This document shows, in pieces, positions 1 through 57,201 of a stretch of 57,201 nt of DNA. Made by a program: the position numbers and the translations under genes. Source of the DNA: Cerioporus squamosus (lineage: Eukaryota > Basidiomycota > Agaricomycetes > Polyporales > Polyporaceae); assembly GCA_022592435.1 (NCBI GenBank), contig JABYQS010000207.1:1-57201 (forward strand), read 5' to 3'. Position 1 is the first letter of the stretch; each line of letters starts with the position of its first letter. The notes beneath the pieces were generated by a model. That model ran no database searches. It was not told the DNA's origin and saw only the letters and a program-made list of their open reading frames with translations.

Positions 1-22
1 TGCTGGTCTACTGACCGTGACA
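1..22 (-). repeat. Tip of the 3' LTR of element 2
   Basis: Positions 1-22 match the outer end of the LTR at 42771-43346 (one difference in the last 22 bases), ending in TGACA. On the minus strand this is the TGTCA start of the 3' LTR. It follows a purine tract (GGAGGGGG on the minus strand, about 25-35), as expected at the start of a 3' LTR. The rest lies beyond the window. Confidence 0.8.
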
Positions 23-71
23 TTACCCCCTCCTAAGTCCGACGGTCCCCGACGGACCTAGAGCCCGGGCG
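23..71 (-). pseudogene. Last pol codons and polypurine tract of element 2, cut off by element 1
   Basis: Read on the minus strand and joined to 36804, this stretch continues the pol frame for about a dozen codons to a TAG, then runs into a purine-rich tract and the 3' LTR. It is the tail separated from the rest of element 2 by the insertion of element 1. TCGT occurs at 72-75 and again at 36804-36807 as the target duplication. Confidence 0.75.
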
Positions 72-75
72 TCGT

Positions 76-1100
76 TGATGAGCCCCGCGCCTCGCTGCGC
101 GTGTATCCCGACCATTGATGCCTTCGCCGACCTCCAATGCGACCGCCCACGGCCTCTCGAACAATGCGCACAAGCAGCGACGAGATTCAACGCGAGTCGA
201 CGTCCAGAACGCACCCGGCGTCGCACGAAATCTCGAGAACGCGGTCGACATCGAGCTGACCAAGCAGCACCGACCTCGACGTCAGCCCAGACGGCGCACG
301 ACGCTCCCGACTCGCCCGCAGCCCCACTGACGACGCCCTCGTCCAATGCGACGCATTCCGAGCGCGTCTCTGATCAGCTCGAGACGCGCGCGCTGCCTCA
401 GCCCGACCCGAGACGACCGCCTCCCTCTCCTTTCCCCTCCTTCCTACCCATACCAAAACTATTTCTGCACCTCCGCTATACCCCTAGGACTCGTACGATA
501 CACATACTATAGCTCCTACATACGGTACAGTTCGTAAACAATTCGACCTTTGCGACACTGACCCTCCGACGCGCCCTCGTGATCGCGCCCCGCGTACGAT
601 AGCCGATTAGCGCTCTTCTACTTGTGTAGGTTTATCCGCATTCCAGTGTTTTCCTCTCATCCTCCTCCCCTCGCAACCGCTCTTCCGTGTAGCCACGTCA
701 TCCAGTACGGTACGCCTGTATTTAGACACCACCCGCGATTCGAAATGACAAGTTTAGTTCCCCCTCCTTCGACCGCGCGACTCCGTCTTCGACTTCGACC
801 TCGATCTCCGACCCCGACGTCCGTCACTCGTGCTTACCCTCTCGTTTCGTCGTCTAGCTTCTCGCCCTCGACTCACGCTCTCGCCACCGCACTCGTGCAA
901 CGTTCGGATTCGTCAATACGCGTTCTATTCGACATCTACACTACTCACAAGCCCTCTAGTCGACCTCCTTCCCTTCCCTCTCTCCTCTCCCCCGCTCTCT
1001 CTCTCTCTCTCTCTCTCTCCCCTCCCGACTCCACTGGTGTACGCCTGGACAACTCTCGCACCTTCGGACCGACGCACGCGCCCTGTGTGTAGGTTCATCA
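76..1100 (+). repeat. 5' LTR of element 1
   Basis: This 1025-bp copy is nearly identical to 35774-36803. It starts TGATGA and ends TCATCA, a perfect short inverted repeat. It contains a CT microsatellite near 990-1020 that is 4 bp shorter than in the 3' copy, plus one other single-base indel. The segment after 1100 (ACTGGAGCCCACC) sits where a primer-binding site is expected, but I could not assign the tRNA. Confidence 0.93.
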
Positions 1101-1131
1101 AACTGGAGCCCACCGCGAGGGTCCAGAGTTA

Positions 1132-4100
1132 AACACTCGTACCTGAGCCCATACACCTGGCGAGTCCCTCATCGTCTACCCTCTCTTCACTCACCCCTTC
1201 CTCCGTCTCTAGCTCATCGTCCGAGACCTACCCCCTACGTCCGGTCGATTGGAGCCAGCCGCAACCTCGCAACACGTCTCACTCGACACGCGCCTCAGAA
1301 CAGCGCGAACTCGAGCGCGAAGAAGTTCGTTCAGCGTTCAATAACGCCCTCCCAAACCCCGACGACTCCGCCGACTTCCTCGAATCTGTTCCATCCCCTC
1401 TTGCCACACACCATCGTCTCGACGACGAAGACTCGGAGCTAGACGACACCGCCGCAGCTCAAGAGCTCTTCCGCACCCCATCTACTACCCCAGCCCGTTC
1501 TCGCTCCCGCTCCTCGACGTTCTCTCTCCCTCCTTCGAACCTCCACGCTCCCTTCAACGAGTGGGCCAATCTCCCTCTCACGTTCCCCGGCACCGACCTT
1601 CCTTCCTTCCGACCTATTCTCGCCTCCGCCATCCAGCAACTCCAATCTCGAATGGCTCAGCCTGCTCCCTACCGCATGCCTCCGCGTGGCGGCCTTGGCG
1701 CTCCGAGCTTCAACCCAGGTTCCGACGCCCGCTCTATCATGGGGTTCTTCGAGGATCTCGAGTACTGCTTCGAGCAAGCCGGCGTGAAGAGTCCCCGCGA
1801 AAAGAAGGACCACGCAGTACGATATGCGCCGGACACGGAGAAGACCATCTGGCGATCGTACCCCGAGTTCAGCGATCCAATGAAGTCCTGGACGGACTTT
1901 AAGAACGCAGTACTCGCGGAGTACATCGGTGATGGCGGCAAGATGCTCTTCACCCTCCGAGATCTCGACGTCCTCATCAACATGACCGCGAAGAATGGCG
2001 TACACTCCATCAAGGAGTTCAACGAGTATTCTCGCAAGTACCGGGACATAGCGACCTTCCTCACGACTGGCGGCTACCTTCGCGAGGACGACCGCGATTA
2101 CTGGTTCCTCCAAGGCCTCCAGGAGAACCTCCGGGCACAAGTCATGGAACGCTTGAAGATCACACACCCAGAGGTACTGGCTCCACGGCAGCAGTACACG
2201 ATAGCTCACGTCACTGAGGCCGTACGCCATATTCTCGAAGCCATCGTCCCTTCCTCGTTCACGCACCACCGCTTCGCATCCCCAGCTCCCTCCTCCATCT
2301 TGTCTCCATCCGCTCCAACTCCGTCACCGGTCAAATCCGAGCTCGCGGAGGTGACAGAGGCTCTCAAGGCAATGATGTCGGCCTTCGTCCAGTTCCAGCG
2401 CGCACAACTTGCCGCCACACCGCGAGTCCCCGTCGCTCTCGGACCAGCAGCCCGGCAGCTTCCACCGCACCTCAGCGCGTCGCAAAATCCGTCGCAGCCA
2501 TCGTCAGGACCTGGGGCATGCTTCTACTGCGGCGACACCACGCACCCTATCCGCCGATGCCCCCGAGTCGACGCCGACATCCAAGCTGGCCTCGTCACAC
2601 GGAACGACAAGCAGGAGGTGGTCCTTGTGTCCGGGATCTATGTTCCCTCGGCTGTGCATGGCGGCACGCTTCGCGAGCGCGTCCAGGAGTACTATAGGCT
2701 CTATCCGGAGGCGCGCTCGACGAATGCGGCGCCGCAGTTGTTCTTCTCACCAGTGTCACACTCTGCCGCTCTCGCGACGACACAGACGCCTTCGTATCTG
2801 GCTTCCGACCACCCACGTCCTCCTGCACCCACATACACCGGCAGCATTATCCACACGCTCGACCACGACTAGCGGATCGACAATCTACGTCAGGAACTGT
2901 ACGCTCTGGAGCGCCAGCGAGCTCAGAGGCAGCGAGTCACGCAAGAAGCTGCAGAGCAGTCTCGGGCACGCGCAGAGCGAGCGCAGAGGCGCGGGGTACG
3001 CTTCACCGAGCCTCCGCACCGCGTTGCTGACCCGCCAGTTGCAGAGGCTCGCATCAAGGAAGTGCGAGAAGATCAGCCCACGAGCTCAAGCGCAGCTGCG
3101 TCGGAGGCTTCGTCAACGACATCCCCAACTACACACGAACGTCCCCGTCTCGAAGTCCCGACAGTGACCGCTTCTTTACCACCTCCCGCCGAGTCTGCAC
3201 GCCCTCAGGCTGCCGCCAGCTCTCCCGAGACAACGCAGCTTCCAGAGCACCCGTACCGAGCTGCCCGCGATGCAACATACATCCCGCCACACCAACGCAA
3301 CTTCGCTGCTCCTCCTGCGCGTCCTCTGCAGGCTCCGAAGAAGCAGGAAGCCGCGTACAGGACGCAGGCCCCGGTGTATGATCCCCGGCATGCTGCGAAC
3401 GTCTTCAAGAGGTGCCTCGAGACGCAGATTACTCTATCTCAAGAAGAGCTGCTCTCGATTGCGCCGGAGGTTCGTCAACAGGCTAGGGAGGTCTGTTCGT
3501 CGCGTCGAGTCGCCACAGGCACGGAGCCGGTGCTTGCTCAAGATGTCGTCACGGCGAACTCAGCTCTCCCTTGCGCGGACGACTTCGACGACACCGACGA
3601 CTCTGCGCCCAGTCCGAAGCCCGTCGACGCCTTCCTTGCCTCGATGCCCATCAGCTTCGTCCAGGCCGCACAGTCCCCGCCGCCCGGCGCGCTCGTAATG
3701 CAAGATCCCTACGAGCAGTACCTTTGGGACCTCCCTCCGGACGAAGACCCTGTCCCCATCCGTGTCGCTCCTCCATCAGCCGCCGTTCGAGCGATCAAGG
3801 GCGTGTTCCTGAACAAGGCTCGCGTCTCTTGTATCCTCGACAGCGGCTCTGCGATCATCTCCATGTCGGAAGGTGTCGCCCACTCGCTCGACATTGACTT
3901 CGACCAGCGGCTGAAGATACCGATGCAAAGCGTGAACGGTCAGGTCAGCGAGACACTCGGGCTTGCGCGCAACGTCCCTGTCCGCTTCGGGTCTATTGTG
4001 GTCTACCTCCAGATACATGTAATCCCCTTCGCACCTTACGACGTCCTTCTAGGTCGACCATTCGACGTTCTCACTTCCAGCTCGGTCCAGACGAATTCCG

Positions 4101-4261
4101 ATGGTTCCCAGACCATCACCCTCTACGACCCAAACTCCGACCTCGAGACTACCATCCCAACTCTACCGCGCATCGAGCCCGAGTTCTCTCGCGCTTCCCC
4201 GACGCCTTCTCGACTCCAGACGCGCCCGAATCCGGGTTTTCAAGTCGGCTCGAGGATCTGA
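1132..4261 (+). pseudogene. gag and protease region of element 1 (in-frame stop)
   Basis: One frame is open from about 1132, but its first ATG is only at 1652; residues before that read as coding. The gag part ends in a CCHC-like knuckle (about 2520-2560, CFYCGDTTHPIRRC). An in-frame TAG at 2870-2872 interrupts the frame, and the same frame then continues as a basic coiled stretch and an aspartic protease with the active-site triad DSG (about 3836-3846). Near 4190-4200 the coding sense shifts frame by one base into the RT segment. The stop and the shift suggest a dead copy of what was one gag-pol frame, though a programmed shift is possible. Confidence 0.8.
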
Positions 4262-7014
4262 TCGACGACGACCAGGGAGAAGCCGCGATCGTACTTAGTT
4301 GTACCCCAGGACACCTCGAATCGCTCACCGTAGATGCCGTTTCACTTCTGGACTCGAATTTCGACGCCGCATTGCATTTAGATCTACTTTACCTTTCTGT
4401 TTGCGACCCGGACATGCTAGGCTCGGATTCCCTTTCAGATCCGACATTTCCTTATGCTACGTTCTATAACCATGCTCCAGACTCTTTGCTTCTCTCACTG
4501 CCGTCTATCACCCCCAAAATGCCTTCTAGTCCACCCTCAGCTCATACTGTACCGCTCTTTTCAATTCACTCTCATATTCTAGATCATACTACCGCCCCCA
4601 TTCCTTTGCATTCAAATGATGATTCATCTTCCTATGCGTCTTTTGACTGCTCTCCCCTCCACGCTTCTGCTCCTACACCTTCCAGCACCCCGGTTCCCAT
4701 CTACGCCGCTAAACGCAAGTACAAGCCTGTCTCCAAGAAGACCAAGCCCATCCTGGCTCCGCTCCCCCACCAGTTCCGCATCATCCGCAAGATTACGGGC
4801 GATCCTCTTGCTGACATGCCGCCGCTCTCCCCGCATCCTCCGCCCTTCGTCCCGACCGGCCGGTATTCTCAAGAGCGCAAGGACGCAGTTGACAAGCTTC
4901 ACAACGGCGACTTCCTCTGGCCAGAAGAACGCGCCCTTTTGCACCAGCTCATCATGCAGCAGAACGATGCCTTCGCCTGGAACGATGAGGAACGCGGTCA
5001 GTTCCGTGAAGACTTCTTCCTGCCGGTAGTCATCCCCACCATCCCGCACCGCCCTTGGGTTCAACGCAATATCCCCATTCCTCCGGGACTCTTCGACGAA
5101 GTCTGCGCGATTATACGCCGCAAGGAGGCCACCGGTGTTTACGAGCCCTCGAACTCCTCGTACAGGTCGCGATGGTTCTGTGTGGTCAAGAAAGACGGCA
5201 AGTCCCTCCGTCTTGTTCACTCCCTCGAGCCGTTGAATGCAGTGACCATTGCCCACTCGGGCCTCCCTCCTTTCACAGAGCAGCTCGCCGAGAGCTTCGC
5301 CGCTCGCGCCTGCGGTGGAGCACTCGATCTCTATGTCGGTTACGACGAGCGTAAGATCGCCGAGGAGTCCCGCGACCTCACGACGTTCCAGACGCCATTC
5401 GGAGCTCGTCGTCTCGTTACTCTGCCCATGGGATGGACGAACTCTGTGCCAATCTTCCACGAGGATGTCTGTTTCATACTCCAAGACGAGATCCCCCACA
5501 TCACCCAGCCGTTCATCGACGACGTCCCTATCCGAGGTCCAGCAACACGATACGAGCTCCCCGACGGCGGCTTCGAGACGATCCCGGAGAACCCAGGCAT
5601 TCGTCGGTTCGTCTGGGAGCACCTCAACAACGTCAACCGCGTTGTGCAGCGCATGAAGTACTGCGGCGGCACGTTCTCTGGCCTCAAGTCGATCCTCATT
5701 GCGTCGGAATACACCGTCGTCGGCCACAGATGCACGTACGCAGGCCGCGTCCCGGAGCCGAGCAACTACGCCAAGATCGTGAACTGGGGACCTTGTCGCG
5801 ACGTCTCTGACGTGCGCGCGTTTCTTGGGACAGTCGGTGTTGCCCGTTCGTTCATTCAGAACTTCGGAAAACGTGCCTGGCCACTCACGCAGCTCACGCG
5901 CAAGGGCGCCGTCTTCCAGTGGGGTCCCGAGCAGCAGAAAGCCATGGACGACCTCAAGAACGCTCTCATCCATTCCCCAGCCCTCCGACCCATCGACTAC
6001 ACGTCTCCCGCTGAAGTCATACTGGCAGTCGACACCTCGTACATCGCTATCGGCTACTTGCTCGCGCAATGCGATCTCGACAACCCCTCTCGTTGCTTCT
6101 ACGCTCGCTTCGGCTCTATTACCCTCAACGCTCGCGAGGCCGGTTATTCGCAAGCCAAGCTCGAGTTGTACGGGCTTTATCGCGCACTCAAGGCCTGCAA
6201 GCGCATCCTCATTGGTGTGCGCAATCTCGTCGTTGAGGTCGACACTCGCTACATCCAAGGCATGCTCAACAACCCAGATGAAGCTCCCAGCGCGACCCTC
6301 AATCGTTGGATTGTCACCATCCTCACGTTCCACTTCCGACTCGTTCACGTTCCCGGTGTCCTTCACGGTCCTGATGGCTTGTCTCGACGCTGCCCTCAGC
6401 CGCTCGACGACGACTCTCAAGTTCCCGACGAGGAAGATGACTGGATCGACCGTCTCAACGGTCTTCTCCAACTCATCAACCCCTCCCCACCTCTCCTCCA
6501 CTTCGCACATCACTATTCACTCCCTGTCTTCACCCAGTCCCCTTCCGCTCCTTCTCCAGACACCGTCTCTTCGCCCGTCACCATTCCTCGCTCCGCATCT
6601 GCTCAACTTGAAGACGACCGCCTTCAAGACGTCTACAAGTATCTCACCACCCTCGAACGTCCCTCTTCAACACTTTCCAACGACTCTTTCACCACATTCC
6701 ACCTCTACGCTACCCGCTTCTACGTCAAGCAAGGCCGTCTATGGCGATGCGCAGGTCCGTCCGGTTTTGACAGGCTCGTGGTCTGGCCGGAATGCCGTCT
6801 CGACATTCTCCGACAAGCTCACGACGACGTTGCGCACAAGGGAACGTATGCGACGACTGTGCTCATCTCCGAACGGTTCTGGTGGCCGCAGATGCAGGCA
6901 GACATCGTCTGGTATGTCCGGACGTGTCACCTGTGTCAGACGCGACAACTTCGTCAGGTTCTCATCCCTCCCACCGTCCCCATTCCTCCCTCAATCTTCG
7001 TCCGCTTCCACGTT
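4196..7014 (+). pseudogene. Reverse transcriptase, RNase H and integrase zinc finger of element 1
   Basis: The frame is open from about 4196 into the insertion site at 7014. It contains a Ty3-type reverse transcriptase with a FIDD box (about 5512-5523) in place of the usual YxDD, then RNase H (about 6020-6380), then the integrase HHCC zinc finger (about 6810-6945, with CHLC). It stops at 7029 only because the nested DNA element begins after CCACGTT at 7008-7014. The integrase continues in the same frame at 34528. Confidence 0.9.
7007..7014. repeat. Left target-site duplication of the 27.5-kb element
   Basis: The 7-bp CCACGTT at 7008-7014 recurs at 34521-34527. Allowing one mismatch, the match extends to 8 bp (T/C first base) or 11 bp (from 7004). 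KDZ/Zisupton-type elements are known for 8-bp duplications. The duplicated bases encode the His-Val before the first catalytic Asp of the element 1 integrase. Confidence 0.8.
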
Positions 7015-7045
7015 CACATAATTCAGTAAACATTGTCCACCCTAG

Positions 7046-7093
7046 TAGCCCAGTAGGAGTTACTAACTCCCACAATAGTGGCCCAGCAGGACC
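7046..7093 (+). repeat. Left terminal inverted repeat of the 27.5-kb element
   Basis: This segment aligns without gaps to the reverse complement of 34443-34490 at 39 of 48 positions; the inner 8 bp (GCAGGACC) are identical. A shared CAGTA box lies further out (7024 on the left, 34511 reading inwards on the right). Confidence 0.82.
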
Positions 7094-7126
7094 CAGCCAG
7101 ATCCTGGCTGCAGACAGTTGGATGCG

Positions 7127-7310
7127 CCAGCTGGATGCAGTAGAGCTGGCCCATGTGGATGGCCAGCATGGTCCGTCAGGATGCAGGTAAGCAGTAGGGT
7201 CTGCGGGGAGGGGTGGGTGCACCATGTTGGGCTGTGTGCAGCTAGATGGGCCAGCTGGATACAAAAGGGCTGGTCCAAGTAGATGCAGTATGCAGATAAG
7301 CGGTAAGGCA
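7127..7310. repeat. Subterminal imperfect repeats, left end
   Basis: Two diverged copies begin CCAGCTGGAT, at about 7127 and 7251, each followed by a similar stretch containing GCAG(A/G)TAAGC(A/G)GTA. Such subterminal repeats often serve as transposase-binding sites, but that role is inference here. Confidence 0.5.
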
Positions 7311-7343
7311 CTGCAGTGAGGGACAGGGTAGGCTGATGGTGGG

Positions 7344-7599
7344 CTGCATCCTGTGGACGGATCGAGCTGCTTCCGCACTCATTAGGGTCCGTTTGCAGTC
7401 CAAAGCAAGGGATAGGGTCACGAGGAGCACTACATGGCCATCTGCATCCCGTGGACGGATCGAGCTGCTTCCGCACTCATTAGGGTCCGTTTGCAGTCCA
7501 AAGCAAGGGATAGGGTCACGAGGAGCACTACATGGCCATCTGCATCCCGTGGACGGATCGAGCTGCTTCCACACTCATTAGGGTCCGTTTGCAGTCCAC
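7344..7599. repeat. 98-bp tandem repeat, about 2.6 copies
   Basis: Units start at 7344, 7442 and 7540 with CTGCATCC(C/T)GTGGACGG and are almost identical over 98 bp; the third is partial. They lie just inside the left inverted repeat, and a different tandem array lies just inside the right end. Confidence 0.92.
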
Positions 7600-8786
7600 A
7601 TTTACGCAGTGATATATGTAACAATTACAGCTTTCAGTATTATTGATTCAATTGTTCTATATAATTTTGGCAGGCTCCAACTGGCCCTCCTAGCTGGCCA
7701 TGCCCCAGACCAAGTCAATGCTGGCTTCACCCCCTCAGCCAGCCCACATATATGCTAATGTTTCCAATTAAGCCAGTCCACATCCATGGCCGCATCGCCA
7801 CTTCAGCCAGGCCACAACAGTGCTAGCTCACCTCTACTTCCCAACATATGTAGATGGGCAGTGCCTAGGTAAGACACAGCGCTTGAAGATTCACTGTCAT
7901 TCTATAGTCATCTTTGTCCCCTTTGTTGATATGCATCTGGGCCTTCAATAGGCCATTCTCAGTTCCTTTGCCTGGCCACCCTCTCTCTATGTGTGCAGTG
8001 TGTGCCTCTCAGTTACCCTTGCCGGAGCACTGCTCAAATGTCAGAATACTAGACTTATGGCAACACCTGCACAGGATGCATCGTTGTTATACACCGCTTA
8101 TTTTCATCAGTCACTCAAGAGTGCTATAAAGTGTCGTCTCCAGCAAGTTGTTGCAGCACTTTGGCTGAGTTGGTACAGCTGCCCGGATCTTATCGTGCAG
8201 TGCGTGTTCGATTCTCGCATAGTCCCTTTCTTCGTATACCAGTGCTTTTTGTTCCTGTCGACGATTTGGCAGGTCTTATGAGGGCGATACTACAGTCCGG
8301 TTATTCTATGCGATTCCCCTAGTTTAATGGCTTAACAGGTAAAGTACGTAAAGCCCGGGCACAGTCGGGCATCTGGGCCGGGCCGGGCAGACGATCTGGG
8401 CCGGGCCGGGCAGACGGTCTGGGCTGGGCAGAGTGGCAGGGCCGGGCACAACGCGCGGGCGGGACATATTGCCCTGGTTTTGGTGAGTTGTTCTGGTGTA
8501 ATACGAATCGTCATCTGCAGTATATGTTGCTCGGGAGTTCCAGGTATTCTCCACATACCTAGAGCTCCACATGATGATTAACGCATCATATGCACAAATG
8601 ACCTTACCCGCCACAGCTTATTCGTCGCAATAGTGCCCGCGTGCGCCGTCCTTGCACTGTCAGGTCAGCAAATCATGTGATTCTCTCCCATTTTTAAGTA
8701 CCACTCACTAGTCGTGCTGGCGTGGACACCATCCCCGCCTTTGTCCGCACTATCGTCCAACCCTCATCAAATCCGTCGCCCTCAAT
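7600..8786. other. Non-coding left arm of the 27.5-kb element
   Basis: I see no convincing gene. The stretch 7660-7860 is rich in short AGCTGG / CCAGCC words. At 8356-8457 there is a dense run of GGGCCGGGC and CGGGCA words (five CGGGCA in about 90 bp). The open frames across this GC-rich run are composition artefacts. Confidence 0.6.
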
Positions 8787-9633
8787 ATGTCGCAATCGCA
8801 CCTCCCCCCGCATCGCTTGGAGGAAGACGACGATGATGGCGAGCCGATCGTTCTCAACGAGGTTATAAACGAATATCCTCCTCTCACAGAGGAGCAGCGA
8901 CGCGACCTAGGTTTTTCCACATACCCCTACACATGGGGTTCACCCATGGCTGCCTCGGCAGGACCTAGTGCTGCACGCTGGGGAGGCCCTACAGGACTGT
9001 GGGGCGACGAAACAGCAGAACCACTACCTGAGGTGGATGGAACGGTGAGCTTGGTTCGGACCGCAACAACAGCGGGACAAGCCAATGCTCACTCTATCCG
9101 GGAAGTCAGCATTCGTCTGTCGGGCACTGGGTTCGTCGGGCAAATCGGCTGGGATTATGTCCGCGAGGTCGTTGTGAGTCATTTGCTTTATTAACACTTT
9201 CTACATCTCATTTCCGCGCCCAGTTTCCGTTCCTGCCTACGTTCGACGGGGCGAAGGAATGGCCCGATGTGCCCAATCTCACCATATGGACTCACGGCCT
9301 GTCACCCTCTGCACTGGAGCAATTACACAAGTTGCGGCGTATCTTCATTTGGCTCTCCCGCCCGGCTTCTGTGGAGGAGAGCGACCGCAAGGTCCAGTTG
9401 TGGTCGACATTGTGCGAGGCGGCAGTGGCACAAACTGCCGGCATAAGGTTCGATCCAGTCGATGCCCTGTGTCAGTGGCTGCTGACCGCTGAAGCCATGC
9501 TTCCGGTGAGCGCTGATCCTACCACATTCCTGTCCGGAATCGCAACCAACGGCAACCACCTATTTTGATGCAGGATCAAGTTTGGAAGATTTCAGTGGAT
9601 GCGTTTGGCATCAAGGGGTCGTCGGGTATCTGA
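8787..9633 (+). CDS. Unknown protein A (242 aa, three exons)
   Basis: Exons are 8787-9173, 9224-9505 and 9574-9633, with GTGAGT and GTGAGC donors and phase-0 joins. The start ATG has an upstream CAAT context and no competing ATG. The product begins with an acidic segment (LEEDDDDGE, about residues 10-18) and has a Trp/Gly-rich middle. I recognise no domain, signal peptide or membrane segment. It is the first cargo gene inside the left arm, transcribed towards zinc-cluster gene B. Its function is unknown; it is not obviously related to the similarly sized protein H at 27880. Confidence 0.7.
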
Positions 9634-10175
9634 CTTAGATTCGGGCAACCAGGGTCGAGCGGGCACCCGCGGGCAAGCTATGCAGTCAAGGCAACATCGG
9701 AGATGTTAGTAGAAGTGCCCAGTCAATACTTAACTTAGTGCATATGGGCACTGTTTCTCGTTCAGCTTGTCTACCGCAGCAGTGTGACGATAGTGGGCCA
9801 TAGAAGGTGACGGGCAACAGCGCAAAATGCCAAATGGGTCGCCGGGCAAAATAGGTCTCGGGCAGTGGAGGCATGCGCCAACAGGCTGACGGTGCATAGG
9901 CTCCCTGGATAACAGGAACCCTTCCAGGTCCAGCGCTCTCTTTGGAGACGTTCCACAACCCCTGTTTGCCTCTGCCTTTGGCAGACCGCCTTAGGCCTTC
10001 GGCCAAGTGCCGTCTTTGTTGAAGCAGGTCACATGATGAATGTCACAGGTCTACGTCCGTTGTCCTCTATTCTGACAGGTCACCTCGTGTCCGGTTCATC
10101 AGCCCCAAAACGCGGTCCCTGCGAGCCTCATCTTCTCCCCTCCACGCCACGAAACCTCGTTCAGTCAGATTGAAC
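9634..10175. other. Intergenic spacer with CGGGCA words
   Basis: There is no supported gene. The spacer contains scattered CGGGCA words (for example near 9643, 9660, 9822, 9842 and 9860) and presumably the promoter of gene B. Confidence 0.6.
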
Positions 10176-12909
10176 ATGAGTCGTAGCCTGCCCCAGCGAC
10201 CCACCCTGTTTGAGCAAGCACTCAGGGATTCTGCCCGGACAGAGACTGCCGCTGCTGGTACGCAGGTATTACCTCAACAATGCTTACACTGCTTACGAAA
10301 TCCAAAGATGTCTACACTGGGGCGACCGGTTCTGTTGTGATTACAGAGCCTGAACCCCTCACAGCACAGACACTTGCTCATCATGATACCACAGCTGCCA
10401 ACGATGCACCTGACGCCAGCCGAACCTTTGGTCTGCCACCACCCCTGGTCACTGTTACCGTGCCCGCTTTGCCTTTCGCTGAGCAGTTGACTGAGAGTCA
10501 AGCGGCCTCGGGCACTCTGCCCGCACCCGTTGCTCGGGCCATCGCGCCCGGCGCCTCAACCAGCATGTCAGTGCCCGGCCACCCGTCGAACCGCACCCGT
10601 GGTGACCAGACATCCGCCGTATCCGGGCCAACCACTGGCCCAAGTGTACCAGTCACCTCCCACATCCACGCTACGAGCGACGGTACCACGCGCCGTCTGA
10701 GGCCCTCGACTGTCCAGGAGACCACCCGAGATCCTGCTCACGATTCGGGCACTGTTGCCACGACAAGCAAAGGCAAAGACCCTGGCGCGGGTGCTATATC
10801 GTTGCCGAGCAAGCAAGGTGCGGAACCCCGCATCGAAGCCCCGGGCAGTACCGCTGCGACGAAGAAAGCTGGCCGGTCAAGTCGCAAGGCCACTTACCCA
10901 CCCCTCCGGCTCCCCTCCCCTTTCCCAGAGTCGTTCGAATTCGACGAAGATGAGTTGGTGGATCACTGGGTGCAGATGGTATGTCGAAGGTTCCTTTGAT
11001 TACATTGGCATGCCACTGACCATGTCCATAGGCTGTCATGTGCACCGGCTGCCGCAAACTCGGGGTAACCTGCCGGGTCAACTTCCTACATGGCGCAATG
11101 TGCAATCATTGCACAAATGGACAGGCTGCCTGTTCATTGGTGCCATGCGATGTTAAGGGGCACTCATGGAACCATGCCCAGCGCGCTTACATACTATTCG
11201 ACTTCCAGCGCATCGGGGATGTGACAGCGCAACATCCAGTTCAGTCCATTCGTCCCATGTTTGCTGGGGACCCCGACTTCGTACCTCCCGAGTGGTTCAT
11301 GCAAAGATTTCAGGCTCTGAAACCATCACGGTGGGCGAAGGGCTCGAAGTGGCGTGCCACAAAGCCACGTTCAGCTATGGCCAAACGCGCGAGGTTCCTC
11401 GCCCCTACTTCGGACATGGACTACGAGCCGAATTCATCTGACGCTGAACCTGGTAACTCGTCCGATCCCACGAACACCATCCCAGCGGCCCGCAGGCGCG
11501 CGGCTCGCAAGCCTGCTACGACTTCCACCTCCGCAGACAATGCTGCCCGTGAAAGCGAAGATAGTGACCACTCCCCACCACCACGGCGACTGCTAACCCG
11601 AAGGCGTCTCGAGAAGCGGCCTGCTGCTGTTGTATCGGACGAAGATAGCAGTAGCGGCGCTGCACATGACTACTCCCGGGCACACGATGAGTATGGCTCG
11701 CGTGAAGACATAGGTGCGTATATCTCTTCCATCCCAATGCAGCCTACTGACGCGGCAGTCAGATACAGAGATAACGCAGCGAACGGGCTCCACCCGACGG
11801 ACCCATGACACAGGTCACAGCAGCTCTGACAACCCAAACTCGACTGATGGTGAGGCGGGCCTGGGCACCTCGGGCACTAGTGTCCGGCTTCACCGCAAAC
11901 GACCTATCAAGCGGGCGCGGATCGAGAACGATTTCTCCGAAGATGTATTCCATCACACAGGTACCTCTATTGTTGCATATTGTACCAACGTTCTGACTCA
12001 TTGTGTTCTCTCTCGGGTGAAGCAGACGAGAGAGATGTGGGGTTCCAGGACAACCTTGTCCTTGAGATGTCAGATCTCACCGGAGCTCCTGATTATCAGA
12101 TGGAAACGCCCCCTCCGCCAAGCATCTTAGCTGTAGAACAATCCTTAAGCACAGATGAGGTTTACAGTCGCGTCAACTCCAACTTCATGTCGCTGGACAT
12201 GGAGGACCACTCACTCCGGACCTCTCTCACAATCCTCGAGGAGTCGATCGCAGCTGGTAGGAGCGATGTGCAGCGCGAAATCTCGGATCTTCGAGAATCG
12301 GTTCGTCACACACTTGAGGAACACGGCTCTGTCAATGCACGGCTTAACAACGCTCTCGATGAGCTATGCAAACAACGTACAGAAATGCAGCAAATGCAGC
12401 AGCTGCTTAACACCCTGCTGCTGGAGAGGGTGTGTCCTTCCCCGTGGCCATTCGTACCTCCTCCTGCCCCCCTGCATTCCGCCGCATTGTCGCTTCAGTT
12501 AGATATGGGACTGTCCAGGACAGACGATGCCACCACCTCAAGTGCACATTGTGAGCCGGGGGCTCTACACCCGGGCAGGTCGGACTCCGGTACCCATGCG
12601 CCCGGGATCCCTGTCTCCTCGTCTTCGTCCACACGGCTTCCTGCACCGCACACCACTGACAATATGAGAACGCCTAAGGCAGTTACCACGACATTGCCAT
12701 CCTCTACGACTATAGCACAAGCCCGAAGAGGTGAGCCTGCCCCCGATATCCCCATCGCATCACTGCACTCGTCACGCGATGCTGTCCCGGGTATTATCGA
12801 GCACCCGGCAGGTTCTGATTCCCTCGTAATGGTACCGGGACCAGTCGCCAGGACCCTTACGACCTCCAACGTCCTAGGCATACGTGCACTGCGAGAGTTA
12901 TATGGCTAG
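10176..12909 (+). CDS. Zn2Cys6-cluster plus coiled-coil protein B (838 aa)
   Basis: Five exons: 10176-10257, 10308-10978, 11032-11713, 11763-11960 and 12026-12909. Joining them gives one uninterrupted frame. A low-complexity N-terminal region leads to the signature LVDHWVQM at the end of exon 2. Exon 3 opens with six cysteines spaced CX2CX6CX9CX2CX6C (about residues 255-285), the fungal binuclear zinc-cluster pattern. A conserved block of about 100 residues follows (YILFDFQR, PPEWF). After an acidic linker, exon 5 carries a long coiled coil (about residues 590-680). Paralogues are G (29381-31984) and broken E (14289-17470). B lacks the 120-residue N-terminal domain of E and G. DNA binding is suggested by the cluster type but unproven. 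Confidence 0.85.
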
Positions 12910-13002
12910 AGAAACATGCCCGAGTGGAGTACCCGACTGTCCGACTGTTGAACTGTCTGAACTATTGTCTATGATGTATTAATGCCCCCGTACATACACT
13001 AT

Positions 13003-14181
13003 CTATTCAGGGTACCATTGTTCACCAATTTCGCACAGAGTTTCATTATACATCGCCCACATTCCAATCTCCCCCAAGGACGGTGTCGCCTGCAATCTGC
13101 CAGCCACAGCTGCAACTTCAAGCCATGCCCGGCGCTCGCCGCGCAAGTAGGCCAGACGCTCGGCACCGAATTGGTTTACATCTACCGCCACCCGCATAAG
13201 CGAATGGTCATAGCCGTGGGCAAGAGATGACAGACCCATCGACAGATGGGCCTGAGTGATTTGCGAATTGCGGGCAACCGGGATCGCTGCGCCAGCCTCA
13301 CCAGCAGATGATCCTTGCTGGTCAATGGGGTGAGGGGACCGCGAGGGCGCAATGGACGCTCGGTGCATTGGGCGCATGGTGGGAGCAGTGGGACCGGCAG
13401 AAGAGGCCCTCCCGACGGTGCCATCGGGCAACCGGGCTCCGCTCCGGGTAGGCGAGTGGGAGAGCCGGGCAGATGGGTCGGGCAGTCGGGCAGCGCTCCT
13501 ATCGTGCACAGTAGGCAGGATATCGGGTATTCCAATAGGGCTACGCGGGATGGATGCCAGCATGTCCGGCGAGCTCAGCGCATTTGATCCCAATGAAAAA
13601 GTCGTGCTGCCAATAGGACTGGTGGGGATCGGGGTTCCCTCGTCAATGGGACCGCTAAGGACAGCCACTTGCGATCGCATGGCATCGGGTTGGAGATCCA
13701 GGCCAAGCGGACCTCCAATAACAGGAAGGGTGGCCTCTGAGCCCATATTTTCCGGCAAAGGAGATATCTCTGAGGGGTCAATCACATTTTTGAGTGCGGA
13801 TTGACATACAAGTGAACCAAGACATACTCACCGTCAGCTGGCAATGGCGGTGAGACCCGCATAGGAGATCCCATGGTGTGCTCAGCCGTGCCATCGCTCT
13901 CAGTGTCGTCGGCCTCCAGGCTGGTGAATCGCACTCGTTTCTGTCCCAAGCCAGTTTTCAGACTGACTAGCGGACATGTGATGGGCGCCTACCATCATGG
14001 TTTGTCCGAGTATCTTGTGTCCGAGTAGTATGTGAGAGGGAACAAATACCTAGACACACATAGTATGAGCGGGCAGATTGCAGTCACCGGGAGGAAAGAC
14101 CTACTTGCTTGCGGACGTACTCAGATACAAGGTTGAACGACGCACTAGGGTAGAAGTTGATTTCGCGGTCACGTGACACAT
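13003..14181 (-). CDS. SPIG-repeat protein C (about 320 aa, 5' end uncertain)
   Basis: Secure exons on the minus strand are 14049-13993, 13940-13832 and 13769-13003. The first exon is uncertain; a start at 14181 with a GTGCGT donor after 14146 keeps the frame. The middle contains PTSPIG and PRSPIG repeats. The C-terminus holds a conserved block (about 70 residues) with ERLAYLR, ERRAW and QWYP, shared with protein D at 32238-33740; intron positions also match D. It converges on gene B and diverges from gene E with about 107 bp between the start codons, implying a shared promoter. No known domain was recognised. Confidence 0.72.
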
Positions 14182-14288
14182 TGATGGACGACGTGTCTAG
14201 CGGGCTATCTTGAAAGTGTGCTATCTCATTCGCTCTCACTCATCAAAGCTCCCCTGCTTCCCACCCGTATATTGCGGTGACTCTTGTG
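14182..14288. promoter_or_regulatory. Divergent promoter region between C and E
   Basis: Only about 107 bp separate the likely start of C (minus) from the start of E (plus). The equivalent right-hand pair G/D has 253 bp (31985-32237). Recurrence of this layout supports shared, bidirectional control; no specific operator could be named. Confidence 0.5.
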
Positions 14289-17200
14289 ATGGCTCAATCT
14301 ACGCAAACACGTTCCACGGCCCTCCAGTCTCTCTACGATCGATCTGCCCGGGTTCAGTCCGCCTGGATTGCCCGACCGGCCGAAGATCATCCTGCCCGCT
14401 CCGTCTGGGTGGGCAAGTTCTGGTCGGACCTCGCCGCGCTCGTGGGCAGTATCAGGAAGGTTGAAGAACGCGATGTCCGTGTCCCTCCCTTTGTGGTCGC
14501 ATTCCTCGTGGAGCACAATGCCGCCTTCGCTGCCCACCGCCCCTACAGTCTCCCTGCCCTGGATCCTGCCCTTGCCCCCCGGGCGATGGGCAATTTCCAA
14601 GTGGATGACGACTACACGTTTGAGCCTGTTCGTGGAGGCTGGTGGAACGATCCTTGTACGTCACAGTTCTCTCTCCGTACCTCATTGCCTTCATGACCGT
14701 TGCCCCCATACAGAATTTGCCCCGCTGTCACGTCCTGGGCTGCACGCTGAGCGCATTTCTCCTCCTACCGCCATTGCCCCCAGCAAGCCTGCAATCCGTC
14801 GCCCTCCCTTGTCTTCAGTACTGGCCAAGGACACGTCTCCCACGCCGGACTCCACGTCACACCCGGCCCCTACCTTGGTGCCCTCGATAGAGACCTCCGC
14901 AGGCAGAACGACTCGCTCGACCTCAAAAGCAGCCGGGCATGTCGCTGAGGTTAGCTCGTTGTCTCCCAGCGCCGCGGAATCCGAACCCGAGGTGAGCGCG
15001 CCCGCCGTCAGTGTTCCTGCACGCAGAAAGGAAACCGGCACCCCTCGTGAACGGAAGGATTCTGCCGGGCAGGGGCCTGGTGGGGCCGCTCCACGAACCA
15101 GAGCCCGTGCTGCGGGTGCGAAGCGGAGCTCTAGTACGCCGAGACCTACCAGCAAGGCCACGAAGGCCGTGCCAAGCCTGGCTTCGGGTAGTGGCGTCGC
15201 CAAGGGCAGCAGGAAGGCAGCAAAGACAGCAAAGAGCTCCCCCCCGCCAGTGCGAGACCCCGGGCCGTTTCCGCAAAGTTTCGATTTTAGCGGACAAGAT
15301 CTGGTAGATCATTGGGTCCCAATGGTAAGGTCGCTCTGCGCCCTCCAATATTCAGACTGCTTACGTCTCCTGCAGAAGATCCTCTGCACCGAGTGCGACT
15401 GAAAGGGCCTCGTCTGCCGGGTGAATTTCCTCCACGGTGCGCAGTGCAACCACTGCACGAACATCAAGGGTCACTGCTCGTTGGTCGCTCTCCACGGCAA
15501 CGGCACGGTTTGGACGAAAGAGCAGCGCGTCTACATTTTGTATGACTTCCAGCGCCGCGCCGATCCCACCGCACCTCACCCGGGCGTAACCGTCCGTCCA
15601 AAATTCGCGAACAACCGGACATTTACCGTCCCACCATGGTTCAGTGACAAGCTTAATGCCCTCAAACCCTCCCACTGGGCCCCTGGAGGCGTGGCACGGG
15701 TGTCTAAGCCGCGTTCTTTGCAGTCCAAACGGGCGACGTTTGTCGCACCAACCCCGGACAACGAGGATGGTGCTTCCAGAGCGCGTGTACCCTCGCTCCC
15801 AGCACCACGAAAGGCCTCAGGGACACGCCGGGCCGCCAAAGCTAGGGCGGCGTCAGATAGCGAAGACGACAGCGAGGCAGAGGACACAAGCCCACGTTCC
15901 CCGTCTGTCACATCAAGCACGGACGAGAGTACCAGTGAGCACGAGGCGGATGACGACGGCGACGATGGTGGCGACCAGGACCATGAGAGCACCAGGGATG
16001 GCAGTAGCGCCGATCACGACAACTCGGGCAATAGCGACGACATCGAGAACTTCCTCGATGGGGGAGCAGAGGACATCACACCAGGCAGTCCGCCTCTCAC
16101 CTTGCGCAGGAGCTCCAGACGTCGCAATAGGGTCGTCCTTTCCGAGGGCGAGGACGAGTGCCCGGAAGTTGATATGGCCGAGACGTCACAGGCTAGCGCG
16201 GGCACCTTGAAGATCCGAATCCGCAAGCGTGCCCGGGAGCAGTCAGAGCCTGAGGAAGGTCAGGATGACCCGGCTGCTGGGGGTTCTAGCACCCAGACCC
16301 CCGCCAATCGTCAGTCCAAACGTCGGCGTGCTCAGTACAGCCGCGCAATCACTGTACCACCGCCCACGGGTAAGCGCTTTTTTTGGTGCAATCTGGGCGT
16401 CCACGCTGATTATCTAGTGCCCTGGCGTGATATGCCCTCTTTAGAGAAGCAACTCGGCCTGCAAGAACAGCTCTCCGCGCTGGCAGAGAGTTCGAAGGCC
16501 CGCTCGGCAGAGTCTCCTTACGACGATGAGGTAATGGCAGCCCATGGATTTGCTCCCGACTACGATCTCGACTTCGACTTCGAGCGATCAATTCCCCCGG
16601 TCATCCAGGACCTCACCGGCTCGCCCACCAAGGAGGAGGTCCATAGACGCGTCAATACCAACTTCGCATACCTCGAGGGCGAAACCTCTTCTCTCTGGGA
16701 TGCCGTCACCAAGCTCGAGAACTCGCTCAAGAGTGGACAGCAGAATTGGGAGCACGACTTCGGCGAGCTGCGGAAGTGCACAATGCAAGCTATCGCCGAC
16801 AACGACCTTCTCTCCCAGAAGCTGACCCGTGCGATGGAGGAGCAACAGCAGCAGAAGAACGACATCGCGGAGTTGAGGGGTATCGTCAACACTCTCCGGT
16901 GGGAACAGGGACTGGGTGGCCAGTGGGAGGTGGGTACAACCTCCGCTTTCTCTGCGCACTGCAAGCTCATTGCTTAACATATAGCAGAGAGATAATTGGC
17001 CTGATTTCTTGGCAACATACCCGACGGGCGGTTTCCCCGAAGCCCCCCATGCAAGCGGTGAAGCCGTCACTGCCCGACGGTTCGATGCCGCCAAGACTGC
17101 TCGACCCTTCGCCCCCGACAGCCATGACCAGAGCCAGTCCTCACTTGCCCCCTCGGCGCTGGCCGCCTCATCCTTCATCCCGCGTGGCTTGTTTGAGGAG

Positions 17201-17470
17201 CATCGTCCCAGTCCGCCCAGCCACCCGAACAGTCAAGAACAGGGCTCTCTCGCGGACGCACCGGGTGAGCCACAGCTCCCCCCTGGCCCGGGCAGTGTGG
17301 AGCCTAGAGTGTCCCCCCATCCGGAAGATGACGATTTACGCTCGCCCGAGGACCCGGACCCGCAGCACATGCATGCCAAAGGCACGGTCGTGGCGCACTT
17401 GTCCAGTGTGCCCCACGTTGATCAGTCCGATCCCCCCGGCGGTGCTGAGGACGAGTGTGTACTGCTGTAG
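14289..17470 (+). pseudogene. Broken Zn2Cys6-cluster plus coiled-coil gene E
   Basis: The exon structure mirrors gene G: 14289-14655, 14714-15324, 15376-16369, 16418-16929 and 16988-17470. Exon 1 is 367 nt in both genes and encodes the same roughly 120-residue N-terminal domain (SARVQ, VPPF). The coding sense continues through LVDHWVPM, the cysteine cluster, YILYDFQR, an acidic region and a coiled coil. Two lesions break it. The join of exons 1 and 2 creates TAA, because T stands where G has G at the donor edge. A TGA at 15400-15402 falls inside the cysteine cluster, opposite an Arg in G. A truncated product or unusual splicing cannot be excluded, but as read the gene is dead. Confidence 0.75.
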
Positions 17471-18020
17471 CAGCCGCAGGCGTACCGGACAATCAGCAGT
17501 TATCGCTTACCGCCGGAAAAGCTGACAAGTTGTGCTAGGCGGGTAGTGCAGTGGACGATGGGCAGCAGGCGGTCGACCGGACACAGTAATCGTGTACCAT
17601 GTACCCTGGCCCATGATATCTCAGTACAACGGCTCGGTCTTGTATATGTCCATAGCACCTATTGGCTCACCCCTGTGTAGTATATATCAACAGCCATCAG
17701 TACTTGAGTATCTTGAACGGGAGCTTCCAAGGGCACCACGATACATCCCGGCGGTATGACCGGGCAGAGGAGCATCCGGCTGTCGGGCAATATCAGAGGG
17801 ACGGGCAGTGTCAGAGTGCCGGGCAGCGGGCTGGTGCCCGGCAGTGATGCCCGGGACCTTTGGAGTTAGACCCATGGAAAGCGGCACACTTTTGTCTTCA
17901 GTCAGCATCATCAACACCCTCACTTGACCCATCACACAGCTTGTCATTCATGGGGGATTTGTACAGAGGTACATAGTCAGTACATACGATGTCCCAGCAG
18001 CTAGCTGCACAGCTGGTACA
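17471..18020. other. Convergent intergenic region with dense CGGGCA/TGCCCG words
   Basis: This lies between the ends of E (plus) and F (minus). No gene was found. At 17761-17855 there are six CGGGCA or TGCCCG words in under 100 bp. Confidence 0.6.
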
Positions 18021-21000
18021 CTACCCCGCCAGTTTCTCTTTCCTCCGTGTCGATCTTCGAGGACCCGTTGGGGCAACCTCGGGCTGAGAACGTCCGGAAG
18101 CTTGAGTGGTGTCCTTGGGGGAATCCTGCGGGCGGGATGCACCGCGACGACGGGTGTGCCGAGCAATTGCGCTGGACGGGACAGCCATCACAGCGCGCTG
18201 TCGTGCCCGGGTCTGCGGAGCACGCTTCTGGGCAAGCCCTTCAGAGATGGATTGCGGATCCTGCGGGGGATGCATGTCGTCACCCTCCACCGTCCCGTCC
18301 ATCGGCTTCTCTGCTTCAGCGGCTGAGTCCAATGAAGAATGGCTGCGGGGCTGAGAGTGACGGCGAGGTGGTGCTGGCTTGAGATTACGGGAACGAGTCT
18401 GTCGTCCGTGCGCAGTGGTCATTGGAAGTGAGGTAAGCGCGCTCGTGGGCGACTGCTCGTGCGGGGAAGGAAGGATAGCTGACGAAGCAGGCTTGCCAAG
18501 CCGACTGGTGGAGGCTTTTGCAGAGGTGTTCGCCGATTCCCTGAGAGCTCCATGAGGACCCCGGGCAGCAGTCTCGCAAAGAGGTTCCAAAACCTGCACG
18601 ATGTCTTGGAAGGACATGTGACTCTCGCGCAAGAATTCGGGACCTTTGTTAGGGACCTTCTCAGACAGGTCGCCTGGCACAATACCGTTCACCGTGTGTG
18701 CATCCCTAAGAGTAAGTCCCAATGCGAGCATCCATTGCTGGACGTCACTCGACGAAGCGTTGGGGGTCACAACATGATCCTAAAGCCATGAGAAGACGGC
18801 GTCCAGACGATCGCGCGTGCGATGGACAGCCGCAGGTAGGCCCCAGTCCTTCGAGTCCCAAGATGCCCAGCGTCCTGGACCGGGCGAGCTAAATGTCATG
18901 CGCGAGCCGAGCTGCAGGGAAATGAGTATTGCGCTTGGGGCTAGCAGCATCACGTATGCACTCACCGTATGCCTCCACACTGAGAGTGCCCGCCTGTAAT
19001 TCACATCTTCACAAAGCGCCCACAAGAACGGCCATACCCGGGCATCGGTCTTGCCTACCCAACGCGGAGCCTTTTCCTTCGCACGCGCAACCAGAGAGGA
19101 GTCGGGCTGCACGAGTGCACCAGGACTGCCCTGCCCGGGTTTGGGCAAGTTGGCGAGCGGCTGGAGTGGTGAAGAAGCGGGGTTGATGTCGTTGGGCATG
19201 GTGCCGTCTTGCCTGGGTGCGGCCTTGCGTCCCCGACCACTGCGGCGTGTTGCCGCGAGAGGAGGAGCCCCGTCCTCGGATCCCGAAATGTTGTCAAGGT
19301 CAAACTCCTCGTCCTCGGGGCTATCGTCCGAGTCAAGGTGAGGGGATCCCGAGCCGTTCGAGCCGGCCCCAGAGGACTTTGCAGAGTCGCTTGAACCGTC
19401 ATGGACTGTACGAGCCTTTTTGCGTGGCCGCTTCGACTTCGGTCGCGCGGCTAGTTCCTTCTCCTTGCCCTTGCCCGCTCCCTTAGACTTCGCTGTCGCT
19501 ACAGTCTCCTTCCCCTTGCCTTTCGACGCCTTCAGTACCTTCTTCCGTTTTTCCCCCGTGATGACCTCTTCTGCACTGTCGGATCCGCTGTCTTCATGAT
19601 CGGGATTGCCCGAGCTGCTGGTGCCCGGTTGCCCGGGGGGTGGGCGCTGACCGGTCCACGCTTCAAACGCACCCTTGGGCGGGCCGTTCGCTACCCGCAA
19701 CCTGCGCTCGTTCTTCGCCTTTGCCATGTTCTTCTCCTGTGCCACACCAGTATACTCCGCCACGTGCCGCTCACTCCCATCCCACCAGTGCATGAACCGG
19801 AAGCGTTCTTCAGGATCGTCGTTCTCCTGGAGCTCAATAACGCGGGCCCACCACTTCGCCATCGGCTTTGAGTTCATACGAGTGGGCTCAACCACTTGGA
19901 CATCGGGGAAGAGACCCGCCCGGAAATACTGGTCGGGCCGGGCAGCGACCTCCCCCCAGGCAACAGGAGTGTCCTTGACACCGCACGCCAAAGCTAGAAC
20001 GCAGAACACTTAGAATTATTCACGCTGTAGAAAAACCTAAGACGTACACCAATGAAGGTTCATGAACGTGCGCATGACGGCTTCCTTGCTTGTCTGAAGT
20101 CGGTATTCGGAGATGGGCGGGAGGATTGGGGTGCCATCCGGGTATACGTCGAACACTACCTCGACCTCGACAGGTTTCCGGCGGAGGCCTTTCTCGTTCT
20201 CGACGTCGTGTGTCCCGGGAAACAGGGTCATGTTGGCATACCGCGAATAGTGACCCAGATAGTCGCTCTTCCAATCGGGGTATAATTCAGTGAACATGGG
20301 GTTTTTGGGGTCGTCACGATGCCAATGCATGCTGATATCGTAACTGAATGACAATTACTAGATGAGCGATGCATACGATGACTGGCTCCGGCAACTTACC
20401 GTCCCCACTTTAACTTCGCCATGCGATCCAGGTAGTAGAAGGTGAGTTCACTGATGGCGCCTGCCTGATTCCACAGCAGCGTGATGAAGGACGCCACCCA
20501 ATCGGCCAAGCGTTTCTCCGCAATCCTATGACATTACCGTGAGCTCGACGTGTCACCGTATTAACCAACGCTGTAGGTATGGGAAGGTTTCATACATTGT
20601 CCGAAGCGCAGGGTCAGGCCCCTCAAAGGTCCACTCATCCGCTTCACGCTCAAATTCCTCCTTCTCCTCATCCTCCAGCGCGGCCCACAGCTCCGCCCGG
20701 GCAGCATTCAACGCCGCAATGGTGGCTGTTTTCTCGCCATTGGCGAGAATCTCCTGCTGGCGTTCGGCGACAGCGTCTTGACGGCGAATGTTGAAGACCT
20801 CTCGAGCCGTCCAAACGGTCCTTAGCGAGCGAGGTAGCCGCGTATCCTTCGTTGGAGCGTTGTTCGAGAACCAGTGAGTAATTTTCTGTTGAACGGCTGA
20901 GAGAGGCACAGGGCAACACAATACACGAGAACGTACCATCCGTAGGAACTCACGGGCATACCGGTTGGTCTCGTCGACATCTCGCCCCCGGAGAAACTCG

Positions 21001-21131
21001 TCAACGAGAGCTTCCTTCTTCTCGCGCTTCTCGGCACGCGACTTCGACGCCCAAGTCTCGAGAACGTCTCGCAGGCGGTCAATCTCGTCGTGAGTAAGGT
21101 GAATGCCATCGGGGGGAGGAGAGCCGGGCAT
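18021..21131 (-). CDS. Large charged protein F (946 codons, in-frame TAG at 18780)
   Basis: Minus-strand exons are 21131-20937, 20885-20596, 20525-20400, 20343-20048, 20008-18966 and 18911-18021. The ATG at 21131 is the first in frame. The N-terminus is helical and charged, followed by KITHWFSNN, an Ala/Glu-rich helical stretch, a conserved-looking central domain with Trp-rich motifs (HWHRDDP, WWARVIEL, MHWWDGSE), then a long Lys/Ser/Glu-rich, nuclear-protein-like tail. A TAG at 18782-18780 interrupts the frame after about 693 residues; a further 250 or so codons stay open. The TAG fits a CAG-to-TAG change, or a weak intron ending there. The 39-bp intron at 20047-20009 is unusually short. F is divergent from the TET/JBP gene. 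No known family was recognised. Confidence 0.68.
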
Positions 21132-21610
21132 GTCTGAGAGCGAGATGAGAGGGCTGGCGGACTGGGGACTTTCAGGCGGCAAGCGACAGTGGTGAGTCCG
21201 TCAGGTCAAGCTGGTTCGTCGCTACGGCTTGCCCGCAATGGTCTAGTAGCTAGACATGTGGCTACCAAAAATAATCACCAATTATCAGCTAGCGGGTTTC
21301 TTCCGGAAAGACCGTCCTCCGCATCACGATCGATATTGTTGAGGTGCCCGATGTCCGAGTAACGCTGCGGACAGACACTAGTATAGCATGGGGGATGCAG
21401 TCAGGCTCAGACTGAGTCGTCTCTGCCCAAACGGTTGCAGAAGCAGTATACCTGCGCGCAGAGAACCACAGTAGTCAACATGTTGTGCCGGGACAACATA
21501 CCGGCCAATCGACCGCCGTCACACTGCCACATTGCCTCGACGCGCATGCATGTTGAACCTCAGGTCCGAGCCAGGTTTTCAATCCAGCTCCTCTCTCCCC
21601 ACACCTCATC
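21132..21610. promoter_or_regulatory. Divergent intergenic region between F and the TET/JBP gene
   Basis: About 480 bp separate the start codons of F (minus) and the dioxygenase (plus). It must hold both promoters. No coding sequence or clear regulatory motif could be named. Confidence 0.5.
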
Positions 21611-22913
21611 ATGGCGAACCGCAGCCCTAATGCTGAACTCCAGAATATCCTCTTCATTGACCAAGTGGCTGCATACCTCGAGGAGCTCTTCCGAGCTGTT
21701 CTGTCCGGCAGAAAGGCTTGGGTGGCTGCAGGGCGTCTGCGTTCCAAATTTGATCACACATGGTCGGATGAACTGGAAGAGGATTTGCAACGAGCAGCCA
21801 AGGTTTTGGCTTCCGCTTGGCGTTATCGAGGTATGGGAAGATTGTTTCACCCTACGATCGACTGCTAAGTCTTTTCAGTGCCAATTCCCTGGAGCATCGA
21901 CGACTACTGTGCAGCCTTATCGAAGAAGCCTCGTGGTTTGAATACCGCAGTGGAGGACGATCTCTTGAACAGATTCCCGCCTCTGTCATCGGTGTCGGAT
22001 GTTGTCGATCACAGGCATCTGCTCATGCAACGTCCGGGCATCTTCGTAGATTCCACGGGCAAAGTGCTTGTGTGGAGTCTCCCGGGCATCCTGTCCGAGG
22101 GTCGGCAGGTATGTCGTACCGTAGATCTATGATTGGCTGCCACTGCAACAGAGCGGAGTAGGTCGAGTGTCTCAAGGCGACGGAAAACCTCCGGGATCAG
22201 ATCAAAGTCAAGGGCAACAAGGGGGTGGGCCCCAAGCGGATGGTACAGTGGCGCACAGCGCCCACCTTCTATCAATCGGGGCTCAATTGGCCTGCAGGCA
22301 GCTGGCTTGCGACCCCCGGCGGGTATGCCGTCGGTCACAAGGTCTGCATTCCTTTCCGCCAACCATTCGGAATGCTGATCGACAAGTGCAGACGGCGAAT
22401 TTTTTGCCAACACCTAGCGCATCCATGAGACAGCAGGGCACTATTGCATGGTGCCGGGACATGCGGGAGACAGGTGCTCTCATCAGTGCTATCCTCCGCG
22501 TCGCACATCCGGATCTCTACACCGCTGGAAGAGCATCCCTGCTCGGATTGAGTGCGTTGCAAAATGTGGAAGATGTTCTCCCGTTCTGGCCGGGCATCTT
22601 CAACAATGTTCAACTGCTATCCAATCGCGAGAGTCCTTTCCATCGGGACACTGCCGGGCAGCCGTCCTGGTACGATCTCCTCGTAACGCTCGGTAGTTAT
22701 CGCCGGGCCGAATTGGTACTGCGCAATCTTGGGGTACAAGTGGCGTACAAACCGGGGACGATCGCCCTTTTGTCGGGTTTAGTCATCCACCATGGTGTTC
22801 GCGCAGTAGAGCCGGATCGTATATGTTACTCGTGGTTCATGTCCGAGGCCTTGCACAAAAATCTGGATGTACCTTCTGTTCCGTGGATGTCTCTCGACGT
22901 ACACGGTGTCTAG
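21611..22913 (+). CDS. TET/JBP-type 2-oxoglutarate/Fe(II) dioxygenase (383 aa)
   Basis: Exons are 21611-21830, 21879-22108, 22162-22341 and 22392-22913; introns are 48-53 bp and the frame is open throughout. The C-terminal double-stranded beta-helix carries the iron facial triad: HRD (His about 294, Asp about 296) in SPFHRDTAG, and a distal His in VIHHGV (about 343). Arg lies a few residues later (RAVEPDR), where the 2-oxoglutarate carboxylate is bound. The spacing and surrounding residues (LLVTLGSY, YKPGTIALLSG) match fungal TET/JBP enzymes, which oxidise 5-methylcytosine in DNA. There is no CXXC domain; the protein is compact. It lies 74 bp upstream of the KDZ transposase on the same strand, an association reported for fungal KDZ elements. 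The exon 3 donor (GTCTGC) is weak. Confidence 0.88.
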
Positions 22914-22987
22914 CATCTCACGGCCAAGCCTGTACTCCTCTCTCCCATATCCTCTCCAATCACTACCCTCGGTTGCCGTTTACGACG

Positions 22988-25900
22988 ATGCGCGGCTTGC
23001 GTGTTCAGGAATACTGCTCAATATCGCGGGTCGAGATTGTCCACAAGCGCACCAAGCGTGGTCCCCGTTCTGTGCTTTGCGAAGCCAAAGCCCCGCACAC
23101 CCACAATCCTGTAGCACGGCCGTCACCACGCCCACCCCAGCATGCGCCAACGATCGCCGCGTCGTCCCGAAGCACGTCCACTGCCCCCGATTTTCTGATG
23201 AACGCAGAAGAGTTTCAATTCACTGCTGAGTATCGGACCAGATCGCGCATGGTCAGTGCCCGGACATAATCCTGCCGTTGGTTCCACTGACCCATTGGTG
23301 CAAGAAACCTCACGACTATCTGGCAATGTGGATGGAGGAGCTGCGAGACCGCTACCTTGCTGTGCTATACGACGCAGAAGCTGGGGATGATTCAGCAATG
23401 TGTGGAGCCTGCGGAGTTCCAGCGCTGTGGAGATGTCTGGACTGTGTCGGTGTCCCGAAGTTGTGTGCGCGGTGCATGCGCACTGCACATGCCCGTCTAC
23501 CATTCCACCGTATCGAGTTCTGGGCAGAGGATCACTACACTTCTGCCTGGCTACGGATGGTTGGTCTTCAGATATTCCTTGGACATGGAGGAGATGCATG
23601 CCCTACTTCGGCCGCCCTGTCCTTCTCTACCTGCCAGACTCCCCCCACCCGTGCCACCCCGTCCGCCCCAAGGGCCGATGTGGACAATTCGCCTTTTTCC
23701 TTCAGAGGGCTATCCGAAATGCCGTTTGTAAATCCATTTGCAACTCCTCCTCCATCATCGCCCCCTGCGCACGCCCCTCTAGATGATTCCCTTAGCACTC
23801 CTGATGACCCGGGCAGCCATGACCGCGCGGGCAGCGCCATCCCGGACACAGCCATCAATCTGGGCCCGGCCGTTGTGGACCTCGCGAGCAGTGGCAGCGT
23901 CCCGGGCACCCCCACTTCTCTGGGGACAGGCGCCCGGAAAACACCTGTCGACCTGGGCACGGCTGTGGCGGACTCCGCGAGGAGGGTCCCAGGCATTCAG
24001 ACCAACCCGGGCACTCCCACCAACCCGGGCACTCCAACCAACCCGGGCACTCACCACTATGCCTGCCGACCTCCTCACAAGCGTACATCCGATGAAGCCG
24101 AGCTGGACGACCATGTGCTGGGCTACGACGACTTCAGTGCGGATGTTACCCGAACAGCCAACAATGAGGGTCTGGCCGAGGAGTTATTGGACGAGGATGA
24201 GTTTGACGAAGACAACCCAGCAGAAGATCCCACTCTCGGGCAGGAAGATCCTGCGGACATGCCGCACGTTCAGGAGGAACTACCGCGCAATGTCGATAGT
24301 GCTCATCCTACATACCATCGTCGGGCACGGCGTTTGGGGGCAGCTCGCACCATGGTCATCGTAGACACGTCCGGTGTTCACGAGATTCCTGTCTCGTTTT
24401 GCACCTGCTCCAATGCCCCGTCGCCTGATTTGCAGCTGCTGCGGATGGGGCTATATCCGGCCACATCTCGTCGACCCGAGACGGCGTTCACATTCCGGGT
24501 GCTCGACCACTTCCTCTTAACCAATAAGGTGTGTAAAACCCCAGCCATGTCATACTACATGCAGCTTCGACGCACCACAAATCCATTGTTTCCGCACATG
24601 GTTCCGGTAGGTGCCCATTGTGACCAGTGCCCGTATATTGGATTGTTGGTTGACCTGGTCTATTTCAGGATCGCTACCGTGATCTGCTCCACGTATCTCG
24701 TCAATGGCGCAACTTGAAAGCTAGGAAGGCCATTGGTGTTGGCTATGAAGACACACCACAGCCGACTCACGGAAGTTTCGTGGTTAGATGCCCGGCCTGC
24801 CCGTGGATCGGCGTCAACATGCCGGAAGACTGGCAGAATGATCCTAACCCGTAGGTGCCGCCCCCCATTCACCAAATGTCCCACTTACAGCAGCACAGAT
24901 GGAAGCATGGTGCTTCTGCAATAATGGACGGCAACTTCGGTGCTCAACATCAAGCTATGAAGCATCCCGAGCACGATGTCCGCCTGGCCGACGGGCACGG
25001 GTTCATGGTTACCTCAGGACCTTACAAAGACCACCTGAAGACTGCAAAACAATTTCGCCAGGTCAGATAAACATTGAACGGGTTCTGCGTGAAAGCTAAT
25101 ATGACTTCCAGACTCTAGAATGTAACAAACACCGCGCAGTGATTGCCGCTGCACAAGAGCGGGCACCCCTGGAGAGTACGGGAATCGGGGCGGCGGCCTG
25201 TAGCCGACACGGTTTTTTCTTCCCGCATTGTGTCGTTGATTTTCAGAAGGGGGAGCAGTACGTATGCAGGTCCTGCGATATGCGTCTCTCACCTAATGCT
25301 GCTTGCAGGCAAAAGAACATGGACTACTGTCTATATTGGGTCACCCAGAACCTGGCGGGAGTAGTGCTGCTTACTGTCCTCTATGACATTTGGTGCCACT
25401 ACTGGATTCACCTACTGCGACGCTTCAGTAACAGTCCGGCGCTGTCCTTCCCTCCGGGAATGGTCATCAGCGGCGGCATCGGGCAGTTCCATGTCCACGC
25501 CCACCGCCGCGAATGCTATCCCCGTTTTTCCCCTAACTTCATTCCAGGCATGGGTGTTGTTAAGAATGAGATTATCGAATCTCTCTGGCCGGACACCAAC
25601 GATATTGCCAACAGTACTCGGGGGATGGCCACCGGGCACTGCCAGGAGTCCATTGACGACCATATGAATGACTCCAACTGGATGAAGCTTACCCGTCTGC
25701 GTAGGTGTGCTACTCCCATACATTCGGAGAAACCACTGACCGTGGAATCTGTATAGCTGCCGCGCTTGCTCGGAAGTTGAGAACGGCCTCGGAGGAGATC
25801 GGCCCTGCCCGGGAGGCGCTTCAAGCCATGATTCAGCGGCATCCGGCGAACAAGATCGCACGGTGGACGAAAGCGGCGCAAGAGGCTGCGAAAAAACGTC

Positions 25901-27284
25901 ATAACAATTACGAGGTTATGGATATATATGAGGTAGAGGATAAGAAATGTGCGTATACATAAAACCATGCGCCCAGAATATGCTGATTAACTACTTTTTC
26001 AGTGCCAACACGTGCACAGATCCAGCTCGAGCTGGCCAAGCAGGAGAATACCAGAAAAGGCTCTGCTCCCAAGGGCGCCGCTGCCTGGATTGTCGCGGGC
26101 CTCAAGATCGAGGAGTCACGGTGTGTAGTACGCAGCTCCTTCCGTAATATCAACCTCATACTGTTTGCACAAGCCTGGCAGTGGCCGCTAAGGCTCGTCA
26201 CATGCGCCCGGGGAGCTCTACCGAAGAGAAGATAGCGCTTGAGCAGATGCGTGCCAAACTGCTACGTGACATCGAGAAGTTCAACAAGGATGCACGGACG
26301 TTCCTGTCTCAAGCAGCATTACGTGACTTCCTCTCGGTGCCCGCCAACCGAGAGTCGCTTGGAGCCGAATGGGACACCATCAAAGAATCAGCGCCCCGAA
26401 ACGACGCAGGGGGGAGCGACGATGAAGATGAAGCCCCTGTACTGGCCCCTGAGCGCCTCAGCATCCCACTCCCATCAACCCTCGGAGCGGCCCTCTGCTC
26501 GAAGCATGGTTTGTCACAGCTGGTCAAGCAGGAGCGCCGCCTACGGATTGGCCAAATGAATGACGCTCTTCACAATGTTAGGGTTGGCGTTGGATACAAG
26601 TCGCTCCTGTATCGGACTGAGGTTCGACAAGCCGGCTCCCAGCGCCAGAAGCTTCGGAGCTACGATGACGTACATCTTGCGGATGCAGGCATCTTGGCTG
26701 GAGCGCGTTTGTATGATACGGCGCGCACAGCAATGACTCGACTGTACGACCAAGCAATCGAGGCCGACAAAGCAGAGCTGGACGCGGAATTACGCCGATA
26801 CCAGGTCTTGCAGAAACAAGATCTCAAAGCCAACACAGCTTTAATCGAACAGAGCGTCCGCGGAGTATCACACCTGCATCTTCCCTGGTTCTGGACACTG
26901 TCAACGCCTGGAGAGGGAGCATCAGGCTCCTGGGACGAAGAAAGTGCGTTTGGTTATGAACTGATGCTCCATGTGTATCGCGTCGAGCTCTGAGCTAACA
27001 TGCCGTTAGTGTACCGCGTGGTCTACCTGCGGGCATATGCCCGAGTTCAGCGCCTGGAGGAAGAGCTTGCACTCGTGCCGGCCGAGATGCTGCGGACGCT
27101 AGCAAGCTATGAGACGCATCGCGATTGCTGGAAGACACGAGCACGAGATACGTGCCGCGGTGACGGGTATATAGCTTGGGGTACCCGACAGGCTGCCCTG
27201 TGGCAAGCCTTGCACGGTCATGCCGAGGGTATATTTTCTGCTGCCAGAATGGAGGCCAGCCGTAGACTACTCTCGGACGATTGA
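22988..27284 (+). CDS. KDZ-family transposase with CxC2-like cysteine cluster (1267 aa)
   Basis: Ten exons: 22988-23251, 23305-24606, 24669-24850, 24899-25061, 25112-25257, 25309-25700, 25757-25948, 26003-26120, 26174-26943 and 27010-27284. All joins keep one open frame. The CxC2-type cluster spans about residues 121-187 (CGAC, CLDC, CARC, LPFHRIEFW, GHGGDACP). A Pro/Gly-rich acidic linker with three NPGT repeats follows. The KDZ catalytic core has Asp in MDGNF (about 593), Asp in YDIWCHYW (about 712) and Glu in EIIESLW (about 776), then the NDSNWMKL motif and the helical tail that ends KDZ proteins. It should cut and paste the surrounding element. It appears intact, unlike several neighbours. 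Confidence 0.92.
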
Positions 27285-27879
27285 CGATAGTATTCCTGTC
27301 ACAAGACCCACCAAGTCGTGAGGAGGTGCATGAAAACGACGTACCAGAACGAGTCCCCTAAGAATGATTGGACGAGAACGTGGTGGCTGGCCAAGACTTG
27401 CAGGTGTCGCAGTGGTATGTATAGGATAGCCAACAGGCCAAAGAGCGAGGACTGACAGCATTGTCAGCGCGGGGGAGCTCACATTATCAGCACGGCCGGC
27501 TCATTTTGATCAAGGCAGGCGTTCAAAACATATCTGCACTCAATCGCAAGTGATGTACCTACCGCCTCATGTAGCATTTGCGTGTGTGCGTAGTCGGGCA
27601 GAATGAATATCTCAGGTCCGCTCAGTAGTGGAAGAGGGCTGCCCCACAATGAGGGACATCACTGAGGGGAAGATGGTCCTGGTTCTCCAGCGCTGTGGGT
27701 GGCATTCTGAAATGGGCCGTCACTCTGTGGCTCGTTTGCCCGAGAGCATGTGTGCCCGAGAGCGCAGTAACGACGGCCCGATTCACCGATCTGTCGCCTG
27801 ATCACGTGCAGTTCGGTTAATAGTGGCTTGCCCTACGCTCTGCTGTTCGGATGATTCGTTTATCTGCTTGACTGCCGCC
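27285..27879. other. Intergenic spacer
   Basis: It lies between the transposase stop and gene H. No gene or repeat was recognised; it must contain the KDZ terminator and the H promoter. Confidence 0.5.
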
Positions 27880-28679
27880 ATGAAAGCTGCATATGTCGAG
27901 TTACATCTCATCGCCTGGCGCATCGTATCGGCCCTCCGTGCGTATCCGCCCGACGCCGGGCACAGCACTCAACGGTGGCAGATGGGGATCACCAGAGAAC
28001 TGGTGCGGCTCTCTCCTGACTGGTGGTTGCGTACTTACACATTGTTGCAGTGGCGGGCCGTCTATGCTATCGGCATGGTGGCGACAGGCTCAGTGATGGA
28101 CGGGAAACCGGCGTCCTGCAACGACATTCCCGCTGTCGTTCGGCTAGTTTTGGCATGCGCGCAATTCAACGGCACGGCAATGGCACTGGACTTCAAAGCT
28201 TTGGACCGGGAAGGCATCATTGAGGCTTTCGGTGACGGACCCGATTTCAGCGACACGCCGCTGACAGGGGAGCAATGGTGGGATATGCCGGAACCAGGTT
28301 CAGCCGAAGAGCTCGCTCGGCCGACCTGGTGGGAGAGCCCGAGTTCGGCGATGGTGAGTCATATCGGTGATACACTATGTCATGGGGTTTGTGCTAACCA
28401 TGCCAACAGGCCCGACCTGCCCTTGCGATGCTGGAGGACTTCATTAATGTCTGTGCTGCGGGTGCGGAGATATCGACCACTGCGGAAATGAGGGCTGCGG
28501 ACACGATCAGGGAAGTCCGTGAGGAGAAGAAACGGCTACATGCGGCGAAGTCTACCCTGGCCCGCACAAAGCAGTGGCCAGTCGAAGGACTGGGTCGCAA
28601 GTGGCCTTCTGCACCTCCGCCGGTACCCACTGCAACAACGTCGGCAGACACGGCCCAAATGGAGGGTGTCGAGGAGTAG
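27880..28679 (+). CDS. Unknown protein H (about 247 aa)
   Basis: Exon 1 is 27880-28353 and exon 2 is 28410-28679, with a GTGAGT donor. The start ATG has a strong context (GCCGCC before it). A further 48-bp in-frame intron ending at TTGTTGCAG (before 28051) is possible and would remove 16 residues. The N-terminal half is helical and hydrophobic without a clear membrane segment; the middle is Trp/acid-rich (GEQWWDMPEP) and the C-terminus is a charged helix. No domain was recognised. It sits directly downstream of the transposase on the same strand. Confidence 0.68.
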
Positions 28680-29380
28680 AGATACCATTCCGATGTGTTA
28701 TGTATCTCACGTGCAAGATAAGCCTACTGTCAGGAGGTATGGCCCGTCAGAGACCCGGCGGGCAATCGGTGCCCGCTCCCAGATACCCGGTGCGATCTGC
28801 CCGGTGCCGGGAAGCATCCTCGTCGCGTTGTTGTGAGGTAGGCCTGAATGAGCAATGTGCTACTCATAGCAAGTCATTGTATTGAGAATTCTATGTACTC
28901 CAAGAGTTCCAAGTGAGAGAACCGTAGAAACCCTCACAGTGTCCGACAGCGGGTGCCATCTGCCCGGTGCCCGGCGAGTGCTAGGCGGCGACCCGTCCTT
29001 ACTATGGAGACTTATAAGCTGCATTTCTGCCACGCATGTCGCCTTATTGTGTCTCTGACATCTGTCGTCATTCCAGCTATCACTCGTCTGCCGTCAAGAA
29101 GGCTTTCGATATACAATAACTATGGAAGGTATGGATAGGGCTGGAATGTACAGCCTACACGGTGTTACGCGAAGTGATGAAGTCTCCAATGTCGGAGTGG
29201 CGGAACGCATATTGCAAATCGTGAACCTCCTGTGCAAAGACTATGTCTGTCACGAATGGGCCGAAGGGCCGGCACCTCAACTCGACCACGTCCCTCGGAG
29301 AATTTACATTACTGGCATAGCAGCGTTGTGCACCAGATGACCGATTGTGTGGCGCACGACTAGAGTGCCGGTCATGTCAA
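28680..29380. other. Intergenic region between H and the end of G
   Basis: No supported gene was found. A few CGGGCA/TGCCCGG words occur (for example near 28798 and 28962). Short open frames here have no coding character. Confidence 0.5.
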
Positions 29381-31984
29381 TCACGGTGTGCTGGACGAGT
29401 GCCGCTCGCCCGGCGCAGTGCGACCGCCACGAAGGCCGTCAAGCTGAGGAGACCGGGGCGGACTGGAACCGGCACTACGAGGGGGCGAAGAGCGTGCTGG
29501 GATTGCTGGCGGTTGATCCGGTTGATCCACAAGATATAGCTCAACATCGCTGGAGGTAGCGAGTGATGAGACGTGTAACCCGGGCAGATTGTGCACCCGC
29601 ATTTCTGAGCCACTTCCCAGGACATCGTCGGCATGGTACACTGGGGAAGAGGGCATTCCGTCTATCCCACGCGTAGCCTCTGCACCTGATTGCATCGACG
29701 TCAGGTCCAAGTAACCCAAGATCGGAGTGAGGGGGGCAATGTAAGCCAATGGCGGGCGCACCTCCAACATCGTTGTGCTGCCCTTCTCGAGTAAGATCGT
29801 ATTGATGACGTGCTGGAGGCGCGTAACTTCTGCCTTCTGCGTGTGGAGCTCTTGCATCGCGTCGTTCAGGCGCAACGATATGAAAGACTGGTCCTCGATG
29901 GTTTTACTTGCGGCTGTCCAGAGATTTGACAGCTGTTGCTGGACGTCCTGCCGCCCCAACGCAATAGACTCCTGGAGGCTCGTGATAGAGATCGATAGTG
30001 AGTGTTGGTGCGTGGAGAGGTTCATGAAGTTTGAGTTGAGCCGCCGGTGATTCTCCACCGCCCCTAGGTCATCCTTGACAACGTGGACGTGCAACATGTC
30101 GGTGACTGTGAGGTCCATCTGCTGGTCAGGAGAAACGCTCTGGTACGACGTAGAACCTGAAGCCTCGCTTGTTACTTGCGCGCTTGCAAGGCGTTCCTGA
30201 ATGCCCGGTGGCGTCGCTACTAACGGCATGTCACATTCAATGAGCGTTCTAAGCCGTTGAATGAGCCGTTGAATGAGCAATGAAAGACTTACGCATGGGA
30301 GTGTGAATGCTTGCGCGACCCCCATACTGCACGCGAGCTCGCTTGCCAGGCCGTTTGCTTGGCTGAACACCCATGCCCGAACTGCCCGAAACGTGCTCCG
30401 CGTTGCTCTCACATGCAGGCCCGCCATCGCTGTTGACTTCGTCGTGGGCCCGCCGCTTCAACGATGCTGAGGATATGGTCCGCTGCTGCAGAGAGTTGGG
30501 ATCGTCTTCAGCGCCGGAAAGGTGCCCACCCTCGGAGTCTGAGGTATCCTCGAAATCAGAGGTGGGAGCCAGGAATCTGGCACATTTTGATGCAGCGGAC
30601 CGGGGCTTCTCCATACGCCATACCGACCCCTTTTCCCAGAGGGACGGCCTCAAGTTGCCAAGCGTTTTGACGAACCAAGATGGTGGTACGAAGTCGGGAC
30701 GGTCAGCAAATGATGGATGTATCGACCTGGCGGGGTGGTCAGCAGTGGGATCGGATCGGCGCTGGAAGTCGTAGAGGATGTATAGCCGCTGTTCCTTGGC
30801 CCATGAGTGCCCGAGCAGCTCCTGGGGGACCAGGGAGCACGCGGCCTGTGCGTTGGTGCAATGGTTGCACATGGCGCCGTGCAGGAAGTTGACGCGACAT
30901 GTCGACCCCAGTCTGGCACACATTGTGCAGACGATGACCTTAGGATGCGGTTATCAGCAAGCGGACGTAGCGAGAAACATAACAGCGCACCATTTTCACC
31001 CAGTGGTCCACAAGGTGCGTGTCGTTGAAATCGAACGTGAAGGGGAAAGGCGAGGGGAGTTTGAGGCGCGGATACCCTGCCTTGCCCGATCTGCTGTCCT
31101 TGACCGTCCGAAGCGACTTGCCTCCATCTCCGCCCCCAAAAACTGGACTCGCGCCTGCCCTAGAAACGATTGCCGAGGAAGAGGAGGTGGGAATCGTGGG
31201 ACTAGTCCCTGTGGCTGTCCACTGGCCACGTTTGCGATTCCGAGTGAGCATGTTGGTAGACGGATGGGGTGCGGATGCGGGTGTACTGGGCGCAGTGGTG
31301 GGCGGGTTTGGGGTGTCCGACGTACTACCGGCAGTGCCCTGCAAAACCGTCCCAGCAGCCCGAGACGCTGCCCGCGTGACGATGCCAGATGGTGCTATTG
31401 ACATGCTCATCGACTGAGAGCTGCCGGCAGGCGCCGCAGGGACAGCATCAGGAGCTGAGTACAGATTCCCGAGTGCAGATGACGCCTTGACAGTTTGGGA
31501 GGCCCTGCCGAGGGAACGCTCCAGTTGGGCAGCAGGTGCAGGAGCGCCCGGGGCAAAATCTGAAAGGGGCCGAGGTGGTGAGCACGACGAACACTACAAG
31601 AAAGGCCTGCCACGCACCTGAATGGGCCCACCAGCCGCCATCCACTGGCCTAAACTTGTAGGCTCTGTCTGCTCTGAAGTTGCAAACCTGATCGGGAGTA
31701 TGGGCAGGATCCAATGCCTCAACGTCGTACGGCCTCTTGGCGTGGAATGCGGCATTGTATTCGACCAGGAACGTGAGGAGAAATGGAGGGATAGACACGT
31801 CGTCAGAAGGCAGCTGCTTCAAAAGTCTAGCGAGGGAGGCGAGGTCAGAACGGAGCATACGCTCCCAGCCTGCGCGGGCAGGGTGATCTTTCGCAGGCCG
31901 GGCAGTCCAGGCAGTCTGCACCCGGGCAGAGCCATCGTACAATTGGGTCAAGATCGTAGAGGCCTGTATGTGAGGGTCACTCAT
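29381..31984 (-). CDS. Zn2Cys6-cluster plus coiled-coil protein G (806 aa)
   Basis: Minus-strand exons are 31984-31618, 31559-30991, 30938-30293 and 30219-29381, giving one open frame. Residues 1-122 form the N-terminal domain shared with E (SARVQTAW, DDVSIPPF, GGWW). A Ser/Pro/Ala linker leads to LVDHWVKM, then six cysteines spaced CX2CX6CX9CX2CX6C (about residues 316-346), the YILYDFQR block, an acidic segment and a coiled coil with RLNSNF at its start. It is the intact counterpart of broken E and is divergent from SPIG gene D, just as E is divergent from C. Nuclear DNA binding is a reasonable guess from the zinc cluster but is not shown. Confidence 0.85.
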
Positions 31985-32237
31985 GCTGAAGTCGTCCTAC
32001 ACCGTGTTTCAAGGAGACCTGAATGGACCAGTATAGCAGATGAACAGGGCAGTGGCCGGGCACCACGGGCAGGACGCGCGTCGAGGGAGAAGTCCGCTAT
32101 GTGACAGATGACGCCGTATCACGTGATCGCCAACGCAGCAATGACTAGCCGAACCGAATTGACCTGGTGTCCGGAACCCTCGCGCAGCCTGCAGCCCATT
32201 GCGTCTCCTGTAGGTCGCAATGCTATATTGTTTCACT
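31985..32237. promoter_or_regulatory. Divergent promoter region between G and D
   Basis: A 253-bp space lies between the start codons of G (minus) and D (plus). It is the counterpart of 14182-14288. No specific element was identified. Confidence 0.5.
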
Positions 32238-33740
32238 ATGGCATCTGACTCTTCAGTTCTGCAGGTCAGTGTATCGATACTGCCCGGATTTGCCCACTTC
32301 CCAAGACTACACAAAATGCCGGTAGGTGCCACTTCCACTGGCACCTATATGCATGCTCATCAGACTCACCTAGAAACATGCCAAATCCAGAAGGTCTACA
32401 ACGGTTGCTGCTGCGACTGAGCGAGAAGATGAGACGCCCCAGCGCCTCGTCCCGCCGAGGCGCAACACCCGAGTGTCCCGGAAGCATCGTGAGTGAGGCC
32501 TCATGCATCTGATCTCACCGCTGACGGTCGTTCCTGTTGGCATGTGTTCCATTTAACAGCAAGGCGCTCTGCTTCCGGCTCGTCAGTAGGGCCAGATGCA
32601 GCTGCCTCCGTGGTCGCCAGTCTGCCAGAGCTCGAAAGTGTCCGGGCGTTGCCAATACCTACCAGCCCCATCGGGAGGGCACTAGACGAGGCCGGATCGA
32701 TTGTCTGTGATGTAGCTGCTCCACCGACCAGCCCGATTGGTCTCCTAGATAGGGCTTCGGGATCTTTCATCGGCGCCCCTACCAGCCCCATAGGCCTGTC
32801 GCCCCCCGCGCTGGAGTCGACTGGTTCCATTCATGCAACACCAAGCAGCCCAATGGGAGCCAACATATTACCATCGCGCAGCATACCAACCACAAGGTCT
32901 GCAACGCCGATCAACTCGGGCGATCATGGTGGTCGCCCAGTCAGCCCGCCGGGCAGGGCAGACGATCCGGGCAGGGCACACTCAGAACCTGCAGACCCTT
33001 CCATAATCCAGCTTGGGCCTACTGTTGGCTGGTTCATCAAGGGAAGGACAGAACTGGGCTCAAAATTCGCTCTGGTTCCAGTGGATTGGCCGGACATTGA
33101 TCGCTCGTCAGAGTCGCCTACCCCGGCAACAGGATCCGGTATCCAGACCCCTGACCGGCCTACATCTGCAGAGGGTTTCTCGCAATCGACCAGCGTGGGT
33201 TCCGAAGCCTGGGGGATGGATCCCGCCGGTCCTTCCAACCTCCGCTCTGCCGTCTCGCCGATGACCGCTTCGGAGACGGCTTGGACAACTGAAGCCGGTC
33301 CTTCGCACCACCACCCTCTTCTCCAGCCGATGACCGCTCCGGAGCAGTTCTGCAGCACTGAAGGCAGCCCTTTCGCTGCCCAACCGGTGTCCACCCGGCA
33401 GCAGCTCTGCCCCGTGAACGCGGTATCTTCCCCGTCACAACCCCTCGTGATCAGGGGTGTGAGTGGTGGCGCACGACTGCCCTCTCGAACGCGCAATGAC
33501 GCAGGCCCTGCCCATACTGTGTATGATGACTCTCTGGCACGCATGGTGCAGGATGCCGTCTATTTCAGTGGTGAACGCCTGGCGTACCTGCGCCATGAAC
33601 GTCGCGCTTGGAAGGACGTGACTGAGGCTGCGTACAGGGCGCAGCTGAACAACCTGTTGGTGGGGATCGGCGATTGGAGCATATATAACGATGTTCTATG
33701 TCAAATGGGGGACCAGTGGTATCCAAACCCGATAGATTAG
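32238..33740 (+). CDS. SPIG-repeat protein D (459 aa)
   Basis: Exons are 32238-32321, 32374-32488 and 32560-33740; an in-frame ATG at 32220 is an alternative start. Exon 3 contains three PTSPIG repeats and a related SSPMG, each encoded by different synonymous codons. The C-terminal block of about 70 residues (SGERLAYLRHERRAW, QMGDQWYP) matches protein C. Intron positions and lengths (52 and 71 bp, against 52 and 62 bp in C) support common descent. The middle is Ser/Pro-rich and probably disordered. Ser-Pro sites could be kinase targets; function unknown. Confidence 0.78.
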
Positions 33741-33751
33741 TATGTATTGAA

Positions 33752-34070
33752 GAGTCTGCCCGCGGCAAGGGCGAGAAACGGGCCTACCAGCATACGCGAC
33801 CTTGCGCACGGTGGCGAGCCAGCCGGCGTCCGGAAGCTGTCAACGACGTGAGCCAGCCGGAGTCTGCCCGCGGCAAGGGCGAGAAACGGGCTGACCTCTG
33901 TACGGGACTCTGTGGACGATGCTGGGCGAACCGGAGTGTGGAAGCCGTCAGTGACGCGAGGGAGTCAGACTGTGCCCAGGGCAAGGGCGAGAGACGGGCC
34001 TACCTGCGCCCGCCGGCCTGCGATCCACAGGCTGACCCGCGGGCAGTACACTGCGCACGAGCGCGACCAT
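33752..34070. repeat. Tandem repeat of about 102-108 bp, three diverged copies
   Basis: Copies begin at about 33752, 33860 and 33962 with GAGTC(T/A)G(C/A)C(C/T)G, each containing GGCAAGGGCGAGA(A/G)ACGGGC. The array lies inside the right end of the 27.5-kb element, opposite the 98-bp array at the left end; the two arrays are not similar in sequence. Confidence 0.85.
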
Positions 34071-34442
34071 GACTCTGTCTGGAGCACAACTTGAGCTAAC
34101 ATGTCAGTTGGCTGCTGCCTAACCTGCTGATGCCTGATATGCATGGTAAATGAAGCTACAGTAAGATACTGGATGTTGAAGCTGAGTCTATTAGACCATC
34201 AGTGCCTGCCTTTGAATCATGGCTGCTCTCAGCCTTGAGTCAGTGTGACTAATACCAATAATGTTGAATTGTTGTGGAGTAGAATCTGTGTACCATATAT
34301 TGAGGATGCGTGCTCAGAATCTGGTGGGACGCCAGCCGGGTCATTGCCCTGGACAGTGTCACTTCCCAGCCGGAACACACACATGAACCGCTGCAGCAGG
34401 CCAGCCGGACCGTGGCCATGCACAGTTACCGCCGTCCAGCCA
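34071..34442. other. Non-coding right arm of the 27.5-kb element
   Basis: It is AT-richer than the gene-bearing part and contains CCAGCCGG words near 34333, 34369 and 34401, echoing the CCAGCTGG words of the left arm. No gene was seen. Confidence 0.5.
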
Positions 34443-34490
34443 GGTCCTGCTGGCCCATTATTGTGGGGTTTTGTAAATCCTTTTGGGCCA
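34443..34490 (-). repeat. Right terminal inverted repeat of the 27.5-kb element
   Basis: Its reverse complement matches 7046-7093 at 39 of 48 positions. Outside it, the reverse complement reads CAGTAGAC (ending at 34511), matching CAGTAAAC at 7024. Confidence 0.82.
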
Positions 34491-34519
34491 TGTTTGTGGG
34501 AGGGTCTACTGCATGGGCT

Positions 34520-34527
34520 CCCACGTT
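34520..34527. repeat. Right target-site duplication of the 27.5-kb element
   Basis: CCACGTT at 34521-34527 repeats 7008-7014. The integrase coding sense of element 1 resumes immediately after it with Asp-Ser-Met. Confidence 0.8.
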
Positions 34528-35556
34528 GATTCGATGCATCTGCCGACGTCCGCAGGCTTCAAGTACCTCGCTCATGGTCGTTGCGCGACTACAAGTTACG
34601 CTGAAGCTCGAGCTCTTCGTCGTGAGACCGGCAAGGCTCTCGGCGAATGGCTGTTCCAGGATGTGCTTTGTCGCTGGGGCACGGTCGTCGAGCTTGTCTC
34701 GGACGACGGCACTCCGTGGGTCAAGGCTCTCGACTACCTAGCGAAGAGATATGGCATCCATCACATACGCATTTCAGCCTACAACTCCCGCGCAAATGGT
34801 ATAGTCGAACGGCCGCACTTCGACGTTCGGCAAGCCCTCTTCAAGGCAGCCGGTGGAGACCAGTCCAAATGGTCGCAACACGTCCATCACCTCCTCTGGG
34901 TCGACCGCATCACGGTGCGACGACGCATGGGGTGCTCGCCGTTCTTCGCTGCGACAGGCTGCCATCCCGTCCTTCCGCTCGACATCTTCGAGGCGACTTA
35001 CCTCATGCCTGCGCCAGACACCCTCGTCTCGACTACGGAGCTCATCGGAGCGCGCGCACGAGCACTCGCACGACGCCAACAGGACCTAGTAGTCATCTAC
35101 TCGAAGGTCTACGAGTCTCGTCTAGCAGCAGCGCGGCAGCTCGAGCGCGACTATGCAACTACCATCCGCGACTACGACTTCCAGCGAGGGGCGCTCGTGC
35201 TTATGCGCAATACGGCTATAGAGAAGAGCTTGAACCGCAAGATGCGGCCTCGATATCTCGGTCCGTATGTCGTCTTGTCACGCAATCGCGGCGGCGCGTA
35301 CATCCTCTGCGAGCTCGACGGCTCCGTGCTCGATCGACCAGTAGCGGCCTTTCGCTTGCTCCCATACCTTGCACGCGAACGGATTGACGTCCCCTGGCTC
35401 GACGATGGCGATCATCTCGACATTTCAACAGCGCGGCTTCGGGAAATGGAGGCGTCGACTTCTCTAGGCGACGACGACGAGCTCCTCGATGAACAGGACG
35501 AGTCAGTCACACACGAGCACACCGAGGAGACCCGCGACGAGTTGGAGGACCAGTAG
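34528..35556 (+). pseudogene. Catalytic integrase segment of element 1
   Basis: This continues the frame broken at 7014. It begins at the first catalytic Asp of the retroviral-type integrase core (DSMHLP), with the second Asp in VSDDGTPW (about 34697-34720) and Glu in NGIVERPHFD (about 34794-34825). A basic C-terminal region and an acidic tail follow (stop at 35556). The core is intact but has lost its N-terminal half to the 27.5-kb insertion. Confidence 0.88.
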
Positions 35557-35773
35557 GGAGTTCGTATTCAAGTGGGGAGGAGCTACTACATGGTATGCTC
35601 TCCTACTCTACTCATCATCATCTCTCGCCCTTGTCCACCACGTTCCCTGTCCGTACAACCCCTACCACGTACAAGACTCGTCATATAGTCCCAGCTCCAC
35701 GTCGCCTCGCCCTCGACGCTCTTGCTCACGAAGGTTTGGACCGAGGACGGTCCAGATCTAAGTGGGGAGGAGG
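35557..35773 (+). other. 3' untranslated region and polypurine tract of element 1
   Basis: AAGTGGGGAGGAG occurs at 35570-35582 and again at 35760-35772. The second copy abuts the 3' LTR start (TGATGA at 35774) and is the functional polypurine tract by position. No gene was seen in between. Confidence 0.75.
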
Positions 35774-36691
35774 TGATGAGCCCCGCGCCTCGCTGCGCGT
35801 GTATCCCAACCATCGATGCCTTCGCCGACCTCCAATGCGACCGCCCACGGCCTCTCGAACAATGCGCACAAGCAGCGATGAGATTCAACGCGAGTCGACG
35901 TCCAGAACGCACCCGGCGTCGCACGAAATCTCGAGAACGCGGTCGACATCGAGCTGACCAAGCAGCACCGACCTCGACGTCAGCCCAGACGGCGCACGAC
36001 GCTCCCGACTCGCCCGCAGCCCCACTGACGACGCCCTCGTCCAATGCGACGCATTCCGAGCGCGTCTCTGATCAGCTCGAGACGCGCGCGCTGCCTCAGC
36101 CCGACCCCGAGACGACCGCCTCCCTCTCCTTTCCCCTCCTTCCTACCCATACCAAAACTATTTCTGCACCTCCGCTATACCCCTAGGACTCGTACGATAC
36201 ACATACTATAGCTCCTACATACGGTACAGTTCGTAAACAATTCGACCTTTGCGACACTGACCCTCCGACGCGCCCTCGTGATCGCGCCCCGCGTACGATA
36301 GCCGATTAGCGCTCTTCTACTTGTGTAGGTTTATCCGCATTCCAGTGTTTTCCTCTCATCCTCCTCCCCTCGCAACCGCTCTTCCGTGTAGCCACGTCAT
36401 CCAGTACGGTACGCCTGTATTTAGACACCACCCGCGATTCGAAATGACAAGTTTAGTTCCCCCTCCTTCGACCGCGCGACTCCGTCTTCGACTTCGACCT
36501 CGATCTCCGACCCCGACGTCCGTCACTCGTGCTTACCCTCTCGTTTCGTCGTCTAGCTTCTCGCCCTCGACTCACGCTCTCGCCACCGCACTTGTGCAAC
36601 GTTCGGACGCGTCAATACGCGTTCTATTCGACATCTACACTACTCACAAGCCCTCTAGTCGACCTCCTTCCCTTCCCTCTCTCCTCTCCCC

Positions 36692-36724
<33 letters not shown>

Positions 36725-36803
36725 CTCCCGACTCCACTGGTGTACGCCTGGACAACTCTCGCACCTTCGGACCGACGCACGCGCCCTGTGTGTAGGTTCA
36801 TCA
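35774..36803 (+). repeat. 3' LTR of element 1
   Basis: This 1030-bp copy differs from the 5' LTR by about six substitutions, one extra base and a CT microsatellite longer by 4 bp. It is followed by TCGT (36804-36807), the target duplication, and then pol of element 2. Confidence 0.93.
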
Positions 36804-38806
36804 TCGTCCAGAGGCCCATTCGAATGGGGACGGCTCAGTGACGGTCAGGTTGTGTAGGGGTTGCCAGGGTAGGGAGTCGAACACGGTTGAGGCAATGCGT
36901 CGAGGGGCATTGGGGTTACGCTGGTGGAACTCATCAATGAGCTCCTGACAGTGGGTGAGGCCTTTCGCGGGTTCCCAACTGTCATCGCCCTCACCGTATC
37001 CCTTCCAGCGGACCAGGTACTGGAACTGATTGCGGTAAGTGCGACTGTCCAGGATTGCCTCAACCTTGTACTCCAGTTCGCCCTCCACCTCGACCGGTTC
37101 TGGCGGGGGTGGTTGTTCTCCATTGACCTCGTTACCCTTCCAGGGTGTGAGACGGTCAACGTGGATCACGTCGTGCCGGTTCTGCATGGACGGAGGTAGC
37201 GAGAGACGATACGTGAGGTCACCTGTCCGTTCGAGGACTTCATACGGGCCTAGGCGGCGTGGACCAAGCTTGCGACTGGCCTGATGGATGGTGACGTCTC
37301 GTGCGTCCAACCAGACACGGTCGCCCACCTTGAATTCGTGAGGCTTAGGCTTCCCAAGCTCAAACCGTTCCTTCATTGCCACCTTCTCCATACGCAGGGC
37401 CGCCTCAGCCTCACGTCGTACCTCTCGCAGCGTCTCCAGGCGCTGGTCCAGGGTAGGGAATCGGGTGCGACCACCAACGGGTACCGTGAAGTTCGGGCGG
37501 TAGCCGTAGACCACTTCGAAGGGGGACATGTTATGAGCGGAGTGAACGCGGTTGTTGAGGACGAATTCGGCAGTGGGGAGATGGTCGACCCAATCGTCCT
37601 GGCGTGAGTTCGTGAAGAGGCGGAGGTGCTTCTCCACCTCCTGATTCGCGCGTTCTGTCTGTCCGTTCGACTGGGGGTGGTAGGCTGTGGTCAAAGCGTG
37701 TTGAATCCCTAGCTTCTGGTAGAGCGCTTTCATGAAGCGTGCGGCAAACTGGGGACCTCGATCGGAGACGACTTTACCGGGAATGCCATGGAGGCGGAAG
37801 ATCTCGCGGTAGTGGATGTCCGCTACTCCCTCAGCGTCGACATCTGTGGTCGTGGGTAGGACATGGACCTGTTTGCTGTAGTGGTCCGTGTAGACGATGA
37901 TTGCGTCGTAACCCTTGACCTTGGGAAGCCCGGTAATGAGGTCAACGCCCATGGTCTGCCACAGCCCTTCTGGCACGTCGTGGGGGTGAAGGGTTCCATG
38001 GGGGTGGCGAGGAGCTTTGCGACGCTGACAGACGTCACACCCTTCGACGTACTTACGCACGAATGCAGCCTGCTGGGGCCACCAGAAGAGGCGGTCTACC
38101 AGTTCGAGTGTGCCGTTCCGTCCTGGGTGACCAGCCGTGATGGAATCGTGGCAGAGGGAGGTGACGCGTTTGCGGAGGTTTACGTCTGGAGGGACGTACA
38201 GCTTTCCGTGCCGATAGATGAGTCCATCAACCACCTCCCACTCCAGGAGACCATTCGTCAGCTTGCGCGGACCCTTCTCCTTGAGAACGCGAAGGGCTTC
38301 CATGACCTCTGGGTCCTGAAGCTCTGCCTCGCGGATCTCCTGTTCGAGGGTGCTCGTGTCCGTGAGGGTAGCCGCGAGGGCCGCGAAGCGTTCTGGACCG
38401 AGGACGATCTGCTCGCGATTGTCGTCAGCATCCGAGACCTGGTGGGTGGGGAGCCGTGACAAGGGGTCGGCCTGGGTGTTGGTCTTCCCAGGCTTGTGCG
38501 TGAGGCGGAAGTCGAACCGGCTCAGGTACAGTGACCAGCGGGCCTGACGACGGCTGAGGTTCTGGGCCGTACGCCAGTACTCCAGGTTGCGGTGGTCCGT
38601 GACAATCTCGAAGGGTTCTGGAAGCCCTTCCAAGTAGTGTCGCCAGTCCTCCAAGGCGCGTATGATAGCCAGCATCTCCCGGTCGTAGATCTCGTAGTTC
38701 CGCTCTGCATCCGTCATCGACTCTGACCGGAAGGCCACCGGGTGCCACAGCCCGTCATCCAGTTTCTGCAGAAGCACTCCACCTGTTGCGAATCCCGAAG
38801 CGTCTA
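36804..38806 (-). pseudogene. RNase H, integrase and chromodomain of element 2
   Basis: Minus-strand frame with an RNase H start (DASGFATGG), the integrase HHCC finger (HPGR, CDVC), the DDE core (GVDLITGLP, VSDRGPQF, NGQTERAN) and a C-terminal chromodomain (LVRWKGYG, SWEPA). A chromodomain marks a chromovirus and usually directs integration to particular chromatin. The N-terminal side is cut by a solo LTR at 38807, and the last codons are cut off by element 1 at 36804. Confidence 0.92.
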
Positions 38807-39392
38807 TGTCACGGTCAGTGGACCAGCACCCCTTTTCGTTCCTTTTCGTTTTCCCTGGAACTTCCACTTTCCCATCCTGACCCCTTTCCTACTTCGTACA
38901 CATCCCATTTTGGACCCCTTGATTTCATTCTCGCGCCCGTATGCTCTGTTCCCGCGACCGCATGCCTTGTTCTCGCACTTACCATCCTGTTACCATGTGT
39001 TTTCCCACCCTTTTGTCTCCCACTCGTACAGCCTCGCTCCCTTTCCCGCATGAGTCACTTCCACTGGCACGTGATTGTTCAGAGTAGACTAGTATATAAG
39101 GCCCTCCCAGCGCTTACCTGGTCCCCATCTCGACCTCCTGGTCATTGGGACTAGGTGCGCTTTCCCCCATGTACTTTCCCCTTGTCTCTGTGCTAATATA
39201 ACCTGGTCATTGGGACTAGTCTGTCGCAGTGCGCGTGAAGACTAGCTATCGACGACTTCGTGCCTTCGAGCCGGTCGTTGCTCTGCCCTCGTCGAGCTTC
39301 CTCTCTACTCTCCCCTTTTCGGTTCCTCGCCGCTCGCCCCTCAGACCGTCGCCGATCGACGTCTGGTGTCTACACGCCTAGTCGCCGCGACA
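38807..39392 (-). repeat. Solo LTR inserted in pol of element 2
   Basis: The 586-bp segment begins TGTCACGG and ends CCGCGACA on the plus strand (TG..CA). It is flanked by the 5-bp duplication GTCTA (38802-38806 and 39393-39397). It is homologous to the reverse complement of the LTR at 42771-43346. It lies between reverse transcriptase and RNase H; removing it and one GTCTA rejoins the pol frame. It is the scar of a later insertion of the same family followed by LTR recombination. Confidence 0.9.
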
Positions 39393-39397
39393 GTCTA

Positions 39398-41039
39398 CCT
39401 CCAGACGAGTGGGTCGCGCAGGGTCCCAAGAGACCAAGACGGGCTCCGAGGTAAAGGCATCCTTGAGGGCCTGGAAGGCGCGTCGCTGTGCTAGACCCCA
39501 TGTCCAAGGGACGTCCTTCTTGGTCAGGTCGTTCAAGGGCCGCGCGTGCTTCGAGAAGTCACAGATGAAGCGACGGTAGAAGTTGGCGAACCCCAGGAAA
39601 CCTCGCAGTTCGCGCAGGTTCTTCGGGGCCGGCCACTCCGTAACTGCCTTGACTTTGACTGGATCCATTGCGACCTCGCCTTCACGGATAACCAGGCCTA
39701 GATACTCAACCTCCGTGCGCTCGAACTCGCACTTCTCTGGGCGGAGGTAGAGATCGTGTTCCTGGAGACGTCGCAGAACCTCATGAGTGACTCGACGGTG
39801 TTCCTCCAGGGTGGTGGAGAAGATGAGGATGTCGTCCAGGTAGACAGCGACCTTACCCGCAGCAATGAGATCGGCGAAGATGGAGTTCATGAGGGCCTGG
39901 AACGTCGCTGGGGAGTTCGTGAGCCCGAACAGCATGACCCGCGGCTCGAACAACCCCTGGTTGGTGACGAAGGCAGCCTTCCACTCGTCACCCTCCTTGA
40001 TGCGGACATTGTGGTACCCCCAACGAACGTCGAACTTCGTGAAGTACCGCGCCTGACGGAGTCGGGAGATGATATCAGCAGCAAGTGGGAGAGGGTAGCG
40101 GTTCTTCACCGTGAACTCATTAAGCTTCTGGTAGTCCTGGACCAGCCGAAGCTTGCCGTCTTTCTTCTTGACAAAGAAGACAGGGGACGCCATCGGGGAC
40201 TTCGAGGGGACAATGTAGCCTTTGCGCAGGTTCTCCTCCAAGAACCGGTCCAACTCCTCCTGCTCGTTTGGGGGCATAGGGTACACCTTCGAGCGGAGTG
40301 TCTCGGGCGCGTCAGGCTTGAGGTCGATCCCATGGTCGTACGGCTTGTGTTCGGGAAGCCGTTCCGACTCGGCCTCAGAGAAGACCTTGGAGTATTGGCG
40401 GTACTCCTCAGGCACAATCTCTTCGAACGACCGTGCAGGCTTGTCCTGGTTCGCTTTCTGAGCGAGCTCCGTGGAGTAGGTGTACCCGGCGGCGCACCAC
40501 ATCTCCTCGGTCGAGTCCTCCAATACTCCAGCCTTCCACCATTTCCTGCGCTGCACCCGGTTGGCGGCGATCCGTTCCACGCCCGGGGTCCAGTCAGCGG
40601 CTAGGGTCTCTGTCCCTTCCTCCTTCTCCTCGGCCCCGATCTCCATCGTACCTCCCTGCCAGTCAATGTCCGGATTGACCCTACGTAACCAAGGTAAGCC
40701 TAGTACGACGTCTTCAGGACCCAGATCTGTAACGAGGAATTCGAGCCATTCTACGTAATCGCCCATGGAGAGTTGTAACCTAACAAAATGTGTAATACTA
40801 CCTGCAGTATTCTTAGAACCATCAATGTTGTAAAGGGGAATGTGTCTCGGTAACGTATGTAAGAAAATGGTATGCTTCTGTACGAATCGTCGACTAATGA
40901 ATAGCACTGTCGCTCCACTATCTATCATAGCTGCAGTACGTACACTACGGTGCCGGCCTTTGAGTAACACGTTCACATGGAAATGGGAACTGGTAGGGTT
41001 TAATTCGGGGATAACGCAAGAACTAACACTATCGTACAT
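39398..41039 (-). pseudogene. Protease and reverse transcriptase of element 2
   Basis: Minus-strand frame with an aspartic protease (IDSGA, about 40930-40915), the VLGLPWL motif typical after it, and a Ty3-type reverse transcriptase with YLDD (about 39846-39835). It ends at the solo LTR. It is in a different frame from gag, as is common in this superfamily. Confidence 0.92.
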
Positions 41040-41116
41040 GCTCGTGGTACTCGAAAGGGGAGGGGTTGTAGTAGTATCAGAGGGCGTCGCTGCGGCAGCC
41101 TTCGCGCGCGCCCGTT

Positions 41117-42582
41117 CTAAAAAGACTGCTGGAGGGCAGCGATCTGCTCTGCAAGGAGCTTCTGCTGTTCCATCAGCTGCGCCAGCAACACGCTGGTGTC
41201 GACTGCAGAAGGGGTCGACGTGGAGGCAGCGGTCTGAGCTTCCCCTTCACCCTCCACGGTGGCGGACGCCCTCTGCGAGCGCGGCTTCTTGAGGAACTTG
41301 TCCATGCAGACTACCTCGCGATGACCCGCGCGACGGCAGTAGTTGCAGATCTCCCGATCGTGGCCGCCGTCCTTCTTGACGTGCGCCTCGGAGCCACAGC
41401 CGTAGCACTTGCCGCGCATGAAGCGGTTGAAGTCCTCGCGGGTACGGGTGGCATCCACGTCCATAGCGTTGGGGTCCCGGGCGGCGGGTGTGAACGGGGT
41501 GGTGTGCACGGCAGCAGGGGTTCTAGTCGAGGGGGTAGGGAGTGTCCTTCCCTGCTGGCGGGCCTTCTCCGCGCGCCGCTGACGGACACGGACATCGATG
41601 TCAGCAGTGACGGTGATGAGCTCCTCGAGCGTTCCAATGGGGCGAGCGGTGTGCACCAACTCGTCCTTGATCGCATCGGAGAGGTGCTCGTAGAACCGGT
41701 CTCGGAGGTCGGCGCCTGAGTAGCCCGTTCGACCAGCAAGCTCCTTGAACGTGCGGCGTACTCCGGGACGGTGAGGGAGCCCTGGTAGAGCTTCCGGAGA
41801 CGCTCCTTTGCGTCGACGGCCTCGTCCACGGACTCGAACCGGGCCTTGAACTGTGACCGGAACTCGTTCCAGTCGTTGTTGAACGGCATGTGGCCCAGGG
41901 TGAGCTGTTCCATGGCCGGGGTGGCCCAGAGGGCGGCGTCATCCTGCAGGTACGAGAGGACGGTACGGATCCATTGGTCGTTACGGGGACCAACAGCATT
42001 CCCGGCAGCGTCGAGGTGGTTGAGGGACGCGCCTTGGGTCATAGCCCACATCGTGAAGGCCGCTAGGAAGCGACGTGCCTCTCCGCCCTGTTCTCCCTTG
42101 AACGGCGCGGGCTTCTGAACCGCCTTCGACGAGTTGTTGGCCTGAGTGGCGGAGGCGAGCTGCGTCATCGATTGCGTGAGGAGGGCCATCGATTGGAGGA
42201 GGAGCTGAGTGGCGTCGGGAGCTTGGGCAGGAGCAGGCTGAGCCGCCGCTGGTTGCGCAGCTTGGGCGGCTTGGGCGTGTTGGGCAGCCTGGGCTGGCTG
42301 TGCAGGCTGAGGGTTAGCCTGCTGGGCTGCTGCTGGGTTCTGAGCCCCTGGTTGCCCTTGTTCGGCCATCGCAGGTGGTGCTGACGGTGGACGAGAGGGG
42401 GTGATCACAGGTGATGGGGGTGCGGCGATAAGAGCGACGACCTCGCGTTCGTCGATCGGGGTGCTTGGAAGGGGGGAGTGTGTGGTGGGTGACTCTGCAA
42501 CGGGAGAGTCGGGGACGGGGATGAAGTATCGGAGTAGGCTTCGACGTTGATGCGACTGGGGCGATAGTGACGATTGGGGCAA
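41117..42582 (-). pseudogene. gag of element 2 (frameshifted)
   Basis: The N-terminal part is Pro/Ala/Gln-rich and followed by a capsid-like helical domain. The C-terminal part has a CCHC-like cysteine pattern (CYGCG, CNYCRRAGH, C). The two parts are in different frames; the coding sense shifts by one base near 41748-41753, consistent with a single-base loss. Probably inactive. Confidence 0.85.
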
Positions 42583-42770
42583 GGGTTCTGCTCACAGGAT
42601 TCCCAGTACCACGCGTTATCCTCCGGATCCTTCCTCCGATGGACGTATTCTTGGTCTTCGGTATCCCAGGCGTGGTGTCTGCGGGAACAGTCCAGGGTGA
42701 CGGGGTGGCTTGTCGAGCGATGGGGACACTCTTGTCAGAGTGTCGGCACCGATGAGGGATCTCGACCTAA

Positions 42771-43346
42771 TGTCGCGGCGACTAGACGCGTAGACACCAG
42801 ACGTCGATCGGCGACGGTCTGAGGGGCGAGCGGCGAGGAGCCGAAAAGGGGGGAGTAGAGAGAAAGCTCGACGAGGGCAGAGCAACGACCGGCTCGGAGG
42901 CACGAAGTCGTCGATAGCTAGTCTTCACGCGCACTGCGACAGACTAGTCCCAATGACCAGGTTATATTAGCACAGAGACAAGGGGAAAGTACATGGGGGA
43001 AAGCGCACCTAGTCCCAATGACCAGGAGGTCGAGATGGGGACCAGGTAAGCGCTGGGAGGGGCTTATATACTAGTCTACTCTGAACAATCACGTGCCAGT
43101 GGAAGTGACTCATGCGGGAAAGGGAGCGAGGCTGTACGAGTGGGAGACAAAAGGGTGGGAAAACACATGGTAACGGGATGGTAAGTGCGAGAACAAGGCA
43201 TGCGGTCGCGGGAACAGAGCATACGGGCGCGAGAATGAGATCAAGGGGTCCAAAGTGGGATGTGTACGAAGTAGGAAAGGGGTCAGGATGGGAAAGTGAA
43301 ACTTCCAGGGAAAACGAAAAGGGGTGCTGGTCTACTGACCATGACA
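42771..43346 (-). repeat. 5' LTR of element 2
   Basis: A 576-bp LTR; on the plus strand it starts TGTCGCGG and ends ATGACA. It is homologous to the solo LTR at 38807-39392 (opposite strand reading) and to positions 1-22. The gap 42583-42770 between it and gag is leader sequence and should contain the primer-binding site. Confidence 0.9.
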
Positions 43347-44218
43347 GCGCACCAGTACTTCCAGTGTAAATGTGTCTCAAAGTGCTTGATGAGTTGTTCC
43401 AAATTTGGGAAGTCCGCAGTACACGGCGAGCCATTGCTCATCGACCGGCCCTTGCACACGAATGGGCCCTCCTCCTGCTTCTTCCAGTGGGAACGGATGT
43501 GTTCGCGTGACGCGGCGATGTTATCTGTGTGCAGGATGGTCCTGCATGGGACCGTGCTGATGCGGCACATATTCCTACACCCACCCCCGTCTGTGTCTGT
43601 GCGTCGCAAGTGCTGCAATTTTGCCTCGGTCCGGTGGTGACGGTGCCCGTTTTGTGCGGGGGCGGGGTCGAGGTCAGGGTCGGTGGTTGGAGCGGGGGGA
43701 AGACGCAGGATCACTCGTGGGAGCGGGCAACGAGTCGCGATGGCTTGAGAGAACCCGTGGTCGTCACTGGGTACCGACGAGGGGGAACGAGACTCGGTGG
43801 TTCCAGTCTTGGGACCATACCCTGGGGGAGCCGGACCCGAGGTCGCAGACGACGAAGGTGTATCATATCGAGACGGGATAAAGTGCGGGGCTGCATAGGG
43901 GGGATGTTGAAGGCACTTAAGCCCAGACGTGATCAGAGGGCTTAGACCAGTGACGCACCTGCCCATGGAGCGGCCAACTTGCGGTTCCGTAGTTCGCGTT
44001 GCATTGAGGTACAGGAGGATGTGGATGGAAGTGAGCTGGGGGGTTCGGAGGATGGATTGGTAGTTGGAGGATGGGGGACGAGGGATGGAGGCTGGGGGAG
44101 GAGGGATGGACGAGGAGGAGCAGGCGGTGGAGGTAGGATGTGGTTGGTTGGAAAGTCGCGAGCCGAGGGAAGTGGCGGGAATTTGAACGGGGTAAAGTGA
44201 TGCAAACAAACGCGACAT
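43347..44218 (-). pseudogene. Host C2H2 zinc-finger gene truncated by element 2
   Basis: The minus-strand frame starts at an ATG at 44218 and runs into the LTR at 43346. The N-terminal half is Ser/Pro-rich and probably contains an unresolved intron (a GTGCGT donor near 43968 and an acceptor about 45 bp later). The C-terminal part has zinc-finger-like spacing of Cys and His (CRTIL, REHIRSHW, CKGR, PCTADF, FETHLHWKYW). Coding ends in mid-codon at the LTR, so the rest of the gene must lie left of the window. A gene of similar design lies at 46900-48290. Confidence 0.68.
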
Positions 44219-46899
44219 GCGACACGCGACGGGACACGTCCGTGACGTGACAGAGGAGGGACTATAGAACCGCGCCCGATCCTCTGTTGCGCGCACTCCA
44301 CCAAAGGCTTTCCTCTTCCGTGCTTAGCTCTGTGCTTGTCCCTCAGTATCTGGCTGTCTTCCTCATGCGTTCTCTGTCAACAAATGCGTCAGCATCATGC
44401 ATTCCGAAGGGGAGACACTGGCAGCAAAGCTCGCACCTTCCACAATCACGGGTGGTCAAAGCGCACACGATCGCGCTTTGCCCTCGTCCTTCCTGACGGC
44501 CACCTCTGGCCACATCGCAGTCGTGCCGTCAATGCCGCGGTTTGTACAAGAGCAGCAACGAAGTCGAGATTGCAGGTAGTCTGAGATAGCGAAGCTGAGA
44601 GCGGCATGGTGCATGCTCGCCGGGGCAAGTTGGTGAAGGTATGTCCGCATCCTCGAGTGGCGCATTCCTCCCGTCCGTCCGTCTGTCCGTCTCGCGGGTC
44701 GTGGGCTTTCTCATCGGGGCTCTGTATGTGGCAATACTTGTTTTATGCGACTGGTCGTGGATGCCTGGGCCGCGCCAGTAGTTCGAACGTTTGCTAGCCC
44801 TAGCGGCTAGTTCCCCGCTTCTACTCAGCAGGCACGCCGTCTCCATCGACATGTCTGAGCAGGCAGAGCAGAGTGCGTGTTGCTTGTCTCGAGGTTTCTG
44901 AACGTGCCATGGGAGGCTGGAAGGACGGCCCAGGGGTCAGTTATGCCGTGGTACTTGATCTCCGATGCACAACTCGAAGCTAGCCAGAAGGTCGTCGGGG
45001 TCAGAATGAGCGACGCGAGGCTCAGAGACTGTATTGCAAGTCTTTGAAGGATGTTCGTGTCTTTGGAGTAGTGCCTCATGTTGACTGCACTGGAAATCTT
45101 GAGAATTGTGGACATCCCCTCCCCGATGACGGCCTCAGGTCCACTAGAAGTACTTGGCTAGCTGCAATCAGAGCCAATGAGCTTCAACGGGGGAGAAGAT
45201 CGAACCTGATTGTGCTCAACGTACGCCTGATAAGAGAGTCCTCTCGGAGTCGGGCTCAATCTGAGACGCTACCCGTGGGTCGCGTGGCAGAGGCCGATGA
45301 CTCCGCAGACCCCTCTTTTACGTTCCTGTTGCAAAGTCACCCACCGAGCACCATACTTCGAGCGCAATTGTTGATGCGGCATCGAGCAAAGCACTTCGCT
45401 GCGCAAGGTGCACGCATAACGTGCAGCAGCTCATCACTGGGGTACATGTGCACTGCCGACAGTGCCGTCCGCCGAGGACTGCAATGTTGTCCCTAATGCT
45501 GCCAAGATGCAGCATTTTCCACAGAATATGTCACAGAGCTTGCCGTGCTCTACGGTTCGCGCACGATCTGCCACGTCATTCCCATGCTTGCTCTCGGAGG
45601 GACGCGTTAGGCCGATAGGAGCTCACCTGGTTCAGCCACGGACCTCCTTCTTCAAAGCTAACTGTCGCAATACGCTCGCAGATCATCTTGTATGTGTGTA
45701 GACCGACTGTGGTAAAAATGTCGCAGCGAGTCCTGTGGCTACCTCCATGATCCTTTTTGGTCAATTACGATGTACCTGCAGATTTATCGTGCATATCAGC
45801 AAAGCCGTCGCGTATTTCGAGAAGTATCTGGTCATTGAATGTCTTATCAACCTCACGCTGAAGTCTCCCTCACCTTCATGCCCGAATTGCCGATACTTGG
45901 AGGAGGAAAAAAAGGTTCTTTGTGGCTTTGCCAGCTATACGGAACTTGTGTAGACGCGCGCGATCCGCAAGTCCGCGGTTCGAACCTGCTCGAATGCTGG
46001 CGGGCTGTGTATACAGAGAGGAGTCTGCCATGAGAATAGGATACTAAGATCCGACGTACATGAGAGATGGTATGGTATTTACACGAGTGCGAAGAATGTG
46101 CGCCGGGGAAAGTCATTGCGAGAGCAGTAAGTGAAGGAGAGCTATAGCTACAGTAGGAGACGAGATGATGCAAGCGTATGCACGGAGCATGACGACAGAT
46201 ACGAGGCTGCCTTGGGCTGCAAAAACATGCGAGAGAGTAGCGTAGCGTACTGAGACAGGTGCGAGATTGATCGCGACTGAGAGAACGTGGGCGGGTGGTA
46301 CTAGTACGAGAAATGCATGATCGAGACAGCAGAGCGTATGCGCGAAGATGGATTGCGGGACAGCCTTAAGCCGTCTTGCCCGCGTGTCATAGTAGAGAAA
46401 TGCAAATGGAGCAATGGGATGAGAACGTACTAGGGAAGTGGAACCCATCAACGATATGAAAGAGAGATGACAGAAGCTCGTCGTGTAGATGAAGATCGTT
46501 GCAGTCGTTGCCTGCCGTAGAGTTCGTAAAGAGAAAACAGAGAGAGCCGCCGAAAAAATGGATGTCTCTTGCCAGGCTGCTGGAGACATGGTCAAGCTGG
46601 AGAAGTGGATGGATATCCTGGCGAAACTTGGAGAGAGAACGATGGCGCAGAGAGTCGTAGAGGGCGGGCGATAGAAGAGAGAAGCCTAAGGGGGCTCTGG
46701 AGGGTGACGCGATCCGCGGGTCTAGGCAATAAGCCCGGAAGAGCGGGAGCGTGTAAACGGAGTGGACGCCGGGCGAGCTGGAGGGCTTTGAGGGAGCTCT
46801 GCGCCAATCGTTCTACAACGCAGCAAAAGCGTCAGCAAGCGACGACGCAGAGATCGTCAATGGATCATACCTACACTGGCCGTTCGCCACCAACGACCC
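44219..46899. other. Gene-poor host stretch
   Basis: I find no gene I can support. Open frames are short and lack family features. The stretch 46080-46680 is purine-rich (GAGA-like) on the plus strand. A palindromic B-box-like GGTTCGAACC occurs at about 45975, without a convincing cloverleaf around it. Confidence 0.55.
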
Positions 46900-48290
46900 T
46901 CAGGACAACTCCCAGTCGGAGTCGTCCGTGTCGGCATCATATTCATCCGCGTCTGCGGCCACGACCTGGCTGGTTTGGAAGTCGGGGTGAAGCGCAGATG
47001 CCTCCACATTGAGCTCGACGGGAGATTCATCAGCAACCTCAGAAGGTAGAGTGGGATCCTGCAAGTCTGCCGGTAGGATCGTTTGTCCAGCATGTCCGCG
47101 CTCCCGTTCTTGAGTCTCGCGAAGCTTCGTAGCGGACTGGCGCTCCGCGATCCACGATCGAACCTGCTCAACTGTAGAATACAGGCACGTAAGGAGGTTG
47201 TCAGCAAGCAGAATCGTCGGAACGTTCACAACGGCGTTAAGCACGTACGCGTCATATGGTTGCTCCTGCCACAAAACTGTTTCAAGTGACCTTGGAGGGT
47301 ATCCCAGCGCACGTATACCTTAGCCTTCTTCTTGTTGCAATTCGCATCGGGGCAGCGATATCGCCAGCACAGATGGTCCTTCTCCATGTGACGCAGTTGC
47401 TCGGCCACGGGGCCCTGAGCCGGCTCCTCGCAACCCTGGCGGAGGCACAAGTAGGTCGTCCCCTTGGGCCCCGAATAGTGCTTCCGAATGTGATCCCTGG
47501 CCGATTCTGCATCGCCGGGTGAGTGGATCTCCTCGCAACCGTCAATTCCACAGATGCTGGAGGCACCCTCGCCGGCCTCCCGGAACTCTCTGATGTCTTC
47601 AACACTGAATGAGTACGCCTTTGCAGGGTCTATCAGGTCATCAGGTCTCTGCATTGGGTTCGCGACCGGGGTATGGGTAGGGGCCAGAACAGAAGATGTG
47701 ATGCCGGAGTGGGTCGGGATAGGTGCTGTCGCATTCTGCACTTCGCTCTTGCCGCTCCACAGTGGCGTGCTGCTCGCGGACGTGCTGTTCGTTTGGCGAG
47801 GAACAAGGATGTACCTTATGTCATTGCTGTTGGGAAGCCGTTCAGGAGACCGACGGACCGAGCTGCCAGAGGGCCCGGGCTGGGCGCTGGTGGTCCACGC
47901 TGCGGCGGCGGGGGAGGGTGTTGGCATCATCCGAGACCGCTTCATCGGCACCCTCTCCTTGGACTCTGACTCCGAGGGGCCTCCAGGGCTCCTCTCGCGC
48001 TTCGGGAGCCTGAGGACCTGAGGAACCGTAGAGTCCTCGCCCTCCTCCGACTCAGAGGAGCTACCCGGGCTCTGGGACCGCGTTCGATGGTTGGTGAGCA
48101 GTGGGTAATAGGGGAAATCGTAGGTAGCCTCCGTCAAGGCAGAAGCAGAAGTGGGCAGCGACCGCTGCAGGGAGGGAGCCGGGTGAGTGACTGGCTCACA
48201 GTTGGCGTTTGATCCCAAGTCACTATCATCAGATCCGTCGACGCTTGAAGAGGAGTACTCGCTGTTCGAGTAATCGTTGTCGTGCTTCAT
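46900..48290 (-). CDS. C2H2-type zinc-finger protein (437 aa)
   Basis: Exon 1 is 48290-47249 and exon 2 is 47171-46900, joined by a GTACGT..CTACAG intron of 77 bp that keeps the frame. The first 240 residues are Ser/Pro/Glu-rich with basic patches (LPKRERSP, KRSRM), probably disordered and nuclear. Residues of about 255-345 carry three Cys/His clusters (CGIDGC..H..H, CLRQGC..H..H, CPDANC..H..C) resembling degenerate C2H2 fingers. The C-terminus is acidic (DADTDDSDWELS). It is a likely nucleic-acid-binding regulator; a similar gene is truncated at 43347-44218. Confidence 0.75.
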
Positions 48291-49399
48291 GCTGGACTGC
48301 TGGGCAAGTCACAACGAGCTTGGACGGCTGGCGCGATGGTCGGTGGTTGTGAAGTCGCACGGAGTAGAGGGTGTCGTAGAGGTATGAGGGAATAATGTGA
48401 AAGAGCCAGAAGTAAAGCAGAAAGGGAAGAGAAGGAAGAGACCGAAACTCGAAGTAGTATCGGGAGAGGAAGATGAGGGGAAACCAGCCGGGGCGAGCCA
48501 GAATATGAACCAAATCCGCGCGGGCCAAACCGGGGCAAACAACGCGTACGCATCAACGCGTCGATTTCCTCTACCATCGAACAATAGCGCTTGAACGGGT
48601 GCGGACCCCAACCACCGACCTGCCCTGGCCGGCATCGTGGCACCACCCGTGCTCGACGTCGTCGCGTCCGCTGAATGCTGCATGCAAGAGGACAACGATT
48701 TCTTTGAACAATAATCAGTCAAAGCCCAGAAGCGAAGCGACTCACTCACCTTCATATTCATGGCCACCGTCCGTCAGCAAACGCGATTCGGCGATGGTTG
48801 GTGACCATTGATGGATGACGAGAGTTTCGGGGTGGTTTGTGAGCCACATCGGTATGTCCTACACTCTACTCTCCCTCTCGCGCTCTCACAACTGTCCGGC
48901 GTACCCTGATGCCGTTTATGCGGAAGATGTTCGAAGAGCTCGCATTCCGGGGGCAGCGTTGGCTTGCGGCAGGAGTCCAAAGGTAGTCGCATATTCGAGC
49001 CGGGGTTACATGCTAAGTATACGGGCCCAACGAGCTATCCTATGCCAGAGACGTTCAGCAACTCCAACGGACGGCTGCTTGATCGACGTACTTCCAGTGA
49101 GAACATGGTCCGAACTTTTGTCACGGTGCAGCGAGCATCTATACTGGATATCAATCTTAAGAACGCAAGAGTGCACCGGGCCGAGCACAGGGTCCCTGCT
49201 CATTATGGGTTCCGGCCTCATGGTCTTTTACTCAAGCACCTGCGACGAATAACAAGATTGAGTCTACGACGATAAGGGAAAGCGCGTAAGCAGGGTTGCA
49301 GAGGATAGTAAACACACGAGTCGACCCAAGGTTCCGATCCCGTCAGTAGGCCAAATGGTGGCAAGCACGCATGTGCTCAGTCCAATTTCACCAGTCCGC
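48291..49399. other. Intergenic host region
   Basis: This region upstream of the zinc-finger gene shows no supported gene. Confidence 0.5.
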
Positions 49400-50291
49400 A
49401 GTACTATCCGGTCCAATCGAGTCTAGGATAGCTCTGCTGGACGGCACAGTGCGAGAACGAGAGGGCTACTTGGATGCAGCCGCAGCCGACCTAAGCAGGC
49501 TCATCTAGCACTACGTGCAGATCAAGAACCCCGAGGCTCAATACGGCAGAGCTGTAGAGACACACTTTGACTATGCGTACCAGCTGTGTACTGATCTTGC
49601 GGCGATTGACCTGGTGAGCTGGCACCTCCGTTGTCCGAGTGTCGGCCATTTACTAGTCCTTCGGGTTACATGGCTGCCTATGGGTCTTGTTTAGCATTTC
49701 AGCATAATATCTTGCCCGTATACATAACTGGTGGCATCGAGAGTCGACCCGGGACCGAGACACATGCAAAGACGATGGAGGTGGTTTTGACGAAAATAGT
49801 AATTCTGTGGCTGTGAGCCACAAAGGTCGATAGACGCGCGCACCGGGCACGTCGGAGTGATCTTGCCGATGTTCTCTTACTGTGTACCACGACCACCTAT
49901 GATCTATCGAAGTATCGCAGCTTCAATGAACTCTCCGTCCAAGTCCGATGTCCTCTGGTTACACTGCTAAGGCTTCGTGTCTGCTGCGATTACGAACACT
50001 TCGCCGTGTGCACAAGTTCCACCGCAAGCGCCTGATCATGGTCCTTAAAGGTACGCTGGAACAGTTGTCGCTGAGGGTGGTTTTGACTAATTGAAGCAAG
50101 ACATGCTGTGGTAGATAAAGCCGTACTACGCATGACTTTGGCTCTGCGTGGCACCCGGTTATCGTTCTCAAGACAGCAGAAGACGACGCGCTGCAGAAAC
50201 GGCATCTCAAGGCCGGCGACGTAGAAGACTTACTTCTGCCGTACCTTCATCCACCGGTATTCGTCTCTATCATGGGGTTGGCGGAGGACTA
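49400..50291 (+). pseudogene. Degraded coding remnants
   Basis: A coding-like frame at about 49427-49611 reads through an in-frame TAG at about 49507 and ends at a possible GTGAGC donor. A second coding-like stretch at about 50139-50291 ends in TAG. Short peptides between them also look gene-like. They may belong to one decayed gene; I cannot name its family. Confidence 0.35.
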
Positions 50292-50609
50292 GTAAATGCT
50301 GCGATTATTGCGACATTCGGTAAACTCAAGGTTCCGCAGCGCTCGGATTCAATCCTGAACGATCGAAGCTGTCACTCCGAGTCCCACGATGCGACTGTTG
50401 CCAGCTGCCAAGCGTCTCTCCCACCCGCGACGAGACACCACCTTGCTCTTGCTCAGACTCTCACTACTTGGACTGCGAGTACGTAGTCATTTGCTCCAGA
50501 TCTGTCAGCTCTCATCCGCCTCTTGGGTCACTTCGACTAATAGCTGGTGGCATCCAATCCACCTCTCCCTGATATCGTCACGCTTCAAGGGCTCGCAGAA
50601 GAGTTGAGG

Positions 50610-52722
50610 ATGGCAGCCATATGGACGCTCCTCTTTGTAGCTACTGAAATCTTACTCCTGATGTACTGGTTCAAGTGGAGGAAGAGCCCGGTACGCCCCG
50701 TCGTTTCGCAATGTGTATATTAGTGCTTACCGTGGGCCCTCGAACCAGCTCGACAGACTACCAACCGTCGGCGGCTTCTTCTTCCCCTTGATGTCCTACG
50801 TCGGGGGTCTGTACACCCTATTTCGAGGGAAGCATCTCTTGGAGTACGGATACAAGAAGGTAAGTCACATCCCATACGTTTAGCCTGCCCCCCTCACCTC
50901 CAATCTGTACGACCGTTCATTGCAGTACGGCAGTCGCCCGTTCAAAATTCCACTGCTATCCGGATGGGTCGTCGTGGTATCGAACCCGGAGGTCATGGAG
51001 GACATCAGAACACGGCCAGAGGACCAGCTCTGGTTGACGCAGGCCCTGATGAACGTGAGTACTCGCAGTTGTTCGCGTGCCAGCAGCATCGTTATGTTCA
51101 TATGGCAGCTAACTGCCCGTGCAGGCATTCCCATCCTACCATGTGACAGGGAAGGAGTTGTGGGAGAACACTTGGCTCCACGAGCTCATCCTGAAGGATC
51201 TCACGCGCAGTATCAGCGCGATGCTGCCGGACCTCATGGACGAGCTCGAGGTGACGGCGCAGGAGTTTCTTCCAAGAGATGGCGACGGTGAGTCCGTATC
51301 CTGTGCTTCCTTTACTCGTACTGAAGTGCGATGGTGTAGGTTGGGTCTGCCTGAACCCCAGCAAGACGTCCGAAGACATCATCGTCCGCGTTATCAACCG
51401 CGGGTTTGTCGGGTTTCCTACATGTACGTTCCGCCGTCGCGCCATCAATGGTAGAGGTTCTTGACCCAAACTTTGACCCTAGGTCGAAACAAAGAGTACC
51501 TCAACCTTGTCGCACAATATAGCCACGGAATTGTCACAGCTTGGGCCTCCGCCCTGATCTTTCCGATACTCCTCGCCTTGCCGTAAGTTTTGTCTTTTCA
51601 CCCCGTACTCCGAAGTGCTGATTTGTCTGTACGCTCAGTGTGGGTATCGGCAGGTTCTTCAACGCGGCTCCGAATGCGGCGCGCAAGTGTACACGGTTGC
51701 TCAAACCCATCCTCGACGAACGTCGCGAGCTGTTCGAGCGGAAGCTGGCAGGTGATGACACTGTCCAAGTGCCGGTACGCTCTCTCTCGCTATCTCACCT
51801 GCCTCTCTGACAGCTTCGACAGACCGACGTGCTGCAAATGTGCACTGAAGAGGGCGTCACACGCGGTTATACGGACGAGAGATTTATGATAAGAATCATG
51901 TCGACCAACCTCGGAGCGCTGCATACTACGAGTATGGTGCGTCGTTCGCGCTCTCACCGCCTTCCTGAGACTGACGTTTTTGGCTTCTATCAGAGTCTCA
52001 CCAATGCACTGTACGACCTGGCCGCACATCCCGAGTACGCTCAGCCGCTCAGGGACGAAATCGCTCCCATCCTCGCCGCCGAGGGGTGGACGAAGCAGGC
52101 GCTCGGAAAGATGTGGAAGGTCGACAGCTTCCTCAAAGAATCGCACCGGTATAACGGGATGGGTGTCTGTACGTCGTCACTCGGAGCTCCCTCGCCATCA
52201 CACTCGCCTGACGTATTTTCTGGGGTTATGTTCCAGTGTCGATGCTGCGCGAGGCAATGACGGACGTCGTTCTCATCGACGGCACCGTCATCCCGAAAGG
52301 CACGATAGTCGGCGTGCCGACGTTCGCGATCCATCACGACAAGGAGAAGTACCCGGACCCGGACACTTTCGACCCCTTCCGCTTCGCGCGGGTGCGCGCG
52401 CAAGATGGGAACGAGACGAAGCACCAGCTCTCGACGACCGCGCTCGACTGGGTGGGTTTCGGACATGGGAAACAATCCTGGTAAGTACTTACTTGGAGTA
52501 CTTCGCGACGGACTCGTTCCTCTGGGCCTGATGACTGACACCACCGACAGCCCGGGTCGATTCTTCGCTGCGAGCGAACTGAGGGCGGTACTCGCGTATA
52601 TCGTGATGAACTACGACTTGAAGCTGGAGGGCGGAGGTCCGCGACCGAAGAACTTCTTCTTTGCCGTCAGTCTCGTCCCGCCGCCGTCCGGAAGAATCTC
52701 GTTCAGGAAGCGTCCTGAATAA
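50610..52722 (+). CDS. Cytochrome P450 monooxygenase (502 aa)
   Basis: Eleven exons: 50610-50690, 50749-50859, 50926-51054, 51125-51287, 51340-51423, 51483-51582, 51639-51774, 51823-51936, 51994-52168, 52237-52480 and 52551-52722. All joins keep frame. The N-terminus has a hydrophobic anchor (about residues 4-19), followed by basic residues (KWRK), as in ER-bound P450s. The I-helix region contains ALHTTSM, the K-helix ESHR (ExxR), and the heme loop FGHGKQSCPG is formed across the last intron with the ligand Cys. Length is typical. The alternative acceptor at 51813 would add three residues. Substrate unknown; neighbours are a GMC oxidoreductase pseudogene and a methyltransferase. Confidence 0.93.
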
Positions 52723-53317
52723 GTCGTCACCTGATTGTCGGCTCTGCGGCTCTGCGGTCGGGCGCGCGGAGAGTCTAGTTCATGTAGGGCTGGTCTCGAC
52801 GGGGACAAGAACTTACTGTTCCGATATATGTCGTCAACCAACAGGGACGGTCCTGCATGCGGTCGCCGGAAGTCTTCCAAACCGTCAGGGTATGATGAGA
52901 AGCATCCCGGCGAGCCGCCGGCCGTAGACGTCAGCTATGCCTACACCAAATGATCGCCGGTCTGTGAACGTATCCACGGACTCTCTGCAGTGTCGGGCTG
53001 AGACGACATTGGTGAGTATTTCCCGCATTTACAGAGACCGGATGAGTGAAGGTCGGTGCAAGTTACGTGAGAGTCGCCGCGTGGATCAATCCACAGACGA
53101 CTGTCACAACATTAGGTCTCCGATTCTTCGGGGCCTGAATCCATAGGTATCAGGGTGTGCATCTTCGTGGTTGTCCGGAAGCAGTGGCCGCCAACCCTTG
53201 GAATTGTCAGAGGCACGTACTCCCTAGCTGCATCTCTTTATCTCCCCCAATTGATGTTACCCAGAGTTGATCAATCCCAGTCAATCCCGTCGGAATCCTC
53301 ACTGCGAGGAGCTGTTC
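52723..53317. other. Intergenic region between P450 and GMC pseudogene
   Basis: No gene was recognised. It contains the P450 terminator and the former GMC promoter. Confidence 0.5.
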
Positions 53318-55459
53318 ATGATGGCCGGTGTGCCCGAGCTGCTACCCAAAGACGTCGGCAAACCTATTCCCGTCTCTCCAAGCGTACCTGCGGACACGTA
53401 CACGTATGACTATATCGTAGTAGGAGGTGCGTTGTCATTCCCTCCCTCTATTGTGCTATAAGCAGGACTAACATGCTGTATGCTCACAGGAGGGACCGCA
53501 GGATGCGTCCTTGCCTCCCGTCTCAGCGAGGACCCAGACGTGTCTGTGCTGCTGATCGAACAAGGTCCCGTCGCAGACACATGGTCATCTCGGGCCCCTT
53601 TGCTCTCGGGAAACATGTACGCCAAAGACTCCTTGGCTGCCCGATGGTGATCGCTTCCGTTGACGCACGCCGACGACCGTTTCGTGGAGATAATACGCGG
53701 AGAAGCCCTGGGTGGTACTTCGCGGATCAACGGCATGCTCTATACACGAGGTGAGTACAGCTGTGACAGGGTAGCCTCACGGCATGGTGATGACCTTCGC
53801 ACCAGGCTTTCCCGGAGATTATAACCAATGGAAGGCTCTCGGAACGATGGTTGGGCATACGAAGATCTGGAGCCATACTTCGTGAAGTCTGAGAATACTC
53901 GAAGTCATCCCGAGGCAACGTTCAGAGGCCATGACGGTGAGCTACTTATCTTCTGTTGCACGTTCGACTATGAGCCGCAACTGCTCAAACTCTTGCTTCA
54001 GGCATGTGGGAAAATCGGCAATTCACAGACATACCCTACCAGACCAACGCATAGTAAGTAACGCATCGACTCGCTACTCACAGGAAGTACTCACTTCTTG
54101 TAGCGTTGACCGCGCAGTAGACCGGCTGGGAATAGAACGCGTCTCGGATCTCAACGATCCGGACGTTCCCGCAGCATGCACGGGCATAGTGGACATCGTA
54201 CAGGACTCAGAATACCATCGGCATTCCACCTACCGCGCGTTCCTACCTCCGTCCCTCACATGTAACCGCCAGGAACGTTTGAAGATATGCCCGAATAGTA
54301 TTGTGTCGCGCGTCGAACTGGTACCTCAGGCTGAAGGGGCGGACGTCCGCGCAACAGGAGTGTATCTCGAAGCGAGTAACTCGAGGAAAGCTGGATGCCG
54401 CTATCTTGTTAGGGCGCGGAAAGAGGTGATCCTGTGCGCCGGTGCGATTGGGTCTCCACAGATTATGATGATGAGGTAAGTATGTGGTACTCGGCGCCCC
54501 TTTCCAATCTTACTGACTGTTCAACAGCGGCATCGGTCCACAAGCACATCTGCTTGAGAAAGGCATACCTGTGTACAGAGACATGCCAGCGGTTGGCAGC
54601 CATCTGGTTCGTAGCTTCAGTATCAGTGAAGAGATGTCTAACTCATGAACTGGACGCGCAGTCCGACCACATGGGCGTCCCAGTTGCGTTCGAAGTTCCC
54701 CTGAGCGATTCCCTCCATCAGCTCGAGGAAAGCCCGCTTAAAGCCCTCGTGGAACTGGCCAGATACGTCTTGACGGGCAGGGGCGCTTTCTCGCGGCCGT
54801 TCCAGAACTCCTCAACATTCGTCCCTAGTCGGCTTCTGGATGACACCGGGAGCATTTCGAGCAAGGACCCGCGCGAGCTCGATGCTTCCCTGCCTGAGAA
54901 TCGCCCGGATATTGAGCTCATGCACATCGCCCACGACTGCGGCGACTACGACGTGTCCGGGAAGGGGGTCTACTCTATGCTCGTCACACTCGTTCGCCCC
55001 AAGTCGGAGGGCTCTGTGCGTCTGGCCACCACCAATCCTCGTGTCCACCCGGACGTGGATCTGGGCTTCCTCTCTGACACCGCCGACTACGTGCCCCTTC
55101 GTAAGGGTGTGCGTCTTGCGCTGCGCATCGGCGAAGAGGTGCGCAAGCAGGGCTATCCTCTTGCGGAACTGAAGGTTCCGACAAGCGCTAGCGACGAGGA
55201 TGTGGACGAGTTCATTCGTGCGAACCTTCGCACATGCTTTCACTACACTTCTACATGCCGGATGGGAAGGGAAACCCACGGAGCGTGTCCAAGCGTCGTG
55301 GATGCCAAGTTGAAGGTGCATGGCGTCCGTGGCCTCCGAGTCTGCGATACGTCCGTGTTCCCTGAGATCATCGCATCTCATATAATGGCTCCGGCGGTCA
55401 TGGTGGCGGAAAAATGTGCAGATATGATCAAGGGTGTCACTGGTAGCGGAGTACATTGA
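53318..55459 (+). pseudogene. GMC-family FAD oxidoreductase pseudogene
   Basis: Inferred exons: 53318-53426, 53490-53750, 53806-53936, 54002-54053, 54104-54476, 54528-54606 and 54662-55459. The N-terminal FAD-binding motif (VVGGGTAGC) spans intron 1. GEALGGTSRING is the GMC signature 1 region; GAIGSPQIM is signature 2. The C-terminal catalytic His lies in CFHYTSTCRMG, and SHIMAPAVMVAEK ends the FAD domain. Two lesions break the gene: an in-frame TGA at 53648-53650, and a one-base loss near 53842, after which the coding sense continues in another frame. Family members oxidise alcohols or sugars; this copy is most likely dead. Confidence 0.85.
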
Positions 55460-55621
55460 TGAACATGGAGTGAATCGCGCGGAAGACAGACAACAATCGC
55501 CCTACTAGGACGGATACTGACGAAAGGGTTCCATGTCCTTGTATACAAGCTGGAAGGTCTGATGTTACAGGGATATGTATGTGCGATGTATCAGTACAGC
55601 GACAGAATATTCTGTTGTTTA

Positions 55622-56190
55622 CTAGTCCGATTTGTCCCATCCATCCACCTCGATACCCAGCATCTTTGGCAAGCGTCTGCACAATTCCCGATGTTCGCTA
55701 CGATACTCACGACCAAGACTGTCTCTGCAGTCGTCACATAAGCCGGCACCCTGCAGGCTCTCGTCATACGGCTTCCAGGCTGGCGCCACTCCTGCAGGAG
55801 CGAAGTCTGCTGCAAAAAACGGGATCGGATGGATTCCGAGAACTAGAGCAAGCTTCTCCTGGCAATGGCTCGGCTCCAAGCAGGAGAGATCGGTCGTTGA
55901 AGATAGTATCTTCAACATGATCGCAGCATTTGCCTGGCCAAGATCTCCCCGCAGTTCGAAGCAGCGCCCGAGGTCGTCCGCAGTAAGCGGCTGTTCCCAC
56001 ACTCCGTCCGAGCGGGTGAAGCCATGAACGATGGATTTCTGGAGCATAGTGCAGACTGAGAGAGCCGTTGGGAGGATGGATAGATAGCCCGTGAGGCGGG
56101 CGAGGTTGACAACTCCAATAGCATGAACACGCTCCAATGAACCGTCTGCCGTTGGCAGCGAATGCAAGACGTCTGCTTTGCTCGAGGTTT
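55622..56190 (-). pseudogene. C-terminal fragment of a BTB-like protein
   Basis: The minus-strand frame is open from about 56190 to a stop at 55622 and lacks its own ATG start near the beginning. It reads like the region after a BTB/POZ fold (RVHAIGVVNLARLTGYLSI, where a helical 'adhesion to cell type' pattern is usual) and ends with a CDDC pair and a Leu-Pro-rich tail, a layout common in basidiomycete BTB proteins. An upstream exon was not found (a TAA precedes it), so it is either a fragment or a gene with an unrecognised 5' part. Confidence 0.45.
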
Positions 56191-56575
56191 ACAGCTTCAC
56201 CCTCGCACCTTGAAGCCTGGAGGACCCTCCCGGTCGTTCGGTGGCACTAGATTGATATGGGCTCAGTAAGAACGATTGGAGCGACACGTCGTGAAACAGC
56301 GTGAAACCGGCTCAAGCATGCGGCTCTCAGCAGAAAGACAGATCCCAGTGTCGTTGGGATAGAATGCTAAAGCCGATCGTCATGTGCGCACGAAGTGCCT
56401 GTAGTCAGAGTCAACCAAGACAGTCCTCCACTCGCAGGAGGGAGTGATCACTTGTGCAGCGTCCAAGCTGACGTCTTTAGGGGCTGCTTGCATTCGCAAT
56501 CATATATTACGACTGCCAAACTTCTCCGTTCCTCCCACTACACTGCCCACAGAACCACAAACGCGAGCAACGAGC
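56191..56575. other. Intergenic region upstream of the methyltransferase
   Basis: No gene was recognised. It separates the minus-strand BTB-like fragment from the plus-strand methyltransferase. Confidence 0.5.
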
Positions 56576-57201
56576 ATGGACTGGCAACGCCCCGATATCG
56601 CGAAGAAATACATGGCCGGAGAGGCCCTCACCGGCCCCTTCGCGCTACAGCTCATCCGGCAGTGCGGCCTTGACCACGCCGACGGGAGTGAGGAGCTCGT
56701 CGTCCTCGACAACGCGTGCGGGACGGGCGTCGTAACACTCAAGATCTACGAGACCTTGCCGCCCGCTGCGAAGGCCAGGCTGCAGGTCGTGTGCGGGGAC
56801 TTCTCCCCGGGAATGGTGAAGAGCGTGCAAGAGCGGATCGAGCAGGCCGGATGGACGGGTGCGAGCGCGAAGCTCGTCGATGCGCAGGTACGTCTTTCTC
56901 ACCGCTCGCGTGCTCGAGAGTCGCGCGGACAGGGGCTGCTAACGCTGACGATGATCCTGATGACGAGCAGAGGATGGACTTACCCTCGAACCACTTCACG
57001 CATGTCATCACGAACTTCGCCCTCGGTGTTACTGACCCGCGAGCCCTCCTCGCCGAGTCGTACCGCATCCTCCGACCCTCCGGCATCAGCGCGCTCACGA
57101 TCTGGAAGCACGTCGAGTGGTTCCCAATTGCCACGGCAGCGGTCGCGCGTATCCCCGGGGCTCCACGCATGCCGCCCTTCGCTGAGTTCACGAAGGTGTT
57201 G
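56576..57201 (+). CDS. SAM-dependent methyltransferase (5' part, runs off window)
   Basis: Exon 1 is 56576-56887 and exon 2 starts at 56971, joined by an 83-bp intron (GTACGT..GAGCAG) in phase 0; the frame is open to the window end. A class I methyltransferase fold is shown by motif I (LDNACGTG, about residues 44-51), a following acidic residue region (CGDFSPGMV), motif IV-like THVITNFALG, and ESYRILRPSG. These are typical of small-molecule methyltransferases of the UbiE/Erg6-like type. The substrate cannot be read. It may belong with the P450 and GMC genes in one metabolic locus. Confidence 0.85.
   Translation, partial: MDWQRPDIAKKYMAGEALTGPFALQLIRQCGLDHADGSEELVVLDNACGTGVVTLKIYETLPPAAKARLQVVCGDFSPGMVKSVQERIEQAGWTGASAKLVDAQVRLSHRSRARESRGQGLLTLTMILMTSRGWTYPRTTSRMSSRTSPSVLLTREPSSPSRTASSDPPASARSRSGSTSSGSQLPRQRSRVSPGLHACRPSLSSRRC

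What the first reader, a model, noticed from the sequence alone, without database searches (positions are those of the whole stretch)
7015..34516. A 27.5-kb KDZ transposon with a TET/JBP gene and a cargo module, captured as a clean insertion
The element is delimited by its insertion into a recognisable integrase gene, by CCACGTT on both sides, by paired CAGTA boxes, and by a 48-bp inverted repeat (39 matches). Excision with one duplication restores the host reading frame, so the boundaries are unusually secure. Most KDZ insertions are hard to delimit. The set of ten genes, including zinc-cluster and SPIG-repeat families I do not know from published KDZ elements, makes this a candidate for a large self-mobile element with an epigenetic enzyme.
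Basis: partly seen in the sequence, partly recalled or inferred. Interest (0 to 1): 0.92.

Follow-up and report, generated by a model that had tools for sequence, protein, structure and literature searches.

The report
Giant fungal transposon carrying demethylase gene
In the mushroom Cerioporus squamosus a 27.5-kb stretch with exact transposon boundaries, encoding a predicted KDZ transposase and a TET-type enzyme that would oxidise methylated DNA and likely help it escape silencing, sits inside a retrotransposon, and matching end sequences lie at five or more other places in the genome.

Summary
The element is 7015-34520 (27,506 bp) with a perfect 7-bp target-site duplication, CCACGTT. Three other copies of the host Ty3 retrotransposon run straight through the insertion point. 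The retrotransposon's two LTRs differ at only 6 of 1,025 aligned bases, so the insertion is probably recent. Two related TET+ KDZ elements (20.4 and 20.9 kb) in the same genome have matching ends, CACATA... and ...ATGGGCTC, each with its own 7-bp duplication; one such end was read at each of four more contigs (at least three further sites). The three elements that I could read through share one order: zinc-cluster gene (+), gene C (-), TET (+), transposase (+). The 'cargo' is therefore a conserved part of the element. The TET protein matches the solved Coprinopsis enzyme CcTET and keeps its catalytic residues. TET+ KDZ elements are known (Kojima 2025: TET+ Kyakuja, 7-bp duplications), so this is a new variant of a known kind. 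Not met in what I could read: the size, the conserved unlike ends, gene C and the zinc-cluster genes. That these genes act in anti-silencing is inference. The element has about seven genes, not ten.

The parts
76..1100 (+). 5' LTR of the host Ty3-type retrotransposon
   Evidence: aligned to 35774-36803: 1019 of 1030 columns identical, 5 gap columns
35774..36803 (+). 3' LTR of the host retrotransposon
3898..7014 (+). left part of the interrupted retrotransposon polyprotein (RNase H, Integrase_H2C2)
34528..35556 (+). right part of the same frame (rve integrase core, 20.3 bits, below cut-off 32.6)
   Evidence: in frame with 3898-7014
7008..7014 (+). 7-bp target-site duplication CCACGTT, left copy
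   Evidence: paralogous empty sites hold one copy of the corresponding sequence
34521..34527 (+). 7-bp target-site duplication CCACGTT, right copy
7015..34520 (+). TET+ KDZ DNA transposon, 27,506 bp
7015..7029 (+). 5' terminus CACATAATTCAGTAA
   Evidence: same type of end, next to a 7-bp TSD, at C70:52088 and (as CACATAGTGACAC) at C690; the latter form also at C922, C233, C531
34506..34520 (-). 3' terminus (reverse complement GAGCCCATGCAGTAG)
   Evidence: the 2 exact matches of GAGCCCATNCAGTAG in the 54-Mb assembly are this one and C70:72458-72472, both abutting the TSD
7048..7093 (+). subterminal inverted repeat, left arm (46 bp, 83%)
34443..34488 (-). subterminal inverted repeat, right arm
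7344..7598 (.). 98-bp tandem repeat, 2.6 copies, subterminal
8946..12909 (+). zinc-cluster gene 1 (public protein P0005, 933 aa, which joins 8946-9505 to 10394 onward; my models kept these apart); motif CTGCRKLGVTCRVNFLHGAMCNHCTNGQAAC
14289..17470 (+). zinc-cluster gene 2 (model 987 aa; its first cysteines fall in a modelled intron and were not recovered)
18021..21131 (-). gene C (model 960 aa; public protein P0001, 688 aa); no Pfam family above cut-off, weak HMG-box match
   Evidence: conserved at C70 and C690
21611..22913 (+). TET/JBP dioxygenase (model 383 aa)
   Evidence: Pfam Tet_JBP E 8.9e-14; CcTET E about 3e-27 with catalytic residues kept
23230..28488 (+). KDZ transposase with CxC2 cysteine cluster (several exons; matched frames reach to about 28.5 kb)
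   Evidence: PF18803 E 5.2e-28, PF18758 E 7.5e-35; frames matched at C70 and C690
29381..31984 (-). zinc-cluster gene 3 (model 806 aa, 100% identical to public protein P0003 of 805 aa)
32493..33740 (+). gene G, with TSPIG repeats; C-terminal match at C70:53767-53474

Best explanation
The stretch 7015-34520 is a TET-bearing KDZ-superfamily DNA transposon whose predicted transposase likely cut and pasted it into a Ty3 retrotransposon through a 7-bp staggered target cut, and whose TET enzyme likely oxidises 5-methylcytosine on the element to counter silencing. Shown: the boundaries, the 7-bp duplication, three paralogous empty sites, related elements with matching ends and other 7-bp duplications, and the shared gene order zinc-cluster - gene C - TET - transposase in three elements. 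Inferred: cut-and-paste by this transposase at unlike ends (CACATA / GAGCCC), TET activity, and zinc-cluster and gene C proteins as DNA-binding partners that bring TET or transposase to the element. Inferred too: the insertion is young, because the host LTRs are 99.4% identical outside gaps.
For: TSD CCACGTT with CAGTA boxes 9 bp inside both ends. Empty sites in 3 of 3 other retrotransposon copies found. C70:52088-72472 with TSD CCACTTC and C690:140219-161112 with TSD TCACGGT have matching ends. One matching end each in new flanks at C922, C233, C531 and C207; the C531 and C207 flanks are the same 7-mer CAGCACT at opposite ends, as expected for the two halves of one insertion. Exact right-end pattern: 2 hits of 2 at element ends. 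Conserved block. TET keeps the HRD, Gly331, Asp337, second H and R positions of CcTET (alignment; residue numbers and roles of H326, D328, G331 and D337 from PMC12730594). Transposase keeps acidic positions in VVD, YDI, NEIIE (motif assignment is my reading). LTR identity. Plus-strand genes keep modelled introns, against passage of the insert through a retrotransposon RNA.
Against: The window's own copy was found once in this assembly, so its own second transposition is not seen. The 3' end is ...TC, not the ...TG reported for Laccaria Kyakuja families. The match of the C690 zinc protein to those of the window is weak (E 1.6e-4), and that of its second zinc-motif gene is not significant (E 0.085). 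One-mismatch hits of both end patterns are at or near control level. The C70 transposase has N where window and C690 have D in the YD motif, so that relative may be inactive. No expression, methylation or transposition data. Structure models of gene C and zinc protein were useless (pLDDT 33.5 and 35.8).
Confidence: 0.85

Rival explanations
1. The four-gene set is a chance grouping: a KDZ transposon with TET plus unrelated passenger genes picked up locally.
For: The window carries extra zinc-cluster copies, and gene G lies on the 3' side in the window but on the 5' side in C70.
Against: Same order and orientation of zinc-cluster, gene C, TET and transposase in 3 of 3 elements read, with divergent proteins. 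Whole-genome searches with zinc-cluster protein 2 and an exon of gene C found only C121 and C70; a C690 gene C query found C690, C207, C922 and C70. These searches miss distant relatives (32 and 33 missed C690).
Confidence: 0.07
2. The element is a dead relic: it inserted long ago and only looks intact.
For: Found once in this assembly.
Against: Perfect TSD, open gene models, transposase acidic positions kept, and host LTRs that differ at 6 of 1,025 aligned bases, which bounds the age of the insertion unless LTRs were homogenised by conversion.
Confidence: 0.2
3. The TET gene acts for the host or as a general modifier and not specifically for the element.
For: Kojima (PMC12730594) notes that oxidised cytosine in Coprinopsis and Laccaria also lies on retrotransposons, hence perhaps non-specific action.
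Against: TET lies next to the transposase in the three elements read here; Kojima argues that multiple TET+ families per genome speak for a role in the transposon.
Confidence: 0.25
4. Assembly artefact: two loci joined through a repeat.
For: Draft assembly of 988 contigs; the window is a whole contig.
Against: Junctions carry a 7-bp duplication and the ends recur at other sites; the public proteins P0001, P0003 and P0005 lie on a contig of the same length, though that is probably the same assembly.
Confidence: 0.03

Closest known systems
TET+ Kyakuja elements of Agaricomycetes (Kojima 2025, PMC12730594; parts 1-5 of 7 of the text and passages read, no supplement)
   Same: KDZ transposase, AG-type TET gene, 7-bp target-site duplication, 5' end CA; that paper reports TET+ Kyakuja in Polyporales among five orders
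   Different: 3' end TC instead of TG; inverted repeats present (46 bp subterminal here, about 1.18 kb in C690) where the Laccaria families were said to have none; carries zinc-cluster genes and gene C. Whether the supplementary table lists such genes or lengths was not seen.
Cryptococcus KDZ1-KDZ3 (PMC12810828, passages seen)
   Same: KDZ transposase with a cysteine cluster; new insertions observed in that study
   Different: about 9-11 kb, TIRs of 139-241 bp, 8-bp (KDZ1) or 4-8 bp (KDZ2, KDZ3) TSDs, CxC1; no TET gene mentioned in the passages seen
CcTET of Coprinopsis cinerea (7vpn, 7w5p, 8jkk)
   Same: matches query residues 9-371, E about 3e-27; catalytic and 5mC/6mA positions kept
   Different: encoded here inside a delimited 27.5-kb element with accessory genes
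Plant Vandal (MuDR) anti-silencing proteins (named in PMC12730594)
   Same: works like: transposon-coded factors that would lift silencing of their own element
   Different: no sequence relation shown or tested; here the effector would be TET

Membership tests
KDZ transposon superfamily | KDZ transposase domain (PF18758) with a CxC cysteine cluster | tested here: met
   PF18758 E 7.5e-35, 121 bits over cut-off 26.6; PF18803 CxC2 E 5.2e-28
KDZ transposon superfamily | insertion with target-site duplication | tested here: met
   7 bp at window, C70 and C690; C531/C207 flanks agree
Kyakuja lineage | transposase falls in the Kyakuja clade | not tested
Kyakuja lineage | 7-bp TSD (8 bp in Zisupton and in the Dileera family Zisupton-1_PGr, per PMC12730594) | tested here: met
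Kyakuja lineage | termini 5'-CA..TG-3' and no TIRs, as stated for two Laccaria families | tested here: not met
   5' CA met; 3' end is TC; inverted repeats present. Not filed as a formal Kyakuja member for this reason
AG-type TET/JBP | HxD, downstream H, position 337 D, position 331 G or S of CcTET | tested here: met
   window reads HRDTAGQPSWYD and IHHGV in the CcTET alignment; C70 has V at 331
AG-type TET/JBP | oxidises 5mC | not testable with these tools
   needs purified enzyme
HMG-box protein (gene C) | HMG box above Pfam cut-off | tested here: not met
   best 14.5 bits, cut-offs 25.4 and 22.4
Zn(II)2Cys6 cluster (zinc genes) | C-x2-C-x6-C-x(5-12)-C-x2-C-x(6-8)-C spacing | tested here: met
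   pattern recalled, no shuffled control; found in zc1, zc3, C70 (1) and C690 (3); six Cys invariant in 5 of 5 proteins aligned; zc2 not recovered by the scan and not in that alignment
Zn(II)2Cys6 cluster (zinc genes) | match to a Pfam zinc-cluster family | tested here: not met
   none listed

The most novel reading that the evidence does not exclude
A family of 20-28 kb TET+ KDZ transposons carries its own anti-silencing kit: zinc-cluster proteins and gene C bind the element's subterminal repeats and bring TET there, so that the element erases methylation from itself while the transposase reads two conserved, unlike end sequences.
Probability: 0.3. Interest if true: 0.8.

Novelty: new variant of a known kind. 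Interest (0 to 1): 0.58.

Why it matters
TET genes are known inside KDZ transposons, but their function for the transposon is, by Kojima's own account, not experimentally validated. Here is a delimited element in a mushroom with a four-gene core shared by three elements, exact ends, paralogous empty sites and, for the C690 type, further copies in the same genome. That makes two open questions directly testable: does a transposon-borne TET demethylate its own element, and what steers it there? It also shows a 27-kb KDZ element inserted as one unit, and end sequences that are unlike each other and better conserved than the inverted repeats behind them.

Tried and rejected
An 8-bp duplication: rejected, the eighth base differs and the CAGTA offsets are equal (9 bp) only with 7 bp. 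Finding further ends by the left pattern CACATANNTCAGTAR: 9 exact hits, of which only the window and C70 are known element ends; with one mismatch allowed 93 hits against 77 in the reversed control. Right pattern with one mismatch allowed: 11 hits against 27 in the control. Protein searches for the zinc-cluster family and gene C returned only Cerioporus squamosus and Polyporus arcularius; searches scored only the 7,992 and 7,989 candidates sharing most words, so wider spread is not excluded. Structure models of gene C and zinc protein: confidence too low, no fold search made. My first gene predictor chained genes together and was replaced. In one search the base-by-base alignment of C78 was run on the wrong strand and is void; its continuity rests on the blastn pieces of that call. 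Five other TET places of the genome (C27, C412, C368, C246, C86) were not examined beyond their loci of about 3 kb, among which only C368 matched the window's TET. Of the six other contigs with the C690 repeat, ends were fetched from four (C207, C922, C233, C531), not from C575 and C639. Papers: Iyer 2014 and Chavez 2014 are not held, so whether they describe gene C or zinc-cluster genes is unknown to me. PMC8889193 was only searched for terms; the one passage shown was its reference list. Searches Kyakuja+cargo, Kyakuja+TET+HMG and Cerioporus squamosus+transposable elements gave 2, 0 and 0 papers. Gene C and the zinc-cluster genes have no name to search for.
Full report
What and where. The window is a whole contig (C121, 57,201 bp) of a 54-Mb draft genome in 988 contigs. 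Proteins encoded in it are recorded as Cerioporus squamosus on a contig of that length.

Boundaries. CCACGTT stands at 7008-7014 and 34521-34527, which leaves an element of 27,506 bp, 7015-34520. The left end reads CACATAATTCAGTAA, the right end in reverse complement GAGCCCATGCAGTAG; CAGTA lies 9 bp inside both. Of 2,580 CAGTA/TACTG combinations in the window, only this pair, among those more than 5 kb apart in this order, has matching 7-mers at that offset. A 46-bp inverted repeat at 83% lies 32-33 bp inside the ends.

The target. The element interrupts a Ty3-type retrotransposon between the zinc-binding and the core part of its integrase. A search with the left flank found three other copies at 84-88%. 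All three run through the insertion point without a break. For C78 this is shown by abutting blastn pieces; for C318 and C512 also base by base, with one copy of the corresponding target. The retrotransposon's LTRs (76-1100, 35774-36803) agree in 1019 of 1030 columns, with 5 gap columns. Since the DNA transposon lies inside the retrotransposon, and its plus-strand genes keep modelled introns, it most likely jumped in after the retrotransposon, hence recently. Conversion between LTRs could make this look younger than it is.

Other copies. End DNA of the window was found nowhere else in the assembly. But two related elements could be delimited. C70:52088-72472 (20,385 bp) has TSD CCACTTC. C690:140219-161112 (20,894 bp) has TSD TCACGGT and inverted repeats of about 1.18 kb that are identical in the ungapped pieces aligned, with one 1-base length difference. 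Both share terminal bases with the window: CACATA at the end upstream of TET, GAGCCCAT in reverse complement at the other. The window and C70 also share the CAGTA box; C690 has GACAC there. The C690 type has further copies. A C690 gene C query scored almost the same on C207 and C922 as on C690 itself (98, 82-83 and 99% in three segments, against 98, 83 and 99%). A 419-bp piece of its repeat was found at 84-100% on C233, C922, C207, C575, C531 and C639. I fetched the predicted ends of four of these six contigs; 4 of 4 carry the terminal bases, in different flanks. Each shows one end only. The 7-mers next to the C531 and C207 ends are the same (CAGCACT) and stand at opposite ends, so these two contigs are probably the halves of one insertion. 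That gives at least six insertion sites in all, the window included. The only exact matches of the right-end pattern GAGCCCATNCAGTAG in the genome are the window and C70.

Genes. Models and public proteins give, left to right: zinc-cluster gene 1 (+), zinc-cluster gene 2 (+), gene C (-), TET (+), transposase (+), zinc-cluster gene 3 (-), gene G (+). The public model of gene 1 (P0005) joins two parts about 0.9 kb apart that my models kept separate, so the count may be eight. Pfam recognises only Tet_JBP, CxC2/CxC1 and KDZ above cut-off in the 30 frames and 5 proteins that I scanned for the element. In C70 and in C690 the order zinc-cluster (+), gene C (-), TET (+), transposase (+) is the same. 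C690 has a further gene with two zinc motifs in reverse orientation on the 3' side, where the window has zinc-cluster gene 3, but its sequence match to it is not significant (E 0.085). C70 has gene G on the 5' side. The C690 zinc protein upstream of gene C is a distant match (E 1.6e-4), but all six cysteines are invariant in 5 of 5 proteins aligned. Zinc gene 2 of the window was not part of that alignment, and its first cysteines fall into a modelled intron. Whole-genome searches with zinc protein 2 and with the main exon of gene C found only C121 and C70. Both missed C690, so sensitivity is limited. Polyporus arcularius has gene C (56%) and a zinc-cluster protein (42% over 54% of the query) on contigs of 15,202 bp, most likely the same one.

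TET. The 383-aa model matches CcTET from residue 9 to 371. HRD, the positions given as Gly331 and Asp337 in PMC12730594, the second histidine and the arginine are kept. This is the AG type of Kojima, predicted to act on 5mC and perhaps 6mA. In C70 position 331 is V.

Transposase. Window and C690 keep VD / YD / E in the aligned blocks; C70 keeps the first and the last but reads YN in the middle, so C70 may be inactive. Stops seen in the C70 reading fall in stretches that may be introns. That these are the catalytic residues is my reading of the pattern and was not tested.

How it likely works. Shown: ends, duplications, empty sites, recurrence, gene order. Inferred: the transposase excises and inserts the element with a 7-bp staggered cut; TET oxidises methylcytosine on the element; zinc-cluster and gene C proteins are DNA-binding partners. 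The inverted repeats behind the ends vary from 46 bp imperfect to 1.18 kb, while the outermost bases stay, and differ between the two ends. This suggests that the transposase reads two different termini.

What is known. Kojima 2025 (PMC12730594, parts 1-5 of 7 read plus a term search; no supplement) describes TET+ transposons in 11 lineages and TET+ Kyakuja in five orders of Agaricomycotina including Polyporales, with 7-bp duplications, CA..TG ends and no TIRs in the Laccaria families. The present element fits by TSD and TET type, not by the 3' end and the inverted repeats. Clade membership was not tested. KDZ1-3 of Cryptococcus (PMC12810828, passages) are about 9-11 kb and mobile. Of 68 papers holding Kyakuja, Dileera or Zisupton, 20 were listed to me; searches added no paper that I recognised as describing such accessory genes, but I opened only three papers and Iyer 2014 could not be read.

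Verdict. A well-delimited, probably young, large TET+ KDZ element with a four-gene core shared by three elements of one genome: a new variant of a known kind.

Noticed in passing
C690:140219-161112 (L061, L044, L045, L062): A second TET+ KDZ element with about 1.18-kb inverted repeats; a 419-bp piece of the repeat recurs at 84-100% on C233, C922, C207, C575, C531, C639, which suggests amplification in this genome.
   Followed up: partly
C531 (L077) and C207 (L074): Judged from coordinates, both contigs show the interior (transposase; gene C) in the opposite orientation to the ends as compared with C690, as if the inside had been inverted by recombination between the long inverted repeats. Assembly error is not excluded.
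   Followed up: no
C70:73281-74648 (L043): A second, more distant KDZ transposase lies close behind the C70 element.
   Followed up: no
window 36804-41246, - strand: Another Ty3 retrotransposon with chromodomain, next to the 3' LTR of the first one.
   Followed up: no
window 54413-55456, + strand: GMC oxidoreductase C-terminal domain, probably an ordinary gene.
   Followed up: no
G000, whole-genome family searches: 92 KDZ domain matches (exon pieces counted apart) but only 8 TET matches, 3 of them over the cut-off.
   Followed up: partly
window 7344-7598: 98-bp tandem repeat near the 5' end of the element, a possible protein-binding array.
   Followed up: no
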